Part shown: one piece after another, positions 1 to 64,000 of the stretch
Layout of the letters: each line of letters starts with the position of its first letter
Numbering within the stretch: position 1 is the first letter of the stretch
Program-made: the position numbers and the translations under genes
The notes under the pieces: generated by a model
Seen by the model: only the letters and a program-made list of their open reading frames with translations
The model's database searches: none
Told to the model about the DNA's origin: nothing
IMG/VR virus record: IMGVR_UViG_3300044613_004618
Coordinates: 62,001-126,000 of that record
DNA from: a virus
Reading direction: 5' to 3' (one strand)
DNA: 64,000 nt

Positions 1-30
1 CCGCCTCGTAGCAACAGGAGAAAAATCGCT

Positions 31-399
31 ATGGCAATTAAGCAGCCGATTTCGGTGATGCGCGCCGAGCTTCGCGAGCTGGGGGAGGCCGCCGACGAGG
101 TGGCGCCGTCCGGCTCGAATGACTGGTTCACCCCAGAGTTCTGGACGATGGTCGTCTCGGCCATCACCAACCTCGTCGCGGTGGGCGTGGTGCTGGGTTG
201 GATCAGCGGCAGTGACGCGGAGACGATCAACAAGAGCCTCGCGGCGCTGCTAGGCGCTGCGCAGGTGATCATCGTCAACGCGGCGATCGTATGGAAGTAC
301 ATCTCGGCCCGCGTGGCCGTGAGGGAAGCCATGATCGACGCCCGGTATCGTTACATGGAAGCCATTGCTGTCGAGCGCATCCGCGCCGAGAAGGAATGA
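31..399 (+). CDS. Small two-helix membrane protein, holin-like
   Basis: A 122-residue protein of unknown family. Two hydrophobic stretches are visible, near residues 35-60 (WTMVVSAITNLVAVGVVLGW) and 70-90, followed by a charged C-terminal helix rich in R and E. The start ATG follows a good ribosome site (AACAGGAG, about 10 nt upstream). Two membrane spans plus a charged tail are typical of small phage holins. The next gene is another small membrane protein and the one after is a zinc protease with a peptidoglycan-binding domain, which would suit a lysis cassette. Holin function is inferred from topology and position only; any small inner-membrane protein is possible. Confidence 0.5.
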   Translation: MAIKQPISVMRAELRELGEAADEVAPSGSNDWFTPEFWTMVVSAITNLVAVGVVLGWISGSDAETINKSLAALLGAAQVIIVNAAIVWKYISARVAVREAMIDARYRYMEAIAVERIRAEKE

Positions 400-400
400 C

Positions 401-814
401 ATGACCGAATCAGATCTCCAGGAGCGGATCGAGAACTCCCCGGCCCTCAAGAAGTTGCGAAACCGACTTCAGGATGAAATCGCGTTTCGCGCTCCCCACG
501 GCTACGAGTTCAGTCCGCTCCTGGTGATCTCGGTCATCTCGATCATTGTCCAGATCGTGATCCACTGCCGCGAGCAGCGCAAAGCGAGCGAAATCCGCCT
601 GGACATGCGCGATCTGCGAAATCTTGGGCCGCTGGCAACGATGCGCTTGCGCCGACAGCTTAACCTGCTGTGGCGTGACCACTGCCCACCCGACTTGTTA
701 CAATCAGAGAATCCGCTGCTGGAAGCTGTTTACGACCTCAGCGACAGCGCGGACGACGAAGCGCTGGACGAGTTGCTGTGGCTAGGAGATATGCACAGGC
801 CGTCCGGCGAATAA
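401..814 (+). CDS. Small single-span membrane protein, unknown
   Basis: A 137-residue protein, not recognised. One hydrophobic segment (LLVISVISIIVQIVIH, near residues 39-54) is preceded by a charged N-terminal region and followed by an Arg-rich, then Asp/Glu-rich soluble part. The ATG at 401 is chosen over an upstream TTG in the same frame (365) because GAGAAGGA lies just before it and it follows the preceding stop closely. Given the neighbouring two-span protein and the protease downstream, it could belong to a lysis or envelope-interaction cassette, but the sequence gives no direct functional clue. Confidence 0.45.
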   Translation: MTESDLQERIENSPALKKLRNRLQDEIAFRAPHGYEFSPLLVISVISIIVQIVIHCREQRKASEIRLDMRDLRNLGPLATMRLRRQLNLLWRDHCPPDLLQSENPLLEAVYDLSDSADDEALDELLWLGDMHRPSGE

Positions 815-842
815 CAATATTTCTCGCAGGGACGCGACTATC

Positions 843-1652
843 ATGGCAAGGATGCCATCAACTCACGTTCTGCCGACCGGAGAGATCCTGCGCAAGCTTT
901 TCGCGTTTGGGTACTTCGGCAAGAAGACCTGGGCGCAGGTTCGGCAGATCAAGGGCGCAGAGCTGACGCGCGCCATCCGCGAGTACCAGCGCTTCCACGG
1001 CCTGGATCCGGATGGCCGCGTCGACGAGACCACGGCGCACGTGCTCGAGCGCCGTCGCTGCGGTCTGCCCGACTTCAACTTCACGGCCAGCGACACCGAG
1101 TGCAAGTGGCCGCACAAGGCGATCACATACCACCCCAAGCTCGTGCTGCCGGGCATCAACGCCGAGCAGGCCAAGCAGGCTTACGACATCGCCTTTGGCC
1201 AGTGGGCTCGGATCTGCAACATCGAGCCCGAATACGTGGAAGACCCCAAGAAGGCCAACATCCTGGCCCGCTCGGGCAAGGGCAAGAAAAGCGGCCTGGA
1301 CGCTCGCGGCGGCACGCTCGCCTGGAGCGAACTACCCTGCGGCGTGCACGAGAACATCCAGCTTGACCAGATGTACGACGAGGCCGAGGCCTGGAGTTTC
1401 AACATGGCCGTCGCCGTGATGTGCCACGAGCTGGGTCACGCCCTGGGCCTGCCCCACCTGGCCAACGGCAACCTGATGGCGCCCTACTACGACCCGAACG
1501 TCACCGAGCCCCAGGAGGGCGACATCCGAGAGATTCAGGCGCTGTACGGTGTCCGCAAGGTGCCGTACTCTAAGCTCAAGGACGCCTCGATCGAGCTGGG
1601 CGGCACGATCACAATCAACGGCAAGCCGTATATCCTCGTACCCAAAACATGA
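843..1652 (+). CDS. Matrixin-like zinc metalloprotease with PG-binding-like prodomain and cysteine switch
   Basis: A 269-residue probable secreted or virion zinc endopeptidase. Residues about 30-72 look like a PGBD-type helical domain (AIREYQRFHGLDPDGRV). RRCGLPDF follows with its cysteine at residue 73, closely matching the PRCGxPD cysteine switch that keeps matrix metalloproteinase zymogens inactive. The catalytic site is HELGHALGLPH: H195, E196, H199, H205. The Met-turn NLMAP has M212, and DIREIQALYG closes the domain as in matrixins. The C-terminal 30 residues are extra. There is no obvious signal peptide, so export would need a holin or virion delivery. A GCAGGGA ribosome site lies about 10 nt before ATG 843. 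Family assignment is strong; the substrate (host surface protein, cell wall or virion protein) is unknown. Confidence 0.85.
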   Translation: MARMPSTHVLPTGEILRKLFAFGYFGKKTWAQVRQIKGAELTRAIREYQRFHGLDPDGRVDETTAHVLERRRCGLPDFNFTASDTECKWPHKAITYHPKLVLPGINAEQAKQAYDIAFGQWARICNIEPEYVEDPKKANILARSGKGKKSGLDARGGTLAWSELPCGVHENIQLDQMYDEAEAWSFNMAVAVMCHELGHALGLPHLANGNLMAPYYDPNVTEPQEGDIREIQALYGVRKVPYSKLKDASIELGGTITINGKPYILVPKT

Positions 1653-1699
1653 AGTTCTGCTAGACTCTGTCATGAACGGCAGATTTGTATGGAGGCGCC

Positions 1700-1993
1700 A
1701 TGACTACCTTTCAGCTGATCGCTTTGCTCCTGTTTGCCGGTGTGGTCCTCGCGGCCTTCGGCAAAGATATCTATGGCTGGGTCAAGACCCGGCTGCCCAA
1801 GCTGCCCCCGGTGGTGGACCCGACTTTGCCGGTCGCCCCGGACGATAACACGGGCATCCTTCTCGTCGACGAACTGCTCAACATCGCGGCGCTGCGTGAG
1901 TACTTCGATAAGGTGGGCTGCCCCGAGGGCGTCGAGGCCTGCTCGCTCCTGATGAAGATCCTGCTCGACCACAAGCATCCGCACGCGGGGTGA
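1700..1993 (+). CDS. Small membrane-anchored protein, unknown
   Basis: A 97-residue protein. The N-terminus is a hydrophobic anchor (residues about 4-20, FQLIALLLFAGVVLAAFG). A proline-rich linker follows (LPKLPPVVDPTLPVAPDD), then a helical C-terminal part with two cysteines. The ATG at 1700 is preferred because TATGGAGG lies directly upstream; an in-frame ATG at 1685 has no ribosome site. The AAAGATATCTAT copy at 1763 encodes K-D-I-Y here. The layout (anchor, Pro-rich spacer, small soluble domain) recalls spanin-type or envelope proteins, but no homologue is recognised. Confidence 0.5.
   Translation: MTTFQLIALLLFAGVVLAAFGKDIYGWVKTRLPKLPPVVDPTLPVAPDDNTGILLVDELLNIAALREYFDKVGCPEGVEACSLLMKILLDHKHPHAG
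1763..1774. repeat. GATATC palindrome, AAAGATATCTAT
   Basis: Copy of the dispersed motif; encodes K-D-I-Y in the gene at 1700. Confidence 0.55.
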
Positions 1994-1998
1994 ACACC

Positions 1999-2508
1999 AT
2001 GAAGAAGCTCATTTGGCCTGCTGGGCTCCTGCTCGCCTTTGCCCTGCTGTTCCCCAACGGCATCACGATCAAGGTACCGGATGGTCCCGTGCTGCCTGTG
2101 ACGCCGGTCACGCCCGTGGTGCCCCCTGCGCCGCCAGAGCCTGCAGCGCCGACGGACGCCAAGATCGTCGAGCTGCTCGCCAACGCGGCGCCCGCGGACA
2201 AGGGTCGTGTGCGCGGCGTCTACTCGGCGATGGTGACCGTTTTGCAGCGCGACATCAAAACGGGGCTCATCAAGACGACCGAGCAGGTGGCGCTGTGGCA
2301 GGCAAACACGCTCAAGAACGCCATTGATGATGCGATGCGCGGCAAGTACCCCGGGCTCGACGCGGCAATCGAGGCGGTGTTTGACCGGAAGCTGCGCGAA
2401 CTGGACCCCGAAGGCAAGCGCGACCCGAAAGACGTCGTTACTGTCGACAATGCCGTTCGCGCCAAGCTGATCGAGGCGTGCAACATTATCGCGGACTCGG
2501 CCCGCTAA
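1999..2508 (+). CDS. Exported or membrane-anchored protein with Pro-rich linker, unknown
   Basis: A 169-residue protein. The N-terminus (MKKLIWPAGLLLAFALLFP) is a classic signal peptide or anchor: basic, then hydrophobic. A Pro/Val-rich linker follows (VTPVTPVVPPAPPEPAAP), then a roughly 120-residue helical, charged domain. The architecture repeats that of the preceding gene, so the two may act together in the periplasm or envelope. ATG 1999 is chosen because CGGGGTG is correctly spaced before it; GTG 1990 in the same frame is an alternative. The function is not recognised. Confidence 0.5.
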   Translation: MKKLIWPAGLLLAFALLFPNGITIKVPDGPVLPVTPVTPVVPPAPPEPAAPTDAKIVELLANAAPADKGRVRGVYSAMVTVLQRDIKTGLIKTTEQVALWQANTLKNAIDDAMRGKYPGLDAAIEAVFDRKLRELDPEGKRDPKDVVTVDNAVRAKLIEACNIIADSAR

Positions 2509-2517
2509 GGGGGCTCA

Positions 2518-3060
2518 ATGGACGCGACTTTTGTCACTATACTCGTTTTTTACGTACTGGCGGTTGTCGTCATTTTGTGGGTCATCGGCAGCGTGCCGAG
2601 GCCAAAGTCTTTGAGAGTCAAACAAATTGGGAGAGATGTTATGGCAGACGTGCTTGTGTATAAGGTGTCCGTTGGTCCCGTGACCGACAAGGACGTGGTG
2701 GAGCGTCAGCTCGCGGTGGCCGTCGACGGCGTCGCGGTCGGCGAGGTCAAGGTGTTTTCGGCTGATTCCACGGATCTGGGTGAAATCCGCGTGAAGCAGG
2801 ACGACAAGGTCGTTCTCACGCTGGTCGACGTGGACGATGCGGGCAACCGCTCGGAGCCCGCGGTGTTCGAGTTCGTGGCCCGCGACACGCTGCCCCCGGC
2901 TCAGCCCGGTGCGTTCGGCGTGACGCTCGTGGCCGAGGAGGAGGAAGAGGTCGAGGTCGAGGTCGAAGAGGACGAGGGCGAGGAGCCCGCCGCCCCCGAG
3001 ACCCCGGTCGAGCCCGAAGCCCCGGCCGTCGAGCCCGAGACCCCGTCGGAAGACGCCTGA
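2518..3060 (+). CDS. Membrane-anchored beta-sandwich-like protein with acidic tail; possible internal start
   Basis: A 180-residue protein. Residues 5-25 are a hydrophobic anchor (VTILVFYVLAVVVILWVIG). Residues about 42-125 read like a small Ig or fibronectin-type beta domain (VSVGPVTDKDVVERQLAVAV, LTLVDVDDAGNRSEPAVFEF). The rest is a low-complexity tail of E, V and P. A second in-frame ATG at 2641 has its own strong ribosome site (GGGAGAG) and would give a soluble form without the anchor (MADVLVYK). Both starts look usable, so a membrane-bound and a cytosolic or virion form are possible. The family is not recognised. Confidence 0.5.
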   Translation: MDATFVTILVFYVLAVVVILWVIGSVPRPKSLRVKQIGRDVMADVLVYKVSVGPVTDKDVVERQLAVAVDGVAVGEVKVFSADSTDLGEIRVKQDDKVVLTLVDVDDAGNRSEPAVFEFVARDTLPPAQPGAFGVTLVAEEEEEVEVEVEEDEGEEPAAPETPVEPEAPAVEPETPSEDA

Positions 3061-3079
3061 ACCAGTTAGTGAGGTTGCC

Positions 3080-4105
3080 ATGGACGGCGAAGTTTTCTTT
3101 GATTCGGTTTTCGACGTACAGAAGGCCTACGAAGAGGGTTTCGTCGGCGCGCTGTGCGACCCTGAGCGCACTGAAATGCTCAAGGCCGCCATCGCCGAGG
3201 CAGGTGGCATTCCCGAGGGCGCAATGGCCTGTTCGGCCTACGGCCTCGAGGAAACAGGCAAAGGAAAGCTCAGTCTCCCGTTCCTGGATGTTTACTCGCT
3301 CTACCCGGACTGCCTCCCGGGCGGAGCCCAGGGGCGGGGCGACTGTGTTTCGTGGTCGACCCGAAACGCCGGGCTGGTCACGATGTGCACCGACATTACC
3401 AGCGGACTGGCCGACGAGGAGACTGGTAACGTCGAGGGCGCGCCGGAGATCTCCGACAAGGCCCGACTCAATGGCGTGCTCAGTACTGAAGCGATTTACA
3501 ATTGGCGCCGTCATGGCGGGGACGGCTGGTTTTGCAGCGACGCCGCCCGGGTTGTCATGAAGGAGTCGGGGCTCTGGCTCCGCAAGGCGTACCCCGAGAT
3601 CAAGGTTGACTTCGAGCAGTATTCAGCCCGCGCGGCTGGGATCTACGGCTCCTCTACGCCGCCGAAATCCTGGCTCGAGATTGGCCGCCAGCACCTTATC
3701 CGCACGACGACGGTCCTGAACAGTTATGAAGAACTGCGGGACATGCTCGCCAACGGTTATGGCGTGAGCTCATGCGGCGGTGAATCCTTCTCGGACCAGC
3801 GCGATCAGTACGGCGTCTCAAAGCGCACCGCAAAAGGCTGGGCGCACGCGATGGCCTATATCGCGGTGGACGATCGCCCCGAGATTATCGAGGTTTACAA
3901 AGAGCCCTTGATCTGCGTCCAAAACAGCTGGGGAAATTGGAATGACGGAAGCCGCAAGATCATGGACACAAACTTTGTGATCCCGATCGGCGCCTTCTGG
4001 GCGCGCTGGTCGGACCTCAAGAACCGCGACATGATCGCCTTCTCGAGCTTCAACGGCTGGAAGCGCAAGCCGCTGCGCAACTGGGGCGCGTTGGGCAACA
4101 TTTAA
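3080..4105 (+). CDS. Papain-like (C1-type) cysteine protease
   Basis: A 341-residue protein with the ordered papain catalytic signature. An oxyanion glutamine (Q84) and nucleophile (C89) lie in AQGRGDCVSWS, the histidine (H256) in KGWAHAMAYI, and the asparagine (N282) in VQNSWGNW, with the NSWG box characteristic of clan CA/C1 enzymes. The first 75 residues could act as a propeptide. No signal peptide is visible. The gene sits in the same block as the matrixin-like protease, separated by three small anchored proteins, which suggests a cassette for attacking a proteinaceous envelope or processing phage proteins. The catalytic assignment is firm at motif level; the substrate is unknown. Transglutaminase-type relatives of the fold are less likely given NSWG. 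Confidence 0.8.
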   Translation: MDGEVFFDSVFDVQKAYEEGFVGALCDPERTEMLKAAIAEAGGIPEGAMACSAYGLEETGKGKLSLPFLDVYSLYPDCLPGGAQGRGDCVSWSTRNAGLVTMCTDITSGLADEETGNVEGAPEISDKARLNGVLSTEAIYNWRRHGGDGWFCSDAARVVMKESGLWLRKAYPEIKVDFEQYSARAAGIYGSSTPPKSWLEIGRQHLIRTTTVLNSYEELRDMLANGYGVSSCGGESFSDQRDQYGVSKRTAKGWAHAMAYIAVDDRPEIIEVYKEPLICVQNSWGNWNDGSRKIMDTNFVIPIGAFWARWSDLKNRDMIAFSSFNGWKRKPLRNWGALGNI

Positions 4106-4128
4106 CTCTGGCTCTGGGAGACGTTAAC

Positions 4129-4635
4129 ATGTTTGAGTGGCTTTTCCTGCTGTTCACCCCGGCGGTGCCTTATGAAGCCCCGGCGCCCGCTCCCGACTAT
4201 ATCGGCATGGTCGCTGCAGAGGCTGCTTATGCTGCTCTGCTTCCTAGCGCGCCCCAGCCCAAGCCCGACGACCCGGCGCCGAGGCCCGTCGATCCAAATT
4301 GCGCGACCTGCAAGGGAACCGGACGCGTCCGCTCGGGCGACGGGCTTTCCTGGACGAAATGCCCCACTTGTCAACCGTTGACGGAACCCGCGCCACCGGT
4401 AGCGCAGCCCGAAAAGCCCGAGCTGCCCAAGGCCAAGTCGACGCTGCCGCCGGGACCGTTTCCTAAACCGACAACGTCCGTTGCTCCGGCACCAAAACCG
4501 CCGGTTGTAACGGCACCAGCGCCTTGCGCTAACGGGACCTGCCCAGTAGAAAAAGCGGCGCCTGCGGCGCCGCTTTCTGGCATTCCTCTTGTCCCGGTGC
4601 CGGTGTCGCCGCGGCGTCTTTTCCGGAGACGGTAA
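4129..4635 (+). CDS. Pro-rich exported protein with DnaJ-type zinc-finger motif
   Basis: A 168-residue protein. A short hydrophobic N-terminus (FEWLFLLFTPAVPYEAPAP) may be a signal or anchor. Near residues 60-85 there is a CATCKGTGRV...CPTC pair, the CxxCxGxG/CxxC pattern of DnaJ-type zinc ribbons. The rest is dominated by proline, alanine and lysine. The 3' part of the coding sequence contains a perfect 11-bp terminator-like hairpin (4552-4576). A ribosome site (GGGAG) precedes ATG 4129. The function is not recognised; the zinc motif suggests a structural or protein-binding role. Confidence 0.5.
   Translation: MFEWLFLLFTPAVPYEAPAPAPDYIGMVAAEAAYAALLPSAPQPKPDDPAPRPVDPNCATCKGTGRVRSGDGLSWTKCPTCQPLTEPAPPVAQPEKPELPKAKSTLPPGPFPKPTTSVAPAPKPPVVTAPAPCANGTCPVEKAAPAAPLSGIPLVPVPVSPRRLFRRR
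4552..4576 (+). terminator. Terminator-like hairpin inside the 3' end of a coding sequence
   Basis: AAAGCGGCGCC, loop TGC, GGCGCCGCTTT: a perfect 11-bp stem with an A-run before and a T-run within the 3' arm. It lies about 60 bases before the stop of the Pro-rich gene and encodes K-A-A-P-A-A-P. It has the form of a bidirectional intrinsic terminator, but with only three Ts efficiency is uncertain. It could attenuate readthrough into the downstream genes. Confidence 0.45.
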
Positions 4636-4638
4636 CGC

Positions 4639-5127
4639 ATGCCTGTTGAGAACACGGTCGGTAAGTGCTACTCCTGGCGCGACCTGAAGTTCTACGCCAA
4701 GAACGGTTACATCTGCCTCCACGACGAGGAGGACGGCTCTTTCATCGTGCTCACCCGCAAGGAGTTCCTCCAGCGCGCGGCGGCCCTCTCCGACGAGACG
4801 AAGCGGCTGCGACAGCAGGCCGTGCAAAACCCGGGAAAGACCTGGATCCTGGCCGACCGTTTGGAGTTACAGCAGGCAATTGAGAACATGGTGGAGTGCT
4901 GCAAGGAGGCGAAGGAGCAGGGCGACCGGAACGATCCGGAGGTCGCGGCCTGGTTCGCGCGTCACCGGCCGCACGCGCGAGGTCGGGTGTCGATGGCGGG
5001 CGCGGCGAACTTCTCGACCGCGATGCCGGGTGTGCTGCCGCAGGGCAAGGACACCGGCAAGATCGTCACACCAGACTTCTCGCTCGGCGCCAACCCAAAG
5101 AAACTGATTCTGCCAGGAGAGTTCTGA
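4639..5127 (+). CDS. Hypothetical protein, helical middle
   Basis: A 162-residue soluble protein, not recognised. The N-terminal 45 residues look like a small beta domain (CYSWRDLKFYAKNGYICLHD, SFIVLTRKEFL). A charged helical region follows (residues about 50-110, with paired cysteines ECC), then a Gly/Pro-rich tail ending LILPGEF. The start ATG lies 4 nt after the previous stop, with GGAGACGG upstream. The stop overlaps the next start (TGATG), so translation is probably coupled. Similar short beta-plus-helix proteins are common among phage neck and virion proteins, but that is only a loose analogy. Confidence 0.5.
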   Translation: MPVENTVGKCYSWRDLKFYAKNGYICLHDEEDGSFIVLTRKEFLQRAAALSDETKRLRQQAVQNPGKTWILADRLELQQAIENMVECCKEAKEQGDRNDPEVAAWFARHRPHARGRVSMAGAANFSTAMPGVLPQGKDTGKIVTPDFSLGANPKKLILPGEF

Positions 5128-5462
5128 TGTCCAACGAGAACAGGGACGCCTTCAAGCTGGGCTTTCTTGCGCGCTGCGCTGAGGAAGGCCTGACCGGCGA
5201 AAAGCTGGCCGCGCGCCTCGCGAGCGTGGAAAAGGTCGCGGCGGGCGACGGCGTCGGGGGCGCCCTGGCTGCGCTGTACGGCGTGCCGATCGGCCTGGGG
5301 CTGCTCGGTGGCGGCGCGGCGGGCTGGGGTGCGGCCAAGCTGATGGAGCCCCGGCTCAGCGACGACGAAATCAAAGCCCAGGAGCTGGCGCACACCTACA
5401 AGGTTTACGCCGACAGGATCCGTGCGCGGCGGAAAGCAAAGCAGTACCGGCCGTCTTTCTAA
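5127..5462 (+). CDS. Small glycine-zipper membrane or internal virion protein
   Basis: A 111-residue protein. The N-terminal helix carries AFKLGFLARCAEEGLTGEKL and the segment VEKVA (residues 34-38), matching the hydrophobic-x-K-x-A motif seen near the N-termini of head-module proteins. Residues about 42-70 form a Gly/Ala-rich hydrophobic span (VPIGLGLLGGGAAGWGAA) of the glycine-zipper type found in phage ejection and membrane-inserting proteins. The C-terminus is basic. The start is ATG 5127 overlapping the preceding stop. I infer a protein packaged in the head and ejected, but there is no recognised homologue. Confidence 0.5.
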   Translation: MSNENRDAFKLGFLARCAEEGLTGEKLAARLASVEKVAAGDGVGGALAALYGVPIGLGLLGGGAAGWGAAKLMEPRLSDDEIKAQELAHTYKVYADRIRARRKAKQYRPSF

Positions 5463-5474
5463 GGAGCGCTCCGC

Positions 5475-5825
5475 GTGAGCATGCGCAAATACTACGGGGA
5501 GCAAAGCGGCCCGCAGCACGGGGACGCCTTGCTCAATTGGCCCGGCACATTGGACGGCTTTCCAGTATTCGCCGCCCGCGGCCAAGCGGTGGATTTGAAG
5601 AAAGAGGAGCTCGACAATCTCGACCTGCGCTTCGATTTCAAGTCGCAAATGTTCGAGCTGTGGGAGCCCGCGCAAAAAGCCGAATTTGACGACGTAAATG
5701 ATAAGATAGTGAACGGCTGGTATCGGCTCGTGAAGCGCGCCGACAATTGGGACGAAGAGAAGAAACATTTCCGCGTTTGGATGGAATGGTTCCAAGTTTA
5801 TGGAATGATTCCACCGAGGCAGTAG
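5475..5825 (+). CDS. Hypothetical acidic protein
   Basis: A 116-residue soluble protein rich in aromatic and acidic residues (WPGTLDGFPVFAARGQ near residue 22, ending VYGMIPPRQ). It starts at GTG 5475 (or ATG 5481), both well placed after AAGGAGCG. It has no membrane span, cysteine or recognised motif. It sits between two glycine-rich membrane-active-looking proteins, so it may be an accessory of the same complex. The function is unknown. Confidence 0.5.
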   Translation: MSMRKYYGEQSGPQHGDALLNWPGTLDGFPVFAARGQAVDLKKEELDNLDLRFDFKSQMFELWEPAQKAEFDDVNDKIVNGWYRLVKRADNWDEEKKHFRVWMEWFQVYGMIPPRQ

Positions 5826-5830
5826 CGCAC

Positions 5831-6661
5831 ATGTTCGATTTTCCAGACTACGACCGAATCAACGCCGCCACCGCCTCCGCCGCGGCGGAGCGCGCGACGC
5901 AGCAGCACGGCCAGGACATCCTGAAAATGTTCACGGGCGGTGCGGGCCTAGGCATGGGTGGTATGGCCCTTTATCACCTGGCTCACGCCTTGCGCGGTTC
6001 GACGCGCAAGGAGCGTAAGGCGCAGAAATATCAAAATTTGGCGGCTGGCGCGCCGGTCGCGCCGGTAGCAAAGGCGGCTAGCGATGACGGCATTGCGGCG
6101 GCACTCGGGAAGGCGCCGGAACAACTGACGAATGCGGTATCGGGCCTGATCGGCCTGGTTGGTGGCGGGGCGAACAAAGATCCGAATATCCTGCGCGGAT
6201 CACTGGCGACGACGCTCGGTTACGCGGCGGGGCTGGGCGGCCTGTATGGCGGCGGCAAGCTGGTCAACTCGATCATGGACAAGAAGCGCAAAGCCGACGC
6301 CGAGGACGCCGTCGAAGAGGCACGGCAGAACTACTACGCCGCGCTTTCGGGTAAGGCTGCCGCCGCGCTCGACAAGGCGTACGAGCGTTATGAGAAGACG
6401 GCGATCGTCGGCGAGATTCTCGATCCAACGCTGCGGTTTTTGACCACTGCGAACATGCTCGCGTCGCTGGGCGCGGCGGGCATCGGGGCGCGCTACATGT
6501 ACAACCGGACGGCGGACCGCGCCCGCGGCGATAACCTGGCCAAGGCGCAGGCATCCCGCGCACGGATGAAGGGGCTGCCCACAGTATGGCTGGATCCAAA
6601 TCAGGTCGCCGGAGATGTTGCCGCGGCAAAGCAACAGGCAGAACAGAGCAGCAATGAGTAA
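5831..6661 (+). CDS. Glycine-zipper protein, candidate internal or ejection protein
   Basis: A 276-residue protein. Three Gly/Ala-rich hydrophobic stretches are visible: near residues 37-52 (FTGGAGLGMGGMALYHLA), near 120-145 (SLATTLGYAAGLGGLYGGG) and near 205-225 (ANMLASLGAAGIGARYMY). Basic and helical segments separate them, including YEKTA, another hydrophobic-x-K-x-A site. This is the composition of phage proteins that enter or span the host membrane during DNA ejection. ATG 5831 is chosen because it lies 5 nt after the previous stop; an upstream in-frame start at 5747 would overlap the preceding gene. The next gene downstream is the polymerase beta-beta' fusion, so co-packaging with the polymerase is conceivable but unproven. 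Confidence 0.5.
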   Translation: MFDFPDYDRINAATASAAAERATQQHGQDILKMFTGGAGLGMGGMALYHLAHALRGSTRKERKAQKYQNLAAGAPVAPVAKAASDDGIAAALGKAPEQLTNAVSGLIGLVGGGANKDPNILRGSLATTLGYAAGLGGLYGGGKLVNSIMDKKRKADAEDAVEEARQNYYAALSGKAAAALDKAYERYEKTAIVGEILDPTLRFLTTANMLASLGAAGIGARYMYNRTADRARGDNLAKAQASRARMKGLPTVWLDPNQVAGDVAAAKQQAEQSSNE

Positions 6662-6666
6662 CCGCG

Positions 6667-9600
6667 ATGCCAGACTCGATCCTCTCTGGGCCGACGCAGC
6701 CGCCCCCGACGCGCGCATTTGGTGACATTAGCGCTTTGCGCAGCGGCATCTTCGATCGAGCACTGCAAAGCGCGTCTTCGCTCGAGCCAATCAAGAACGA
6801 TCTCTACACGCTCCAGCTTTCGGGCGTGCAGTACACCGGCCCGGAACGCTACACAAAGGCCGACCAGAAAAAAGCCGTCCTCACGGGCAACTCGCTTCAC
6901 CGGCGGCTCACAGGCACCTGGAATCTGATTGACAACGCCACCGGGCAGCCAATCGCGCAGCGCCCGCAGACGATCGCCCACGTGCCGTACCTTACCGACT
7001 CCGGCACGTTCGTGAACCGGGGCGTCGAGTACACCCTCGCCCACCAGATGCGCCTCAAGCCGGGCGTCTACACCCGCGAGAAGGACAACGGTGAGCTTGA
7101 GGCGCACGTCAACGTGCTGCCCGGCAAGGGTCGGATGCACCGGTACTTCCTAGACCCAAAGACCGGCGTGCTGAACATCAACATCGGCCAAGCGAAGATT
7201 CCACTCATGCCGCTGCTCAAGGCGATGGGCGCCAAAGAATCCGACATCCGCGCCGCCTGGGGCAACGAGATCACCGCCGTCAACATGGAGAAGGGCGATG
7301 CGGGAACCCTTGACAAGCTCTACCAGCGCCTTGTCTACAAGCAGGTCCCTGGACTGGACGCCGCCGCCAAGCAGAAGGCAATTGCGGACGAGTTTGCCCG
7401 CATGGAACTCGACCCCGACGTTACGCGGCGCACTCTTGGCAAGGAATACAAAAACCTTACCCCCGAGGCGATTCTCGACGTTACGAAAAAGCTCATTGCC
7501 CTCAACCGCAAAGAAGCTGATCCAGACGACCGCGACGCCATGGCGTACCAGAGCGTCGTTGGACCCGAGGATCTGATCTCCGAGCGGTTCACCAAGGACA
7601 AGCAGAGCCTGCGCAAGCTGCTCTGGAAGGCGACCGCCAGGAAGAACCTGGATCACGTCCCGACCGGCGTGTTCAACAAGGCCATTCAGGCGGCGCTGAT
7701 CGGTTCGGGCCTGGGCAGCTCGCTCGAGGAAATCAATCCGGCCGAGATCTTCGACCACCAGGGCCGCGTGACCCGCATGGGTGAGGGCGGCATCGGCTCG
7801 CTCGACGCAGTGCCCCAGGAATCGCGCAGTGTCCAGCCCAGCCACCTTGGGTTCGTGGACTTCCTGCGCACGCCGGAATCAGGCAAGGTGGGCGTCGACA
7901 TGCGCTTCGCGCGCGGCGCCATGAAGGGCGCCGACGGCAAGATCTACACGCCGGTCGTGAACATGAAGACCGGGCAGTCCGAGCTGAAAACGCCGGGCGA
8001 GCTGGCCGACATGCCGTTGGCCTTCCCCGGCGAGGACAAGGGCGACATGCCGATGGTTGCCGCGCTGGTGGGCGGCAAGATGAAGTACGTCCCGCGCGAA
8101 GAAGTCCAGTTCTCGCTGCCCCACATGGACAACACGTTCTCGGGTCTCTCGAACATGGTCCCGATGAAGTCCTACATGAAGGGCCACCGCGTGATTATGG
8201 CCAGCCGCATGTTCACCCAGGCCCTGCCACTCTCGGGTGCCGAGGCGCCGCTGGTCCAGTCCGCCGTGGCCGATAAAGACGGTGTCTCTCACGAAGACGA
8301 GATGGGAGAGCGGCTCGGCGCCGTGAAGGCGCAGTTTGCGGGCCAAGTGATTTCGGCAGAGCCGGGCATGATCGTGCTGCGCGACCGCGAGGGCAAGAAG
8401 CACGAGATCGACCTGTACAACGACATGCCATTCAACCGTAAGACGTTTTGGCACCAGACGCCGGTCGTGAAGCCGGGCGACGTAATCAAGCCCGGGCAAC
8501 TCCTGGCCCACTCAAACTTCACGAACCCGCAGGGCACTGCGGCGATGGGTAAGAACTTGCGCGTGGCCTACCTGCCGTACCAGGGTAAGAACTACGAAGA
8601 CGCCGTGGTGATCTCGGAGTCCACTGCGAAGAAGCTCACCAGTGAGCACATGTACCAGCACGAGGCCGAATGGGACGATAACAGTCACGTCGGCAAGAAA
8701 GCTTTCGTCTCGCTCTTCCCGGGCGAGTACGACAAGAAGCAGCTCGAGAACTTCGACGACAAGGGTGCCATCAAGAAGGGCACCGTGGTCAACTACGGTG
8801 ACCCGCTGATCCTCCAGGCCAAAGCCAAGGACACCGTCTACGGCAAAGTTCACCGAGGGCGGGCGGGCAACTTCACCAACGAAACGCTCACTTGGGAGCA
8901 CCACTCGCCGGGTGTAGTTACTGACGTCGAGCACACCAATAAGGGCGTGTCGGTCGTCGTGAAGAGCCAGGCCGAGATGCAGGTCGGCGACAAGCTCACC
9001 GGCCGCTACGGCGACAAGGGCGTCGTGGCGGACATCGTTCCCGATCACCGCATGCCCCAAGACAAGGAGGGCAACCCCTACGAGATCCTCGTCTCGCCGC
9101 TGGGCCTGATCTCCCGCGTGAATCCCGCGCAGGTCATCGAGGCGGCGCTGGGCAAGGTGGCTGCGAAGACCGGCCAGCCGTTCAAGCTCAAGGATTTCGA
9201 GAACGACAAGGACCTGGTGGATTTTGCCCAGAACGAGCTTGGGAAGCACGGCCTCTCCGATACTGAGGACGTCACTGATCCGGAAACCGGCCGTAAGATC
9301 AAAGGCGTGCTGACCGGTAACCGGTTCTTCATGAAGCTTCACCACACGGCCGAGGCCAAGGGCCAGGGACGCGCGATGGGTAGCTACACCGCCGAGGGCA
9401 CTCCGGCCAAGGGCGGCAGCGAGGGCGCCAAGCGCGTCGGCATGCTGGATCTCGGCGCGCTGCTCTCGCACGGCGCCGGGAAGGTCGTCCGCGACGCGAA
9501 GATGGTCCGCGGCCAGGCCAACCCCGAGTACTGGTCGCAGTTTATGTCGGGCTACACTCCGCCGCTTCCCAAGGTCCCGCACGTCTACGAGAAGTTCGTC

Positions 9601-11043
9601 AACCAGCTCAAGGGCGCCGGGATTAACACCGTGCGCACCGGCACGAAGACGCACATCACGGCGCTCACCGACAAGGACGTGGACCAGCTGGCCGGTGACC
9701 GCGAGATCACGAGCTCAGAGACCGTTGACTGGAAGGGGCGTCTCAAGCCGATCAAGGGCGGCCTGTTCGACGAGACGCTCACGGGCGGCCACGGCGGCAA
9801 CCGCTGGAGCAAGATCACGCTCCACGAGCCGATGCCCAACCCGGTCATGGAGGAGCCGATCCGCCGGGTGCTCGGACTGACCGAGAAGGATTTTCGCTCG
9901 ATCCTCGCCGGGCAGACGCAGTTTTTCGACAAGACCGGCCCGCAGGCCATTCAGGAGGCGCTGGGCCGGATTAACCTGCCCAAGGCGATCGAACAGGCCC
10001 GGTTAGATATCAAATCGGGCCGGAAGACTCTCCGCGACGCTGCAGTGCGGAAGCTGGGCTACCTCAAGAGCGCCGAGGCGCAGGGCATTCATCCCCAGGA
10101 CTGGATGATGACCAAGGTCGGCGTGCTGCCGCCCCTGTTCCGGCCGGTTTCGACGATGGGGGCCAAGAAGCTGCCGCTCGTGGCCGACGCGAACTACCTC
10201 TACAAGGAGCTGCTCGACAGCAACAACGCCCTGAAGGAAGCCTCCGGCGCCCTGAGCGAGTTCGGCGACGAGCGGCTGGGCCTGTACGACGCCATGAAGG
10301 CCGTCTCCGGCCTGGGCGACCCGCTGCAGCCCAAGAACCAGGAGCGCCGCGTGAAGGGCTTCCTCCAGCACATCTTCGGCAGCTCGCCCAAGTACGGCAC
10401 CGTCCAGCGCAAGCTCCTCAGCACGACGACCGACCTGGTCGGCCGGGCCGTGATTACGCCGAATCCCGACCTGAACATGGACGAGGTCGCCCTGCCCGAG
10501 GACAAGGCCTGGGAGGTCTACAAGCCGTTCGTGGTGCGCGGCCTGGTGCGGCGCGGCATGCCGCGGATGCAAGCGCTCGACGCCATTGAAAAGCGCGACA
10601 AGGCTGCTTTTGCCGAGCTGAATACGCAGATGTCGTCGCGGCCAATCGTAATCAACCGTGCGCCGGTGCTCCACCGATACGGTATGATGGCGTTCTATCC
10701 GAAGCTGACCAAGAACAAGGTCATGGAGGTTAACCCGGTCATTACCAAGGGCTTTGGCGCCGACTTTGACGGTGACGCGATGCAGTATCACGTCCCCAGC
10801 ACAGAAGACGCCGCCAAGGAAGCCGTGGAGAAGATGCTGCCCAGCAAAAACCTCTTCTCAACAGCCAGCTTCAAGGCGCACTACGTGCCGAACAAGGACT
10901 ACCAAACCGGCATCTACCTGGCCACGAGCCGGATCGACAAGAAACAGAAGCCCAGGGTATACAGGTCACAGCAGGACGCTATAAACGCCTATCGCCGCGG
11001 TGAGATTGACGTCGATACCCCGGTGCATATCGTCGAGAGTTAA
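6667..11043 (+). CDS. RNA polymerase beta subunit fused to the N-terminal half of beta'
   Basis: A 1458-residue catalytic subunit of a bacterial-type multisubunit RNA polymerase. Residues 1 to about 970 follow beta: a TPESGKVGVDMRF box (TPEGPNIGL region), KNLRVAYLPYQGKNYEDAVV, and GDKLTGRYGDKG (residues 774-785, holding the two active-site lysines). The beta end is GRAMGSYTAEGTP (about 901). From about residue 1000 it follows beta': KPIKGGLFDETL (1027), DWMMTKVGVLPPLFRP, NRAPVLHRYG (1330) and the metal-binding DFDGD (1366-1370; residue 1364 is Gly where most enzymes have Asn). It ends at AINAYRRGEIDVDTPVHI, about where the cyanobacterial gamma (rpoC1) subunit ends. The beta' zinc ribbon is missing and there is no cysteine anywhere. 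No strong ribosome site precedes ATG 6667, which is 5 nt after the previous stop. Confidence 0.97.
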   Translation: MPDSILSGPTQPPPTRAFGDISALRSGIFDRALQSASSLEPIKNDLYTLQLSGVQYTGPERYTKADQKKAVLTGNSLHRRLTGTWNLIDNATGQPIAQRPQTIAHVPYLTDSGTFVNRGVEYTLAHQMRLKPGVYTREKDNGELEAHVNVLPGKGRMHRYFLDPKTGVLNINIGQAKIPLMPLLKAMGAKESDIRAAWGNEITAVNMEKGDAGTLDKLYQRLVYKQVPGLDAAAKQKAIADEFARMELDPDVTRRTLGKEYKNLTPEAILDVTKKLIALNRKEADPDDRDAMAYQSVVGPEDLISERFTKDKQSLRKLLWKATARKNLDHVPTGVFNKAIQAALIGSGLGSSLEEINPAEIFDHQGRVTRMGEGGIGSLDAVPQESRSVQPSHLGFVDFLRTPESGKVGVDMRFARGAMKGADGKIYTPVVNMKTGQSELKTPGELADMPLAFPGEDKGDMPMVAALVGGKMKYVPREEVQFSLPHMDNTFSGLSNMVPMKSYMKGHRVIMASRMFTQALPLSGAEAPLVQSAVADKDGVSHEDEMGERLGAVKAQFAGQVISAEPGMIVLRDREGKKHEIDLYNDMPFNRKTFWHQTPVVKPGDVIKPGQLLAHSNFTNPQGTAAMGKNLRVAYLPYQGKNYEDAVVISESTAKKLTSEHMYQHEAEWDDNSHVGKKAFVSLFPGEYDKKQLENFDDKGAIKKGTVVNYGDPLILQAKAKDTVYGKVHRGRAGNFTNETLTWEHHSPGVVTDVEHTNKGVSVVVKSQAEMQVGDKLTGRYGDKGVVADIVPDHRMPQDKEGNPYEILVSPLGLISRVNPAQVIEAALGKVAAKTGQPFKLKDFENDKDLVDFAQNELGKHGLSDTEDVTDPETGRKIKGVLTGNRFFMKLHHTAEAKGQGRAMGSYTAEGTPAKGGSEGAKRVGMLDLGALLSHGAGKVVRDAKMVRGQANPEYWSQFMSGYTPPLPKVPHVYEKFVNQLKGAGINTVRTGTKTHITALTDKDVDQLAGDREITSSETVDWKGRLKPIKGGLFDETLTGGHGGNRWSKITLHEPMPNPVMEEPIRRVLGLTEKDFRSILAGQTQFFDKTGPQAIQEALGRINLPKAIEQARLDIKSGRKTLRDAAVRKLGYLKSAEAQGIHPQDWMMTKVGVLPPLFRPVSTMGAKKLPLVADANYLYKELLDSNNALKEASGALSEFGDERLGLYDAMKAVSGLGDPLQPKNQERRVKGFLQHIFGSSPKYGTVQRKLLSTTTDLVGRAVITPNPDLNMDEVALPEDKAWEVYKPFVVRGLVRRGMPRMQALDAIEKRDKAAFAELNTQMSSRPIVINRAPVLHRYGMMAFYPKLTKNKVMEVNPVITKGFGADFDGDAMQYHVPSTEDAAKEAVEKMLPSKNLFSTASFKAHYVPNKDYQTGIYLATSRIDKKQKPRVYRSQQDAINAYRRGEIDVDTPVHIVES
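10003..10014. repeat. GATATC palindrome, TTAGATATCAAA
   Basis: In the polymerase fusion gene, encoding L-D-I-K with the rare TTA leucine codon. Confidence 0.5.
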
Positions 11044-11056
11044 ACACGGAGGTTTA
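11041..11056 (+). promoter_or_regulatory. Shine-Dalgarno-in-loop hairpin
   Basis: TAAAC, loop ACGGAG, GTTTA: a perfect 5-bp stem presenting the ribosome-binding core in a hexaloop, directly before ATG 11058. The 5' arm contains the TAA stop of the polymerase gene. It is one of five hairpins of the same design in the window. Confidence 0.55.
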
Positions 11057-11057
11057 C

Positions 11058-11786
11058 ATGTTCACGGTTAATCCCGAACTTCTTACGCTCGCCCGGCAGG
11101 CTTTTGAAAAGTCTGCCGTCGTGCCGTCCGACCCGGCAATGATGGCGGCAGGCGGCGCGCCTCCGATGGGTGGTGGAGCTCCCGATCCGTCAATGATGGG
11201 CGTGCAAGGCGCTGCGCAGCCGGTTGATCCGGCGACGGCTGCCATGGGCGCCGCCCCGCCGCCGGGCGCTGACCCGACGGGCGCCGCGACTGCCGCTGCG
11301 CCTCCGGCCGCGGCTCCAGCCCCGATGCCCCCGGCGACGCCCACCGGCGGCGCTCCGGGTCAGCAGAAGCTCAAGCCCGAGCAGATGATGCAGATGCTCG
11401 ACTACCGGCTCTACAACATGCAGCAGCAGCTCACCGCGATCATGAACGCGATGGGCGTCCAGGTCCCGCCCGAGTCGCTTGTCCTGCCGCCCGGCACGAC
11501 CGGCGCTCCTCCGGCCGAGACGGCGTTGCCTGGCGGTCCGATGGCGCCGCCTCCCCAGGATCCCAACGCTGCCGGTGGCCCGATGCCGCCGGGAGGCCCG
11601 CTGCCCCCAGGCGGCCCGATGGACCCTAGCCAGCCGCCCGTGGACCCCAGCGCTGCCAAGCAGGCGAACTGGTGGGACGCGCCGGTGGCGAAGTTTGTCC
11701 AGGCCAACCCGGAAGAGCCCACCACGACGCAGCTCAAGGCAGCGGCGGTCGGCGCGCTTCTCCGGAGCCTGAACAGTGCGCGTTAA
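11058..11786 (+). CDS. Pro/Gly/Met-rich protein between the two polymerase genes
   Basis: A 242-residue low-complexity protein. The N-terminus has FEKSA (residues 16-20), the motif shared by head-module proteins. Residues 25-105 and 150-205 are made largely of A, P, G and M. Between them is a short helical, Gln/Met-rich segment (EQMMQMLDYRLYNMQQQL), possibly a coiled coil. The C-terminus is helical. It has no cysteine. A Shine-Dalgarno hairpin (11041-11056) precedes the start, and the end overlaps the next gene by 11 nt. Its place inside the polymerase operon suggests a polymerase-associated or virion linker protein; no family is recognised. Confidence 0.55.
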   Translation: MFTVNPELLTLARQAFEKSAVVPSDPAMMAAGGAPPMGGGAPDPSMMGVQGAAQPVDPATAAMGAAPPPGADPTGAATAAAPPAAAPAPMPPATPTGGAPGQQKLKPEQMMQMLDYRLYNMQQQLTAIMNAMGVQVPPESLVLPPGTTGAPPAETALPGGPMAPPPQDPNAAGGPMPPGGPLPPGGPMDPSQPPVDPSAAKQANWWDAPVAKFVQANPEEPTTTQLKAAAVGALLRSLNSAR

Positions 11787-12015
11787 GCTTCAGAACAAGC
11801 TGCAGCCGACCGCGCGGCCCGCGGACAGCGTGGTCATCGAGGACGATCAGGGAAACCCGATCTTCGTGGCGATCCAGTTCGCTGAGTCGATCATGATGTC
11901 AGACATCAACGACCCGGATTTCCACTCGGTCCTTCGCCAGCTTGGAATTGACAAGACCGTCTCGATCACCGAGCTGCAGCCCAAACCCGTGCAGAATGTG
12001 ATCTGGAAGCCCTGA
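11776..12015 (+). CDS. Small hypothetical protein in the polymerase operon
   Basis: A 79-residue soluble protein starting with GTG 11776, which has GGAG 9 nt upstream and overlaps the previous gene by 11 nt. It contains a probable beta hairpin (VVIEDDQGNPIFVAIQF) and a short acidic helix. Two bases separate its stop from the start of the beta' C-terminal gene, so the three are almost certainly co-translated. The size and position would suit a small polymerase accessory subunit (an omega-like role), but I see no sequence resemblance to omega. Confidence 0.5.
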   Translation: MRVKLQNKLQPTARPADSVVIEDDQGNPIFVAIQFAESIMMSDINDPDFHSVLRQLGIDKTVSITELQPKPVQNVIWKP

Positions 12016-12017
12016 CC

Positions 12018-13898
12018 ATGCTCAAGACCACACTAGGCCAGCTGCTTGTCAATCAGGCGCTACCCGAGGACATGCGCAACTATGAGCGTGTCCTGACCAA
12101 GAAGGACATGGGCAAGCTGGCCACCGAACTGGCGCAGAAGCACCCGGATAAGTACCGGGACGTTATGAAGCGCTTGCACGACGCTGGCCGGGACGCGGCG
12201 TACACTACGAACGGTCTGTCGTTCGGGCTCAAAGATATCAAACCGACGCTGGCCGCCCGGGACATCCAGCAGCGTGTGCAGCGGCAGCTCCGCGGGATTC
12301 TGGCCGACCGGAAACTCGACGACAAGACGCGCTCGCTGGCGATTCTCAAGTTGGCCGCAGGCGCCCAGAGCGAGCTGATCGACAAGGTCTATGAAGAAGC
12401 GCGGGGCGTGGACAATCCCCTGGCGCACCAGGTTGCCGGGTCTGCCGTTGGCAACAAGTTCTCGTTGAACTCGCTCATCGGCGCCGACATGCAGTACGTC
12501 GACCACAAGAACGAGCCGATCCCCATTCCTGTGATGCGCGGCTACGGCCAGGGCCTGCGTCCCGTGGAATACTTTGCGGGTGCCTTCGGCACCCGCAAGG
12601 GCGTGATGGATCTGAAAACAGCCACCGCAGACGCTGGCTTTTTCGGCAAGCAGCTCGCCCAGATGACGCACCGCCTGCTTGTCACCGACGACGACGAGCG
12701 CGACGAGGAGCGCCTCGCCGCCGCGCACGACCGCGGTTATCCCACCGACGTCGACGACACCGACAACGAGGGCGCCCTGCTCGCCCGGCCGGTGGGGCCC
12801 TACAAGCGAAACACGGTCCTGACTCCCAGGATCCTGAAAGATATCAAAGAGATGGGCATCCAGGACATCCTGGTCCGTAGCCCGCTCGTGGGCGGCCCAG
12901 AAGACGGCGGCGTTTACGCCAAGGACGTCGGTTACCGCGAAAAGGGCCGCCTGCCGCCGATCGGCGACTATGTCGGCGTCGCCGCGGCCCAGGCTCTCTC
13001 TGAACCGGTAACCCAGGCGCAGATCAGCTCGAAGCACTCCGGCGGCGTCGGCGGCGCGGGCTCAATCTCAGGTTTTAAGGCGATCAACGCCCTGGTCCAG
13101 GTCCCCAAGAAATACCCCGGCGGCGCCACCCATGCGCAGCTCGACGGCCGCGTCCAGGAGATCCGCGAAGCGCCCCAGGGCGGCCATTACGTCCAGATCG
13201 GAGGCCAAGATCACTACGTCCCGGTCGACCAGGAACTCACGGTCAAGAAGGGGCAGGAGATTGAGGCCGGGGACTCCATCACGAGCGGCATGCCCAACCC
13301 ATCAGAAATTGTCCGGCACAAGGGCATCGGCGAGGGGCGGCGGTACTTTGTCAACGCCATGCGCCAGGTGCTCCAAAATTCAGGAATCTCGCCCCATCGG
13401 CGCAACATCGAGCTGCTCTCGCGGGGCTTGGTAAACCACGTCCGCATGACCGACGAGCACGGGGATTACAACCCGGACGACGTCGTTCCCTACTCGATGC
13501 TCGAACGGAGCTGGCAGCCGCGGCAGGGAAGCGTTACGGGCGCCCCCAAAAGTTTGACGGGGCATTATCTCGAGCGCCCGGTGCTTCACTATTCCATCGG
13601 CACAAAAATCGGCAAGAACGTCGCAGGCACGCTCCAAAAGTACGGTATTAACAACGTCGAAGCGCACCGCGAGCCGCCGCCGTTCCAGCCCGAGATGGTT
13701 CGCGGCATGTCGAACATTTCTAACGACCCGGACTGGATGACTCGCATGCTGGGCTCGTACCAGCAAAAGGGGCTGATGGACAGCGTGCACCGCGGCGCAG
13801 TGAGCGACACGGCCGGAAGCAGTTTTGTGCCGTCCCTGGCCCGCGGCGAGACGTTCGGTGTGGCCGGAGCCACGAGCGGATGGCGCCCACAAACGTGA
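12018..13898 (+). CDS. RNA polymerase beta' C-terminal half
   Basis: A 626-residue protein completing the beta' subunit. The N-terminus (TTLGQLLVNQALPEDMRNY) matches the beta' segment just after the rpoC1/rpoC2-type split. GTRKGVMDLKTATADAGFFG (residues about 191-210) is the bridge helix. The trigger loop runs QALSEPVTQAQISSKHSGG from residue 325: the usual histidine (H340) is kept, but the neighbouring conserved Met-Arg (E. coli 932-933) reads Ile-Ser. The remainder follows the beta' C-terminal domain up to about residue 560, then a diverged tail. There is no large insertion in the trigger loop and no cysteine, so the second beta' zinc site is also absent. It starts 2 nt after the small accessory gene. 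Confidence 0.96.
   Translation: MLKTTLGQLLVNQALPEDMRNYERVLTKKDMGKLATELAQKHPDKYRDVMKRLHDAGRDAAYTTNGLSFGLKDIKPTLAARDIQQRVQRQLRGILADRKLDDKTRSLAILKLAAGAQSELIDKVYEEARGVDNPLAHQVAGSAVGNKFSLNSLIGADMQYVDHKNEPIPIPVMRGYGQGLRPVEYFAGAFGTRKGVMDLKTATADAGFFGKQLAQMTHRLLVTDDDERDEERLAAAHDRGYPTDVDDTDNEGALLARPVGPYKRNTVLTPRILKDIKEMGIQDILVRSPLVGGPEDGGVYAKDVGYREKGRLPPIGDYVGVAAAQALSEPVTQAQISSKHSGGVGGAGSISGFKAINALVQVPKKYPGGATHAQLDGRVQEIREAPQGGHYVQIGGQDHYVPVDQELTVKKGQEIEAGDSITSGMPNPSEIVRHKGIGEGRRYFVNAMRQVLQNSGISPHRRNIELLSRGLVNHVRMTDEHGDYNPDDVVPYSMLERSWQPRQGSVTGAPKSLTGHYLERPVLHYSIGTKIGKNVAGTLQKYGINNVEAHREPPPFQPEMVRGMSNISNDPDWMTRMLGSYQQKGLMDSVHRGAVSDTAGSSFVPSLARGETFGVAGATSGWRPQT
12231..12242. repeat. GATATC palindrome, AAAGATATCAAA
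   Basis: In the beta' C-terminal gene, encoding K-D-I-K. Confidence 0.5.
12837..12848. repeat. GATATC palindrome, AAAGATATCAAA
   Basis: Second copy in the beta' C-terminal gene, same phase (K-D-I-K). Confidence 0.5.
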
Positions 13899-13959
13899 TT
13901 CTGTAGGATGTAAGAGCTACGACACGGTAAATTATCGCTTACACGTGTCTTATGATTGC

Positions 13960-13975
13960 GCCGCACGGAGGTGGC
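13960..13975 (+). promoter_or_regulatory. Shine-Dalgarno-in-loop hairpin
   Basis: GCCGC, loop ACGGAG, GTGGC: a 5-bp stem with one G-T wobble, placing the ribosome-binding core in the loop before GTG 13980. The design is the same as at 11041, with a different arm sequence. Confidence 0.5.
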
Positions 13976-13979
13976 TACT

Positions 13980-16355
13980 GTGTACAACCGGAAGAAGACT
14001 GCGTCGTCGACGGCTCACTGGCTCCAGGTCGTCCGTTCTCACAACCGGACCCAGACCAAGCAGGCCGATTTTGGCGGCAAGGGCGACTCGACCTCGTTCG
14101 AGCAGGCCTTTAGCAACCTGGCGCACGCCTATCTCCGCGACTCGGCGCCGAAGCTTCTCGACCACGAGATCGGCTTCCAGCTCCTCGACCGGGACCGCGA
14201 GAACACCAAGGCCATCGGGGTGTTCGCCTTCAAGGTCGGCTCGAACTGGCTCTACGCGCCCGTGTTCTTCCTGAACGGCGACCTCAAGGGCCACGAACTC
14301 CTGTACATCAAGAACCAGGACATGTTCGTACCGCTCAAGGAAAACTGGATCAACTACCTCGTCAACCGCAAGCCCAACATCCTGGGCTCTGGCGTCGAGC
14401 GGAACATGACCCAGCTGGGCATCCGTCAGCCCGACTTCACCCAGCTCTCCCGCAGCCCGGCAAAGTTCGGCTCGGCCCGTCCGACGCTCAAGGAGATGAT
14501 GACGGCAGTCATGCCAGCCTTGGCCAAGACCGCCACGATGAACACGGCGCTGGCGTTTCAGGAGATCGGCCGAACGCTCGACCTGCCGAGGTTTCTTAAG
14601 GAAGCCCGCCTTACGACGATCGACATGCTCGTGAAGACGTTCCAGGACGCCCCGGCGCTGGCCAAGGCGTTCGACGAGTTCCACGGCCTGGACGTGATCA
14701 AGGAGGCCGCTGCTGCTGCCAAGGTGCGTGAGAACGCCCCGAAGATCGCCAGCGTCCTGTCGGAAGCGCCGGAAAAGAGCCCGGCTGTCGCCGGGCTCAA
14801 GATCATCGCCTACACGAAGACGGTGCAGATGAAGCTGCCGCCGGAGACGACCGAGGAGGATCAAGAGAAGCTGCTGCGCGACGGTGTGCTCATCCTCGAC
14901 CAGCGCGACCGGGACAACGTCTCGATCCCCTATCACATCCAGGTCGAGAAGAAGCTCTGGAACCCGACCAAGAGCGGCCTGTACGACATCCTCGTCAAGC
15001 CGGGCAACATCGAGCGGGTCTACATCGCCATGTTCCCGATGGGCGCCGCAAAGCGCTCGGACTTCGTGACCGTGGTCCGCACCGAGGGGAAGCCCGAGTG
15101 GATCAACACCCGCGCCGACCAGGTCTTCTGCATCGCCTGCCCGACCCAGCAGGAAGAGGAAGAGTGGTTCAACGGCCTGCCCGACGCCGACAGCCTGCCG
15201 TCGAGCGGCCGCTACATGCTCGTCAGCCAGCGCGGTGACGCCACCGTACCGGTCCGCGTGATCCGCGAGTACGGCGAGAGCGAGTTCGGCACGACGAGCT
15301 ACGAGGTCCACATGGAGGACCACGCGAAGTTTCCGCCCAAGGGCTCGATCGGCCCGTGCGGCTACAGCGACCCGCTCAACTACGACAAGTGGCGCGACGG
15401 CGTGCGGATTCACCTCAACGGCAAGAAGGGTTCCAGCCTGCGCGCGAGCATGGGCGACATCTTCGTGCCCGAGGGTTTCAAGCTCCTCAAGTGCGCCCCC
15501 GGCGAGGATGACGCCGAGACGGCCGAGGACCAGGGCGCCTGCGGCTGCGGCTCGAGCGAGATGCCGCCGCTGATGCCGGGCAACCTGGCGGACGCCCAGC
15601 TCGAACTGATGAGCAAGACGGCCAGCCTCGAGGTCTACCACAACGGCACCGAGGTCGTGATCAATAAGGAAGCCGCCCGCAGCCCGATCGCGGCCATCGT
15701 GACGCTCGTTGAGCATCACGGCTTGCGCGAGGACGCTGCCCGCGAGATTCTCAAGCAGGCGGCCGCCAAGCGGAAGTTCGCCTGCCAGGTGAAGTACGCC
15801 GCTCCTTACGGTCCGCCGATGATGGTGAACCAGGGCCCGACGGCTCCAAGCGACCCGGGCCCGGTGATGGGCGGCGAGACGATCATGGGCGCCGACGTGC
15901 CGACCCAGATGGGCATCGACATCGGCATGCCGGTGGCAGACATGTCGGCCAGCCTTACGGACCGCCAGATCTACAACCCGAACACCCGGCTCGACAAGAA
16001 GGACGTCCGCAGCGTGCTGCAGGCGGCCCAGTCTGGCCAGAAGGAAGTGTTCGACACGGCAATGATTGGCAGCATGCTCCGGGCCGTTCGGGACGACTCG
16101 ATGGTCGATCGTTACATGGGCGATCTGACCAACGGGCTCGACAAGCTCGGCCGCATTCTGTTCATGTTCTACTGGCACGGCGACCGGTTCGCCGAGCGCT
16201 ACGGCAAGGCCGACATGCCAGAGCTGGAGGACTCGCTCCGCAACGCCTTCGAGATGCTCGGCGACGTTATTCTCTTCCTCAAGCAGAAGACCATCGAGCC
16301 GTATCCGGAAGAGTCTGGCGCGGACGCCGATCTCTCCAATGTGGCCAGCGCATAA
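13980..16355 (+). CDS. Large head-module protein, unknown
   Basis: A 791-residue protein, not recognised. The N-terminal 130 residues look like a compact alpha/beta domain (AIGVFAFKVGSNWLYAPVFF). A helical stretch follows (about 175-280). A roughly 250-residue beta-rich middle contains the Cys pairs CIAC and CGCG. The C-terminus (about 690-780) is a conserved-looking helical domain (LDKLGRILFMFYWHGDRFAE). LAKTA and MSKTA carry the hydrophobic-x-K-x-A motif. GTG 13980 is chosen because CGGAGGTGG sits 5 nt upstream. It opens the block between polymerase and capsid genes, so a major internal or vertex virion protein is likely. A portal role cannot be excluded but I see no portal signature. Confidence 0.5.
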   Translation: MYNRKKTASSTAHWLQVVRSHNRTQTKQADFGGKGDSTSFEQAFSNLAHAYLRDSAPKLLDHEIGFQLLDRDRENTKAIGVFAFKVGSNWLYAPVFFLNGDLKGHELLYIKNQDMFVPLKENWINYLVNRKPNILGSGVERNMTQLGIRQPDFTQLSRSPAKFGSARPTLKEMMTAVMPALAKTATMNTALAFQEIGRTLDLPRFLKEARLTTIDMLVKTFQDAPALAKAFDEFHGLDVIKEAAAAAKVRENAPKIASVLSEAPEKSPAVAGLKIIAYTKTVQMKLPPETTEEDQEKLLRDGVLILDQRDRDNVSIPYHIQVEKKLWNPTKSGLYDILVKPGNIERVYIAMFPMGAAKRSDFVTVVRTEGKPEWINTRADQVFCIACPTQQEEEEWFNGLPDADSLPSSGRYMLVSQRGDATVPVRVIREYGESEFGTTSYEVHMEDHAKFPPKGSIGPCGYSDPLNYDKWRDGVRIHLNGKKGSSLRASMGDIFVPEGFKLLKCAPGEDDAETAEDQGACGCGSSEMPPLMPGNLADAQLELMSKTASLEVYHNGTEVVINKEAARSPIAAIVTLVEHHGLREDAAREILKQAAAKRKFACQVKYAAPYGPPMMVNQGPTAPSDPGPVMGGETIMGADVPTQMGIDIGMPVADMSASLTDRQIYNPNTRLDKKDVRSVLQAAQSGQKEVFDTAMIGSMLRAVRDDSMVDRYMGDLTNGLDKLGRILFMFYWHGDRFAERYGKADMPELEDSLRNAFEMLGDVILFLKQKTIEPYPEESGADADLSNVASA

Positions 16356-16364
16356 GGGTGAAAC

Positions 16365-16760
16365 ATGGCAAGTACGATTTGGTCGGGCGAAACGACGTTT
16401 GAAGCTACGAGCGGCTCGCAGGCCGTGGTCCCGATTCGGGTGCCCCACCGCGGCATCATTCGCGGCTACAGTTTGACGCAAACCAGCGGCGCCAACGCCG
16501 GTGCGGCCGCGGCGCTGTATACCAGCAAGCAGGACACCGCACCCAACAGCGGGCTGCCCGCCGAGGCGTTCCACATTCTCGACATCACGCTGCCCGCCGC
16601 AGCCAAGGTTGACGACCACAGCGCCGAGGTAGCGTACATCAATCGAGACGGCACCCCTACGAACCCGCAAAGATATCTTTACCTGAAGATCACCCCGGCG
16701 GGCACGGGCGCCAAGAACTTCGTGTTCTCGGTGACGATTGAAGTCCCGAAGATGGGCTGA
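16365..16760 (+). CDS. Small beta-rich structural protein
   Basis: A 131-residue beta-rich protein (VPIRVPHRGIIRGYSLTQTS, YLYLKITPAGTGAKNFVFSV) resembling a single jelly-roll or decoration-type fold. No cysteine or membrane span. The stop overlaps the next start (TGATG). The perfect AAAGATATCTTT copy at 16669 falls here in the phase CAA-AGA-TAT-CTT and uses the rare AGA codon. A minor capsid or decoration role is an inference from size, composition and location. Confidence 0.45.
   Translation: MASTIWSGETTFEATSGSQAVVPIRVPHRGIIRGYSLTQTSGANAGAAAALYTSKQDTAPNSGLPAEAFHILDITLPAAAKVDDHSAEVAYINRDGTPTNPQRYLYLKITPAGTGAKNFVFSVTIEVPKMG
16669..16680. repeat. GATATC palindrome, perfect AAAGATATCTTT
   Basis: In the gene at 16365, read as CAA-AGA-TAT-CTT (Q-R-Y-L), a different codon phase from the K-D-I copies. 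Confidence 0.65.
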
Positions 16761-17689
16761 TGCTCCAAGCACTTCGTGATAACCCGCGCCGCGCGCCGAA
16801 CTGGCGCTGGCTGCGGGCTGTTCAGATCGACGGCGGCGGCCCCAAGGCCACCCGCGCTATGGACGGCGAGGAGGGCTTTGCCTGGATCCGCCGCGCGTCA
16901 CGCATGAAGCGCCGCTACGAAAAGGCGGGCAACCGCCCCGACGCCCTGTACCGGTTGGTCCAATACGACCGGGACATGTTCTGGGCGCACTCGCTGTGGC
17001 TGGACGACAAGCAGCCCACGCGCTGGGCCATCGAGGCGTGCATCCTGGCGGGAGAAGCCACCGCCGTGATCGCTGAGCGCCTGGGAACCAGCTCGACGAT
17101 CATCGAGGCGTATGAAAAGGTGTTCTTCGACGTCCGGGACCGGCTTGAAGAGAAACTTTACATCGTCAACGTGGTCATGGCGGACGCCGTGACCCGCGGC
17201 GTGTCCGAGCGGCAGTACGACCTGCTCTGGAAGCTCTTTGGCTACCACGGCGGACCCCACGTGCTGGACGCGGTGATTTCCAAGGTTTCGCCAATCGCCA
17301 AGCCGGAGCGGTCGGACGACGTCGGCCAGTTCTTCCAGGACTTCGCCGTGAACACCGTGAAGCACAAGGCGGCCATCGCGACCCTGACGGTGCCCATTAA
17401 CACCCACACCCAGCTGGCAATCATTGACAGCTTTGTGCAGTACTCGCAGATCGAGAAAACCAGCGAGAACGCCGGGAAGGCCCACGCCACGATCGTCGAG
17501 AACATTGGCGCCATGCTGGGCGCTTTGCCCTTCAAAATCGGCACCAAACTGGATTCGGCGACCGACAAAATGTTACCGTATGACAATGGCGCGGCTGAGC
17601 TGCGCAACGACGAACTCATGATCGTGGCTGCGGGTGGTAAACTATCTACCCAGCGAGTCATTGAAGACCTGCGGTTTCCGGGAGAATAA
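16760..17689 (+). CDS. HTH-containing protein, candidate small terminase or DNA-binding protein
   Basis: A 309-residue protein. Residues about 92-130 form a helix-turn-helix (EACILAGEATAVIAERLGTS, then IIEAYEKVFFDVRDRL), the layout of phage small-terminase DNA-binding domains. The remainder is helical without other motifs. The first 40 residues are Arg/Trp-rich (RRAPNWRWLRAV). The start overlaps the preceding stop, and the stop is 2 nt before the next start. It sits in the head module, where a packaging protein would fit, but no large terminase is adjacent in this window. Alternatives are a transcription factor or a DNA-binding head protein. Confidence 0.5.
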   Translation: MLQALRDNPRRAPNWRWLRAVQIDGGGPKATRAMDGEEGFAWIRRASRMKRRYEKAGNRPDALYRLVQYDRDMFWAHSLWLDDKQPTRWAIEACILAGEATAVIAERLGTSSTIIEAYEKVFFDVRDRLEEKLYIVNVVMADAVTRGVSERQYDLLWKLFGYHGGPHVLDAVISKVSPIAKPERSDDVGQFFQDFAVNTVKHKAAIATLTVPINTHTQLAIIDSFVQYSQIEKTSENAGKAHATIVENIGAMLGALPFKIGTKLDSATDKMLPYDNGAAELRNDELMIVAAGGKLSTQRVIEDLRFPGE

Positions 17690-17691
17690 CC

Positions 17692-19026
17692 ATGCAGCCC
17701 CTGTCCAAGGCCGCCGAGGCCAAGCTGATCGGCGCCATCGAGCGCGCGGCGGCTTATGTGAACGACGGCATGGCGCCCAATGACGCCATCGTGAAGAGCG
17801 CCTCGGAATCGAACGTCCCGTCGGGGCACATCAACCTCATGGTCCACGCCTACAACACGGGCCGGACCACGAAGCAGCGCGAGCAGGGCAACGACACGCT
17901 GGAGAAGGCGGCCGACTTCCCCCTGGCCGACGCGCAGAGCGTGCTCGACACGCTCTACCCCAAGGCCGTGAAAACCTCCGCCGAGATTTCACGCGCTCAT
18001 GTGGTGTCTGCAGAGTACGCAGTCGACCCCGCTGGGATGCTGGCCCGGCGTAAGACCGCTCAGACCAAGGCGGCGGCCGCAAAGATATCTTTGCCCGAGA
18101 AGACGTGGGTTGCTCCGCCGCGTGACGAAGAGGCCGCCGCCCGCCGGGCTGCCTCTGAGAAGCGCGCCGCAGAGCTGGCCCAGGAAGAGCTGCGCCGCCA
18201 GGCCACAGTCGCCTACAGCAAGGCAGCTGCGGCGATGGAGGAGCTCCACGAGTATTTCCGTCATCCGGGCAATATGAGTTTTCAAGACGCGATGCGCGAG
18301 ACCGAGCTGCGCTATGGCGAGGACGGCGTGAGCGTGCTCAACAAGCTCGCCGCTGTCTATCCACATTTGACGAAGCAAGCCGCCACCCAGGACGTGTTTA
18401 TGGGCGAGTGCCAGCCCTGCAAGCTGGCCGCCGCCGTGCTCAACGCGCTGGAGGCCTACAACGAGGCGCAGGCGCGGGTGCCTGTGGCGAAGCAGGCTGC
18501 GTCAAAAAAAGCTGAACCGGCCGTGGTCACGGGAAGCATCCTGTACAACCCGGCCGACGAGCCGCTGACGCTCAAGAGCGCCGCGCCCACTACTGCGCCT
18601 GAGCCTTCGCTCATGGCTGCGCCCGCAGCAATTGGACAGCGTATGGTTGGGACGCTGGATTTTTTGGACCCAAGAGACCCGAAAGACTTGTCGCAGGGGG
18701 CCTACAAGGATCTGACAGACCCCGCACACGCGACGGAACTACAGAACATCCGGGCGCAGGGGGTGCTTCACGACTTGCTCCTCAATGACCCTGTAATCTC
18801 CGGCCACGATCCCCATGACGTCACCCTGGCTTTCAACGAAATCGCCGAAGTGGCGCCGCAGTCGGTGAGCTCTCCGGCGACGATGCAGGCTTTGCTGCGC
18901 AAGCGCCTCGAGGCGGGCGCGATGGCTGACTTTGATGTTGCGCAGTTGGTCAACATGGAAAAGGCCAAGGCGGAAACGGAAAAGAGTCGCCTGGACGCGC
19001 TGAAAACCGAAATGGGCCTTATCTGA
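17692..19026 (+). CDS. Ala/Lys-rich helical protein, probable internal head protein
   Basis: A 444-residue protein, mainly alpha-helical and rich in A, K and E, with a long coiled-coil-prone segment at about residues 130-200 (ASEKRAAELAQEELRRQATV). The motif hydrophobic-x-K-x-A occurs repeatedly: LSKAA (4-8), LEKAA (about 66), LTKQA. ECQPC is a single CxxC-like pair. Composition and position (upstream of the protease and scaffold genes) fit an internal core or scaffold-associated protein processed during maturation. No family is recognised. The perfect AAAGATATCTTT copy at 18081 falls in the phase AAG-ATA-TCT. Confidence 0.45.
   Translation: MQPLSKAAEAKLIGAIERAAAYVNDGMAPNDAIVKSASESNVPSGHINLMVHAYNTGRTTKQREQGNDTLEKAADFPLADAQSVLDTLYPKAVKTSAEISRAHVVSAEYAVDPAGMLARRKTAQTKAAAAKISLPEKTWVAPPRDEEAAARRAASEKRAAELAQEELRRQATVAYSKAAAAMEELHEYFRHPGNMSFQDAMRETELRYGEDGVSVLNKLAAVYPHLTKQAATQDVFMGECQPCKLAAAVLNALEAYNEAQARVPVAKQAASKKAEPAVVTGSILYNPADEPLTLKSAAPTTAPEPSLMAAPAAIGQRMVGTLDFLDPRDPKDLSQGAYKDLTDPAHATELQNIRAQGVLHDLLLNDPVISGHDPHDVTLAFNEIAEVAPQSVSSPATMQALLRKRLEAGAMADFDVAQLVNMEKAKAETEKSRLDALKTEMGLI
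18081..18092. repeat. GATATC palindrome, perfect AAAGATATCTTT
   Basis: In the gene at 17692, read as AAG-ATA-TCT-TTG (K-I-S-L), a third phase using the rare ATA codon. Flanked by C and G, giving a 14-bp palindrome. Confidence 0.65.
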
Positions 19027-19037
19027 AAGGGACCGGC

Positions 19038-20237
19038 ATGGACGTCGATAAGCTGAACCAGTGCGCTGAAGCGCTTGCGATGTGCGCCGTGAAGGGCGAA
19101 CGCTCTAGTCTGGAAAAGATCGCCGCTGATTACCAGAAGCAGGCGGTCATCGACATGGAAACCTTGAAGGGCTACATGTCGAACCCGTACGTGCGAAATT
19201 CGCTTATCGGCGCTGGCGCTGGCGGCTTGCTCGGCATGCTGCAGCCCAAACGCAAGGGACGCAACGCGCTCACGTACGGCCTGATCGGCGGCCTTGGCGG
19301 TCTCGGCAGCGCGGCGCTGCTCAACCAGTTTGGCGGCAAGGCCCCCGACCAGGCCGCGCCTGGTGCGGCTCCCGGCGCAGCGCCCGCCGCGGCTCCAGGC
19401 GCTGCGCAGCCGACGCTGGAAGAAGCCAAGAAGAACCTCGACGCGGCTGGCGCCAAGGTTCAGAACGAACAGGCGAATCCGTACCTCTACTCCGGCGGCG
19501 GTGCCGTGGGTGGCGGCGTAGCTGGCGTCGGTCTCGGCCGTATGATGGGCGAGGGCGCGGGTGAACTGGCGTCGCGGGCGCTGGGCCATTTGCGCGGACG
19601 GGGTAACGAAATCGGCGCGCTGACGAATGCCACCAATCTGCCTCGTGGCGACCAGGCCGTGGCGCAGGGCATTCAGCAGCTCCAGGACCGCTTCCGCCGC
19701 GCGCCCGGAAACGCGGGCAATGTTGCGTCGTTCGCCGACGACCTGGCCACCTCCCCGAATCCAGGAGTGCAGGCGGCTGTACAGCGAAATTTGGGCCCCG
19801 CCGCCGCAACCCCGATGCAGCCGCAGCAATCCGCGCAGCAGCTGGCGCGCAACGTGGAACGAATCGTCAATCGCGGGCGTCTACCGATTTTCGGCCGGGC
19901 CCAGGCGGCGCGGCAGCTTTCACAGGCGCAGGACTTGATCGAGGCGCAGCGGCTCGCAGCCAATCCGCCACGTCGAGGCGGCGTCATTCCGCCCACGGCC
20001 ACCGCCCTAGGCGAACAGCAGATCCTCGACGCGCTGAACAACGCGCGCACCCGCACGCCGGTCATGCCGCGCTTCTTGCCGCGCGCTGGCGGCGTGCTCG
20101 GTGGTCTTGGACTTGGCGCCGCCGGTGCCTATGGCGGTTATCGCGCGGGTGGCGGGTATGCTGATTACATCAATAACCCGCTCTTCAAGGCCTACGACCA
20201 GGCAGACGCCGCGTACCGCGCTGCTGGCGGAAAGTGA
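19038..20237 (+). CDS. Glycine-zipper internal or ejection protein
   Basis: A 399-residue protein. LEKIA at residues 25-29 repeats the N-terminal motif of the head proteins. Glycine-rich hydrophobic spans lie near residues 55-66 (LIGAGAGGLLGML), 80-95, 155-175 (GAVGGGVAGVGLGRMMGEGAG) and 350-372 (GGVLGGLGLGAAGAYGGYRAGG). A Pro/Ala-rich linker and helical segments separate them. Multiple glycine zippers in a soluble head-module protein suggest membrane insertion during genome delivery, like the proteins at 5127 and 5831. The ribosome site AAAGGGACCGG precedes ATG 19038. Confidence 0.5.
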   Translation: MDVDKLNQCAEALAMCAVKGERSSLEKIAADYQKQAVIDMETLKGYMSNPYVRNSLIGAGAGGLLGMLQPKRKGRNALTYGLIGGLGGLGSAALLNQFGGKAPDQAAPGAAPGAAPAAAPGAAQPTLEEAKKNLDAAGAKVQNEQANPYLYSGGGAVGGGVAGVGLGRMMGEGAGELASRALGHLRGRGNEIGALTNATNLPRGDQAVAQGIQQLQDRFRRAPGNAGNVASFADDLATSPNPGVQAAVQRNLGPAAATPMQPQQSAQQLARNVERIVNRGRLPIFGRAQAARQLSQAQDLIEAQRLAANPPRRGGVIPPTATALGEQQILDALNNARTRTPVMPRFLPRAGGVLGGLGLGAAGAYGGYRAGGGYADYINNPLFKAYDQADAAYRAAGGK

Positions 20238-20244
20238 TACACCC

Positions 20245-21699
20245 ATGAGCATGATCAAGGTCATCCAGCCGAACTCGCAGGATTTCAGCGAGCCAGTTGC
20301 CTCGCTGATCAAAATTTCCAGCCGGGGCCTGCTGAGCGCCGACCGAGATGCTTTTGTGAAGCGCGCCGGACACGAGTTCGTCGAAAAGCTCAACCAGGTC
20401 AAGTTTGCTTCCGACGAGATCCCGGTCCATCTGATCGCCATCGGCGCCACCGAGGACTACGGCCCGAACCGCAACGCGGACGGGTTCACCCGGGAGTGCT
20501 GCCGGAAGCACCACCACACGTTTGAGAAGTTCGCGAAGTTTTATCGCGATCATCTCAACAAGGACCCGGCCAAAAGCTACGGCGTCGTCAAGATCGCCGC
20601 CTACAACGAACCGATGAAGCGGATTGAGCTGGTCTGCGCGCTGAACACCTCCAAGGAGGCGGCTGAGCGCAACGGCGGCCTGATCGCCGACAAGGAGATG
20701 GAGAAGCTGGCCCGGGGCGACGACATCGGCGTCTCGATGGCCTGCAAGATTCCCTTCGATGTCTGCAGCGGCTGCGGCAACAAGGCGCGCACCCGCGCTG
20801 AGTATTGTGACTCCGTCGAGAACGGCGGCATGTGCAAGGCAGGCGGCCTGCGGCATAACCTGGGCCGGGTGCTCGACGACGGCCACATCCTGCACGCCGA
20901 CAACCCGAACCCTACGTTCTTCGACATTTCCCACGTGTTTCGCCCGGCCGACCGGATTGCCTACATTTCGGGGCAGCTCAAGGCGGCTAGCGCGGGCGTG
21001 CTCTCCGGCGCCGAGCTGGCCGAGCAGATGGGCGTGAGCGCGCCTCCTGGTTTCGACCGAGCCAAAGCGGCCGTGAATCTGGCCCAGCAGCTCGACGCCC
21101 TGGACAAGCTGGCCGCCGCGGAAATTAACCTGGTCAGCAATCCAGCCGGTTGGCGGCAAATTGCGCTTTCGTCAGCCGAGACCGTCCAGCCACGTATCAA
21201 CTTCGAGGCGTGCGCTAACGTCAAGTTTGCCGAGGTTCTTCGGGCTCTGGCCGACGCGGGCGTTGTACTCCCGGTTCGGGAGTTTCTGTCCCTGACCGTA
21301 AAGGCCGCCAGCGAGGACCTTGTCCGCGCGGTCACTAGCGAAATGGACGGGATGTTCAGTAAACTTGCAAGTGACCCTGATATCGTTAACGCGCTCGAGA
21401 ACAATGCGTTTTCACCGGCTTCTGCAGCTTCCGCCAAGACGCGGACCTGGGCGGAGAAGGTGGCGCTGACGCACAGCGTTCGACCGCAAGCCGTGGAGAA
21501 GCGCGCCTACCAGGCCGCTCTTCGTGACGTGCGCAACGTCGAGTTCGTTAGAGAAAAAGGGGCGAGCTCGACAGCGTCGTCGGGTCTTGCGCGTCAGTAC
21601 GCTTTGTATAAGATTGCGGCCTACGCGTCCCTCAGCGAGAAATATGGAAACTGCTGGTTGACAGCAAACCATTGTGTTCTGCAAAATTATGTCACGTGA
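20245..21699 (+). CDS. Probable prohead maturation protease
   Basis: A 484-residue protein. Residues about 60-160 carry TEDYGPNRNADGFTREC, HHHTFEKFAKFYRDHLNKDP, YGVVKIAAYNEPMKRIELVC and DDIGVSMACKIPFDVC. This is the pattern I associate with head maturation proteases of large tailed phages (Asn-rich G-x-NxN-D-xF loop, conserved His and Ser). A Cys-rich patch (CSGCGNKARTRAEYC) could bind zinc. The C-terminal half is helical and may be a scaffold-type delivery domain. It lies just upstream of scaffold-like and major capsid genes, the usual position for such an enzyme. FVKRA at residues 37-41 may be an autocleavage site. The catalytic residues are not proven; a structural role is the main alternative. 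Confidence 0.55.
   Translation: MSMIKVIQPNSQDFSEPVASLIKISSRGLLSADRDAFVKRAGHEFVEKLNQVKFASDEIPVHLIAIGATEDYGPNRNADGFTRECCRKHHHTFEKFAKFYRDHLNKDPAKSYGVVKIAAYNEPMKRIELVCALNTSKEAAERNGGLIADKEMEKLARGDDIGVSMACKIPFDVCSGCGNKARTRAEYCDSVENGGMCKAGGLRHNLGRVLDDGHILHADNPNPTFFDISHVFRPADRIAYISGQLKAASAGVLSGAELAEQMGVSAPPGFDRAKAAVNLAQQLDALDKLAAAEINLVSNPAGWRQIALSSAETVQPRINFEACANVKFAEVLRALADAGVVLPVREFLSLTVKAASEDLVRAVTSEMDGMFSKLASDPDIVNALENNAFSPASAASAKTRTWAEKVALTHSVRPQAVEKRAYQAALRDVRNVEFVREKGASSTASSGLARQYALYKIAAYASLSEKYGNCWLTANHCVLQNYVT
21658..21687 (+). promoter_or_regulatory. Candidate sigma-70-type promoter before the scaffold/capsid genes
   Basis: TTGACA at 21658 matches the -35 consensus exactly. CAAAAT at 21682 is a 4-of-6 match to the -10 at 18-bp spacing. 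It lies at the end of the protease gene, about 60 bases before the scaffold-like gene. A single site in a GC-rich genome; it may serve the host or the phage sigma-like protein. Confidence 0.35.
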
Positions 21700-21744
21700 A
21701 CGGAATCCGCGCGCTAAAGCGTGTGGGGCCTAAAGGAGAAGATC

Positions 21745-23043
21745 ATGGCACGGATGCAGCGATCGCTTTTTGCGCAGCTCAACGCACTGGCTGAAGAGAT
21801 TTCACATAACTCTGTGAAGTCCGCCGCCGAGAAGAAGGCGGAGGGCGGCCCCACCCCGGCTGACCCCGGCACTTACATGGGTGCTTCCTCGCACCCCACC
21901 GCGCACGTAGACAACAACGTGCAGAAGGCAGAGACCGGCGCGCGCGCCTCGGAGTACGAGGCCGACATCAAGAAGCAGCAGGGCGCTCTCGCGGTGGACA
22001 ACACCCCCGAGATGTCTTACGAGGGCCGCCAAGACGAGGTCCAGCAGAACATCGGCACGAACGTCGCCGCGACTGGCGAAGACCCGGCCGCTGAAAAGGA
22101 CTTCAAGGGCACGAAGGACGACCCGGGCACCTCGCATCCGGCTAAGGCTAACGACGGCGAGAAGTACAGCTCGGTGACGTTCAAGCAGGCTCGCGACGCG
22201 GCTGCCGCTCTGGGCAATGACATTCTTGCGGCGCTGGTCAACGCCAGCACCGAGAAGGCGGCTGAGATGCCCGCTTTTCTCAAGGACAAGAAGGAAGAGC
22301 CCAAGAGCGAGGCCAAAGGCGAGCTGAAGGGCGACCAGCACAAGCTGGATGTCGACAACGACGGCAAGATTGAGGGCTCTGACCTCAAGGCTCTCCGCGA
22401 AGGCAAGGAGGCAGCGTTCAAGGCGGGCTACGAGCTGGCCAAGGAACTTGGCCTCTCGAAGGAAGCCGCTGAGGCTTCCGTCCGCGAAATCTGCGCCAAC
22501 ACGCTGCGCGAGGCCGATGAGATGGCGGACCTGTTTGTCGGTTTCGTGAGTCAGAAGACCGCCGCCGCCGATCCGGCTGAAGAGGCCGCCGAGGGCGAGG
22601 ATCACTCGGCTCCCGGCGACGACGAGTCGGGCGCAAGCCCGGCGGGTGACGCGGCTGGCGCCCCGGCCGGTCTCGAGGGCATGATGGGCGGCGCGCCCCC
22701 GGCCCCGGAAATGGGCGGCGACATGGGTGGCGCTGGCGCTCCGTCGGAAGACGAGGCCGTCCAGGAGCTGGCCATGGCGCTCGAAGAGCTCGGCATTCCG
22801 CCCGAGGCGCTGCTTCAGGCGGTTCAGGGTGGTGCGGGCGCGGCCCCGGCTGGCGCTGGCCCTGAGATGCCGCCGGAGATGGCTCCCAAGATGGCTGCCG
22901 CAAAGGACTTGAACGCCATTGGCTCCGCCGTGGTCAACTTCAAGCGCGCTGGCAAGTTTCAGGTCAAGGAAGCCCGCACCAAGCGGTCGCGTCAGCTGCG
23001 CGACATCATGAAGCAGCACGTCCTGGAACTCGTCAACCGGTAA
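21745..23043 (+). CDS. Scaffold-like acidic protein
   Basis: A 432-residue, very acidic, low-complexity protein rich in E, D, A, K and G, with helical segments at about residues 150-185 and 215-265 and a Gly/Pro/Met-rich region at about 290-390. SVKSA is at residues 23-27, aligned in position with MQKQA (23-27) of the capsid protein. The basic C-terminus (KRSRQLRDIMKQHVLEL) resembles the capsid-binding tail of scaffold proteins. It is placed between protease and capsid genes. ATG 21745 follows AAAGGAGAA. Scaffold function is inferred from composition and order. A DVDNDGKIEGSD segment looks like an EF-hand or dockerin loop. Confidence 0.5.
   Translation: MARMQRSLFAQLNALAEEISHNSVKSAAEKKAEGGPTPADPGTYMGASSHPTAHVDNNVQKAETGARASEYEADIKKQQGALAVDNTPEMSYEGRQDEVQQNIGTNVAATGEDPAAEKDFKGTKDDPGTSHPAKANDGEKYSSVTFKQARDAAAALGNDILAALVNASTEKAAEMPAFLKDKKEEPKSEAKGELKGDQHKLDVDNDGKIEGSDLKALREGKEAAFKAGYELAKELGLSKEAAEASVREICANTLREADEMADLFVGFVSQKTAAADPAEEAAEGEDHSAPGDDESGASPAGDAAGAPAGLEGMMGGAPPAPEMGGDMGGAGAPSEDEAVQELAMALEELGIPPEALLQAVQGGAGAAPAGAGPEMPPEMAPKMAAAKDLNAIGSAVVNFKRAGKFQVKEARTKRSRQLRDIMKQHVLELVNR
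21801..21818. repeat. TTCACA-N6-TGTGAA element (coding)
   Basis: Perfect arms TTCACA and TGTGAA around TAACTC, 56 bases into the scaffold-like gene. One of about five copies of this spaced inverted repeat in the window; the others lie between genes. Confidence 0.4.
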
Positions 23044-23064
23044 ATCACACGGAGGTTTGAAATC

Positions 23065-23496
23065 ATGTCCAACTGCAGCAACCCGCTTGTCCAGAACATC
23101 GTCGACTACATCGGTTACTCCGATGCGGCGATGACCAAGGCCGCGGCGGTTATCCAGGAGCGGGAGGAGCAGGTTGAGAAGCTTGCCCACCTGATCCCCG
23201 AAGCCGTCAAGGTCTGCCTCGAGAACGAGCGGATCGAGCCGCACCAGAAGGAGGCCCTTGCGAAGGCCCTCGAGAACCCGGTGCGCGCCATGGAACTCGT
23301 GATCAAGCTCGCGGCGCATCGCAACGCCGCCGAGATGTCACGCCTGGGCACGCCGGTCGGCGCTTCGACGAAGACCGCCGGTTACGACCCGTCGAACAGC
23401 CTGACGAGCGGGTATGTGGGCGCTCGTGATGGCAAGCTCAAGGCCTCGGACATCAAGCTGTTCCAGGGTCTTGGTCTGAACCCGCCCACTGCCTGA
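23065..23496 (+). CDS. Small helical head protein
   Basis: A 143-residue helical protein. MTKAA at residues 23-27 is in exactly the same position as MQKQA in the capsid protein, and VEKLA follows at about 37. The C-terminal 40 residues are less ordered and contain STKTA. ATG 23065 follows CGGAGGTTTGA. It lies between scaffold-like and decoration-like genes. A minor capsid or scaffold-partner role is inferred. Not recognised by family. Confidence 0.45.
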   Translation: MSNCSNPLVQNIVDYIGYSDAAMTKAAAVIQEREEQVEKLAHLIPEAVKVCLENERIEPHQKEALAKALENPVRAMELVIKLAAHRNAAEMSRLGTPVGASTKTAGYDPSNSLTSGYVGARDGKLKASDIKLFQGLGLNPPTA

Positions 23497-23497
23497 T

Positions 23498-23515
23498 TTC
23501 ACACGGATCTGTGAT
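23498..23515. repeat. TTCACA-N6-TGTGAT element (intergenic)
   Basis: TTCACA-CGGATC-TGTGAT directly after the previous stop, upstream of the decoration-like gene. It differs by only two bases from the copy at 50078. It could be an operator or an RNA hairpin with a hexaloop. Confidence 0.45.
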
Positions 23516-23525
23516 TCCTACGAAA

Positions 23526-23541
23526 AAGACATGGAGGTCTT
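23526..23541 (+). promoter_or_regulatory. Shine-Dalgarno-in-loop hairpin
   Basis: AAGAC, loop ATGGAG, GTCTT: a perfect 5-bp stem with the ribosome-binding core in the loop, 3 nt before ATG 23545. Confidence 0.55.
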
Positions 23542-23544
23542 AAC

Positions 23545-24129
23545 ATGGCAACTGCTCCCAATCTGATCACCGAGAAGGGGCTTGACGTCAAGAAGGGCTG
23601 GTTCCAGATGGCCGCCCTCGACTACGACGCCAAGCTTTCTTCGGCCGTAACTTTTACTGTCCCGCGCGGTCGCGTGGTGCATGTCGATTCCGCTGGCGAC
23701 TTCCGTCCTGGTGCTCACAACACCGGTGTTGCGATCTTCCTGCTTAACGGCAGCGGAGAGGCCGACGTAAGCAACCCTGGCTGGGGTCAGGGTCAGGGCG
23801 CTGGCGGCGCGAACGCCACCCAGTCTGCGGCCAACTTCATGCACATTGCCATCGCCCCGACCGGCAAGATGTCCGGCCTCGTGGCGACGGGTGGATACGA
23901 GATTGCGTCGACCGAATTCGACTCGTCTCGCAGCTACGCTCCTGGTGATCTTCTTACCGCGACGGCGTCGAATTCGAACGCCACGACCGGTGGTCGGATC
24001 ACGAACGAGTCGGTCGAGCAGTTTGTGACGCCGGTGGTCGGTGTCGTGTCGTCCGGTAAGGCCAAGAACCACAACGGGGCCTACGCGCTGTCCTTCTGGA
24101 CGGTGTGGCTCCCGGGCGAGGCCGCCTGA
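23545..24129 (+). CDS. Capsid decoration-like protein
   Basis: A 194-residue beta-rich, cysteine-free protein (SSAVTFTVPRGRVVHVDSAG, VAIFLLNGSGEADV) with Gly/Asn/Ala-rich loops. It sits immediately upstream of the major capsid gene, and both have a Shine-Dalgarno hairpin, which suggests both are made in large amounts. That combination suits a capsid decoration or head-fibre base protein. No specific family is recognised. Confidence 0.5.
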   Translation: MATAPNLITEKGLDVKKGWFQMAALDYDAKLSSAVTFTVPRGRVVHVDSAGDFRPGAHNTGVAIFLLNGSGEADVSNPGWGQGQGAGGANATQSAANFMHIAIAPTGKMSGLVATGGYEIASTEFDSSRSYAPGDLLTATASNSNATTGGRITNESVEQFVTPVVGVVSSGKAKNHNGAYALSFWTVWLPGEAA

Positions 24130-24149
24130 GTCCATCCCTAGTTACACCC

Positions 24150-24165
24150 GGAACATGGAGGTTCC
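24150..24165 (+). promoter_or_regulatory. Shine-Dalgarno-in-loop hairpin of the capsid gene
   Basis: GGAAC, loop ATGGAG, GTTCC: a perfect 5-bp stem, 4 nt before ATG 24170 of the major capsid gene. Same hexaloop as at 23526 with unrelated arms. Confidence 0.55.
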
Positions 24166-24169
24166 TTAA

Positions 24170-25096
24170 ATGCCCACTCAGCAAGAAATCCAGCTGCTCA
24201 ACGAGACCCTTTTCGAGCAGCTTGACACTCCCGGCATGCAGAAGCAGGCCGTGGACGCGGTTAACGACTTCACGCGCACCAAGATGCGTGAAGACGGGTT
24301 CTACCGGCGGATTATGCCGCCGCTCACCATCACCAATGACGAGCTCGACCGCCAGGTCGATACCGACAAGCCGGTGAAGGTGGTCGACAAGGAACCCGAT
24401 TCCCCGGCGGCTGTGTCGCTCCCGTTCGCGACGCTCCCGATCAACTTCTACATCCGTGGCCCGCGCTACCGCGTCATGTTTGACCGGATCGTGTCGCCCC
24501 GCGCTGTGAAGGACGTCGACGAGCTGCGCACCTACGTGATCGACATCCGTCAGGTCCTTTCCGACAACATGATCAAGGACATGCTGGCGGAAGAGGATTC
24601 CAAGTTCATCGCCGCGTTCAACGCTGTCCTCCCGACCCCGGGCGTGGAGAACGTTGCGTCGGGCGCTGTCCAGTACGAGGAGATCCACGGCGGCATCACG
24701 CGTGAGACGATCGTCGACGCGCTGAAGGTCATGCCGCGGACGCCCTCGCACTTCGAGGTCGAGACCTGCCTGGTGAACAACATCACCATCAAGGAGCTGC
24801 TGAAGTTCGGCCGCGACGAGATGGGTGGTGATTTCTCCCAGGACATCATCAAGAACGGTTGGGCGGAGACCAACTTCCTCAACTGCCGCTGGATCGTGAC
24901 GATCAAGCGCGACCTCGTGCCGGACGACTCGATGTTCATGTTCGCGTCGCCCAAGTTCATTGGCAAGAATTACGAGCTCGAGCCGACCACGATGTACATT
25001 CGTCGCGAGGCTTACATGCTCGAGTACTTCGCCTACAACACGCAGGGCGGTTCGTTCGGTCACACGAACGGTCTGGCTCGCGTCGATTTCAAGTGA
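24170..25096 (+). CDS. Major capsid protein, HK97-fold type
   Basis: A 308-residue protein with the general layout of HK97-fold capsid proteins. It has a helical N-terminal arm (NETLFEQLDTPGMQKQAVDA) and a long central region with an E-loop-like segment (RKMREDGF-type, PITNDELDRQV). A P-domain and A-domain pattern follows, with DDSMFMFASPKFIGKNYELE near the C-terminus. MQKQA at residues 23-27 is a candidate maturation cleavage site and would remove a short N-terminal arm. The gene is preceded by a Shine-Dalgarno hairpin and followed by a strong 12-bp hairpin, consistent with high expression. Protease and scaffold-like genes lie just upstream. I see no competing candidate for capsid in the window. 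Confidence 0.85.
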   Translation: MPTQQEIQLLNETLFEQLDTPGMQKQAVDAVNDFTRTKMREDGFYRRIMPPLTITNDELDRQVDTDKPVKVVDKEPDSPAAVSLPFATLPINFYIRGPRYRVMFDRIVSPRAVKDVDELRTYVIDIRQVLSDNMIKDMLAEEDSKFIAAFNAVLPTPGVENVASGAVQYEEIHGGITRETIVDALKVMPRTPSHFEVETCLVNNITIKELLKFGRDEMGGDFSQDIIKNGWAETNFLNCRWIVTIKRDLVPDDSMFMFASPKFIGKNYELEPTTMYIRREAYMLEYFAYNTQGGSFGHTNGLARVDFK

Positions 25097-25110
25097 TGCC
25101 GTGAAATTCG

Positions 25111-25142
25111 GGAGGGTGGGCGCCTCAAAACGCCCACCCTCC
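25111..25142 (+). terminator. Strong hairpin after the capsid gene
   Basis: GGAGGGTGGGCG, loop CCTCAAAA, CGCCCACCCTCC: a perfect 12-bp stem starting 14 bases after the capsid stop. No T-run follows, so it may be a weak terminator or an mRNA 3'-end stabiliser rather than an intrinsic terminator. Confidence 0.6.
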
Positions 25143-25166
25143 TGACCCATCCCAAGGAGAGCACAA

Positions 25167-25559
25167 ATGGATCAGGTTAAGGTTGCGGCCCAGCAGGCGT
25201 ACGAGACGATCGTGTCGGAACTTGCCGCGCCGTATTTTTTCGAGAAGCTCGCTGCCCACGGCATCCAGCCGCGGTCCGAGAAGGAAGCCGCCGACATGTG
25301 GGCCGCTGCAACGAAGCTCCACGTGCTCTACACGGCTGAACAGGAAAAGGCCGCTGCGGCTAGCGCCACGAACCTGGAGGCCATCAACGGCCGCCTGGAC
25401 GAGATGCTCGCTGCCGCTGGTATTGGCACTGCTCCCGTGGCCGAGAAGTCGGCTGCGTTCAAGCAGGCCGCGGATGTCGCTGCCGAGCAGCCCGAGATCG
25501 CCAAGGCCGTTCTGACGCTTCAGGCCGCTGCGGCCGCGGCGATGCAGAACGCCGAGTGA
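25167..25559 (+). CDS. Small Ala-rich helical head protein
   Basis: A 130-residue almost fully helical protein, very rich in alanine. FEKLA at residues 25-29 and AEKSA near 91 repeat the head-protein motif. The ribosome site AAGGAGA is 9 nt before ATG. It follows the capsid hairpin. It could be a minor head or completion protein; no recognised family. Confidence 0.45.
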   Translation: MDQVKVAAQQAYETIVSELAAPYFFEKLAAHGIQPRSEKEAADMWAAATKLHVLYTAEQEKAAAASATNLEAINGRLDEMLAAAGIGTAPVAEKSAAFKQAADVAAEQPEIAKAVLTLQAAAAAAMQNAE

Positions 25560-25577
25560 ACAGAAAGAGAGTGAACC

Positions 25578-25943
25578 ATGCCCTATACCCCTGTGACCGC
25601 TGGTCTTTATACGACGGTTGAGAACACCTCCGGCGCTGACAAGGTGTTCGGTTTTCTCGGCACGCACGGCAAGCGCCTCGAGGCCAACGAGACCTACACG
25701 GTCCCTGGCGATCTCGTGAGCAAGCTCGGCGCGCTGCGAAGCCAGCGCAAGTTCAAGGCGCTTGAGACGGCGCTGCAGGCGGGCGATCTGAAGATCGTCA
25801 GCTCGCCAGCCGTCTACCTCTACGACGCCACGGACGAAGTGACCCGCGAGCTGTCGCTCGACAACGCCGTGCTCGGCACGGTCGATCCCCAGTGGGATCC
25901 GACCGGCACCGGCACGAGCGACTTTGTCGACAACGACGGCTGA
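25578..25943 (+). CDS. Small structural protein, unknown
   Basis: A 121-residue beta-rich protein (TAGLYTTVENTSGADKVFGF, GKRLEANETYTVPGDLV) with an acidic, Gly/Thr-rich C-terminus. It is cysteine-free. AGAAAGAGAG lies upstream. The motifs recall small phage proteins that bind heads or necks, but I cannot name a family. It is followed by a 10-bp hairpin at 25976, so it appears to end the capsid block. Confidence 0.45.
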   Translation: MPYTPVTAGLYTTVENTSGADKVFGFLGTHGKRLEANETYTVPGDLVSKLGALRSQRKFKALETALQAGDLKIVSSPAVYLYDATDEVTRELSLDNAVLGTVDPQWDPTGTGTSDFVDNDG

Positions 25944-25975
25944 GCCTGCGTTCAACCGATCGCTGAGTTCAAGAG

Positions 25976-26005
25976 GAAGGCTGGCTGCGTGAGCGGCCAG
26001 CCTTC
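25976..26005 (+). terminator. Terminator-like hairpin ending the capsid block
   Basis: GAAGGCTGGC, 10-nt loop, GCCAGCCTTC: a perfect 10-bp stem followed by TTCGCT. The T-run is poor. It separates the capsid genes from the connector genes. Confidence 0.5.
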
Positions 26006-26025
26006 TTCGCTAGGGGGCCACGCTG

Positions 26026-26133
26026 ATGCGCAAAGTCTTAACCGTCCTGACCGCCGTCGCCTGCGTTCTGTGGCCTGAAGCCGCGGTAGCGGCCGCGTTT
26101 ACGGTCTGGGTCGTCCGCTGCTGCACGGAGTAA
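26026..26133 (+). CDS. 35-residue membrane peptide (tentative)
   Basis: A very short reading frame: MRKVLTVLTAVACVLWPEAA, then a second hydrophobic part ending VVRCCTE. The sequence has a basic start and hydrophobic core like a signal peptide or single span. GGGGG lies upstream, and the stop is 3 nt before the next ATG, so coupling is possible. No homologue is known to me and it could be a chance frame. Confidence 0.3.
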   Translation: MRKVLTVLTAVACVLWPEAAVAAAFTVWVVRCCTE

Positions 26134-26136
26134 ACC

Positions 26137-27153
26137 ATGGTCGTTATTGCCACGCCGAGCCCGTACCCGCAGGTGCCATATCCGGAGCCCCAGGTCTCAA
26201 ACGGCCAGCTCAATCCGGTCCCCTGCGCCACCCAGAACGTCATTAGCGCCCCGATCTCCAAGGTCAACGGCGTGCCAGTTTATGGCCGGATGCGCGCCGT
26301 GGCGCTGACCCAGGGTCAATGCGGCGCCATCGACTGGCAGCTGCACGACCAGGATGGCCACCCGGTCAACCTGGAGCCCTGCGGCCTCACGGACGGCTCC
26401 CAGAGCGTGCCTGCCGCCGATTTCAAGATCGTCCTGCGCCTGAAGGAGCAGCTCGCCCTGGGTAATGCCAAGCGGCCCCTGGAAGTCGAGGCGGCCGTCG
26501 TGGACGCTTCCGAAGGCCGCGTGCGGGCCGAGCTGGCCCAGGGCATGACCGACCTGCCGGGCGTCTACTACGGCGAGATGGCCATGGTCAGCACCCAGGC
26601 CGAGGCGGCCGGGCAGCCCTGCGTTATCTTCTCGAACACCTTCTCCGTGGTGATTGCCCGGAGCACATTCGGCCCCCAGGGCGAGCAGGGCGGCCCGCCG
26701 TCGATCGCCGAGATCCGCCTTCACCTCCGCGACAGCGCGCCAGGGGAGAGCTTCCTGCTCGACAACCTGATGTTCGACGACGCCGAGATCGCCCTGGCCA
26801 TCGCCCGCCCCGTGATGTACTGGAACGAGATACCGCCGCCCCTGAATGACAACTACACGACCCAGAACTTTCCCTTCCGCTACCACTGGCTCGAAGGGAT
26901 CTGCGCCAACCTGTTCCTGATGGTCGCCGAGCAGTTTCGCCGCAACGACTTCCAGTACGCCGCCGCGGGCCTGCAGATCAACGACCAGAACAAGTCCCAG
27001 GCGTACGAGCAGGCCGGGCAGGCGCGCTGGCAGGCCTACCGTGAATGGGTCCGCGCCACCAAGGCCACGATCAACCTTGAGAGCTGCTACGGCGAAGTGA
27101 CGAGCACCTACAAGTACTCGGCTTACACCAGCGGCGCTCGGATGCGCTACTAA
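26137..27153 (+). CDS. Probable neck or connector protein
   Basis: A 338-residue protein. The first 190 residues are beta-rich, like an Ig or BppU-type domain (AIDWQLHDQDGHPVNLEPCG, PGVYYGEMAMVSTQAEAAGQ). A helical C-terminal half follows (SIAEIRLHLRDSAPGESFLL, ANLFLMVAEQFRRNDFQYAA), ending in a Tyr-rich segment. The mixture of a beta N-terminus and a connector-like helical domain with SIAEIRLHLRDS suits head-to-tail joining proteins, and the gene lies between capsid and tail sheath. The exact role is not established. GGAGTAAACC precedes ATG 26137. Confidence 0.5.
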   Translation: MVVIATPSPYPQVPYPEPQVSNGQLNPVPCATQNVISAPISKVNGVPVYGRMRAVALTQGQCGAIDWQLHDQDGHPVNLEPCGLTDGSQSVPAADFKIVLRLKEQLALGNAKRPLEVEAAVVDASEGRVRAELAQGMTDLPGVYYGEMAMVSTQAEAAGQPCVIFSNTFSVVIARSTFGPQGEQGGPPSIAEIRLHLRDSAPGESFLLDNLMFDDAEIALAIARPVMYWNEIPPPLNDNYTTQNFPFRYHWLEGICANLFLMVAEQFRRNDFQYAAAGLQINDQNKSQAYEQAGQARWQAYREWVRATKATINLESCYGEVTSTYKYSAYTSGARMRY

Positions 27154-27235
27154 AAACGCGCCAAAACGCAGGCATATTTAGTGCCCATGGTTTTGCTGCC
27201 GGGGCGCATTCCCCCGAGCTAAACGGCGCGGTAGT

Positions 27236-27253
27236 ATCACGCCTATCTGTGAA
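27236..27253. repeat. TTCACA-N6-TGTGAA-like element (intergenic)
   Basis: ATCACG-CCTATC-TGTGAA: right arm perfect, left arm 4 of 6. It lies nine bases before the intergenic copy of the GATATC palindrome at 27262, in the 185-base gap before gene 27339. That gap also holds a short CCCGA-CAT-TCGGG hairpin near 27280; nothing else stands out. Confidence 0.35.
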
Positions 27254-27261
27254 AAGGGGGA

Positions 27262-27273
27262 ATAGATATCTTT
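27262..27273. repeat. GATATC palindrome, ATAGATATCTTT (intergenic)
   Basis: The only intergenic copy, in the 185-base gap before gene 27339 and nine bases after a TTCACA-N6-TGTGAA-like element. Confidence 0.6.
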
Positions 27274-27338
27274 GGGCGCCCGACATTCGGGTTGCCTGCG
27301 CGCTGGGCGCCACCCAGTCACCTGTGAAGGAGCCGACC

Positions 27339-27623
27339 ATGCCCATGGCAGTGGTCAACAAAGAAACACGGCTGGCGCTGAAGGCCATCCGCGAGATCGA
27401 CGAGCGGACCCACGGGCAGCTCGTCGAGAAGGCCCGCAAGCGCAGCCAGGAGGACAGCGCGGAGACTATGGGTGAGGCCCTGGCAAATGCCATCAAGATT
27501 GCCTACGCCCCGTTCGTCATGTTTGCGCCGCCGCCGACCGTGGCGCTGCTGAACAAGTTCATGGCGAAGGTCGATTGGGAGTATATCGTGGAACGCCTGC
27601 TCATTAACCCGGAGCTGAACTGA
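27339..27623 (+). CDS. Small helical protein, first of a paralogous pair
   Basis: A 94-residue protein. The C-terminal half (MGEALANAIKIAYAPFVMFA, then KVDWEYIVERLL) aligns with the C-terminal half of the next gene (IGEAIRMAFMSMNSLFLPIA, then QIDWVGIARQRM), so the two arose by duplication. ATG 27339 is chosen because GAAGGAG is 7 nt upstream; an upstream in-frame start at 27249 would span the regulatory-looking gap. The stop overlaps the next start. The function is unknown; tail or connector accessory is likely from location. Confidence 0.5.
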   Translation: MPMAVVNKETRLALKAIREIDERTHGQLVEKARKRSQEDSAETMGEALANAIKIAYAPFVMFAPPPTVALLNKFMAKVDWEYIVERLLINPELN

Positions 27624-27910
27624 TGAGCCAGACCACCGAGTTGAATGAGATGAGCACCGTCATCCTGGACTGGATCCGGCAAATGGACTCGGAACCCGGC
27701 CCAACGCTTCGCGAGGTCACTGAGGAGAACGGCTACGACGGAAACGTCCAGCCGATTGGCGAGGCGATCCGCATGGCGTTCATGAGCATGAACAGCCTGT
27801 TCCTGCCAATCGCGCCGAACTTCCTCAAGATGGTGTTCGAGGATTGCGTGAAGCAGATCGACTGGGTCGGTATTGCCCGCCAGCGGATGGCCGAGACCGA
27901 GGACGAATGA
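27623..27910 (+). CDS. Small helical protein, second of a paralogous pair
   Basis: A 95-residue protein, paralogue of the previous gene over its last 45 residues, with a more acidic N-terminal part (LREVTEENGYDGNVQPIGEA). The ATG overlaps the previous stop (TGATG). A strong intrinsic terminator follows at once. Two diverged copies side by side often form heteromeric complexes in phage tails, but nothing here identifies the role. Confidence 0.5.
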   Translation: MSQTTELNEMSTVILDWIRQMDSEPGPTLREVTEENGYDGNVQPIGEAIRMAFMSMNSLFLPIAPNFLKMVFEDCVKQIDWVGIARQRMAETEDE

Positions 27911-27915
27911 ACTCC

Positions 27916-27964
27916 AGAAAAGCGCCCGCGCACTGCCCTTCGGGGCGGTCGCGGCGTTTTTCTT
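27916..27964 (+). terminator. Rho-independent terminator
   Basis: A long GC-rich stem (core CTGCCC, loop TTCG, GGGCGG, extended by GCGCC/GGCG) ending in GTTTTTCTT. It has a UUCG-type tetraloop and a real T-run, and is the clearest intrinsic terminator in the window. It separates the paralogous pair from the tail-joining genes. Confidence 0.8.
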
Positions 27965-27996
27965 AGCTATCAGCGCTCGCCAGTTACAATAACGCT

Positions 27997-29304
27997 ATGT
28001 CGAGCTTCAAACGCCTATTTCCGTTCCGCCAGGTGGCCGTGGATCACATGGTCCGCGGCGTCACCCGGGTCTGGTGGCAGCTGGAGCGCAACTTTAACGA
28101 CCCTGGCCCGTACGTCTTTCAGCTCCAGTACGGCAATACGCCGCTGAACGACGCGGCCGACTGGCGCAACGTCGGCAGCCCGGTCACCGACGGCTACGTG
28201 GCCTACGACGACGTCTGGCGCGCCGCTGGCACAGACATCGTCACCCATTACCGGGTGACCCTGACCACGCCCAAAGATATCTATGTCAGCGCCCCGGTGA
28301 ACTGCTTCGGCGAGCTGGCCGAGCGCGACTGGAACATCGCCCGGGAGATCATCCGCAAGGAACAGCTCCGCCACAAGTACGTCTCGGTCTCGGGCTACCT
28401 GATCAAGCCGTTCCGCTTCGGGCGGCCCTGCGCCCGCTGTCGCGACCAGCTCACCGGAGAAGTGCTGGACAGCAACTGCCCGGTCTGCTCGGGAACGGGC
28501 TTCGAGGTTGGTTACCACCCGGCGCTGCCGCTGCAGTGCTGGGACGTCGAGCCGTACACGATCGAGGAAGACCAGAATCCCAACGCGTTAGGCACGACCC
28601 GCTCCAAGCACATGACCAAGGCGCGGGTGGTCGGCTTCCCCACGCTGAACACCAACGACATCTGGGTCAACGGAACCTCCGACGAGCGCTGGATCATCCA
28701 CAGCATCAAGGTAGCCGCAGCCATCCGGGGCGTGCCGCTCGTCTACGAAGTCGAGATGGGCCTGGTGCCCCTGACCAACGCGATCTACGCCCTGGAAGTC
28801 GGCGGCGAGCCTCCGGAGCGCCCAGGGCCGACATTGCCGATCCTGGGCTGCGGCTCTGTGGTGGTCGACCACAACTACGGCGGCGTGGACAACCTCGTCT
28901 ACCGGGACGCGACGCATTACAGCATTGTCGGCGCCAACGTCTACGTGTTCCCCAAAGATATCTTTGACGCCGCCTACCCGGATCTGCCTAACCGCAATCT
29001 GGCCGTCGCCGGGACCACAACCCGGGTGAACGGCCGCTGGACGGAGTCGCTGCGCCTTAACCCGGGCGACTACGCGCTGATTTTCGAAAAGCCCGGCGAA
29101 TGGGGGCCGGACACCGACTTTATCACCGTGGTCCCCTCCGACGCCGAAAGCTCGTTTACCTGGGTGCCCGTGGTGACCCTGGCGGCCGAAACGAGCGACC
29201 CAATTCCCGAGGCCGACCTGGCGACCGAGTCGAGCGAGGCTGTTACCACTGAGACCGAGGATAAGGTACGCGCGCCGTTGGGCGACGATTTCTGGAACTT
29301 CTAG
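27997..29304 (+). CDS. Zinc-ribbon structural protein, probable neck or tail adaptor
   Basis: A 435-residue protein. The N-terminal 110 residues form an Ig-like beta domain (VTRVWWQLERNFNDPGPYVF). Residues about 145-170 hold CARCRDQLTGEVLDSNCPVC followed by SGTGFEVGY, a four-cysteine zinc ribbon of the DnaJ/rubredoxin type. The rest is beta-rich (IVGANVYVFPKDIFDAAYPD), with an acidic, Thr/Glu-rich tail. Two copies of the GATATC palindrome (28273, 28954) fall in K-D-I-Y/F here. It starts 32 bases after the terminator; TTACAAT just upstream may be a -10 element. Location between head and sheath suggests a neck or adaptor role. It is not recognised by family. Confidence 0.5.
   Translation: MSSFKRLFPFRQVAVDHMVRGVTRVWWQLERNFNDPGPYVFQLQYGNTPLNDAADWRNVGSPVTDGYVAYDDVWRAAGTDIVTHYRVTLTTPKDIYVSAPVNCFGELAERDWNIAREIIRKEQLRHKYVSVSGYLIKPFRFGRPCARCRDQLTGEVLDSNCPVCSGTGFEVGYHPALPLQCWDVEPYTIEEDQNPNALGTTRSKHMTKARVVGFPTLNTNDIWVNGTSDERWIIHSIKVAAAIRGVPLVYEVEMGLVPLTNAIYALEVGGEPPERPGPTLPILGCGSVVVDHNYGGVDNLVYRDATHYSIVGANVYVFPKDIFDAAYPDLPNRNLAVAGTTTRVNGRWTESLRLNPGDYALIFEKPGEWGPDTDFITVVPSDAESSFTWVPVVTLAAETSDPIPEADLATESSEAVTTETEDKVRAPLGDDFWNF
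28273..28284. repeat. GATATC palindrome, AAAGATATCTAT
   Basis: In the zinc-ribbon gene at 27997, encoding K-D-I-Y. Confidence 0.5.
28954..28965. repeat. GATATC palindrome, perfect AAAGATATCTTT
   Basis: In the zinc-ribbon gene, encoding K-D-I-F; flanked by C and G (14-bp palindrome). Confidence 0.6.
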
Positions 29305-29330
29305 CGCCGCGCGGCGAAACCAGGTATCGT

Positions 29331-29489
29331 ATGAATAACGCTAAAAAGCTGAAACTCGCGCCGCCCAAAATCAAGCTTTGGGGCGCGAAACTCCGCATGA
29401 TGCCGGAGATTAAGCTGACCGGCGACAGCGCAGCAAAGGACGGCTTGCGTGACCGACTGCAACAACTCCCCAAATTCACCGGACGTTGA
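29331..29489 (+). CDS. Small basic protein (tentative)
   Basis: A 52-residue frame, strongly basic and Leu/Lys-rich (AKKLKLAPPKIKLWGAKLRM, ending QLPKFTGR). It lies in the 26-base-plus gap after the zinc-ribbon gene, and its last 41 bases overlap the next gene in another frame. The ribosome site is weak. It could be a real small gene or just leader sequence. Confidence 0.35.
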   Translation: MNNAKKLKLAPPKIKLWGAKLRMMPEIKLTGDSAAKDGLRDRLQQLPKFTGR

Positions 29490-30162
29490 GGCGCTGTACC
29501 CCGAGGGGAGCGCTCCGGAACCGCGCCTGGACAAGGTGAGCGCGCTCTGCTCGTACGGCATGCGGCCGCACGTAATGACGGGGCTTCTGCGGCAGCTGCT
29601 GCTGGCGCATTTCTCCGACCCCGACAACATCGAGGAGCCGCGGATTCGACGGCAACTCCAGGACATCGGAATGTGGCGCCCGAGCGATAACGGTTTGAAC
29701 GCCGGGGGCATTTTGATAGAAAGTATTACGCGTTGGCAACCCGCCACCGCGGATAAACGTCCGGCCATTTTGATCCGCCGCAACGCCTGGAATTGGCAAA
29801 AGCAAGCGATCGGCAATCGAAGCGGCACGGACGTTTACGAAGGCTCGGTCAGTTACGCTGGACTCTGGGAGGGTAGCCACACGCTCTTCTGCCTGTGTCC
29901 CAGCGGGGCAGAAACCGAGTTCTTGGCCACGGAAGTTGTCAAGTTTTTGCACCAATTCGCCCCCTGGATTCGCCAGCAGATGAACCTGTTTCGGTTCGGT
30001 GTCAGCGAAGTTGGCGGGGTCAGCGAAGTTCAAGAAGCGCTACAGGGTTACGCCGTGCCTGTAACGATTGCATATGTTGCCGAGGAAGCCTGGACGCTCC
30101 AGCCGTATGCGCCGCGCCTCAAGCGGATTGTCTTTAAGGCGACTGACCTGTTGTCGTATTAA
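29449..30162 (+). CDS. Probable tail completion or terminator protein
   Basis: A 237-residue protein. After a 30-residue Pro/Cys-containing leader, the sequence resembles phage tail completion proteins: a helix with LLRQLLLAHFSDPDNIEEPR, then RPAILIRRNAWNWQKQAIGN, a beta segment with HTLFCLCPSGAETEFLATEV, and a C-terminal strand-rich end (VPVTIAYVAEEAWTLQPYAP). GTG 29449 is used because AAAGGA is 8 nt upstream. It is the last gene before the sheath, where a tail terminator is usual. The call rests on order and general pattern. Confidence 0.5.
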   Translation: MTDCNNSPNSPDVEALYPEGSAPEPRLDKVSALCSYGMRPHVMTGLLRQLLLAHFSDPDNIEEPRIRRQLQDIGMWRPSDNGLNAGGILIESITRWQPATADKRPAILIRRNAWNWQKQAIGNRSGTDVYEGSVSYAGLWEGSHTLFCLCPSGAETEFLATEVVKFLHQFAPWIRQQMNLFRFGVSEVGGVSEVQEALQGYAVPVTIAYVAEEAWTLQPYAPRLKRIVFKATDLLSY

Positions 30163-30167
30163 GGAAA

Positions 30168-30185
30168 TTCACACACCGTCGTGAG
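30168..30185. repeat. TTCACA-N6-TGTGAA-like element (intergenic, before sheath)
   Basis: TTCACA-CACCGT-CGTGAG: left arm perfect, right arm 4 of 6. It lies in the 104-base gap before the sheath gene, followed by a T6 run (30191-30196) that may end transcription from upstream, and by a TATACT hexamer at 30215 that could be a -10. Confidence 0.35.
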
Positions 30186-30245
30186 CGGTATTTTTTGTTG
30201 ACGCAGGGGTTCGTTATACTGACCCCATCGCACCGTCCACGACAC

Positions 30246-30263
30246 TTAGGCATGGAGGCCTGA
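30246..30263 (+). promoter_or_regulatory. Shine-Dalgarno-in-loop hairpin of the sheath gene
   Basis: TTAGGC, loop ATGGAG, GCCTGA: a 6-bp stem with one T-G wobble, 3 nt before ATG 30267. Same hexaloop as the capsid gene. Confidence 0.55.
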
Positions 30264-30266
30264 CGC

Positions 30267-33092
30267 ATGTCGAGCTACGTCAAACCACAAGTTCTCGTTT
30301 TCCAGGAATTCACGATCGTCCCGACGGAGATCACGGAGCCGCTGCGCGCTCACGTCTCCGGCCCGCATGCCGTCCTCCATCGCTACAGCGATGTTGACGA
30401 GAAGCCGCTGTGTCGGCTCGGCGCGTACGACTACCTGAACGACGTTTGCTACCCGTGGCCGGGCCGCCTGGCCGGTTCGCGCGTCGATCAGGGCTATACG
30501 AAGCTCCACATCGACAACGCGCTGCTCCTTTATTACACCCACACGATCGGCCAGGTTTCCACGACGGTCACGGCCGTCGAGGGCCGCTCGAACTGGATTT
30601 ACGCCAGCAACCTCAAGTTCAAGAGCAACGGCGCGACCTATGCTCGCAGCGATGTGTTCGGCGACCGCGACGTCCAGCTGGGCGACGTGGTGCAGCTCCG
30701 CACCGTAAGCCAGGACAACGACTGCGAGGAAGTCACTCTCGAGACGATCGTCACCGGCTTCGCCAGCGAGATGGTCGCTTCGGATGTCGATGCCGCGCGC
30801 TCTGACGACGACAACCAGGACACCGTCGCCTCGACGACCGCCAGCATCTCGAAGACCGCGGGCCCGGACAACTGCATCGTGGCTACCGTGAGCGCGAGCG
30901 GCTACACCGGCCTCGTCGACGGTGACGTCGAGGAGGAGTACACGATCGAGGTCATCAAGAGCTCGGTCCCCGGCTGCACCGCCGCGCGCCTGCGCGTCAC
31001 GTCGGCCAGCGGCAACGACGATGTGGCCGAGGTCACTCCCGCCGAGCTGTGGGGCGACCCGACCGAGATCGGCACGCGCGGCCTCACCGTGGCGTTTGAC
31101 TACGACCCCGGCCTGAGCTGCTCTTCGGCCGCGGACGATGACGACGTTGAGCCGGACGCGCTCGTGGTCGGCCAGAAGTGGGTGGTGACCGTGAGCCAGG
31201 CCTTCACGAAGGTCGAGGCGACATCGGGCGGCACCTACACCGGCGCCAAGAACGACGTCTACGTTGTGGAGTGCACCAAGGGCGGCCTGTGGGCTGATCT
31301 CCCCGAGATCACCGTGCGCACCGTGAAGGGCCTCGACTTCTCGGGTCCGACCGAGGTGACCGACGACAACGTCACGGTCGACATCGGCTCGAGCGGCGTG
31401 AACATCGAGTTCCACGGCGCCACCAACGGCAGCTCGATCCCCGGGCTTCGCAAGGGCGACAAGTGGTACATCACGGTCACCTCGAGCCAGGCCGGTCCGG
31501 TCCGCAAGCTCATCCTCCGGGATGACCTTCCGGTCGCGATGCGCTCGGCCGAGGACATGGACCTGCGGCTTTACATCAAGGACGACATCGAGGTTTCGCT
31601 CAATCGCGTCGGCTTTGCGCCGATGACGAATTACGAGCAGGAAGCCACGCAGATCTGCGTCCATGAGGGCATCGTTGCCTACCATCCCGAGTGGACGGAC
31701 GGCGGCGTCGAGCAGCCGCTGGAAGTGCGCGCGGGCGATCTGTACGTGACCTACCGCGAGTGGCTCAGCGAGCTGGCCGACGAGGTCAACTCGATCAGCA
31801 CCGTGGCGGACCTCGACCAGATCAAGGGCCAGACGCACCCGGACAACCCGCTGAAGTACGGCGTCTACAAGGCGCTGTCCAACAGCAACGGCACTGTGGT
31901 GAAGTACACCGCCGTGGCCGAGCCGGAAGACCTCGACAGCTGGGTTCAGGTGCTCGAGCGGATCAAGGGCCGGGACGACATCTACAACCTCGTCCCGATG
32001 ACCTTCGACCGACGGGTGCACAACCTGTACGCGGCGCACATCAACGGCGAGTCAAACGAGATCAGCAACAACTGGAAGGGTGGTTTCTTCGGCCTGCAGG
32101 CCGTGACCACCAAGAAGCTTGTCGGCGAGGGCGCCGCGATCGCGGGCGTCTCGGGCAACACGATCACCGATCCGGTGCTCGCGACGCTCTCGGACGATCC
32201 GAACGCCACGGGCGCCGACCAGTTCACGCTGCTCCAGGTGACCGAGGGCTCGGGCTACTTCATCACCAACGGCGTGCAGCCGGGTGACGTGGTGCGCTAC
32301 CTCTACACCGTGGACGGCTTCGGCGAAGAGCAGTACCAGGAGTTTGTCGTGGATCAGGTGATCTCCGAGAACTCGCTGCTTCTCTACTCCGGCGCCGCCG
32401 CGGCCGTGACGGAGCCGCAGCGCTTCGAGATCTACCACACCCTCAACCGCAACGAGGTCGCGGACGACCTGGCCGAGCAGGCCGGTTCGCTCTCGAACCG
32501 TCGCGTGTGCGCGGTGTGGCCGGATCAGGTGGGCGAGGCGGGCACGCTGGTGGCGGGTTACTACCTCGCCGCCGCGCTGGCCGGTCTGGCGTCGGGCGTT
32601 GTCCCGCACCAGGGCCTCACGAACGTGGAAGTTGCGGGCTTCGACGACTTCACCCGCAGCTACAAGTACTTCAACGAGACCCAGCTGAATCGGATGGCCG
32701 AGGCAGGAGTGTGGATCGTGACGGAAGACCGTGACGGTACGCCGCACTCGCGGCACGCGCTGACGACGGATAACCTCGACCTGAACCGTCGGGAAGAGAT
32801 GATCCGCCGCAACGTGGACTCGATGTCGTACCTGTTCCTGCGTCGTCTGCGTCCGTACATCGGCCGCGCCAACGCCACGCCGACCATGGTCAGCGTGCTT
32901 GGGGACGAAGTCACGGCCCTGATCGACTTCTTCAAGACCAACGGAGCTACGGCCGAACTGGGTTCGCAGCTCATCGACGGCGAGATCCGCATCCTGCGCA
33001 TCCACCCGTTGCTTCGCGATCGGATCGAGATTGTGCTCGATCTGACGGTCCCGGCCCCGCTCAACAACATCGAACTCCACCTTGTTGTCTGA
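30267..33092 (+). CDS. Tail sheath protein
   Basis: A 941-residue contractile-tail sheath protein. The C-terminal third is diagnostic: VCAVWPDQVGEAGTLVAGYY, LAGLASGVVPHQGLTNVEVA, TQLNRMAEAGVWIVTEDRDG, and a closing RIEIVLDLTVPAPLNNIELH, matching the conserved core and C-terminal handshake region of myovirus sheaths. The N-terminal two thirds hold several beta-rich insertions (residues about 60-480), so the protein is longer than the 400-700 residues of common sheaths. The insertions probably form outer decorations. It has its own upstream hairpin and is followed directly by the tube gene, the usual order. Confidence 0.93.
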   Translation: MSSYVKPQVLVFQEFTIVPTEITEPLRAHVSGPHAVLHRYSDVDEKPLCRLGAYDYLNDVCYPWPGRLAGSRVDQGYTKLHIDNALLLYYTHTIGQVSTTVTAVEGRSNWIYASNLKFKSNGATYARSDVFGDRDVQLGDVVQLRTVSQDNDCEEVTLETIVTGFASEMVASDVDAARSDDDNQDTVASTTASISKTAGPDNCIVATVSASGYTGLVDGDVEEEYTIEVIKSSVPGCTAARLRVTSASGNDDVAEVTPAELWGDPTEIGTRGLTVAFDYDPGLSCSSAADDDDVEPDALVVGQKWVVTVSQAFTKVEATSGGTYTGAKNDVYVVECTKGGLWADLPEITVRTVKGLDFSGPTEVTDDNVTVDIGSSGVNIEFHGATNGSSIPGLRKGDKWYITVTSSQAGPVRKLILRDDLPVAMRSAEDMDLRLYIKDDIEVSLNRVGFAPMTNYEQEATQICVHEGIVAYHPEWTDGGVEQPLEVRAGDLYVTYREWLSELADEVNSISTVADLDQIKGQTHPDNPLKYGVYKALSNSNGTVVKYTAVAEPEDLDSWVQVLERIKGRDDIYNLVPMTFDRRVHNLYAAHINGESNEISNNWKGGFFGLQAVTTKKLVGEGAAIAGVSGNTITDPVLATLSDDPNATGADQFTLLQVTEGSGYFITNGVQPGDVVRYLYTVDGFGEEQYQEFVVDQVISENSLLLYSGAAAAVTEPQRFEIYHTLNRNEVADDLAEQAGSLSNRRVCAVWPDQVGEAGTLVAGYYLAAALAGLASGVVPHQGLTNVEVAGFDDFTRSYKYFNETQLNRMAEAGVWIVTEDRDGTPHSRHALTTDNLDLNRREEMIRRNVDSMSYLFLRRLRPYIGRANATPTMVSVLGDEVTALIDFFKTNGATAELGSQLIDGEIRILRIHPLLRDRIEIVLDLTVPAPLNNIELHLVV

Positions 33093-33114
33093 GAATTTCT
33101 AGGAGAACAAACAC

Positions 33115-33588
33115 ATGGCTTTGAGTGCATTTGCGGCAGGCGGCGGCAAGGACCAGTTTTTCAACGGGGCCTTCCGCGCCGACGACGTGAAGCTGAACTG
33201 GACCGGTGGTGGGGCCAAGGAGGGCGCTCTGGTGCAGAGCGCGCAGTGGCAGTGCCAGCGGACGGTCAACTTCCTGTACGAGATCGGCTCGACGGCGGTG
33301 TATTACGTCGGCAATCGGCGTCAGGGCAACGCGACCTTCACGCGCGTTGTGGCTGGCAGCCAGACGTTCAAGACGATGGTGAAGACGTTTGGCAACCTCT
33401 GCAAGCCGGAGAACCTGACGATCGACGCCACGCAGGCGGCGTGCAAGAACGGAGCGACGACCGGCGGCGGCGTGAAGTACACGCTCGTCAGCGCGACGTT
33501 GACCCAGGTCGGCGGCAACGTCACGGCGAACGACATCGTTATCAACGAGCAGCTTGGCTTCATGTTTGTCGACCTCTACTACGTCTGA
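33115..33588 (+). CDS. Tail tube protein
   Basis: A 157-residue protein downstream of the sheath, the canonical position of the inner tube. The beta-rich sequence (ALVQSAQWQCQRTVNFLYEI, AVYYVGNRRQGNATFTRVVA, VINEQLGFMFVDLYYV) has the regular beta pattern of gp19-type tubes, of typical size. AGGAGAAC is 9 nt before ATG. A strong hairpin follows (33625-33655). Confidence 0.85.
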   Translation: MALSAFAAGGGKDQFFNGAFRADDVKLNWTGGGAKEGALVQSAQWQCQRTVNFLYEIGSTAVYYVGNRRQGNATFTRVVAGSQTFKTMVKTFGNLCKPENLTIDATQAACKNGATTGGGVKYTLVSATLTQVGGNVTANDIVINEQLGFMFVDLYYV

Positions 33589-33624
33589 CGCAGTAGATTC
33601 GGCAAGCTGAACAACCAGACCAAG

Positions 33625-33655
33625 AGCGGCGGTTGCGCTTTGCGCAGCCGCCGCT
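33625..33655 (+). terminator. Terminator-like hairpin after the tube gene
   Basis: AGCGGCGGTTGCG, loop CTTTG, CGCAGCCGCCGCT: a 13-bp stem with one wobble. No T-run follows. A second small hairpin, GGGCC-TTCG-GGCCC, lies at 33685-33698, just before the spike gene. The 136-base gap holds nothing else obvious. Confidence 0.55.
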
Positions 33656-33724
33656 TACGGTATTAGGCGTCTCAACCGCGCCTGGGGCCTTCGGGCCCGC
33701 AACCACACCGAACAGGTGGACAAC

Positions 33725-36601
33725 ATGAGCCCGACACCGGCCCCCAAGCCTGTGGGACAAACTCCACAGACCAGCCAGGCGACCGTACAAGATCCGTCGG
33801 CCGCCGCCCGCCGCATCCAGGCGGCCCTCTCCGGCAGCCGCAGCGCCACCGCGGCGCTGGGCGCCCAGCTTGCCGCCGTCGCCGACCCCAATTGCAAGCA
33901 GGTCGGTTACAAGCTCGGATTCCAAGACACCGGTCGGCTCGTTCTGGGCTGGGTCGTCGACGGCACGGCGATCGCCAACTGTTACCGCGTCCAGGTCGAG
34001 AAGGGCCGGGCGCCGCTGATGGCGGCCACCGTGTCCGGCACGACGCAGGCCTGCTTCGGCGCCTCGGAAATTAACACCTACACCCCGGGCACGCCCGTGG
34101 TGTTAATGATCCACGACAAGGTCGACCTGGCTTACATTCTCGGCGCCGCGCCGAGCGTGCTCGACGTGGCGTACCGCGGCTACCACGACTACATCTCCCA
34201 GATGTCGCGGAAGCGGGTCGACGACTGCCACAAGAAATACCTCAAGATGCCGATGGGCGGCGAGGTGAGCGACCTCAGCGCGTGGCGGCCGATTGACGCC
34301 ACCCTGGCCAGCGAGTGGGGCGCCGTAAGCACGACCGGGATGCGCGTCACCCTGGACGACTTCCTGGTGCAGATGTCCGTCAACGAGTTCACGGGCGTCT
34401 TCGGCTTCTACCACGACGCCATGCTGCGGGTAAGCGGCTACAACCTCCAGACCTGGACCGGCGGACACGAGCGCGACGCCTACGTCGATCAGGGCGAATA
34501 CAACGACTACCAGGGCTATTCGCCGTATCCATGGGAGGCGATCGGCCTGCTCCAGCCCGGCACGCCTAACATCGCGGAGTACACGCCCAAAACCTACCTC
34601 TGCCCGACGGGCAAGCCGTACTACGCCCACTTTGAGAACAAGCACGAATACCAGCAGCCGTTCCACCGGACGCAGGTGTTTCAGGGCTACCTGGGCCAGG
34701 GCATGCGAACCGTGGTCCAGGCGCCGCCCGAAGGCGTCGACCGCTGGACGTACGAACCGGGCCAGGCTGGTTCCGCGGGATCGGTGTACGACTCAAATAT
34801 CGAGGCCGAGAACGCCACGCCGCCCCAGTGCACGCCCGGCGAGGACAAGCTCCGCGACTTTCCCAACGAGAACACGCCCGCGATTGGCCTCCACGAGGAC
34901 AACATCGCCGCCGACGGCCGCCGCTTCATGGCCAGCGCCAAGGGCATCATCATCGCCAAGCGGATGCTCATCCCCGTTCCGGCGCGCTGGAAGCGCCCCG
35001 AGGCGGGAGACGGCGACGACGCCGAGCGGAACTACAAGGCGGCCAGCAAGCTCGGCTCTGGCCCGGACCACAAGATCACCGGCGACATCAAGGCCGAGGA
35101 TGATTTCCCCAGCCTGCAGCGGGCCAGCGGCGTGCTCGACCTCCACGCGTACCTGTTCAACTACGCGGGGATTCATCCGTTCTTCTGGCACACCAAGGAC
35201 TACAAGACCTGGGAGCACGACGAGCTGGATTACGCGGAGGCCAACCAGCGCGTCCCGGACTTCACAATGCTCAAGGGCTCGATGTACCTCGACTCGCCGC
35301 AGCCCAAGAAAATCTACATCGACCACCGCTACAAGCAGCAGGACTTCTACGAGACCACCGCGCACCTCTCCCTCCTGGACGACGGCAGCGTGGTCATTGG
35401 TGACGGCTACGGCGCCGAGATCCGCATGAGCGCGGGCGTGCTGACGCTCTCGGCCCCGGGCGACGTCTGGATCAAGAGCGGGCGCCACTCACAGATCTGG
35501 TCCGGCGGCGACGCCATCGTCCGCTCCAACGGAAACGTCGACATTTCGACCACCGAGAAGAGCGTCCGCATCAAGAGCGAGAAGGACGTGCTCGTGCTCG
35601 CCGGGAACACGGGCGGCCCCGGCGGCGTGCTCATCGAGAGCCGCTCCAAGCTTCAGCAGTACGACTTCGAGAAGGCGGGCGACGAGATCCAGTTTGGCGG
35701 TGTGGTGCTCCGCGCGCCGGATTCCAACGTCGTCAGCCTGGCCCACCAGATCTACCTGCGTACCGGTGGCGGCGGCAGCTCAATCCGGCCAGGCAACATC
35801 ACCATCGACGCCGGGAAGGGCGAGGCGGACCTGGTGACCAAGAGCGACCAGCTCTTCCATTACATCGGTCAGAACGGCCAGATCTGCCACTTCTTCCGGT
35901 CCAGCGCCGACGACGACACGCAGAAGGCGAATTACTTCTCGAAGGACTTTACGCTCCTGGCGGGCCCGCTCGCTGTCGATCAGGAAGTGCTCGCCAACGG
36001 CACCATCATCGCCAAGGGGAACGTGATTGCCGCGCAGGGCGCCATGGTCGCTGAGCAGGGCTACCCCTTCGTGGCGCCCTGTATCAACGAGTGCAAATCC
36101 AAGTGCGAGGAGGCGCTCGAGAAGTGCCGCCAGTATGCCGAAGAAATCATTCCCGACATCGGCGACAACATCGACGAAACTTATCTCGAAGGCCTGTGGT
36201 ACGGCGATAAACAGCCTGGCAACAACCGCGTCATGGACATCATGCAGTTCTCGTTCCGCACCGACGAGCAGTACAAGATCCCCGACTTCCTGCTGTACGA
36301 GGACCGCTGGCAGCAGATGGCCCGGCTTGCCGACCGAATTCCAGAACGCTGGACGGAGAAACCGGTGAAGTCCGAGGTCGCCGGAGAGACGTATCCGTTC
36401 CCCGGCAAGAAGTGGTTGCAGGACGAGGACGCCTACGCCACGCAGGACTTCAACCTCGTGGAGAACCAGGGCGACGGCCTGCTCGACAAGCGCCGCGGCG
36501 ACGAGGGCGCATTAGCCGGAGAGTACGCCGATCCGAGCTTCAAGAGCGCCGAAAAGAAGAAGATCAACGGGGAGTACCCGATCGTCGGTGTCATTAAATA
36601 A
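33725..36601 (+). CDS. Baseplate central spike, gp5/VgrG-like
   Basis: A 958-residue protein. Near residues 60-150 is an OB-fold-like domain (TGRLVLGWVVDGTAIANCYR, TPVVLMIHDKVDLAYILGAA), as in gp5 and VgrG spikes. From about 520 to 800 the sequence is a run of short beta repeats typical of a triple-stranded beta-helix (GVLTLSAPGDVWIKSGRHSQ, DISTTEKSVRIKSEKDVLVL). A helical C-terminal part follows, with the Cys cluster CINECKSKCEEALEKC. ATG 33725 with AGGTGG upstream is preferred over GTG 33716. It lies first in the baseplate block. No lysozyme domain is seen, unlike T4 gp5. Spike or hub-spike assignment is by domain pattern. Confidence 0.75.
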   Translation: MSPTPAPKPVGQTPQTSQATVQDPSAAARRIQAALSGSRSATAALGAQLAAVADPNCKQVGYKLGFQDTGRLVLGWVVDGTAIANCYRVQVEKGRAPLMAATVSGTTQACFGASEINTYTPGTPVVLMIHDKVDLAYILGAAPSVLDVAYRGYHDYISQMSRKRVDDCHKKYLKMPMGGEVSDLSAWRPIDATLASEWGAVSTTGMRVTLDDFLVQMSVNEFTGVFGFYHDAMLRVSGYNLQTWTGGHERDAYVDQGEYNDYQGYSPYPWEAIGLLQPGTPNIAEYTPKTYLCPTGKPYYAHFENKHEYQQPFHRTQVFQGYLGQGMRTVVQAPPEGVDRWTYEPGQAGSAGSVYDSNIEAENATPPQCTPGEDKLRDFPNENTPAIGLHEDNIAADGRRFMASAKGIIIAKRMLIPVPARWKRPEAGDGDDAERNYKAASKLGSGPDHKITGDIKAEDDFPSLQRASGVLDLHAYLFNYAGIHPFFWHTKDYKTWEHDELDYAEANQRVPDFTMLKGSMYLDSPQPKKIYIDHRYKQQDFYETTAHLSLLDDGSVVIGDGYGAEIRMSAGVLTLSAPGDVWIKSGRHSQIWSGGDAIVRSNGNVDISTTEKSVRIKSEKDVLVLAGNTGGPGGVLIESRSKLQQYDFEKAGDEIQFGGVVLRAPDSNVVSLAHQIYLRTGGGGSSIRPGNITIDAGKGEADLVTKSDQLFHYIGQNGQICHFFRSSADDDTQKANYFSKDFTLLAGPLAVDQEVLANGTIIAKGNVIAAQGAMVAEQGYPFVAPCINECKSKCEEALEKCRQYAEEIIPDIGDNIDETYLEGLWYGDKQPGNNRVMDIMQFSFRTDEQYKIPDFLLYEDRWQQMARLADRIPERWTEKPVKSEVAGETYPFPGKKWLQDEDAYATQDFNLVENQGDGLLDKRRGDEGALAGEYADPSFKSAEKKKINGEYPIVGVIK

Positions 36602-36611
36602 GGAGGCGACT

Positions 36612-37604
36612 GTGGAACTGGTGGAGAATCCGTTCGTTTCTGATTTCACCAAGCGAACGCTGGAGCAGTTCGGTTGGAAGACCGGCGACGCCATTCCGGC
36701 GGAGCTAGGCGCTGCGCTGTTACGTTACAAAGAGACCGCGCCGCGATCCGCCAGGACAGACGTACTGGTCGACGCCGCGGTGTTGAGCCCCGAGATCGTC
36801 GAAGAAGTGAAGGGCATGCTGGCGACGGCCAAGAAGGTCGCCGCGAACCGCGCCCGGGCGGAAGAGGTCGACCAGGTCGCGCAAGAAATGAACCCGGACG
36901 TGGCGGCGCTCTACAAGTCGCTGGAAGCCGCGGCACATGGCCCGGAGATCGTTGATGACCGGGCTGCAGAAACTGAGCCTACTCCTGCGGCAACCCCTGC
37001 GCCAGCACCGGCACCCCAGCCAGTTGATCCGGCGGACATCCCGGTGACGTCGGCGCCGATGGTCATTCTGCCGTTCTGCCCCCGCTGCGGCTGGGACATG
37101 CGGCAGAAGTTCGAGGTCACGGTTACCGAGGCCGACAAGCAGGACTTCCTGGTGGCGACGCTGGGCAGCCAGAGGTTCCAGCGCCGGTTTGATATCTTTG
37201 GCGGCAAGATGGTCCTCGTCTTCCGCACGCTCCTGGCGGAAGAGAACCGCCTGATCATGCGGCAGCTGGTGCTCGACCAGCAGACGAAGGACGTCGCCAC
37301 CGAGGACGAGTGGTTCCTTCGGCTTATGGAATACCGCCTGGCGTGCTCCCTGGAGGCTGTGCTTGACGGCAAGGACAAGCCGCTTCACGTGATTCCCACG
37401 CTGGCGGAGTACCCGCACACGCCGCCGCCCGAGCGGCCGCTCGAGACGGCGCTGGTGAGCCTGCGGACGCACGTCAACGACAAGGTTCTGGCGCAGGAGG
37501 TCACGCGCCGCATTGCCGGGCAGCACCTCCGGCAGTTTCAGCGGCTCGTCGAAGCGCTCGAGGCCATGGCGCTTGAACCAAGTTTTTGGGAAGGGATCGG
37601 GTAG
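36612..37604 (+). CDS. Probable tail assembly chaperone-like protein
   Basis: A 330-residue protein. The N-terminal 100 residues are helical and charged. A Pro/Ala-rich linker follows, then a domain with FCPRCGWDMRQKFEV (one CxxC) and DKQDFLVATLGSQRFQRRFD. The C-terminus is helical. GTG 36612 is used because AAGGAGG is 5 nt upstream. It is the first of two small genes before the tape measure gene, the usual place of tail assembly chaperones. The second overlaps in the -1 frame near this gene's end. The role is inferred from order only. TTTGATATCTTT at 37188 encodes F-D-I-F. Confidence 0.5.
   Translation: MELVENPFVSDFTKRTLEQFGWKTGDAIPAELGAALLRYKETAPRSARTDVLVDAAVLSPEIVEEVKGMLATAKKVAANRARAEEVDQVAQEMNPDVAALYKSLEAAAHGPEIVDDRAAETEPTPAATPAPAPAPQPVDPADIPVTSAPMVILPFCPRCGWDMRQKFEVTVTEADKQDFLVATLGSQRFQRRFDIFGGKMVLVFRTLLAEENRLIMRQLVLDQQTKDVATEDEWFLRLMEYRLACSLEAVLDGKDKPLHVIPTLAEYPHTPPPERPLETALVSLRTHVNDKVLAQEVTRRIAGQHLRQFQRLVEALEAMALEPSFWEGIG
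37188..37199. repeat. GATATC palindrome, TTTGATATCTTT
   Basis: In the chaperone-like gene at 36612, encoding F-D-I-F. Confidence 0.45.
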
Positions 37605-37612
37605 CGGCCCTG

Positions 37613-37975
37613 ATGGTGCGGGCTGCTGCAGGGGGAGTGATCGATTACTCCCGCGCCGATCCCCGAAACGGACAGTGGAGACTGAAGCACCGTTTGCTGC
37701 TCTCGGAAATTGAGCGGCAGGATAACTACCGCTTGCTGGACGCCGTGCACCGGCAGTGGCTCAGCCACGTGTCGCACGGCAGCCTGACAGAAGAGAGCTA
37801 CCGAAACGTCAAAGAACGGGCAAACGAGACGCTGGAAGCCCTGCAACGGGCGCTTTTTCCCTGGTGGGCGCAACCGAAAACTGAGGGGCAAACAGATACA
37901 ATAAAGCCCGAAGACCACGACATGATTGAGCGTTACAAGCGCTACCAGGAAAGCCTGCAGAACGGCGAAGAATAA
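37613..37975 (+). CDS. Probable tail assembly chaperone partner
   Basis: A 120-residue helical, charged protein (DNYRLLDAVHRQWLSHVSHG), directly before the tape measure gene. ATG 37613 lies 8 nt after the previous stop. The same frame is open back to a TTG at 37586, inside the preceding gene in the -1 frame, so a frameshift fusion was considered. No classic slippery heptamer is visible. Reinitiation after the upstream stop is the simpler explanation. The family is not recognised. Confidence 0.5.
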   Translation: MVRAAAGGVIDYSRADPRNGQWRLKHRLLLSEIERQDNYRLLDAVHRQWLSHVSHGSLTEESYRNVKERANETLEALQRALFPWWAQPKTEGQTDTIKPEDHDMIERYKRYQESLQNGEE

Positions 37976-37977
37976 CG

Positions 37978-40900
37978 ATGGACCCACTCAATCCGTTTTC
38001 TGGGGGGATGTTCCGGACGCCGCATTATGGCCCGGGGCAGTCAGCGGCGCTCCTGCAGGACCCCATGTCGATGATGCTGATGATGTTCGGCATGCCCATG
38101 GTCCAGCAGCACCTCGTGGGCCGGGACAAGTTTCTGCCGCATTTAACGCCGAACCAGTCGATCATGGACCAGTTCATGGCGTCTCAGTACCAGCGCGCCA
38201 GCATGTCGGCTCTCCTGACCACGTCAGAGTCGGGCCAGCAATCTGTTAGCAACCGAATCGCCGGAATTATGTCGATGATGACCGGCGAACCGGTGACGCA
38301 GTTGAACCGGGAGCAGGCCGACAACATTGCTGGCGTTGTTAACAACCCGATTATGAAAATGATGCTGGGCCAGATGATCGGCCCGGACAATCTCGAGGCC
38401 GTCATGTTCGGCCGCCGGGGCGACCCGGGTGCGCTGGCCAGCGCCGTCGGCCGCGTTGGCTATTTTCGACAAGACCCAATGGGCCGAGAGCGGATGTCGG
38501 CCAAGTCGCTCGAGGAATTCACTAAGTCGATCTACGCCAACATGTATGGCGAGGGGGCAAACGTCGACGAGATGCGCGGCTTCATGGCCGGGCAGACCGG
38601 GCAGATGTTCGAGAACCTGTTCCAGCGCGGCATGCTTCCCCAGAGCATCGGCGCGCTGACGCCCGCCGAGCGGGTGCGCGCCATCAGCCAAGAAGGGCGG
38701 CGCGACGACGCGACGATGAACCGCCTGGCCGAGGAGATGGCCCGCAACGAGCTGATGCAGAGCCAGGACCTGTTTGACGGCCGCCGCTTCGACGAGGTCA
38801 CCGACGAAGAACAGAAGCGGATCATTCAGGATCGGCTCCCGCAATATCGTGGTCGACTCGATGACACGATGCAGAAGATCGACGACTTCCGCAACGCAGA
38901 TCCGCGAGCGGCGTCGCCCGAGGACATCGAGAAGAGCGCCGGGTTCGATTCGCTGGCCCGCAACGTGGACGGCGTGAAGGTCGCCAACCGTGTCAAAGAG
39001 TTTGCCGGAGCCGTCTCCGCAGTGCGCGAGATCTTCGGCGACAACGGCAACCCGAACGCGCCGATGCCCGCCCTGCTGGCCGCCCTGGACCAGCTCACGC
39101 AGGGCTCCATGGCGCAGATGAGCACCAGCAAGGTCGAGAACACGCTGCGCCAGATGCGGCTGGCTGCCAAGGATGCCGGGATCGGCATGGAGCAGCTCAT
39201 GGGCATGTCGGGCGAGATGAGCGCCTATGGCGACACGCTGGGCATCGCGCGGCCGGTCTCGCTCCAGAACACGGTCAACGCGGCCCTGATGACGCAAGCC
39301 ATGCGGCAGGCCGGGAGCTTCGACAAGCCGGTCTTCGGCCGCATGGACCAGGCCACGGCATCCCGTGAGGCTGGCATGCGCATCCAGCAGGGTGACGCGT
39401 CCGGCGTAGGCAAGACGCTGGCGTCGATGGCCCGGGCGGTCGCAGAGAACCCAGAGCAGTACAAGGGGACCGAGGTCGAGGCTCTGGTGAACGCCTACAA
39501 CAGCGGCCAGGAGACGTACAACTTCCAGGGGAAGCAGGTCAACCTGGCGCAGCTCGCTGGAACGGGCGGCGCTCCCGCCCTCGCCGAGCTGTTCACGCGG
39601 CCCGAGAACAAGGGCAACATGGCGACGCTGGAGATGTTCTCCTACGACCAGTCCACTCAGTATTACATGAAGCCCGGCTACGCCGTGCTGGCGCAGCGCT
39701 ACCAGCTCCAGCGCGACATGGCCAACTCGAACCTGGGCGGGTCGATCATGGACGTGGTCGACGGGGACTCGTTTGCCCGAATGGCGGCGGGATTCGGCAT
39801 CGGCGCCGACCAGGCCGAGGAAGAACAGTTCAAGTTCAGCAAGATGTTTGCGGCCGGGCTGGCGGATGTGGTGCTCGGCGAAACCGGCAGCATGAATCCG
39901 GACGAGCGGCTCAACTACCTGATGAAGGACAACCGCGTCGGTCGGATGCTCGAGCAGCAGTTCGAAGCGCGTGGTTACTCGAAAGAAGAGTCGAAGAAGC
40001 GCGCCGCCGCGGCCCTGCCGCTGGTCATCGGTACAACGCCCGAGGAGCAGCGCGACCGGCTGGGTCGCTTTCTGTCGGCCGCCGATGTGGACGCCCAGGC
40101 CATCACCGGGCGCTCGCTGGCCGCCAACGCGCAGATGCAGAGCCCGGCAGCCCAAGCAAACTACGTGCGCAATCAGCAGCGCTCTGCCGCGCGTGCCGAG
40201 CGTTACAAGGCCATGGCGATGGGGAACGAGTCGAGCCTGCTGCAGCGCGTGTTCGAAGAAGCGGAAAAGGTCTCCCAGGGCGAGACGTTCAGCCTGGAGC
40301 GGGTAGCCAACGTGCTCACCGTCGCGGGCATGGAGAAAGCGTTTGCCGCCGACATCGCCTCTGGTTTGGAGGTCGCCTACGCCGAACGCGACAAGCTGTT
40401 TGTGCAGAAGGAAGACATCGACGGGCTCAAGGCCAGGGCTGCCGAAGGTGATGCCGACGCCATCAAGCAGCTCAAGTTCATCACCGGAACCAAGGATGAC
40501 ACGTCAGTCGTCACCAGCGATGAGGTCGCCAAGCGACTGGGCAGCAAGTCCAAGGAAGAGATCGAAACTCTCTACAAGCGCCTGGTGGATGCTGGAGAGA
40601 CGGACACCGACAAGCAAATTGCCGCGCTGTCCAACGCCGCGGGCATCGAGGGCGTTGAAGGCGTTCTCGACCCGAACAAGAACGAGATCACCCAGTCGCA
40701 GCTTTTCAACCTTGCCGACGGCGCGGCCCGCACGGTGTTCAAGGGCAAAACGGTCGAGGAGCAGCGTGCCAACAAGGACCGCGCACGGCAGATCGATCAA
40801 TATGCGGACTCGCTCTACAACGCGACCGATTACAAGGGCAACGTCAGCGACATCGCCAGCGATCCTGAAAAAGCCAAGAAGCTCGCCGACGCGCAGAAGG

Positions 40901-41388
40901 CAGCCAAAGACGCGGCCCAGAAACAGGGCATCGTCATGGCCGACGAGGGCTTCAATCGGCGCGTGGACGCAGCCGATGACGCGCTCAAGCAGCGGGAGGC
41001 CCAGGCCCGCGCCGACAAGGTACTCGAAGAGAACAACGCGATTAAAGCGCGCGCCGCGGGCGAAGACCCCAGCGCTGCCGCCGCGCGACCGGGCGCGACG
41101 GACACCGCGCAGCAACTGAACTCGGCGACCTTCCAGGCCACCGAGGTCGACCTGGTCGCGCAGGCGGTGACCCTGACGGACGCAGCGCAGGCAGCAAGAA
41201 CAGCTTCCACGGAAGGCCGCTCGGTCACGCCGCTCTCGCCAGTTGGTGCCGACGGCAGCGCGCTGACGGTGAACGGTACGCTTTCGCTGGATGGCATGCA
41301 CCGCGCGGTGCTGGAAGTCGTCGGGCAGAAACCCGTCAACACGCCAGACGGCGCGCCGATCATGTTGCCCGAAACCTACGTCGCTTGA
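37978..41388 (+). CDS. Tape measure-like tail protein
   Basis: A 1136-residue, mostly helical, Met/Gln/Ala-rich protein and the longest gene in the tail block. The N-terminus is hydrophobic and Met-rich (DPMSMMLMMFGMPMVQQHLV). Charged coiled-coil-like segments extend to the C-terminus (EGDADAIKQLKFITGTKDDT, KAAKDAAQKQGIVMADEGFN), with IEKSA near 325. Length, helical composition and position after the chaperone-like pair fit a tape measure protein that sets tail length. Its residue number would imply a tail of roughly 160-170 nm by the usual 1.5 angstrom per residue rule. That is an inference. Confidence 0.7.
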   Translation: MDPLNPFSGGMFRTPHYGPGQSAALLQDPMSMMLMMFGMPMVQQHLVGRDKFLPHLTPNQSIMDQFMASQYQRASMSALLTTSESGQQSVSNRIAGIMSMMTGEPVTQLNREQADNIAGVVNNPIMKMMLGQMIGPDNLEAVMFGRRGDPGALASAVGRVGYFRQDPMGRERMSAKSLEEFTKSIYANMYGEGANVDEMRGFMAGQTGQMFENLFQRGMLPQSIGALTPAERVRAISQEGRRDDATMNRLAEEMARNELMQSQDLFDGRRFDEVTDEEQKRIIQDRLPQYRGRLDDTMQKIDDFRNADPRAASPEDIEKSAGFDSLARNVDGVKVANRVKEFAGAVSAVREIFGDNGNPNAPMPALLAALDQLTQGSMAQMSTSKVENTLRQMRLAAKDAGIGMEQLMGMSGEMSAYGDTLGIARPVSLQNTVNAALMTQAMRQAGSFDKPVFGRMDQATASREAGMRIQQGDASGVGKTLASMARAVAENPEQYKGTEVEALVNAYNSGQETYNFQGKQVNLAQLAGTGGAPALAELFTRPENKGNMATLEMFSYDQSTQYYMKPGYAVLAQRYQLQRDMANSNLGGSIMDVVDGDSFARMAAGFGIGADQAEEEQFKFSKMFAAGLADVVLGETGSMNPDERLNYLMKDNRVGRMLEQQFEARGYSKEESKKRAAAALPLVIGTTPEEQRDRLGRFLSAADVDAQAITGRSLAANAQMQSPAAQANYVRNQQRSAARAERYKAMAMGNESSLLQRVFEEAEKVSQGETFSLERVANVLTVAGMEKAFAADIASGLEVAYAERDKLFVQKEDIDGLKARAAEGDADAIKQLKFITGTKDDTSVVTSDEVAKRLGSKSKEEIETLYKRLVDAGETDTDKQIAALSNAAGIEGVEGVLDPNKNEITQSQLFNLADGAARTVFKGKTVEEQRANKDRARQIDQYADSLYNATDYKGNVSDIASDPEKAKKLADAQKAAKDAAQKQGIVMADEGFNRRVDAADDALKQREAQARADKVLEENNAIKARAAGEDPSAAAARPGATDTAQQLNSATFQATEVDLVAQAVTLTDAAQAARTASTEGRSVTPLSPVGADGSALTVNGTLSLDGMHRAVLEVVGQKPVNTPDGAPIMLPETYVA

Positions 41389-41405
41389 CGCCACAGGAGA
41401 AGTAC

Positions 41406-41921
41406 ATGTCCACCAGCGTATTTTCTCCCCGCGGCGGCGCGGTCGTCAAAGTTGTGACAGACGCGCGCACGTCAGGCGTGTTTTCGATCAAGATCGCGAA
41501 CGCGCCGATTACCTTGCCAGTGACGGGGTTTGCCCTCGACATGGCCACGAACCAGCAGTTTCTTCACACGCTGAATGACTTCATTTACGTTCACGTGTTT
41601 GGCGACCGGATCGGCGAGTTGACTGTCTCGGGCCTGTGCTTCATGGGCGAGACGTGCGGAAGCCCGGAGCTCTCCGTGCGCCGCGCCGTGCAGCTATACA
41701 ACCGGTACCGGCTTTCCAGAGAGAAAAAAGGCTATCAGGTTGCGCTTTCCGACGCCGGAACGTTCTGGGGTTTTCTGACCGGCGCCCGCATCGACTCTGT
41801 CCGGCCCGACCTGATGATGGCCCAGTGGTCGCTTCGACTCAATGTCATCCAGCAAAGCGGCGGCTCACCTGCGGCGTTCGGCAACGAATTCCGCGGCGGC
41901 GGCATAGATAGGAATCCGTAA
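41406..41921 (+). CDS. Baseplate or distal tail protein
   Basis: A 171-residue beta-rich protein (SGVFSIKIANAPITLPVTGF, GDRIGELTVSGLCFMGETCG) ending in a Gly-rich tail. It has a small-domain pattern seen in distal tail and baseplate proteins that join tube to hub. ATG 41406 is chosen with AGGAGA 7 nt upstream; the TTG at 41385 is an alternative. It sits between tape measure and hub genes. The exact family is not certain. Confidence 0.5.
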   Translation: MSTSVFSPRGGAVVKVVTDARTSGVFSIKIANAPITLPVTGFALDMATNQQFLHTLNDFIYVHVFGDRIGELTVSGLCFMGETCGSPELSVRRAVQLYNRYRLSREKKGYQVALSDAGTFWGFLTGARIDSVRPDLMMAQWSLRLNVIQQSGGSPAAFGNEFRGGGIDRNP

Positions 41922-41922
41922 A

Positions 41923-42729
41923 GTGATTAATCATGCACGCACGCTCTTGTTAAACGTGGCTGGCGCCACAAGCAGCCGCGAAGACACCGGCGAGGAGTAC
42001 ATCCCCGCGACGTACGCGCCGGTGCGGGAGACGTCCTACACCCTTGCCGTTCGGCGGACGCTGCTTGGGGCGGCGCCCGACCGTTTCTTTTTGAACTTCC
42101 GCGCCCGGGAGCTGATGCACCAGCTGCACGCCACCGAGCTGGCCGAGTATGTCTACGCCCTGGATCCCCGGGTAACCTACTGGCCGGAAACCTCGGCGCC
42201 GTTCTTCGCGACGGGTTCAAAGATATCTATTCAGCCGGTCGCCGTTCCGGAGACCAGCAAGCTGCTCGTCACGGGCCGCCCGACTGCCGACAACGGCCTC
42301 GGACGCTCGCTGCGCGAATACGAAGTCACGGCGGACGCCGACACGGTGACCGTCGCGACCGTGCCGCGCCGAGGCGAGATGCGGGGCGAAGAAACTGCGA
42401 GCTTTGATCCGCTGAGCGGCGCCTCGGTCGCCGTCAGGGTGCCGCGCAGCCCGCTCTCGGTTAGAGTGGTCCGGCCGGAAAGCGGATCGCGGTGGCGGTT
42501 CACCACGCTGGCGCAGCCGGAACCCGCCGTGACGACTTTGATCCCGATTCTGGAGATGCTGGGCGAGCCGGTGTTTCTCGAGCTGTTCGGCCTGGGCAAC
42601 TCCACGGAGCCGTACCGCACGTTCAAGAACCTGTGGTTCGACCACCCCGATCCCGTGTACCGCCTGGGCGGCCTGACGCTGGCACTGATCTATCGCACCC
42701 ACGACATCCGGAGCGGCGTCAATGTCTAA
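41923..42729 (+). CDS. Baseplate protein, unknown
   Basis: A 268-residue mixed alpha/beta protein (ETSYTLAVRRTLLGAAPDRF, PTADNGLGRSLREYEVTADA) starting at GTG 41923, directly after the previous stop. Its last 8 bases overlap the next gene, so the two are coupled. It lies in the hub region. AAAGATATCTAT at 42219 falls in the phase AAG-ATA-TCT. I recognise no family; a wedge or hub accessory is likely from position. Confidence 0.45.
   Translation: MINHARTLLLNVAGATSSREDTGEEYIPATYAPVRETSYTLAVRRTLLGAAPDRFFLNFRARELMHQLHATELAEYVYALDPRVTYWPETSAPFFATGSKISIQPVAVPETSKLLVTGRPTADNGLGRSLREYEVTADADTVTVATVPRRGEMRGEETASFDPLSGASVAVRVPRSPLSVRVVRPESGSRWRFTTLAQPEPAVTTLIPILEMLGEPVFLELFGLGNSTEPYRTFKNLWFDHPDPVYRLGGLTLALIYRTHDIRSGVNV
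42219..42230. repeat. GATATC palindrome, AAAGATATCTAT
   Basis: In the gene at 41923, read as AAG-ATA-TCT (K-I-S), with the rare ATA codon. Confidence 0.6.
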
Positions 42730-44389
42730 TGCGGCCCACTACGTCACAACGAGTTTTGGGATTACGGCCGAGTTCACCACCGACAGCGGCACGGTGGTGT
42801 TCAAGGACATCATCTCGATCTCGGCGTCGTTCGGGCTCAACACGGTGCCGATGGCCTCGCTCGTGGTCGCAACCGGCCGCGAAGCCAAGGAAAGCGGGAA
42901 CCTGGCCACGATCCACACGGCCCGGCAGAAGCTGCGGCCCGGCGACGAGGTCAAGGTCACGTTGACGGTCACCGCGCACGACGGCCAGATCAACAAGATC
43001 GAGCCCGGAACCTACGTGATCTTCGTTGGCAAGTACGCCGGACAGGGCTACCAGCGCAGCTACAACCACGCGAACTACGTCCTGCACCTGATGCACTGGC
43101 TGGACGACCTTAACCAGGGCTCAATGCTCAACGGCAACTGGTTTCCGGGCGCGCCGTACGACATGGGTCAAAACGGGCTGTACGTGGCGCTAGGCCCGAC
43201 CCAGGAAGGGCAGGCGGGCGGCGACCGCGGCCATCCGGTTCCCAAGATCGACGCCGAGGGTCGGTTCATCAACCTCACCACGATCCAGCGCGACCTGTGG
43301 GGCGCGGCGATCAAGCCGATTTTCAACAAAATCGCCAAGTGGCCCGTACCTCGTTATCAAGACGGCAACCGCAACCAGAACGAAAAAGACAACAAGTTTG
43401 TGCTTGACGCCCTGCAACGGATGCCGGGCCGCGGCGCGCCGTATTACACGCCGCTCCAGCTTGACATGAGCGGGCTCAAGTCGTTGAACGTGGCAAACGC
43501 CGTGAGGTCGGCGCTGACTAAGGACGCGCTCGACTCGTTTGCGTACACCACGTTCTGGAACAAGCTCGTCGGTGAATATGCGCCGCAGTTCTACTTTGCC
43601 ATTTCTCCGGCAGCAGAGTTTGCGCTGCCGGTTCCGTTTTTTGCAGGCCTGAGCACGCCTTACAAGACCATCACGGCCGACGAGTACAACTATTCGAACT
43701 TCAACGCCAGCCAGGTGAGCGTGTTAGAGTCCGTGGACATTTTCTACAACGCCCAATCGGATTCGGGCCTGCAGCAGGGCACCACGCTGCCGGGCGTACC
43801 CAAGCCATCCTACAAACTTGTGCCCGGCTTTTACCCGCCGCGCAATCAACAAAAAAACAAGCGCCGCGGATTGAAACTCATTAAAGAGCCGCCCAGTTGG
43901 ATGACCAACATCTTTCCGGGTCCGGCTTACTCCACCCGCAGCACAGGCATCGGCGCCGACGGGAAAGACACGTGCTCGCCCAAAGAAGGCGACCAGCAAA
44001 TGCCGTCCGGTTTTGTCGGCGCAGACGAGGCCAACCTGGAAATCAAGACCAGCGACGCGTTAACGCGCTTTGCCGAGCACTGGTACAAGACCGAGGTCCT
44101 GTATCAGCGGCACGGCGAGATGTCGGGCAAGCTGCGGTTTGACATCGCGCCGGGCAGCATCGTTGGCATTGAGACCGCGGACTACGACCTCGGCATGCGC
44201 GATACGCTCGTCGCCACGGTGACGCAGGTCTCGTACGTGATCAACGCCGAGCAGGCCACTGCGGGAACCAGTTTCACGCTGGCGCACATTCGCTCCAGCG
44301 CGGAAAACCAGGAAGAGACACTCGTAAGCACACGCCCGCCGCTGTACCTCAGCCCGTGGAAGGGCGCGCCCCTTGCCATCAAGACTTAA
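42722..44389 (+). CDS. Baseplate hub protein, gp27/gpD-like
   Basis: A 555-residue beta-rich protein with the general pattern of tail hub proteins. The N-terminal beta barrel (SFGLNTVPMASLVVATGREA, LTVTAHDGQINKIEPGTYVI), a middle insertion, and the C-terminal RHGEMSGKLRFDIAPGSIVG with TLVATVTQVSYVINAEQATA resemble the two-barrel gp27/gpD fold. It lies directly before the sigma-like gene and after other baseplate proteins. The assignment is by pattern, not by a single catalytic motif. Confidence 0.6.
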   Translation: MSNAAHYVTTSFGITAEFTTDSGTVVFKDIISISASFGLNTVPMASLVVATGREAKESGNLATIHTARQKLRPGDEVKVTLTVTAHDGQINKIEPGTYVIFVGKYAGQGYQRSYNHANYVLHLMHWLDDLNQGSMLNGNWFPGAPYDMGQNGLYVALGPTQEGQAGGDRGHPVPKIDAEGRFINLTTIQRDLWGAAIKPIFNKIAKWPVPRYQDGNRNQNEKDNKFVLDALQRMPGRGAPYYTPLQLDMSGLKSLNVANAVRSALTKDALDSFAYTTFWNKLVGEYAPQFYFAISPAAEFALPVPFFAGLSTPYKTITADEYNYSNFNASQVSVLESVDIFYNAQSDSGLQQGTTLPGVPKPSYKLVPGFYPPRNQQKNKRRGLKLIKEPPSWMTNIFPGPAYSTRSTGIGADGKDTCSPKEGDQQMPSGFVGADEANLEIKTSDALTRFAEHWYKTEVLYQRHGEMSGKLRFDIAPGSIVGIETADYDLGMRDTLVATVTQVSYVINAEQATAGTSFTLAHIRSSAENQEETLVSTRPPLYLSPWKGAPLAIKT

Positions 44390-44393
44390 AGCC

Positions 44394-45206
44394 ATGCCCA
44401 ACGAAAAAGCACCCGGAATGCCCTCGATCCTGGACGACATTGCGCCGCCTTTCTCGGCCCCCCGCAAACCGCAGGGCGTCGGTGAGGACTTCGACGCCAC
44501 GTTCACCCAGTGGCAGAAGCAGCGCACGCCGGAGAACAACACGCGACTGCTCCAGAGCGTGCAGCCGGTGATCGACACGGCGCTGACCAGCTACGCCGGG
44601 GGCAACACGAGCCCCACGATGCGCAGCCGGGCGCGGCTCATGGCGCTCAGGGCCATGGAGAGCTTCGACCCGCAGAAGGGGAACGTCCGCACGCACCTCC
44701 TGAGCCAGCTGCAGAGCCTGCGCCGCGCGTCGGCCCAGGCGCAGAACATCATCTCGATTCCCGAGCAGGTCGGCCTGGACTACCAGCGGCTCACCGAGAG
44801 CGAGAACGAGCTGCGTGACCAGCTGGGCCGCGACCCGACCGACGACGAGCTGGCCGACCACACGATGCTCTCCCCGCGGCGCCTCCGGAAGATCCGCTCG
44901 TTCTCCCAGCCGGTGGCCGAGGGCTCGACCATCATCGAGACCGGCGATGAGCTGAACGACGGCGGCGTGGCCAGCACGATCCCCGGCAGCACCCGCGCCG
45001 CCGACGCCTGGCTCGATTTCGTGTACGACGATCTGGGCGCGACTGACAAGCTCATCATGGACATGACCCTGGGCCGGAACGGGCGGCGGCGAACCAGCAC
45101 GCAAGAGATCGCCAGGCGTCTTAATATCACGCCCGGCGCCGTGAGTCAGCGCGCCGCCAAGATTCAGGCCATGCTCGACAAGCGATACACCCAGGGAGGC
45201 TTCTGA
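44394..45206 (+). CDS. Sigma-70-family protein
   Basis: A 270-residue protein resembling a primary-type sigma factor. Residues about 50-122 match region 2: ARLMALRAMESFDPQKGNVR, then LRRASAQAQNIISIPEQ. About 124-185 matches region 3 (LGRDPTDDELADHTMLSPRR). About 205-265 matches region 4, a helix-turn-helix (STQEIARRLNITPGAVSQRA) that would read the -35 element. There is no region 1.1. It starts at ATG 44394, 4 nt after the hub gene, and its stop overlaps the next start, so it is translated with baseplate genes. With the phage polymerase at 6.7-13.9 kb, it is the obvious candidate specificity factor. It has no cysteine. The unusual site leaves open a structural role. Confidence 0.8.
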   Translation: MPNEKAPGMPSILDDIAPPFSAPRKPQGVGEDFDATFTQWQKQRTPENNTRLLQSVQPVIDTALTSYAGGNTSPTMRSRARLMALRAMESFDPQKGNVRTHLLSQLQSLRRASAQAQNIISIPEQVGLDYQRLTESENELRDQLGRDPTDDELADHTMLSPRRLRKIRSFSQPVAEGSTIIETGDELNDGGVASTIPGSTRAADAWLDFVYDDLGATDKLIMDMTLGRNGRRRTSTQEIARRLNITPGAVSQRAAKIQAMLDKRYTQGGF

Positions 45207-45697
45207 TGGCCCACGGAACACCCAAAGGCGTCGTTGACGACAAGTTCAAGGACCGGATCAAGGACCTGGAGGATTACGCCCGGAGCTGCGCCGAGCAGAT
45301 CAAGACTTGGAGCGAGCCGCGAAAGTGGGCCACTCCGGAGAAGATGAAGGACCGCGATCTGCTGGACGTCCCGAGCCTGCACGATCCTTGCTGGGACCGC
45401 AACAACATCAACCGGATCTACTCCGAGCAGATCCTCAACGACTACGGCGACAAAGGCGGCACGGTCGGCGACCTGATCGCCATGAAGTGGCAAGCCGATT
45501 TCATGGCCGTCGAGGAGCGCGCCTTCCGGCTCCGGCACGCCTCGATGGCGCGCTGCATGGCGGTGGCCCACGGGCGGCTGGACGGGCACGGCATCACCGA
45601 GCACGGGATCTTCTCGTACCTTCGGCGCACGGTACAGGCCTACATCGACACCGGGCGCGCCAACACAGCACCCGACCCCAAAGACGATTACGCGTGA
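45206..45697 (+). CDS. Small hypothetical protein between sigma and gp25-like genes
   Basis: A 163-residue helical protein with aromatic and charged residues (WSEPRKWATPEKMKDRDLLD, AMKWQADFMAVEERAFRLRH) and three cysteines. ATG overlaps the sigma-like stop (TGATG); the next gene starts 8 nt after it. It is not recognised. Coupling to the sigma-like protein could mean a partner or anti-sigma, while the baseplate context would favour a small wedge protein; the sequence does not decide. Confidence 0.45.
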   Translation: MAHGTPKGVVDDKFKDRIKDLEDYARSCAEQIKTWSEPRKWATPEKMKDRDLLDVPSLHDPCWDRNNINRIYSEQILNDYGDKGGTVGDLIAMKWQADFMAVEERAFRLRHASMARCMAVAHGRLDGHGITEHGIFSYLRRTVQAYIDTGRANTAPDPKDDYA

Positions 45698-45705
45698 GGT
45701 AAACC

Positions 45706-46173
45706 ATGAGCGTCGCAGACTACGCAAACCGCAAGTACGACTACCTGGCTTTCCGCGGCGTCAAGCCGCTGGGCGACCAGCAGCTGCGGCTGGAGCTGTA
45801 CGACCAGACTACCAGCGGTCAGATCGCCACGGGCATCCAGAAGCTCGCTCAGCGCTGGGCCCTGGAGTTTCTCACGGAGCTGGGCTCGATGCCGGGACTG
45901 CCCGCGCGTGGTTCGGATTTCATGACCGAGGTCCGGCTGGGCTACCTGCGCACGCAACTGGACGCAATCATCGCTTTCAACACGGCTAACTTGTACATCA
46001 CCCGCACGCTTCGCAACGAAGAGTACGAGGGAATGCCCGACGACGAGCGCTTCGAGTCGGCCACGCTGGAGGCCGTGGAATTCCTGCCCGGCTACATGAA
46101 CCTAACTGTTAAGATCAACAGCGTCGCAGGCGACTCGCGCGCCGCGATTCTCCCCATTGAGACACTGGTGTAG
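45706..46173 (+). CDS. Baseplate wedge protein, gp25-like (GPW family)
   Basis: A 155-residue protein of the usual size of this family. IQKLAQRWALEFLTELGSMP, followed by RGSDFMTEVRLGYLRTQLDA and a final strand with LPGYMNLTVKINSVAGDSRA, matches the gp25/W layout: helix with a glycine-rich turn, helix, then terminal beta strands. It is directly upstream of the J-like wedge gene, the conserved order in contractile systems. AGGTAAACC precedes ATG 45706. Confidence 0.8.
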   Translation: MSVADYANRKYDYLAFRGVKPLGDQQLRLELYDQTTSGQIATGIQKLAQRWALEFLTELGSMPGLPARGSDFMTEVRLGYLRTQLDAIIAFNTANLYITRTLRNEEYEGMPDDERFESATLEAVEFLPGYMNLTVKINSVAGDSRAAILPIETLV

Positions 46174-46181
46174 GTGCTGTT

Positions 46182-47825
46182 ATGGCTCTGGAAATTGGCA
46201 GCCTGTCGGAACTCGATAGCGGCAAGATCGACGCGATGTTCGCGACGTTTACGCAACTTATGCAGGAGCGCCACCCCGAGGTCGAGCTGACCCGCGGCGT
46301 CTTTCATGACCTGGTCGTCTATTTCAACGCGGCCCTGAACGCCTCGGTTCGGGAAAACATCGACCGGGTGCTCGCCAGCAACAGCCTGCTCTCCATCTCG
46401 ACCAACCCCGAGCTGGCCAACGACACCCTGGTCGACAAAGTCCTCGCGAACTACAACCTGACCCGCGACACGGGCAAGCAGGCCGTGGGCGAAGCGACGC
46501 TGGTGTTCAATTCGGACACCCAGACCACCATCCTGGAAAGCATCGTCTTCTCGGCCGACGGCATCCAGTTTCAGCCGACGCAGACGTTCACGGCGCTGCC
46601 CACCGGCTCGATTCCCGCCGACGACAGCCAGCGGGTCATGATCGCCGCGGGCGACGGCTCGTACGTCGTGAACATCCTGCTGCGCGCCGTTGCGGTCGGT
46701 GTTGCCGGTAACATCCGCCGGGGCACCAAGCTCGTTCCCGACAACATCATCAACAACACGGCCCAGGCGTTTGCCGCCGTGGATTTCATCAGCGGCGCCG
46801 AGCCGCTCACCAACGCCGAGTACCTCAGCAAGCTCTCGGCGGGGCTGGCTTCCAAGGCGATTGGCGGGCGGCAGAACTACATCGCTCAGATCCGCAACCA
46901 GGCGGCCTTCACGAATATCCCCCATTTGTCGATCCTGGGCTGCGGCGACGTCGAGCAGCAGCGGGACCAGCACAGCCTGTTCCCCATCTCCGGCGGCGGC
47001 AAGATTGATATCTATGCCCAGACAAACCACGACGCCCAGGAGCAGGAGCACACGCTGGAGGCCGTCTACGTCGGCCCGGGTCAGTCCGGGACGAGCTGGC
47101 AGGTCGTGCTGGACCGCAACACGGCGCCGGGCTTCTACGAGGTTGTCCGCATCGCCAAGCCGCTTGCTCCCAACGAGACCGGCTACGCGATCACACAGGA
47201 CATCCGAAACTTCGACCTCTCGGACCTCGATTTCATCCCGGACGTCGTCAGCGTGCCCGAGGCGGCCTACACCCGCTACCAGACGGCCGTGATCCGCTTC
47301 GAGGACACCGACACCCAGCCGGGCACCCTGGTCCCCCAGACGAGCCGGGCAATCTACTCGGTCACGACGACCGGCCTGCCGCTGATCGACGAGCTGCAGG
47401 ATTACATGTCCGACCGGGACGTCCGCAGCCGCGCCGCCGACGTGCTCGTGAAGGCCGCCGTCCCCTGTTTCACAAAGATATCTTTCGAGATCCGCAAGGG
47501 CGCCAACGACCCGGCGATCGACACGGCGCCGGTCAAGACCGCACTGGTGGCCGCCATTCGGGAGATTGGCTTCACCGGGCAGCTCCACGCCTCGACAATC
47601 TCCGGCGTCGTCCACCAGTTTCTCTCGGGCCGCGCGGCGCTGGGGGCGATTGACATGTTCGGCCGCATCCGCCGTCCGGACGGTTCGATCCAGTACGTTC
47701 GCGACAACACGCTCCTTCAGATCCCCAACGACCCGACGCGCCTGGTCACCGGGCGCACCACGGCGTTCCTGATCGGCGAAGAGGACATCGAGATCTCCTT
47801 TGTCGCCGCGGGCTTCACGAACTAG
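46182..47825 (+). CDS. Baseplate wedge protein, gp6/J-like
   Basis: A 547-residue protein typical of the baseplate J family. The N-terminal helical part (MFATFTQLMQERHPEVELTR) is followed by the recognisable AVAVGVAGNIRRGTKLVPDN and FISGAEPLTNAEYLSKLSAG region, where J proteins have a conserved glycine-rich beta domain. A C-terminal helical and strand part completes it. It follows the gp25-like gene. Two GATATC palindromes occur here (47004, 47474), one in the phase AAG-ATA-TCT with the rare ATA codon. The wedge role is strongly supported by order and sequence. Confidence 0.85.
   Translation: MALEIGSLSELDSGKIDAMFATFTQLMQERHPEVELTRGVFHDLVVYFNAALNASVRENIDRVLASNSLLSISTNPELANDTLVDKVLANYNLTRDTGKQAVGEATLVFNSDTQTTILESIVFSADGIQFQPTQTFTALPTGSIPADDSQRVMIAAGDGSYVVNILLRAVAVGVAGNIRRGTKLVPDNIINNTAQAFAAVDFISGAEPLTNAEYLSKLSAGLASKAIGGRQNYIAQIRNQAAFTNIPHLSILGCGDVEQQRDQHSLFPISGGGKIDIYAQTNHDAQEQEHTLEAVYVGPGQSGTSWQVVLDRNTAPGFYEVVRIAKPLAPNETGYAITQDIRNFDLSDLDFIPDVVSVPEAAYTRYQTAVIRFEDTDTQPGTLVPQTSRAIYSVTTTGLPLIDELQDYMSDRDVRSRAADVLVKAAVPCFTKISFEIRKGANDPAIDTAPVKTALVAAIREIGFTGQLHASTISGVVHQFLSGRAALGAIDMFGRIRRPDGSIQYVRDNTLLQIPNDPTRLVTGRTTAFLIGEEDIEISFVAAGFTN
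47004..47015. repeat. GATATC palindrome, ATTGATATCTAT
   Basis: In the J-like gene at 46182, encoding I-D-I-Y. Confidence 0.45.
47474..47485. repeat. GATATC palindrome, perfect AAAGATATCTTT
   Basis: In the J-like gene, read as AAG-ATA-TCT-TTC (K-I-S-F). Only 460 bases after the copy at 47004, in a different phase. Confidence 0.6.
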
Positions 47826-47835
47826 CAGGTAAGCG

Positions 47836-49416
47836 ATGGCCTCCTTCCTCTATCCTGGATCGGATCTCGACCGCGGTCGCGTGCTGCTGTCCGTCCTGGG
47901 CAGCTTCTGGGCGCGGACCTACACCGCCGTCGACCAGGTGCGCTCCTACACCGCGGCCACGGCGCAGTCGGTGGCGCAGTCTCAGCGCAACTTGCTCGAG
48001 ACGGCGGCCGCGCTAAGCCGCTTCGAGGTGCCGCTCTACCACACCGAGAACTGGGTGCCGATCCCGCTGCGCAAGAGCGAGATGAACACGGGCCTGGTGG
48101 GCGTGGCCCGGTTCGACGACGGGCTGGTCACCTTCAATGATTACCGGAACTCGTTCGACCGCCCCACGGCCCGGAACACCTACGCGTTCCCGCGCCCGGA
48201 GAAGATGGCGGGCGCTGCGCAGATTTTCAACAAGCTGCTGTTTCCCACGGTGGGCCTGGCTGAGGGCGTCGATTACCTGTTCGACCAGCAGCGCGATGCC
48301 ATCATCTTCGCCGCCGACCCGTTTGAGCGGCCGGACTTTCACAGACGCATCATCTACGAGAACGCGCAGCCCGTGGACGAGGAAATCACCGTCTGGGCGT
48401 TCCAGGGCCGCTTTGACTACGAGTACGTCTTCACGCAGTTTGCCTACGCCCTGGGCATGCGCCTAAAAACCAGCCAGGGCTTCAAGGACTTGATGAACGC
48501 CGTGATCGACGGCCTGGTGAACGGCGGCGCCACGGCGCTCGACCTGGACCTGGCGCTGTCGGCGATCACCGGCGTTCCAGTGGTCGTGGAGCCCGAGGAG
48601 ACCGTGGAGGTCGTGCAGCTCGACGCCCGCGGACTGTTCATCGCCACGGACAAGAACGTCTACCGCTTCCCCGAGGCCGCCACCCCGGTCGTGGCCGTAG
48701 GCGACCGTGTCCGAGCGGGCCAGTCGCTTGTCGACGCGCTGCAGATCGTGTCCCTGGGCGGCCGAGTTCCCGAGGAGGTTGCCGCACTGGCGCTGGACGA
48801 GGGCTACCTGTCGGCCTGCTTCTACGGCGACCTGGTGTTCGAGAACAAGGCACTGCCGCTCATCGTCGATACGAACCACCCGAGCGGGTACACCTACGTG
48901 TCATTTCCGGTGGGCGGGTTCCCGGCCGACGTCAAGCAGTTTTTCGACGAGATCCACGAGCGCGGTATCTGCGCCGCCGAGTGCGACCTGGGCGACTGCA
49001 ATCCGGCGCTGCGGGCCAAGATGGGGACGCTGGCGCAGGTGCTGGATCGACGGGCGCAGCCCAGCGGTGAACCCAACGCCAGCCATTTGCCCGCAACGAT
49101 CAACCCGTTGCAGTTTATTGCGGCGAATATCTTGCGAAACAACGTCTTTTTGGTGCGTATCAAGTCGCCCTCGTTGGGACAAAATAGGCTCGGTTTATAC
49201 AATATCAGACACCTGCGTCAGCTCCTGCCGCCCCAGTCCGCCATGATCGTGCTTTACGAAATTGGCGGCATTCGGGACGCGGTCAGCGGCGCGGACAATG
49301 TAACGACCAGCGCGAGCACGTTTACGGGAGCCGAACCGCTCGCCGACGCGGTGACCGAAAACATGTTGCGGGACGCCGGAGCGACCGCGCGGACGCTATC
49401 TGGGACGTGCCAATAA
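47836..49416 (+). CDS. Baseplate or tail protein downstream of J-like wedge
   Basis: A 526-residue protein. The N-terminal helix (SFWARTYTAVDQVRSYTAAT) and following beta region (VDYLFDQQRDAIIFAADPFE) resemble the tail protein that follows J in contractile phages (gp7 or I-like position). A central segment, VGDRVRAGQSLVDALQIVSL, has a biotinyl-lipoyl-like or hammerhead-like turn. ATG 47836 follows AGGTAAG. The role is from gene order. It ends before a set of fibre genes. Confidence 0.55.
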   Translation: MASFLYPGSDLDRGRVLLSVLGSFWARTYTAVDQVRSYTAATAQSVAQSQRNLLETAAALSRFEVPLYHTENWVPIPLRKSEMNTGLVGVARFDDGLVTFNDYRNSFDRPTARNTYAFPRPEKMAGAAQIFNKLLFPTVGLAEGVDYLFDQQRDAIIFAADPFERPDFHRRIIYENAQPVDEEITVWAFQGRFDYEYVFTQFAYALGMRLKTSQGFKDLMNAVIDGLVNGGATALDLDLALSAITGVPVVVEPEETVEVVQLDARGLFIATDKNVYRFPEAATPVVAVGDRVRAGQSLVDALQIVSLGGRVPEEVAALALDEGYLSACFYGDLVFENKALPLIVDTNHPSGYTYVSFPVGGFPADVKQFFDEIHERGICAAECDLGDCNPALRAKMGTLAQVLDRRAQPSGEPNASHLPATINPLQFIAANILRNNVFLVRIKSPSLGQNRLGLYNIRHLRQLLPPQSAMIVLYEIGGIRDAVSGADNVTTSASTFTGAEPLADAVTENMLRDAGATARTLSGTCQ

Positions 49417-49425
49417 GGGAGTATC

Positions 49426-50070
49426 ATGGCCACGGACAAGATTGGAGCAAACGGTTCGGGTGTCCGGGGGCACGTCACGCTCTGGAGCGTCGACGAAGCC
49501 AGCGGCCTGCTCACGCCCCTGCACAGCCAGAAGAACCAGATCGTCCTCTCCTGGGGGCACATCGCGGCCCGGCAGCTCGGCTTTCGCCCCGGCGCCGGAC
49601 GCCCCAGCTACCACATCTCGGCGATGTACATCGAGTACGAGAACGTGGGCGACCCGGAGGACCCGGCGACCGTGGCTTCACTGGGTCGGGACCTCGACCC
49701 GGATTACTACTACGGCGAGTTGCTCAGCAGCTCGACCCAGGGCTTCATCCGAGTGCCGCTGCGGACCGAGCCGGTTCTGGGCGTCTCCACGGTGACCGAG
49801 GGCGACTACCCCGGCTACTTCACCGAAGGGACCAACGGCAACCAGCTCACATTCTTCGCCCAGACGTCGAACGCCGAGGTACAGAACGCTGTGCCGTTTG
49901 GCGCCGCCTACAACAGCAAGGTGTACGCCGCAGCGCTGGTGGCCACGCCCGAGTTCTCCGACCACACCCAGGACATCGTCTTTGCGCGCACGACCTTCTC
50001 GGCCCCCAACCAGGTCACCAAGGAAGCGTCCTCGCAGATCGGCATCACCTGGGACATCGCCTTTGAATAG
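49426..50070 (+). CDS. Fibre or adhesin base protein
   Basis: A 214-residue beta-rich protein (GSGVRGHVTLWSVDEASGLL, PSYHISAMYIEYENVGDPED, TRTTFSAPNQVTKEASS-type end) of the kind found at the base of tail fibres. It opens the fibre block. GGGAG is 6 nt before ATG 49426. It is followed by a 42-base gap that holds the TTCACA-N6-TGTGAA element (50078). No family is recognised. Confidence 0.5.
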   Translation: MATDKIGANGSGVRGHVTLWSVDEASGLLTPLHSQKNQIVLSWGHIAARQLGFRPGAGRPSYHISAMYIEYENVGDPEDPATVASLGRDLDPDYYYGELLSSSTQGFIRVPLRTEPVLGVSTVTEGDYPGYFTEGTNGNQLTFFAQTSNAEVQNAVPFGAAYNSKVYAAALVATPEFSDHTQDIVFARTTFSAPNQVTKEASSQIGITWDIAFE

Positions 50071-50077
50071 TCGTTAA

Positions 50078-50095
50078 TTCACACGGATGTGTGAA
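50078..50095. repeat. TTCACA-N6-TGTGAA element (intergenic)
   Basis: TTCACA-CGGATG-TGTGAA, perfect arms (7 bp if the flanking C/G are paired), just before the long fibre gene at 50113. It is nearly identical to the copy at 23498, 26 kb away. Confidence 0.45.
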
Positions 50096-50112
50096 AGCCT
50101 GGGAGGACACGG

Positions 50113-52008
50113 ATGTCCAACAGCAACTGGTTCAACAACATCAAGCATGTCACGCCGGGCGAGCCGGTCAACGCGGGCGTCGTCTCGCGGCCAGACCAGG
50201 CGCTCGTCAGCCGCACGAACTATCTCAAGGAACGGCTCGATGCTGCCGCCCTGAATAGCGCGCTGTTCGACACCGACGCCACGGTGGCCTCCGACGTCCT
50301 GCCCGGCCAGCCGGTCTTCTGGAACGCCCAGACCCAGCAGTACGAGAAGGCGCTGGCCGGTGCTGAGATCGAGCCCAACACGCAAGTCCCGGTGACGATC
50401 CCGTCGAGCGACGTCCTGGGCATCTGTTATCGCAAGAAGTCCGCCACGCTGGCGGATATCGTGCTCCGCGGCATCGTGCAGCTGCCCGAGATCACCAACG
50501 CCGTTGCGGGCACGGTCACGCCGGGCCGCTACTACCTCTCCGCCACGGAGCCGGGCAAGCTCGTCAAGCAGAAGCCGCCCGTGTCGGTCAACGTCTGCTT
50601 TGTGCAGGGCGTCAAGGAAAACTGCGCCGAAGCGCCCTGGGTCGTCGTGATGCCGCAGGTCCGGGACTTCCTCGAGGATCACATCCACTACCGCTTTGAG
50701 CTGACGGCCCTGCCTGCGGGCGAGCACGACGGCACGACGGCCGCCGAGGACGGCTTCCACACGATCACCGACGCCGACGCGGAGCTGCCGGGCTGGCTTC
50801 CCGCCGACCACGCGGTTTTCGAGGGCCGCGCGCCGACCGGCGCTAAGTTTGGCTACAACTTCTCCCAGCACGAGGCGCTTTCGCTTGTCTGGCCGCCGCA
50901 GCCGCTGCAGGCGGTGGCCATGCTCTGGGACAAGGGCATTAACCGCGTTGGCGCCACGGAGATCCCGCTAGGCGCCGAGGGCCTGTGCGTCGTCAACAAG
51001 GACGGCATCTGGTGGATGAGCGACTGCTACGCCAACGTGCCGTGGCCTGCGGATCTCGACACGGCAGATCCAGGTTCGGAAAGCTCGCTGCCCGAATGCC
51101 CGCTGCCCGAGAGCATGCGGGTCGTCATCGTCTACCTGCGGATGCTCTACGGCAATGACCGCAGCGTAGTGACCAGCCTCAAGCCCGCAGAGGGCAGCCC
51201 GATCACGGTGGTCAACTGCGACGGCCTCCCGGCGAACGCGGACAACGCGCTCACCGGCGACCTGGAGCTGGGACTGAACCTTGAGCTGCTGGACGATCCC
51301 ACCGAGGTTAACGGCGGCCGGGTCTACAAGCAGATCACCGAGGACTTCAAGTTTCGCAAGGGCTGGATCACCGAGGGCGTGCGCCTGGGCGGCGGCCCGC
51401 TGGTGATCAGCGGCACGCGCAGCCGTGTGCTCACTGCCGCCGAAAAGACCGCGCTGGAGCTGCCGTCCAACGACACGTCGCTGCTCCACCAGGGCCTGGT
51501 CACCATCGCCTACGAGGACCAGCTCGTTGAGCGCGAGATCTCCCCGCAAATCATTCGCCTGGCCGACACGGTCGAGCGGCTTTACAAGGACATCCCGTAC
51601 CTGGGGTTCCCCGAGAACTACAACTCGCTGCTCCGCGTCCGGCTCAACGTGCCCAGTTCAAACCTGGGCGCGCAGCTGGAGATGAAAGTCCGGGTGCAGC
51701 TGTTCGGTCGCACGACCGGCCTACTGCCCGCCATGTCGATGACCTACCGGCGGATCACGCGGCCCACGACCGCCGCAGTGCCGCTTCCAACGGCCGACGA
51801 CGAGTACGAACTGGCGTTCAACGTTCCCGGCACATCGCTTGCCGTGGACACAGTGGTTGAGGTCGAGAGCGAGGCGTTCTGCGTCAAGGAGGGCGACACG
51901 ATCCTTGTCACGCTGGCGCGCAGCGGCACCGCGGACAGCTACAACGCTGAAGTCGGCATGCTGCGCATGACCGGAGTGGTGACTGTATCGTCCACATGCA
52001 CGGAATAA
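50113..52008 (+). CDS. Large fibre or adhesin protein
   Basis: A 631-residue beta-rich protein. The N-terminus (NIKHVTPGEPVNAGVVSRPD) is followed by a repeated set of beta segments (VAGTVTPGRYYLSATEPGKL, GDLELGLNLELLDDPTEVNG), a mid region with Trp-rich FSQHEALSLVWPPQPLQAVA, and a C-terminal beta sandwich. The arrangement resembles receptor-binding tail fibres, and it begins a row of fibre genes. No enzymatic motif is seen. ATG 50113 follows GGGAGGACA. Confidence 0.5.
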   Translation: MSNSNWFNNIKHVTPGEPVNAGVVSRPDQALVSRTNYLKERLDAAALNSALFDTDATVASDVLPGQPVFWNAQTQQYEKALAGAEIEPNTQVPVTIPSSDVLGICYRKKSATLADIVLRGIVQLPEITNAVAGTVTPGRYYLSATEPGKLVKQKPPVSVNVCFVQGVKENCAEAPWVVVMPQVRDFLEDHIHYRFELTALPAGEHDGTTAAEDGFHTITDADAELPGWLPADHAVFEGRAPTGAKFGYNFSQHEALSLVWPPQPLQAVAMLWDKGINRVGATEIPLGAEGLCVVNKDGIWWMSDCYANVPWPADLDTADPGSESSLPECPLPESMRVVIVYLRMLYGNDRSVVTSLKPAEGSPITVVNCDGLPANADNALTGDLELGLNLELLDDPTEVNGGRVYKQITEDFKFRKGWITEGVRLGGGPLVISGTRSRVLTAAEKTALELPSNDTSLLHQGLVTIAYEDQLVEREISPQIIRLADTVERLYKDIPYLGFPENYNSLLRVRLNVPSSNLGAQLEMKVRVQLFGRTTGLLPAMSMTYRRITRPTTAAVPLPTADDEYELAFNVPGTSLAVDTVVEVESEAFCVKEGDTILVTLARSGTADSYNAEVGMLRMTGVVTVSSTCTE

Positions 52009-52011
52009 GCC

Positions 52012-52959
52012 ATGCCGATCGGGAACTGGAATCTACAGTGGCTTAACCACAACTCGCAGCGCTCCTACCCGCTGACCGAGCGCGCTACCAAAACAGACGA
52101 ACAGGGCACGATCCGGCTGCCCGACAGCTTCATCGTTGCACTCTACCTGCCGGTGCATGCGGGTCTGGGCCTGGAGCCCGGCAAGTTCTTCGTCAAGAGC
52201 GTGCTCATCGCGCCCACCGGGTACAACGTCACCATCGGCTACGACGACGGCGACGAGTACCCTGACGTCGCCGCGGCGAACATCGCCCGCAGCGCCTTCG
52301 CCCCGAACCGCTCTTTTGCGCTGCCCGGCGTCGACCAGTTCGTGGACTCACTGGGCGAAATCGTCATTGGGCGCCTCGACGAGATCGACGCCCTGCCGCC
52401 TGGGCTGTACGCGTTCACGCCCGCCGCCGGAGAGCTGGAGACGGACGCCATCCGCCCGATGATCCGCGGCATTCCCCGGCTGCGGGTCGCCAACGGCTTC
52501 GAAATCAGCGAGGACATCTACGGTGACGTGACGCTGGTGGCGGGCGCCAACATGCGCATCACGGTGGAGAGCAGCGGGGGCTCCGACCCGCGGATCACCT
52601 TCAGCGCAATCAACGGCGAGAACCTGAACAAGAATTGCGAGTGCCAGACGCCGCGTACCGGAGAGTGCATCCGCTGCATCAACAACGTCTGCTCGGACGA
52701 CGGCAACTTCACGTTCGACCCGGGCGACTGCGTTGAAATCGTGGGCACGCCCGGCGGCCTGCGCTTCAACGACCTCTGTGCCCAGCCCTGCTGCGGCTGC
52801 TCCGAGCTGGAGGCGCTGGCCACGGAAGTTGACCGCTTCAGCGACGGCGTGAACACACTTCAAAACTTCGTGACCCGGTTGAGTTCCGAGGTCACCCAGA
52901 TGTCCCTGGTCGTACTGGGAAGCCGCCTTGGCGACACCGGTTGCAGCACCTGTAACTGA
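52012..52959 (+). CDS. Tandem fibre paralogue 1
   Basis: A 315-residue protein. The N-terminus NLQWLNHNSQRSYPLTERAT is shared in pattern with four following proteins (NxxRxYPLxER, then a beta domain). The middle is beta-rich. The C-terminal half holds Cys clusters (CECQTPRTGECIRCINNVCS, CCGCSELE) and a final helical trimer-like segment. Probably a short fibre or adaptor. It is the first of five adjacent paralogues (52012-57840) made by duplication. Confidence 0.55.
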   Translation: MPIGNWNLQWLNHNSQRSYPLTERATKTDEQGTIRLPDSFIVALYLPVHAGLGLEPGKFFVKSVLIAPTGYNVTIGYDDGDEYPDVAAANIARSAFAPNRSFALPGVDQFVDSLGEIVIGRLDEIDALPPGLYAFTPAAGELETDAIRPMIRGIPRLRVANGFEISEDIYGDVTLVAGANMRITVESSGGSDPRITFSAINGENLNKNCECQTPRTGECIRCINNVCSDDGNFTFDPGDCVEIVGTPGGLRFNDLCAQPCCGCSELEALATEVDRFSDGVNTLQNFVTRLSSEVTQMSLVVLGSRLGDTGCSTCN

Positions 52960-52967
52960 GGGACGCC

Positions 52968-54524
52968 ATGAGCTGCGAAGACTTCACCATTACGCCATCA
53001 GGCCGAGCGGGCATCGGCGTCGTTCAGCCCCAGAGCGGCCTTGACTATCCGCTGGTCGCCCCGTCGGATGACATTAGATATCTAATCGCCGACTTCTACC
53101 TGGCCTACGACGATCCGGGGTTTTACCAGCCCGCCACGCCGCTGCGGCAACACCCGCTTCGCATCAAGTGGCTGTACGGCGTGGGCTGCGAGGCGGCCGT
53201 CAAACCAGTCTGGGCGCCGACGCCTGTGCATGCCGCGGACATCCTGGTCGTCGACGCCAATAACGTGACCGTCTTCAATTCGACGCAGCTGGTGTCTCCC
53301 GGCGGCGACCCGAACTACTTCGAGTTTTCACAGCGCTCCTGGGGCAACGACTACGAGATTTACCAGTGGATCGGCTCCAACGTTGTCTGCCGCCTGGTCG
53401 TTTACAAGACCTGGCCGCCCTCGGCGATCGCCGCGGCCGATGCGGCGGACTTCTCAGTTGACGAACTGGTCAAGAAGAACTGGCCCAGCCACCTGTCGCC
53501 GACCAGCGCCGTGCTCGACGAGCGGGCCGTCTACAAGATGCCGCGCCGCGTGCGCTCGCTCCGTGTTGCGCCCACAGCGAGCCAGGGCGCCATTCGGCGG
53601 GCTGGGGCGGTTCTGGCCGCCGGGAACAACATGGTCATCGCCGCTGCGGCCCCTGAACTGAGCGGCCTGCGACGCAACACCGAGATCACCTTCAGCGTCG
53701 AGCCGGGCGCTGGGACAGGCAAGTACGAGGACTGCCCGGAGGATCCGACCACCCCCATCTACCAGATCAACGGCGTCACGCCGAACCAGTACGGTGACCT
53801 AGTGATCGCCGGGCCGAGCTGTCTCTTCGTGCGGCAGCCCACGGCCATCGAGGGCGACGGCGTCCGCCCGGTGCGCACCTCCGGCGCCGCGACGCTGGCG
53901 ATCAATACCGACTGTCCGCCCTGCTGCGACTGTTCAGACTACGTCGCCGTGGCGGAGTACATGACGCGCGTGGGCAATCAGTACGTGCGCATCGGCGAGC
54001 GAAGTCACGAAACCAAGCTGCTCCACGAAAGCAACATCGACCGCTGGGCGGAGCAGCGCGAGTGCCGCCTTTCGCGACCGCTGCGCGTCCTGATGACGCC
54101 GCAGAACTGTCCCTTTATGGACGTCGTGATCATGTTCTGCAACCAGTGCCAGACATGCGCCGAAGACGTCAAACTGACCGTCCAGCTCAGCAGCTTTCCG
54201 GCGGTTAGCTCCGCCGAGATTGTGTGCGGGTACACGTTCCTCTACGCGCCAGGCTACCCCGGCGTGGAGTTCACGCTCCAGGGGACGTATCCGACCTTTG
54301 AAGCCCAGCTGCCCAAAGTCGACGTGGGCAACTCAGCGTACGTCAAGTTTCGCCTGCGCTTCTTACCAAAGACGTTCCCGTACACCATTACGGCAACGTT
54401 AACTGGTACAAACGAAGATCTTCCCATCCGCGCCGGGTGCGAGGTCGATAAACCTGTTGCCAGCGCAACGACTGCGGCTTCGTTAAACTGCGACGCAAGC
54501 GGCGGCACGATCCAGAGCTGTTAA
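52968..54524 (+). CDS. Tandem fibre paralogue 2, diverged
   Basis: A 518-residue beta-rich protein. The N-terminal domain (VVQPQSGLDYPLVAPSDDIR) is a diverged version of the shared YPL domain. PIYQINGVTPNQYGDLVIAG repeats a motif found in its neighbours. A Cys-rich patch (CPPCCDCSDYV, CNQCQTCAEDV) and beta domain follow. Cysteines are probably structural. TTAGATATCTAA at 53074 is the one site with both outer arms symmetric but different from AAA/TTT, encoded in the AGA-TAT phase. A fibre role is inferred from context. Confidence 0.5.
   Translation: MSCEDFTITPSGRAGIGVVQPQSGLDYPLVAPSDDIRYLIADFYLAYDDPGFYQPATPLRQHPLRIKWLYGVGCEAAVKPVWAPTPVHAADILVVDANNVTVFNSTQLVSPGGDPNYFEFSQRSWGNDYEIYQWIGSNVVCRLVVYKTWPPSAIAAADAADFSVDELVKKNWPSHLSPTSAVLDERAVYKMPRRVRSLRVAPTASQGAIRRAGAVLAAGNNMVIAAAAPELSGLRRNTEITFSVEPGAGTGKYEDCPEDPTTPIYQINGVTPNQYGDLVIAGPSCLFVRQPTAIEGDGVRPVRTSGAATLAINTDCPPCCDCSDYVAVAEYMTRVGNQYVRIGERSHETKLLHESNIDRWAEQRECRLSRPLRVLMTPQNCPFMDVVIMFCNQCQTCAEDVKLTVQLSSFPAVSSAEIVCGYTFLYAPGYPGVEFTLQGTYPTFEAQLPKVDVGNSAYVKFRLRFLPKTFPYTITATLTGTNEDLPIRAGCEVDKPVASATTAASLNCDASGGTIQSC
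53074..53085. repeat. GATATC palindrome, TTAGATATCTAA
   Basis: In the gene at 52968, read as ATT-AGA-TAT-CTA-ATC with rare AGA and CTA codons; a 14-bp perfect palindrome with outer A and T. Confidence 0.6.
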
Positions 54525-54527
54525 ATC

Positions 54528-56099
54528 ATGGCTGTTCGTAATCAAAACTGGTACGACCTGCAGGCTACCCGGCGCTACCCGCTGGATGAGCGCAGCACCG
54601 GTCTGGACGACAACGGCCAGGTGATTCTCGACAGCATCCTGGTCGACTGCCACATCCGCTTTCCGGCGACGCTCGGCACCTACCTGTACGTGCAAGGGAT
54701 CACTGTGGCCCCCGCGCTGGTGTCGCTTGTCTTCGGCGTCGCCAGCGCGCTGGATGACTCGAGCGGCACGACCATTGCCGCCGTGACGCTGCCTCGCACA
54801 GCGCCGCAGAACGTGAATCACGAGATCACGCCGCTGCAGCCGGGCGTCGCGGGCTGGGTGGCGCTCGGTCCCGGGCTAGCCGAGGAGTTCGTGGGGCGGT
54901 ACACCGCGCCGCTGCAGACGGTCATCTCGCAGCGGTGCGCCCGACCCTACCGGCCGCTGCCTGTTCCGAGCATGGGCAAGATCGGCTTGGCTGCCAGCCT
55001 GGAGGGCATCGTCAACATCACCGCCGCGGCCCCTGTGACGGCGCGGCACGAGAAGCTGACGATCAACGACGAACAGGTCGACGCGATCGTCCTGCGCCTG
55101 GACGGCGAGCTGCCGGGCACAAACAACCCGCTGCAGTTCTTTCTTGGTCCGTGCGCTGAGCGGCCCGAGAGCGGCACCTGCCCGCGGCCACCCATCGAGA
55201 CAATTAACGGCATGAGCCCCGACTGCGACGGCAACATCACGTTCATTGTCGAGGGTTTCGACGCGCTTTCCTACAACAACTGCGGGGGCGTGGACATTAT
55301 CTCGAACACGGGCCTGGCGGAAACGTGCGACGCGCTGCGCGATCCGCGACGACGGCGGCCCGTCGACGAATGCAACAGCAGCGAAAGCCTCGATGAAGAT
55401 TACTGGTACAACCCGCTCGACCAGATTCCGCCGGACGTCGTGATCGACGAGGACCTGGAAGAGACCGCGTTCACCAACACGTGCGTCACCACGCCACTGT
55501 GCGTCGATTTCAGCGGCGGCACCGCGTCAAACTTCGTCGTGCGCGACGGTTTGTTCGTCTTTCAGTCGTTGCTTGCGCCGCCCATCTGCGGCAGCTCCGA
55601 AGAATTGTTTGACGAGCACTACGTCTACACCGCCGCTGATTTCGTGGGGCGGAACATCGCGCTGTTCCGAAACTGCTCCTCAAACTGGATCTTTAACAAA
55701 ACCATTCGAACGCAGCTTGCGTTCACCAGCAGCGGACTGCGTCGCAATGGCGGCCTGCTGCTGAACTATGTGCGCGGCAGCACGACGACATATCTGCTGG
55801 CCATGATCGACAACAATCTAAACAAGTTGCGGCTGCTGCGGTTCAACGGCACCGCGTTCATCGAGGAGTACAGCGCTAACTTTCAAACTTTTCCGGGCAC
55901 CTGGTATGAGCTTGCTGTGTCGCCAACGCAGTCAGGCAGCAACCTTGTGCTCGCCGTCACGGCCAGCGCGCCCAACGGCGCCGTGTCGCCGGTCTCCTTC
56001 ACGGTCACCCTTTCCAACTACGGAAACCCGCTCGGACTGGCAGGGCTGTACAGCGACCGCTCGTACACCTACTTCAACAAGTTTTTGATCGAGGGCTGA
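54528..56099 (+). CDS. Tandem fibre paralogue 3
   Basis: A 523-residue protein. The N-terminus NWYDLQATRRYPLDERSTGL is a clear member of the shared YPL domain family. ETINGMSPDCDGNITFIVEG repeats the INGxxPxxxG motif. The C-terminal part (LFVFQSLLAPPICGSSEELF, then WYELAVSPTQSGSNLVLAVT) looks like a lectin or laminin-G-type beta sandwich, which would suit carbohydrate binding. ATG 54528 is 3 nt after the previous stop. Confidence 0.5.
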   Translation: MAVRNQNWYDLQATRRYPLDERSTGLDDNGQVILDSILVDCHIRFPATLGTYLYVQGITVAPALVSLVFGVASALDDSSGTTIAAVTLPRTAPQNVNHEITPLQPGVAGWVALGPGLAEEFVGRYTAPLQTVISQRCARPYRPLPVPSMGKIGLAASLEGIVNITAAAPVTARHEKLTINDEQVDAIVLRLDGELPGTNNPLQFFLGPCAERPESGTCPRPPIETINGMSPDCDGNITFIVEGFDALSYNNCGGVDIISNTGLAETCDALRDPRRRRPVDECNSSESLDEDYWYNPLDQIPPDVVIDEDLEETAFTNTCVTTPLCVDFSGGTASNFVVRDGLFVFQSLLAPPICGSSEELFDEHYVYTAADFVGRNIALFRNCSSNWIFNKTIRTQLAFTSSGLRRNGGLLLNYVRGSTTTYLLAMIDNNLNKLRLLRFNGTAFIEEYSANFQTFPGTWYELAVSPTQSGSNLVLAVTASAPNGAVSPVSFTVTLSNYGNPLGLAGLYSDRSYTYFNKFLIEG

Positions 56100-56102
56100 G
56101 CG

Positions 56103-56885
56103 ATGTCCGACGCGCGTATTCTTTATCCGCAGTTTCGCGACGAGCAAGCTGACTCGCGCTACCCCTTCGCGGACCGGGCGACGCTTGCATCGTCAACGGC
56201 GGGCCTGGAGATTGGCCGGGACACCTTCATCGACGCCAGCATCTACACGATCAATGGCGACCGGCAGGCTTACATCTCGGCCATCGTCGTGACGCCACAG
56301 TTGATCACAATCTACCTCGGTGACGTGGGCGACCCGCGCCGCGCCAGCGCGGAGTTTAACCCGTTGGCCGCCCCGGCCGACGGCGTGCTCAACGTGTTTG
56401 ATATCTATGGCCGCCCCGCGGGCATGCTCCTGTCGACGCCGCTGGCTCTGGCTCGATTTTCCGGCTGGCCCACAGGGACGCACACGTTTCTACCAGCGGC
56501 CGCGGAATTCGTCTCTTCCGTGGTCATTCCCGCGCGCGAACCGGGCGTCCGCGGCCTGGTGGCCGACGACGCGGCGCTCCTCACGGGAGACGTCTGGATC
56601 GTAGGTGGCCGCGGCGTCGTTGTGCGAAAAGAAGACGAGGAAATCATTCGCGTCGACATCATCGGCGAACCGCTGTTCAACCGCTATCTCTGCGACCCTG
56701 TGCAGCGTTTTGCGCCCAAGACGTTCCTGCAATCGATCACCGTAAACCGGGTCACGTGCGGCCCCAACGAATACGGCGGCTTTAACATCACCGCGACCGA
56801 TCACGGCGCAAGCGATTCCGTCCTGCGAATCTACCCGCAAGACGGAAACATTAAAATAGACACGATCGGCCGAAAGGTGGTGTGA
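56103..56885 (+). CDS. Tandem fibre paralogue 4
   Basis: A 260-residue beta-rich protein. N-terminus ILYPQFRDEQADSRYPFADR belongs to the shared domain; the middle is a beta domain (VTPQLITIYLGDVGDPRRAS) and the C-terminus carries the diverged CGPNEYGGFNITATDHGASD motif. TTTGATATCTAT at 56397 encodes F-D-I-Y. It lacks the extra C-terminal sandwich of its neighbour. GAGGG lies about 6 nt upstream. Confidence 0.5.
   Translation: MSDARILYPQFRDEQADSRYPFADRATLASSTAGLEIGRDTFIDASIYTINGDRQAYISAIVVTPQLITIYLGDVGDPRRASAEFNPLAAPADGVLNVFDIYGRPAGMLLSTPLALARFSGWPTGTHTFLPAAAEFVSSVVIPAREPGVRGLVADDAALLTGDVWIVGGRGVVVRKEDEEIIRVDIIGEPLFNRYLCDPVQRFAPKTFLQSITVNRVTCGPNEYGGFNITATDHGASDSVLRIYPQDGNIKIDTIGRKVV
56397..56408. 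repeat. GATATC palindrome, TTTGATATCTAT
   Basis: In the gene at 56103, encoding F-D-I-Y. Confidence 0.45.
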
Positions 56886-56886
56886 G

Positions 56887-57840
56887 ATGCCCCGTCCAGG
56901 TTTCTACAACGACAACGAATACCGCGCCTACCCTTTCGTTTTTCGGACGAGCTATCCGGGGCCTGCGCTGCCGGACGCCGCGATCGTAGACGCCGGGCTG
57001 ATCATGGGCCTGGACAGCGGCTACAACCCCGCCGAGCACAGCGTCTGGCTGTCCTCGATCTCCAGGGCGGGCGGCGTGCTGACGTTCACCTTTGCGTCCG
57101 ACGCGCCCGGCGCAGCGACTCAAAACCTCTCGTTCGTGTGCAGCACCGCCGCGGAGGAGTGGCTGTCTGTGTTCGGCGAATCGGGCGTGATCGCCGGTGT
57201 TCCCAGCGCGTGCGACCCGGCGCCCATTTGGGAAGGTTTTCTCGTGGTCGGCGCGCTGGCGACGCTGCTGGAGCAGATCGCAGACAACTCAACGGTCACG
57301 TACCCCAGCCAGGCGCGCGTCCTCGAGCCGGGTCGCGTGCAGAGCCTGCTGAAGGGCTACCTGCGCAGCGTCAACGTGGGAAACTTCACGCGCGTCCGTG
57401 CGCTGCCCGCGCCAGAGTGCGACGACAGCTCGACCGCGGTCGACGAAAATGAAGTCGTCGTGAATGCCACGTGCATGCAGGGAAACATCCGTGTCAAGGA
57501 AGGCTACCACTGCCGCATTCGGCAGATCGAGCGAACCAACGAGATCAACATCTCCGCGGATCGCACCGCGGGTGACACCGAATTTAGCCCGCTGTGCGAG
57601 CACGGTGGAGACCTGCCCCTTTACGATGACGAACCGTTTGACGCAGCCACTGGTTTCTATGGCGGCGGCCCGGCGTGCAACCAGGTAATTTCTGCCATCA
57701 ACGGCATCGGCGGCCCCAACGTTTCGCTGATTGCGGGGACGGGCGTAACAATCACCACCAACCCCACGGATAAGACCATTACCATCGCGCTTGCGCAGAA
57801 CAACCTCGTGGGTGGTTGCGGGACGGAGGCTGGGACGTGA
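56887..57840 (+). CDS. Tandem fibre paralogue 5
   Basis: A 317-residue protein. N-terminus [20 protein letters not shown] is the last copy of the shared domain. The centre is beta-rich; [20 protein letters not shown] is followed by [20 protein letters not shown], another INGxxG motif. The last base of its stop starts the next gene (TGATG), so it is coupled to the collagen-like protein and could be its attachment partner. Confidence 0.5.
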
Positions 57841-60401
57841 TGACCGGACCTGTCGATCCCATTTTCGATCCGAACAAGTGCGGTTTGGGCCCGGTCCCCA
57901 AGCCTCCGGTGCAGTTCGTCATCGATTGCAACATCGATGAGCCGCCGCCGCCGATCTTCGACTGCGAACCGCCGAGCATTCCGCGCGAGCCGCCACCGCC
58001 GCCGTGCCCCGAGTTCACCGGCGAGGTCACGGTCACCGCCGCGCCGCAAACCTGCTCCGGACCCAGCGAGCCTTCCGGCGCTCTGCTGATCACCAAGGTA
58101 GACAACGACCCGTGCCGCTTTTCGATTGACCTAGACCTGGACATTCCAATTCCGCCCGCGCCGTGCCCTGAAATCAAAGAGGGCGAGGTTACGGTCAACG
58201 TTGGTTACGCCGGAACAGGTGCTGGGTGCGTTTCTGAGGCTACCGGCGCCATTATTATCACGCCGCTTCCCGAAACTGATCCGTGCAGCGACAGCGATGA
58301 ACCAAGGTGCCAATTCCAGATCGATCTGAACCTGGACATTCCGATCCCCCAGCCGGTGTGCCCCGAGATTAACGAAGGCACGGTCAGCGTCAACGTTGGC
58401 TACAGCGACTGCGTGTCCGGCGCCAGCGGCGGGTTCACGATCACCAAGAACGAGATTGAAGGAGACTGCAACACTCCGCCGACCTGCTCGTTCACGATCG
58501 ACCTGGATTTGGACATCCCAATCCCCAAGCCGGTGTGCCCCGAGATTAACGAAGGCACGGTCAGCGTCAACGTTGGCTACAGCGACTGCGTGTCCGGCGC
58601 CAGCGGCGGGTTCACAATTACCAAGAATGAGACCCCCGGAGATTGCGACACTCCACCGACCTGCTCGTTCACGATCGACCTGGATTTGGACATCCCAATC
58701 CCCAAGCCGGTGTGTCCAGAAATCAACGAAGGAACGGTCAGCGTCAACGTTGGCTACAGCGATTGCATCTCGGGCGCTAGCGGCGGGTTCACGATTACCA
58801 AGAATGAAACCCCTGGAGATTGCGACACCCCGCCAACCTGCGATTTCACAATCGACCTAAACCTGGACATCCCGATCCCCAAACCGGTGTGTCCGGAGAT
58901 TAACGAAGGCGCGGTTAACGTTAACGTCGGCTACAGCGATTGCGTGTCGCAGGCAAGCGGTGGTTTCACGATCACCAAGACGGAAACGCCGGGTGACTGC
59001 GATACGCCGCCGACCTGCTCGTTCACGATCGACCTCAACCTGGACATCCCGATTCCCAAGCCGGTTTGTCCCACGTTCAAGGAAGGTGCCGTCAGCGTAA
59101 ACGTCGGCTACGACGACTGCGTGCCGCAGGCAAGCGGTGCGTTTACGATCAGTAAAACCGAAACAAGCGGCGACTGCGACACTCCACCCACGTGCGAGTT
59201 CACGATCGACCTTGACCTGGACATCCCGATTCCCAAGCCGGTTTGCCCGACATTTTCCGCATCGGGCACCATTGCTTTTGGCGCGCCATCCATCTCCGTC
59301 AACGGAAACGTCAACTCAACGCCTGGCGACTGCGACACGCCGCCGACGTGCGACATCACGCTGGGCGTGGATGTTGTTGTTCCCAACCCCGCGTGCCCCG
59401 TCATCAGCGGCGCGATCAGCGTTTACGAAGCAGAAGAACCTACCGGCACGGTTACCGTTACCAAGAACGAAGGTCCCAGCGGCGCGTGCGAATTCAACAT
59501 TGAAATTGATATTGGGGTGCCCAAACCAAAGTGTCCCGAGATCAGCGGTTCAATCAGCGTTTATGAAACGGAAGAAGAGCCAACTGGCACTTTTTCTGTT
59601 ACTAGCGGTGAAACAGCGAGCGGCATTTGCGAATTCAACATTGAGATCGCCATCGGGGTACCCAAGCCGTCGGGCGTCACGGGCCCCACCGGCCCCAGTG
59701 GCCCGAGCGGGCCTAGCGGTCCTTCTGGACCTAGCGGCGCAAGCGGGCCGAGCGGCCCTTCCGGACCCAGCGGCCCTAGCGGTGTCGGTGGTGCTACAGG
59801 TCCAAGTGGACCTAGCGGACCCAGTGGTCCGAGCGGCCCTCAAGGTCCGAGCGGCGTGGATGGCATCCCAGGCGCTACAGGTCCAAGTGGACCTAGCGGC
59901 CCTCAAGGTCCGAGTGGCGTGGATGGCATCCCAGGCGCTACAGGTCCAAGTGGACCTAGCGGCCCTCAAGGTCCAAGCGGCCCAGAAGGCCCTAGCGGCC
60001 CCAAGGGCGACCCCGGCGAACCAGGACCGTCTGGCCCTGGCGGCCCCAGTGGCCCGCAAGGCCCCAGCGGCCCAGCAGGTCCAAGTGGACCAAAGGGCGA
60101 CAAGGGAGACACAGGCGACCCCGGGCTGCCCGGACCTAGCGGTCCCAAGGGCGACAAGGGAGACACCGGCCCCAGCGGCCCGAAGGGCGACAAGGGCGAC
60201 CAGGGCGACCCAGGCGCGCCTGGTTCGTCTATTGTGGGCCCACCCGGGCCGCCAGGGCCGCCTGGGCCGAGCGGGCCGAAGGGCGACAAGGGCGACCCGG
60301 GCGACGACTGCGTCAAGGTCCCGGTGACCGTGCTGACTGGCATGTCGTGTTCCGGCGGAAACTTGATTGCAGACACGACGACCATCGAGGTGTGCGAGTA
60401 A
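57840..60401 (+). CDS. Repeat protein with collagen-like shaft
   Basis: An 853-residue fibre. The N-terminal 110 residues are Pro-rich ([20 protein letters not shown]). Two longer, diverged units are followed by five 59-residue units (residues about 176-470) with consensus [20 protein letters not shown]...[20 protein letters not shown]...LDIPIPKPV and four cysteines in most units. Less regular beta units follow. Residues about 612-824 form roughly 70 Gly-X-Y triplets ([17 protein letters not shown]), broken once by GSSIVG, a trimeric collagen-like stalk. A short C-terminal cap ([20 protein letters not shown]) follows. ATG 57840 overlaps the previous stop. Confidence 0.75.
58365..59249 (+). 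repeat. Five tandem 177-bp repeats (59 residues each)
   Basis: Units begin at 58365, 58542, 58719, 58896 and 59073, each exactly 177 bases apart. They are near-identical at DNA level in the first three units and progressively diverged after. Recent unequal exchange or slippage is the simplest origin. Confidence 0.85.
59673..60308 (+). repeat. Collagen-like Gly-X-Y coding repeat
   Basis: About 70 Gly-X-Y triplets coded with varied synonymous codons. It includes a 63-bp block (CCTCAAGGTCCGAGYGGCGT...) repeated about twice near 59838-59960, so the array also changes by duplication. Confidence 0.8.
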
Positions 60402-60402
60402 C

Positions 60403-61098
60403 ATGCCTACGATCGATCTGGGCCCGTGCGGCTGCTGTTCGTCGTCGAGTAGTGCGCAGCAAGGCTGGGCGTGCATACTGGGCTGGGTTTGCGAGTCCTC
60501 GAGTAGCAGTAGTAGTAGCGCCAGCGGGTGTACAACTGACGCTGATTGTAAGTTTTGCCCGGCAAGCTACACCTATATTGAAGAGGCAAACACATGCTGC
60601 CCGCCAGGAACAGAGTGGGGCCCCTGGCCGCCAGACAATCCGAGCAATCCGCCCGCGTGCTACGGGCCCGGCGCGGTTACCTTCGGCGTTTCGCCGACAA
60701 ATGGTTATTGCTGCAACGGTATTTGCAAAAATCCAGCGACTGATCTTGTTGGTTGCCAACCTGACACAAGTCAACCGTGTTACGAGGCAACGTACGAAGA
60801 TTGCGAGAGATCTGGAAACTCACCAACCATTTACCCGTGCGGTTGTCCCATTCCGTGTATTGATGGCGTCCTAGAGTGCCCAGAGGGTAATTGTCCGTGC
60901 GAAAATTATGTTTGCTGCCCGGACGGCTTTAACTGCGCAGCAACACTTGCCGAGTGCCCAGGTGTTGCGCCATTTACGGCACAAGTTGAGCAACAGCAAC
61001 AGCTCACACATACACAAAATCCTCGTGTGCTCCCACTGCGCAAGGCGCCAGTGGTAAACTTGCCGACAGACCGAACCGTCTACATTTGCAACGATTGA
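60403..61098 (+). CDS. Cys-rich, Ser-run virion surface protein
   Basis: A 231-residue protein. Two serine runs near residues 13-18 and 31-39 ([16 protein letters not shown]) flank short segments. The rest has over 25 cysteines ([35 protein letters not shown]), the pattern of disulphide-knotted or EGF-like repeats. The C-terminus is Gln/Pro-rich. ATG 60403 is 1 nt after the previous stop. Disulphides would need an oxidising environment, so an exterior fibre location is likely. No family is recognised. Confidence 0.55.
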
Positions 61099-61101
61099 TT
61101 T

Positions 61102-64000
61102 ATGGGCTGCAGACAAGTCAACTGCGACGAATACCCGGACCAGCCGTGTTTCGACACCGAGCAGCAGTGCCGGTGCAACTGCCCGGGTAGCGGTGTCGAC
61201 CCGGAAAGCCCAGAGTGCCAGAGCTCTACCTCTAGCGGTTCCAGTGACTCCAGCGGCTCCAGCGATCCTTGCGGCGATCCGCCAAAAAAGTGCGTCGGCG
61301 GCACGCTTGACCGAACAGCCACGACTTGCGTGTGCGTTTGCCCCGATGGTTCAACCGACCCGGCGGGCGGTAATTGCCCATGCGATAATCCAAATCATAA
61401 GCGCAACGCGAACGGGGAATGCGTCTGTGACCCAAACCCACCTTGTCTGGGCGGTTCTGTAAATCAACTCGACTGCTCGTGTCAATGCCCTGACGGCGGA
61501 GAAGTAGCAAATGGTGCGTGTCCGTGCCCAGAAGATCTTTATGGCCCTGGTCACGTACGCGACGCAGACGGCGAATGCGTTTGCGAACCACCACTTGTCT
61601 GCCTGCCGCCGTATAAACAGGCGACAGAAATAGGCGTTGACGGAGACGGCAACCCGATTAGCAAGTCCTTGTGCCGCTGCGATTGCAACACCAACGCTGT
61701 TACATGTGTGGGCGGCACCGTCGATCCCGCTCTTTGCGAATGTCGCTGTCCGTTTGGCACTACCCTTAAACCAACACAAAACGTCAACGGCCTTGGCGGC
61801 GAGTGCGTGCCGTGGACTTTCAATTGTGTTAACGGCGGTTGTTACGCCGTGGCAGAAGGAGGCGCGTATCCCGACCTTGGTGCCTGCGGCGCCGCCTGCG
61901 GTGGCGGTGGCGGTGGAGGCGGCGGTGGAGGCGACCCACCTCCGCCGCCGTGCGTGAACTGCTGCGACCCGATACCACTTCCGCCGCAGCCTGAGCCGCT
62001 GACCTGCCCAGACGGCACGGTATACGGCGCCATTGTTTACGAGACGTTTGACAAAGACGACTGCTCCTGGATCCCGACAACGCAGGAGTGGGGCACTTGC
62101 AATGGCAGCAGCAGTTCTACGTCGTCGTGCGATTGCAGCGCCGCCAATCCCGGACCGACCGAGTATGGAACAGCCTGCGGGCGCGCGGTTCCAATCAAAC
62201 AGGGTGGCAGCACCGGCTGCTTTGGCGCTTACGCAAATTTGACGTGGTGTGATACTTGCGGCAACAACGGTGTGCCGCAACTGAAGCGCGCTGATTGGTT
62301 CTATTTCAACAAAAACACCTGCGAGTTTGAACCGTCTCCAGGAAACGGCAACGGCGAGTTGCCCTGCCCCGGCGAGTCGTCATCCTCTTCGAGTAGCGGT
62401 GTTTCTTTATCGTCCACGAGCAGCGTCCAGTCCTCGTCCTCTGAGAGCAGCTACTCCAAGAGCAGCGAATCGTCCGACAGCAGCGCCTCTTCGTTGAGCA
62501 GCGCGTCTGACAACAGCGGCTCCTCGTTGAGCAGCACGTCTGACAACAGCGCCTCTTCATTGAGCAGCGCGTCCGACAACGGCGGCTCCTCACTGAGCAG
62601 CGCGTCTAACAGCAGCAGCTCCTCACTGAGTAGTACCGTATCTTCCAGCAGCGCCGTATCCTCCAGCAGTTCTTCCAGCAGCTCCTCCTGCGCGCTTGCC
62701 GAGCCGGTGGCCGTGTCGTTCGCCGGTTCAAGCGTTGGCGGCGTGCCGCTCAACTCGTTGATCGCTGGCAGCAAATATCGCGTCCTGGTGGCGACCACAA
62801 ACGCCACGGCCATCGCCCAGGCTCAGGGCGAGTGGCAGCTGTATTCCAGCGCGGTGCCTGGCACCCCGATCAAGTCAGGCGATTTCACGCCCGGGCAGAA
62901 TTCATTCACGTTTGAAGTGACGGCCGAGGAGATGCTCGCCACGCTGGGGTTGACGTTTGCGACGGCTTCGCCGGGGTCGTACTATTTTCCGCTCTGCGCC
63001 CGCTTGAACATTTGCGGCGCGGAGTACACAACCAAATGTCCTGAAGGGCAAAGCGTCACGGTCGTTGTTGGCAGTAACGTTGTTGCACCTAGCAGCTCTA
63101 GCAGCTCCAGCAGCGCAAGTGGCGCGTCGAGCAGCTCGGGCAGCAGTGTCGTCGCGATCAACTACGAGGCGGCGCAGCAGCAGTGGCTGGAGTACGGCAC
63201 GGTGATCACGGGCGTGGTTAAACTCAGCACCGGGGAACTGTCTGCCGTTAACACCTATAACCGCAACGCGTCTTTTTGCTCAGGCGCCGGGGCTCCCACG
63301 GTGTGCCGTTTGTGGGATGAAAACCTCAGCACCTCATTCACGCTCATGGCTTCGCTGCAGGCAGGATACGGATACTTTATCGAGCTGCGTCCCAACGCAT
63401 CCGCGGGCGCGCCGGTTCGGGGCGTTCGCTGGTCCCCGGTGGGCCTCAGCAGTTTCTACAACGTGAAACTGGAGTACCAATACCGTGCTTACGGAACCAC
63501 CGGGCCGTGGCAAACCGCTTCCACAACGTTGACCGATAGCGGCGCGACCTACTACACCTACGCGTTTCCAGCCAACGTGGAAATTCTCAGCGTCCGTTTC
63601 ATTGCCAGCGAATCGTACAGCGGCGGCGCGGTCCAGATCGGACTGCGCGAAATGGACCTGCAGTTCTTTATTTCAGGCGGTTCCAGTTCGTCCAGCAGCG
63701 CGACGCTGCCAACGATCGACTGGACCGCGGCCAAGCAGACGTGGCTGGGTTCCGGTCTCGTGCTTGCAGGCACGTGCCAGGTGAAGCACAACGGCACGTT
63801 TGTTACGGAAGAGGCCAGCACCAACTTTACAGGCCCAGTTTACAACTACCAGAACTGGCGCCGTTCGCTTTGCCCCGTCGCGGGCCCAACCTACTGTGTT
63901 TTGTTTGACGGAAATGAAAACACTGGCTGGTCGATGAACGCAAGCATGTTGAACACGGCAACTGAATTGCAAGGTTACGGCGTCGAGGTGCGCCCCGCGG
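61102..64000 (+). CDS. Giant Cys/Ser-rich fibre protein (incomplete at window end)
   Basis: An open reading frame of 966 codons with no stop before the window ends. Residues 1-425 are cysteine-rich with EGF-like spacing (CNCPGSGVD, CVCPDGST) and a Gly/Pro-rich linker (near 275-290). Residues about 426-529 are almost pure serine with an 11-residue unit (SSLSSASDNSG) repeated four times. Beta domains separated by short Ser linkers follow; from 63157 two homologous domains occur (INYEAAQQQWLEYG and IDWTAAKQTWLGSG), the second cut by the window edge. It is probably the distal adhesin of a fibre. ATG 61102 is 3 nt after the previous stop. Confidence 0.65.
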   Translation, partial: MGCRQVNCDEYPDQPCFDTEQQCRCNCPGSGVDPESPECQSSTSSGSSDSSGSSDPCGDPPKKCVGGTLDRTATTCVCVCPDGSTDPAGGNCPCDNPNHKRNANGECVCDPNPPCLGGSVNQLDCSCQCPDGGEVANGACPCPEDLYGPGHVRDADGECVCEPPLVCLPPYKQATEIGVDGDGNPISKSLCRCDCNTNAVTCVGGTVDPALCECRCPFGTTLKPTQNVNGLGGECVPWTFNCVNGGCYAVAEGGAYPDLGACGAACGGGGGGGGGGGDPPPPPCVNCCDPIPLPPQPEPLTCPDGTVYGAIVYETFDKDDCSWIPTTQEWGTCNGSSSSTSSCDCSAANPGPTEYGTACGRAVPIKQGGSTGCFGAYANLTWCDTCGNNGVPQLKRADWFYFNKNTCEFEPSPGNGNGELPCPGESSSSSSSGVSLSSTSSVQSSSSESSYSKSSESSDSSASSLSSASDNSGSSLSSTSDNSASSLSSASDNGGSSLSSASNSSSSSLSSTVSSSSAVSSSSSSSSSSCALAEPVAVSFAGSSVGGVPLNSLIAGSKYRVLVATTNATAIAQAQGEWQLYSSAVPGTPIKSGDFTPGQNSFTFEVTAEEMLATLGLTFATASPGSYYFPLCARLNICGAEYTTKCPEGQSVTVVVGSNVVAPSSSSSSSSASGASSSSGSSVVAINYEAAQQQWLEYGTVITGVVKLSTGELSAVNTYNRNASFCSGAGAPTVCRLWDENLSTSFTLMASLQAGYGYFIELRPNASAGAPVRGVRWSPVGLSSFYNVKLEYQYRAYGTTGPWQTASTTLTDSGATYYTYAFPANVEILSVRFIASESYSGGAVQIGLREMDLQFFISGGSSSSSSATLPTIDWTAAKQTWLGSGLVLAGTCQVKHNGTFVTEEASTNFTGPVYNYQNWRRSLCPVAGPTYCVLFDGNENTGWSMNASMLNTATELQGYGVEVRPA
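62488..62619 (+). repeat. Four 33-bp Ser-rich repeats
   Basis: Units at 62488, 62521, 62554 and 62587 encode an 11-residue Ser-Leu-Ser motif with Asp-Asn at positions 8-9 in the first three. They lie within a longer serine run (62377-62688). Confidence 0.8.

Follow-up and report, generated by a model that had tools for sequence, protein, structure and literature searches.

Genes and palindromic sites in the window

The window is 64,000 bases long and runs from base 62001 to base 126000 of the virus record G000, a partial contig of 127,388 bases. The record belongs to a group of phages of about 200 kb that encode a multisubunit RNA polymerase, and almost all of its genes are located on one strand. 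A gene for a 1458-residue protein resembling RNA polymerase beta plus the N-terminal part of beta-prime is positioned at 6667..11043 (+ strand), and its counterpart in the relative G024 contains the Pfam Rpb2/Rpb1 domains. A C-terminal beta-prime-like gene follows at 12018..13898 (+ strand; RNA_pol_Rpb1_5, E 1.7e-22). Beta-prime is split across the polymerase genes, which are separated by two small genes (11058-12015). A sigma-70-family gene is found at 44418..45206 (+ strand), with a Sigma70_r3 domain at record positions 106787-106912, corresponding to window positions 44787-44912. When the 1458-residue polymerase was used as the query, 31 related loci were retrieved, many of them on contigs of 195-205 kb. 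G024 has 203,910 bases and a 73-base terminal repeat, as expected of a circularly closed assembly; all relatives used for comparison are uncultured assemblies. Genes were called with a purpose-written codon-score script instead of a standard gene finder.

The window contains 17 copies of GATATC, 15 with three A/T bases on both sides (WWWGATATCWWW), four of these being the perfect AAAGATATCTTT; an exact recount agreed with the preliminary description in numbers and places. These 12-bp palindromes carry no strand, and the relatives that keep a site at the same place are given in parentheses. AAAGATATCTAT is present inside genes at 1763..1774 (G001, G011, G024, and G012), 28273..28284 (G001 and G024), and 42219..42230 (G011). 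The RNA polymerase genes harbor TTAGATATCAAA at 10003..10014 in the beta-like gene (G001 and G011) and AAAGATATCAAA twice in the beta-prime-like gene, at 12231..12242 (G001, G011, G002, and G012) and 12837..12848 (G011 and G024). The perfect copies are located inside genes at 16669..16680 (G001, G011, and G024) and 18081..18092 (G001, G011, G024, and G012), both out of the GAT-ATC codon phase, and at 28954..28965 and 47474..47485 (both G001 and G011). Other intragenic sites are TTTGATATCTTT at 37188..37199 (G001 and G011), ATTGATATCTAT at 47004..47015, where the counterpart place in G024 reads ATAGATATCTAT, TTAGATATCTAA at 53074..53085 (out of the GAT-ATC phase; G001, G011, and G024), and TTTGATATCTAT at 56397..56408 (G011). 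One site, ATAGATATCTTT at 27262..27273 with GATATC at 27265, is intergenic as previously described, and its place is kept in G001, G011, and G024 with differing flanks.

Enrichment of the sites over codon-preserving shuffles

The number of sites was compared with a null model in which synonymous codons were shuffled within genes and intergenic stretches were resampled by dinucleotide. In the window, 15 sites were observed versus a mean of 0.13 and a maximum of 2 in 500 shuffles, and four perfect AAAGATATCTTT copies versus a mean of 0.02. The bare GATATC hexamer was without clear excess (17 versus a shuffle mean of 11.6 and a maximum of 24), indicating that the excess comes from the A/T bases to either side of it. 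The whole record contains 40 WWWGATATCWWW sites, with a mean of 0.22 and a maximum of 2 in 200 shuffles and not a single copy of the reversed-pattern control. All other palindromic hexamers in the record have at most 2 doubly AT-flanked copies each, and AAAGATATCTTT occurs 13 times versus 0.008 copies expected from the product of the half-site frequencies. An excess over the shuffles was present in nine genomes. An origin by chance, codon usage, or protein-driven selection was ruled out by these synonymous shuffles, and the original observation of a set of sites far from chance was right and even stronger than claimed.

The coding sites in the window use all three codon phases (9/2/3 in the new gene calls), as the preliminary description had read them. 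The rare codons named there were confirmed for AGA, ATA, and TTA with 0.6-0.9 per 1000 codons in the window, and less so for CTA with 1.9 per 1000. Several sites overlap a stop codon, either TAG in ATAGATATC or TGA in TTGATATC. In the record, 15 of the 40 sites are intergenic although the noncoding share is only 12%, so the preference for intergenic positions exceeds that visible in the window alone.

Conservation, spacing, and orientation

Conservation of the sites at the DNA level was found in the relatives, as the claim of selection at this level implied. All 12 bases of the coding sites were identical in 12 of 16 cases between G000 and G001, 12 of 14 between G000 and G011, and 13 of 17 between G001 and G011 (75-86%), compared to 7-14% for flanking windows and 12-25% for AT-rich coding windows as controls in these genomes of shared ancestry. 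Between G000 and G024, 5 of 19 coding sites were fully identical versus 6% of the flanks and 14% of the AT-rich controls, a weaker signal, which indicates that the places of the sites turn over. Few places are common across the lineages, and this ruled out a regulation of fixed target genes. In genomes whose noncoding share is 9-14%, between 8 of 30 and 18 of 45 sites are intergenic, an enrichment of 2- to 4-fold in the group of the window and in the G002 lineage. The sites at L005:12754 and L005:13943, which precede two neighboring genes, have an extended flank in common, CGAATAGATATCTAACC.

The sites occur singly and not in clusters, on average 3-5 kb apart. Using a null that keeps the coding and intergenic site classes and yields a coefficient of variation of about 1.0, the coefficient was 0.58-0.66 in G024, G001, G011, and G002 and 0.77 in G000. 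The P values for even spacing were 0.02 (G000), 0 of 4000 (G024 and G001), 0.0003 (G011), and 0.0015 (G002); these genomes share ancestry and are hence not independent, but the sites of G002 are mostly at other places, which makes it a nearly independent case. The sister clade (G013, G025, G018, and G030) displayed no evenness, with coefficients of about 0.9-1.1. There was no clear bias in the orientation of the sites relative to transcription: the orientation was balanced in the sister clade (125 plus versus 111 minus) and 25 versus 12 in G002 when an asymmetric matrix was used.

Drift of the consensus between lineages

The genomes G024, G001, and G011 carry the same word as the window. The consensus is AWAGATATCTWT in this group, CATTGATATCAATG in G002, and a looser TTTWGATAWCAAAA in the sister clade. 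In G002, the perfect AAAGATATCTTT is absent, and ATTGATATCAAT occurs nine times and TTTGATATCAAA four times. The sister clade had at first been regarded as being without the motif due to its background-like counts. This was overturned by the shuffles, in which GATATC reached about 2-fold and WWWGATATCWWW 11- to 24-fold the mean, and by the fit of a looser matrix, which converged on TTTWGATAWCAAAA with 52-63 sites per genome at a false rate of 10%. Every lineage examined contains 40-62 sites per 119-205 kb, or about 45-60 per 200 kb; the count is conserved while the consensus differs, so that the number of sites remains stable while the word drifts.

The drift concerns the flanks, which shift symmetrically and carry strong, lineage-specific information at positions -4 to -6 from the dyad. 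It can be followed at L007:8577 (record position 48577) and its counterparts, where a conserved noncoding stretch encloses a site that reads AAAGATATCTTT in G000 and TTTGATATCAAA in G002, the flanks being swapped from AAA/TTT to TTT/AAA in the latter. An Rfam search with this stretch gave no match. The sites are real, selected, and tuned to the lineage. The distant relative G029 (54% identity in the polymerase) contained no site of the kind found in the window. It has a dispersed word of its own, approximately TTTCAATCCGCGGGTATTGAA, with roughly ten copies in 229 kb (L127-L138).

A directional promoter-like element

A directional element composed of RCTAAAT and GGCATAT at a fixed distance was present in 60 copies in ten genomes, with 2 of them on the reverse strand. 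One member of this class, ACTAAAAACGCGCCAAAACGCAGGCATAT at 27149..27177 (+ strand), precedes the site at 27262 by about 115 bases. Additional promoter-like elements were noticed at L005:7827, 15814, and 16655, and at similar places in relatives. A palindrome was found no more than 45 bp upstream of 13 of the 60 elements, compared to 0.82 expected. This proximity suggests that the putative binder of the palindromes touches promoters; most palindromes are without a promoter-like neighbor.

Search for a DNA-binding protein

A core protein, that of alignment A6, is a candidate for the cognate DNA-binding protein. It is composed of an acidic N terminus, a helix-turn-helix (HTH), an H1-like basic linker rich in Lys, Ala, and Pro, and a C-terminal helical hairpin. 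AlphaFold was confident only in the hairpin and in a three-helix domain spanning residues 110-157 (about 90), and the fold matches were weak, with Fur- and ArgR-like proteins among the best. No significant relative was found in Pfam, PHROG, or PDB (best Pfam match HTH_33 at E 0.022), nor a close relative of the HTH in the phages and plasmids searched. The A6 protein was found in 10 of the 22 records searched, including every near-complete record with sites except for contig breaks at its locus, as shown for G018. No match was obtained in G029, which is without the sites, in several partial contigs, and in G004 (194 kb). The gene is also missing from the 127-kb record behind the window, probably because this record is incomplete. 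The recognition helix occurs as TAPQVSV, TPPQVSV, or SPAQVSQ and splits into the same three classes as the consensus of the sites; as these classes follow phylogeny as well, the agreement amounts to a correlation only. On this basis, the A6 protein may be the binder, with a chance that we put clearly below one half, and other unrecognized proteins could serve as well.

The HTH protein at 16760, proposed in the preliminary description, had no Pfam match and a poor structural model, and its sequence identity between lineages tracks the genome average, which argues neither for nor against it as the binder. Gene 31 of G024, an HTH protein with an AT-hook, was rejected: it is only 25-28% identical between genomes with the same sites, and its relatives lack the AT-hook. 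A search by presence and absence of genes was dropped because it presumed a binder restricted to one clade. With positive controls, six records yielded no match in profile searches for ParB_N (0 of 6), ParA (AAA_31), and tyrosine integrases, and broad Pfam scans covering most proteins of G024 revealed no serine integrase and no Noc, SlmA, or MatP.

Possible function of the sites

To understand the biological meaning of these sites, their number, symmetry, and distribution can be considered together. The palindromes are probably the scattered targets of a dimeric protein that is encoded by the phage and has an architectural and regulatory role all over the genome. Such a protein would bind the palindromes as a symmetric dimer and, with one site per approximately 3-5 kb, would act globally; it may shape or tether the phage DNA and regulate transcription where a site abuts a promoter. 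Protein binding, the phage origin of the binder, and its double role are what we infer from the sequences. G002 and G024 share the avoidance of GCCGGC, a hint of similar hosts, and differ in the flanks of their sites, which argues for a binder encoded by the phage rather than by the host. A bolder version is speculative and rather doubtful: these phages, if virulent, may make their own chromatin, with an H1-tailed HTH protein on about 50 evenly spaced palindromes that would fold the genome and time transcription, protein and sites co-evolving their specificity. The roles listed in the preliminary description thus fared differently. Operator- or stoperator-like and nucleoid-organizing sites fit best, while a packaging signal is unlikely given about 50 evenly spread sites, a ParB-type partition function is not backed by any ParB_N or ParA match, and a modification target is disfavored for the reasons given below.

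Alternatively, the sites may be roadblocks like those of Rep in Cluster A mycobacteriophages, with a repressor on promoter-proximal operators and dispersed sites that halts elongation throughout the genome. The similar copy number, the lineage-specific consensus, the presence of some sites at promoters, and the location of nearly all genes on one strand agree with this possibility. Stoperators are asymmetric and oriented, however, and the sites here are palindromic or, in the sister clade, equally frequent in both orientations. Moreover, the profile searches and Pfam scans described above brought up no integrase, ParA, or ParB and hence no hint of lysogeny that such a repressor would maintain, and we regard roadblocks as rather unlikely. 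It is less probable still that the sites imitate those of a nucleoid or regulatory protein of the host recruited by the phage. This would agree with the fact that the binder was not identified in the phage and with the differing consensus of groups that possibly have different hosts, as judged from restriction-site avoidance: GCCGGC, with about 59 copies expected in the window alone (Markov estimate), is completely missing from the whole records of the G000, G001, G009, G011, G012, and G024 group and of G002, while CCWGG is down to 0-4 copies in the sister clade (G013, G018, G025, and G030) and occurs hundreds of times in the others (83 in the shortest contig). This pattern suggests different host restriction systems, but G002 and G024 have the GCCGGC avoidance in common and nevertheless differ in their consensus.

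GATATC is the restriction target of EcoRV. A function as a target of DNA modification or restriction, or as a word protected from it, might come to mind in genomes that totally avoid other restriction words. This is very improbable: selection favors the word, in a context of 12-14 bp with strong flank information and with flanks that drift between lineages, unlike a methylase target, and in the window, GATATC that lacks the AT flanks shows hardly any excess. Restriction-modification targets have a short core and are indifferent to their flanks, unlike the sites here with their informative flanks. Hardly any weight, the least of all, is left for the sites being promoters of the phage RNA polymerase. 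Some intergenic sites are indeed 20-90 bp before genes, but most sites are inside genes, and the word is palindromic while phage RNA polymerase promoters are directional and upstream of genes; a separate directional promoter-like element exists.

Comparison with known systems

By analogy, the sites may work like dispersed operators or like the sites of chromosome organizers. Cluster A mycobacteriophages are temperate and have genomes of about 50 kb. Those such as L5 and Bxb1 have 20-30 dispersed repressor sites per genome, a few of them at promoters, and their stoperator consensus drifts between subclusters together with the repressor (PMC6550527); these stoperators are asymmetric, and most of them follow the direction of transcription (PMC6550527, PMC9283540). 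The dispersed short conserved word is a common feature, here with 40-62 copies per 119-205 kb, but the sites of the present phages are palindromic in two lineages and unoriented in the sister clade, and the phages are RNA-polymerase-encoding, roughly 200 kb in size, and without an integrase being found.

The KorB operators are about a dozen sites dispersed over 60 kb. On plasmid RK2, they are short, AT-flanked palindromes with long-range action over the replicon (PMC11790492). Form and dispersal along the replicon are alike, but KorB is a CTP clamp of the ParB family, and searches of these phages for a ParB_N domain gave no match. Since the sites are not oriented as stoperators are and ParB, as in KorB networks, was not found, they were assigned to neither group. 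The sites of MatP (matS), Noc, and SlmA are dispersed palindromes bound by a sequence-specific chromosome organizer (PMC4726725, PMC3116907) and are similarly found inside and between genes, but these sites have other words and a far lower density and belong to bacterial chromosomes. The cultured Salmonella phage Arash, whose multisubunit RNA polymerase is related (about 33% identity, with 98% of the query covered), has only one WWWGATATCWWW in its 181 kb, and a scan revealed no set of palindromes comparable to the present one. No description of such sites for such viruses was found in the literature searched.

Few phages are known with dispersed sites that are selected at the DNA level inside and between genes. 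The same number of sites with a word that changes in concert would offer a natural series for a regulator and dozens of sites shifting their specificity, and would suggest that large phages are selected for the architecture of their genomes.

Other features of the genomes

A 308-residue protein encoded at window positions 24170-25096 is 90-99% identical among phages with 40-85% identity in other genes and is, by size and place, probably the major capsid protein. A phage-encoded tmRNA with the tag GTFNSAPALAA is located at L005:11531-11876, and a tRNA-Met at L006:10222-10294 directly follows one of the palindromic sites.

What the first reader, a model, noticed from the sequence alone, without database searches (positions are those of the whole stretch)
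6667..13898. Phage-type RNA polymerase with beta fused to half of beta', and beta' split as in cyanobacteria
Seen: one 1458-residue chain carries the beta motifs (GDKLTGRYGDKG at 774-785) and then beta' up to and past DFDGD (1366-1370). A separate 626-residue gene carries bridge helix and trigger loop. Known: beta-beta' fusions occur in a few bacteria, a beta' split at this interval defines cyanobacterial and plastid rpoC1/rpoC2, and phiKZ- and AR9-type phages split both subunits without fusing them. The combination (fusion plus rpoC1/C2-type split) in a tailed-phage structural locus is one I do not know of. It may be a distinct lineage of viral polymerase.
Basis: partly seen in the sequence, partly recalled or inferred. 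Interest (0 to 1): 0.82.

Follow-up and report, generated by a model that had tools for sequence, protein, structure and literature searches.

The report
Fused-then-split virion RNA polymerase of phages
Some large tailed bacterial viruses carry a bacterial-type RNA polymerase whose two big subunits were fused into one chain and later cut again at a different place, and a cultured relative has both pieces plus a matching sigma factor in its virus particles, so the virus probably injects a ready-made transcription machine.

Summary
ORF 6667..11043 (+, 1458 aa) is complete RNAP beta joined in frame to beta' up to just past DFDGD. ORF 12018..13898 (626 aa) is the rest of beta'. It is not an assembly error: 78 of 80 sampled IMG/VR loci (58 distinct proteins) and cultured phages (Salmonella phage Arash, Vibrio phage D69) have the same layout. 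The cut lies in the interval used by cyanobacteria and phiKZ-like phages, but a few residues away, and the tree separates it from cyanobacteria. All fused phage RNAPs form one clade (beta and beta' trees agree). Its basal members are single-chain beta-beta' proteins of 2153-3012 aa; holding these together as one clade is rejected (AU p = 2.6e-5). So the order is fusion first, then fission after the catalytic barrel, then another fission in some Arash relatives. Genomes of this group carry one phage sigma factor and no detectable alpha. The Arash homologues of both RNAP pieces and of sigma are abundant in its virions (published proteomics). Best reading: an alpha-less, sigma-guided virion RNAP. 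I found no paper describing the fusion-plus-split. Novelty: new variant of a known kind.

The parts
6667..11043 (+). Fused RNAP subunit, 1458 aa: complete beta joined to beta' N-terminal half
   Evidence: homologue of Arash gp206 (phmmer 7e-240)
6667..9636 (+). beta moiety, residues 1-~990 (E. coli beta 1-~1340)
   Evidence: Alignment; Pfam Rpb2_2/3/6
8986..9021 (+). beta catalytic barrel motif GDKLTGRYGDKG (residues 774-785)
9637..9840 (+). Junction: beta C-terminus runs with only a short linker into beta' ~26-115; the N-terminal zinc-binding domain of beta' is deleted
   Evidence: alignment; the same junction and deletion in Arash and in single-chain relatives
9664..11040 (+). beta' N-terminal moiety, residues ~1000-1458 (E. 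coli beta' ~26-548), with sigma-binding coiled coil and catalytic DPBB
10762..10776 (+). Catalytic DFDGD (residues 1366-1370)
11058..11786 (+). 242-aa Pro/Gly/Ala-rich ORF between the two RNAP genes, no family match
11776..12015 (+). 79-aa ORF directly before beta'C, no family match
12018..13898 (+). beta' C-terminal subunit, 626 aa (E. coli beta' from ~567)
   Evidence: predicted fold matches T. thermophilus beta', E 3e-27
12561..12665 (+). Bridge helix (residues 182-216)
   Evidence: alignment; 35-residue helix in the model
12972..13052 (+). Trigger-loop helix/loop VAAAQALSEPVTQAQISSKHSGG (catalytic His kept)
44373..45206 (+). Phage sigma-70-family factor, 277 aa (regions 2.2-4), in the baseplate gene cluster; homologue of Arash virion sigma gp10
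13956..16355 (+). Homologue of Arash virion protein gp218, next to beta'C in the window (a helicase gene lies between in Arash)
   Evidence: 2e-13; gp218 in virion
24170..25096 (+). Major capsid protein, homologue of Arash MCP gp226
   Evidence: 7e-36; weak HK97-fold capsid match
46182..47825 (+). Baseplate-wedge-like protein, homologue of Arash gp13

Best explanation
The two genes encode a catalytically competent two-chain RNA polymerase of bacterial type: beta+beta'N in one polypeptide and beta'C in another. A phage sigma-like protein provides promoter recognition. The enzyme is packaged in the virion, enters the host with the DNA and transcribes the first phage genes (virion RNAP). The covalent beta-beta' link probably does part of the job that the alpha dimer does in bacteria, because no alpha is found. 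Evolutionarily, an ancestral phage fused whole beta to whole beta' with loss of the beta' zinc domain; in the ancestor shared with Arash the chain was then cut after the catalytic barrel. Shown: architecture, conservation, fusion-then-fission order, co-occurring sigma, homology to Arash virion proteins. Inferred: packaging in this particular phage, sigma binding to this enzyme, early transcription, and the fusion replacing alpha.
For: Architecture in 78/80 sampled loci and in cultured phages. Catalytic residues kept: beta ED, GDK, DKG; beta' NRAP, DFDGD, bridge helix, trigger-loop His; also the sigma-binding coiled coil. One sigma in 18/18 genomes of this lineage incl. Arash and D69, one gene family; alpha in 0/18 while 13 of 14 control genomes ring. 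Only one RNAP locus per genome in 21/21. Arash virion proteomics (PMC10585845): gp206 = fused chain, most detected protein (128 unique peptides, 3516 spectra); gp216 = beta'C (40, 1210); sigma gp10 (24, 467); that is 2.3, 2.0 and 2.0 spectra per residue, close to 1:1:1, against portal 1.5 and MCP 4.3. Structural modules homologous between window and Arash. One fused clade with single-chain forms basal: FastTree, IQ-TREE C20, AU p = 2.6e-5, beta-only and beta'-only trees agree. Same junction in all fused forms.
Against: The Arash authors note that abundant enzymes may simply co-purify with particles. There are no proteomic data for the window phage itself, and RNAP identity between window and Arash is only ~33%. 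Other replication enzymes (primase, ligase) also appear in the Arash list, mostly with 2-14 peptides. Sigma is divergent: region 3 is over the Pfam cut-off, regions 2 and 4 are undetected or below it. Host alpha could still be recruited. No promoter motif was established.
Confidence: 0.72

Rival explanations
1. Non-virion polymerase: the enzyme is made during infection for middle or late genes and co-purifies with particles; early genes are read by host RNAP.
For: Only one RNAP set per genome, so it may also have to serve later genes; the Arash authors raise carry-over.
Against: Virion signal far above typical non-structural enzymes and near 1:1:1 for the three parts; genes lie beside the portal gene in Arash and beside structural homologues in the window.
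Confidence: 0.2
2. The beta' cut was inherited from a cyanobacterial rpoC1/rpoC2, and beta was fused afterwards.
For: Same inter-domain interval; the review raises a cyanobacterial source for phiKZ-type RNAPs because of the shared split (PMC7598289).
Against: Phage RNAPs branch apart from all sampled bacteria incl. cyanobacteria; the cut is on the other side of the TTxG motif; unsplit single-chain forms are basal in the fused clade (AU p 2.6e-5).
Confidence: 0.03
3. Assembly or annotation artefact, or the two chains are rejoined after transcription (intron, inteins, frameshift).
For: Relatives do carry group I introns and LAGLIDADG inteins in these genes.
Against: 78/80 loci and cultured genomes agree; no Rfam intron at the window locus; no intein domain at the chain ends; two ORFs lie between; in Arash both chains are detected as separate gene products.
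Confidence: 0.01
4. Simply members of the published mReC clade: nothing new beyond a gene-layout detail.
For: Same deep phage RNAP group in the tree next to unfused phage RNAPs, some with Gp23-type capsids; some fused proteins have the NADxDGD motif used as the mReC filter (22/80).
Against: mReC MCPs are PF07068; 0/18 fused+split genomes and 0/5 further fused-clade ones match, while 6 unfused phage-RNAP records do over the cut-off; the window has GADFDGD and fails the motif filter; the paper mentions fusion only for crAssphage.
Confidence: 0.3

Closest known systems
Salmonella phage Arash ('Arashvirus') and Vibrio phages D69/D148/D181
   Same: Same fused beta-beta'N chain (33% identity over 97-98%), separate beta'C; Arash also has homologous sigma, MCP and baseplate genes
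   Different: Genes annotated as plain 'beta' or hypothetical; fusion/split not noted; Arash has a helicase gene beside beta'C; D181 has a group I intron in beta
mReC, multimeric-RNAP-encoding Caudovirales (Weinheimer and Aylward 2020, PMC7481178)
   Same: Deep-branching phage beta/beta' still alignable with cellular RNAP; tailed phages
   Different: Published description speaks of beta and beta' subunits and a PF07068 capsid and does not describe a fusion; the fused clade lacks PF07068
phiKZ/AR9 vRNAP and nvRNAP
   Same: No alpha/omega; beta' split after the DPBB; a virion version exists (PMC7598289)
   Different: beta also split, no fusion, no sigma sequence homologue in those phages; far more divergent sequences
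crAss-like phage RNAP, P23-45 RNAPs, YonO
   Same: Viral RNAPs with both barrels in one polypeptide; some are virion RNAPs
   Different: Belong to highly divergent single-subunit families (PMC10770324); here the chain is a near-complete bacterial-type beta + beta'N
Helicobacter / Wolbachia beta-beta' fusions (NF007172, NF011417; organisms from own knowledge)
   Same: In-frame beta-beta' fusion
   Different: Window chain scores 337 against a cut-off of 5372 and 288 against 4632 bits, lacks beta'C and the zinc domain; independent fusion
Cyanobacterial/plastid rpoC1-rpoC2
   Same: beta' cut in the same inter-domain interval
   Different: beta separate; cut downstream of TTxGR; not related in the tree

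Membership tests
Two-barrel (cellular-type) DNA-dependent RNA polymerase | beta DPBB lysines and beta' DxDxD barrel, bridge helix, trigger loop | tested here: met
mReC (PMC7481178) | beta and beta' in a tailed phage, clade distinct from cellular RNAPs | tested here: met
mReC (PMC7481178) | NADxDGD motif in beta' (selection filter) | tested here: not met
   Window GADFDGD; 22 of 80 in its lineage have NADFDGD
mReC (PMC7481178) | Major capsid protein PF07068 | tested here: not met
   0/18 and 0/5 fused-clade genomes; positive over cut-off in 6 unfused records
mReC (PMC7481178) | TerL PF03237 | tested here: inconclusive
   1/18 over cut-off (Arash), 1 weak; G000 is incomplete
phiKZ-type RNAP | both beta and beta' split | tested here: not met
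   beta intact and fused
phiKZ-type RNAP | no sigma sequence homologue | tested here: not met
   sigma present 18/18
phiKZ-type RNAP | no alpha | tested here: met
   alpha found in 0/18
Cyanobacterial rpoC1/rpoC2 | split with TTxGR at end of RpoC1; cyanobacterial ancestry | tested here: not met
Arash-type fused+split RNAP clade | beta-beta'N fusion without beta' zinc domain, separate beta'C, sigma in baseplate cluster, homologous MCP | tested here: met
Virion RNAP | protein present in the virion and injected | not testable with these tools
   Presence shown only for the homologue Arash by published MS; injection unknown

The most novel reading that the evidence does not exclude
A virion-packaged, sigma-containing RNAP holoenzyme that assembles without alpha because beta and beta' are covalently joined: the fusion replaced the alpha platform, after which beta' could be cut freely (single chain -> fused+C -> beta-tip | N | C), giving a natural series of subunit fission states within one phage clade. 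The published jumbo-phage virion RNAPs have no recognisable sigma.
Probability: 0.45. Interest if true: 0.75.

Novelty: new variant of a known kind. Interest (0 to 1): 0.62.

Why it matters
Phage RNAP splits have been read either as relics of a pre-LUCA multi-piece enzyme (PMC7824862) or as possible inheritance from cyanobacteria (PMC7598289). This clade gives a polarised case: fusion first, then fission at the same inter-domain site that cyanobacteria and phiKZ-like phages use, so that site can be cut independently. It also bears on the open question of how phage RNAPs assemble without alpha (stated in PMC7598289), and offers cultured systems (Arash, Vibrio D69) in which a compact sigma-guided virion RNAP can be tested. 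Many metagenomic and some GenBank genes of this kind are at present labelled plain beta or hypothetical.

Tried and rejected
Cyanobacterial origin: disfavoured by tree and cut position. Assembly error: rejected. Intron or trans-splicing intein at the window split: none found. 'Unfused phage' hits such as Staphylococcus phage SA 1306 Kay and Bacteriophage sp. MT836236 group with Bacillus and Treponema, so probably bacterial contamination, not used as evidence. The search for related loci with the Vibrio 1.031.O beta' gave nothing. Genome contigs gave only cellular rpoBC (40). phiKZ/AR9 rows were not put in the tree; their split site is taken from the review. Promoter search by word enrichment gave a dispersed palindrome, not a clear promoter. 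AlphaFold of both chains together was not available; the partial model of the fused chain (pLDDT 76, pTM 0.50) matches both beta and beta' chains in the PDB but its domain arrangement is not reliable.
Full report
WHAT IS THERE. The window is bases 62001-126000 of a 127,388-base virus record. ORF 6667..11043 (1458 aa) and ORF 12018..13898 (626 aa) exist as described. Pfam assigns beta domain 6 and beta' domain 2 to the first chain and beta' domain 5 to the second. In an alignment with E. coli and 19 other bacteria, residues 1-~990 follow beta to its end (E. coli ~1340); after about ten residues the chain continues at beta' ~26 and ends at beta' ~548; the second chain starts at beta' ~567. The N-terminal zinc-binding domain of beta' is missing. 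Catalytic residues are all present, and the sigma-binding coiled coil of beta' is recognisable. The second zinc site is lost in the window but kept in Arash and in the deep relative L117. The predicted structure of the second chain (pLDDT 79) contains a 35-residue bridge helix and matches T. thermophilus beta' (E 3e-27). The predicted second part of the fused chain matches both beta and beta' chains in the PDB.

NOT AN ARTEFACT, AND NOT ALONE. Of 80 IMG/VR loci sampled, 78 carry the fusion as one ORF (58 distinct proteins) and 68 also show the separate C-terminal gene in the fetched flank, at a median distance of about 1 kb downstream. Cultured phages show the same arrangement: Salmonella phage Arash (gp206, 1525 aa; gp216, 606 aa) and Vibrio phage D69. 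The Arash paper names them beta and beta' and does not remark on the fusion.

EVOLUTION. A profile survey of viral loci found five layouts: whole beta+beta' in one chain (2153-3012 aa, two of the longer ones shown to contain inteins); beta+beta'N with separate beta'C (window and Arash); beta plus the first ~100 residues of beta', then beta'N, then beta'C (a sister group of Arash); separate beta' and beta; and, in cultured YerA41 and EP_H11, beta' in two parts. In a 75-row tree and a site-heterogeneous 42-row tree all fused forms are one clade, apart from bacteria and cyanobacteria. Single-chain forms are basal; holding them as one clade costs 124 log units (AU p = 2.6e-5). The beta-only and beta'-only trees agree on every one of these groups. 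The junction sequence and the zinc-domain loss are shared by single-chain and split forms. The simplest history is therefore one fusion, then fission after the catalytic barrel, then a second fission within beta'N in part of the Arash group. The root rests on the bacterial outgroup and branches are long, so the depth of the clade is not claimed. Mobile elements are frequent in these genes: LAGLIDADG inteins at several conserved sites and group I introns at one beta site in Vibrio phage D181 and a metagenomic relative. They are a plausible, unproven source of fission.

THE SPLIT SITE. In cyanobacteria the TTxGR motif ends RpoC1; here TTLGQ opens the C piece, as TTIGR does in phage EP_H11. A review reports the same inter-domain site for phiKZ vRNAP and nvRNAP.

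HOW IT PROBABLY WORKS. All 18 genomes tested from this lineage encode exactly one protein with sigma region 3. In the window it is ORF 44373..45206, of one gene family across all 18, alignable with SigA from region 2 to region 4. None encodes a detectable alpha and each has one RNAP only. The sigma was not detected in single-chain or unfused relatives, which may reflect divergence. The window sigma is homologous to Arash gp10 (E 1e-17) and lies likewise in a tail/baseplate cluster; the RNAP genes, MCP and several structural genes are homologous and in the same order. In Arash virions the fused chain is the most detected protein, and beta'C and sigma are also prominent; dividing spectra by length gives 2.3, 2.0 and 2.0 per residue, near equimolar (my arithmetic data; crude). 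Hence the proposed mechanism: a sigma-bearing RNAP packaged with the genome and delivered for early transcription. Steps shown: architecture, conservation, presence in Arash particles. Steps inferred: the same in the window phage, injection, activity, promoter choice by this sigma, and the fusion standing in for alpha.

COMPARISON WITH THE LITERATURE. The nearest published set is mReC. The window fails two of its criteria (motif and MCP family), and several unfused relatives found here meet the MCP one, so the fused clade is best called a sister or sub-branch. Whether some of its members were in the original 97 contigs could not be checked. phiKZ/AR9 enzymes share the beta' cut and the lack of alpha but have split beta and no sigma sequence homologue. 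Bacterial beta-beta' fusion models match far below their cut-offs. No paper in the open library described the combination; most subscription papers were not searchable.

Noticed in passing
window 1764, 16670, 18082, 27263, 28274, 28955, 42220, 47475, 53075 and 20 more in the 127-kb record: Dispersed palindrome WAGATATCTW (often CAAAGATATCTTTG): 9 in the window against 0.03 in shuffles, 29 in the record against 0.075 expected in a 62.5% GC genome; some sites 36-124 nt upstream of genes, others inside ORFs; enriched in close relatives, not in Arash. Operator-, promoter- or packaging-like; unexplained.
   Followed up: partly
L114, L052, L113, L231, L300; similar inserts in L074, L100, L112: LAGLIDADG inteins inserted at several conserved sites of phage RNAP beta, beta'N and beta'C, one inside the trigger-loop helix; also non-intein-looking inserts in L103 and L124.
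   Followed up: partly
L339:4931-5211 (Vibrio phage D181), L315:9536-9817: Group I introns followed by homing-endonuclease-like ORFs at the same position of the beta coding sequence in two separate phages; D181 RNAP pieces are annotated as separate hypothetical proteins.
   Followed up: yes
L316-L331: A third architecture: beta fused to only the first ~100 residues of beta', then separate beta'N and beta'C genes, sometimes with an unrelated gene between.
   Followed up: partly
L083, L091, L093, L107, L108 beta'C genes: beta'C carries a roughly 290-620 aa, often Pro/Ala-rich C-terminal extension in some phages; perhaps a virion tether.
   Followed up: no
OR844998.1 (L037), MT836236.1 (L038): Records labelled phage carry RNAP genes that group with Bacillus and with Treponema; probably bacterial contamination.
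   Followed up: yes
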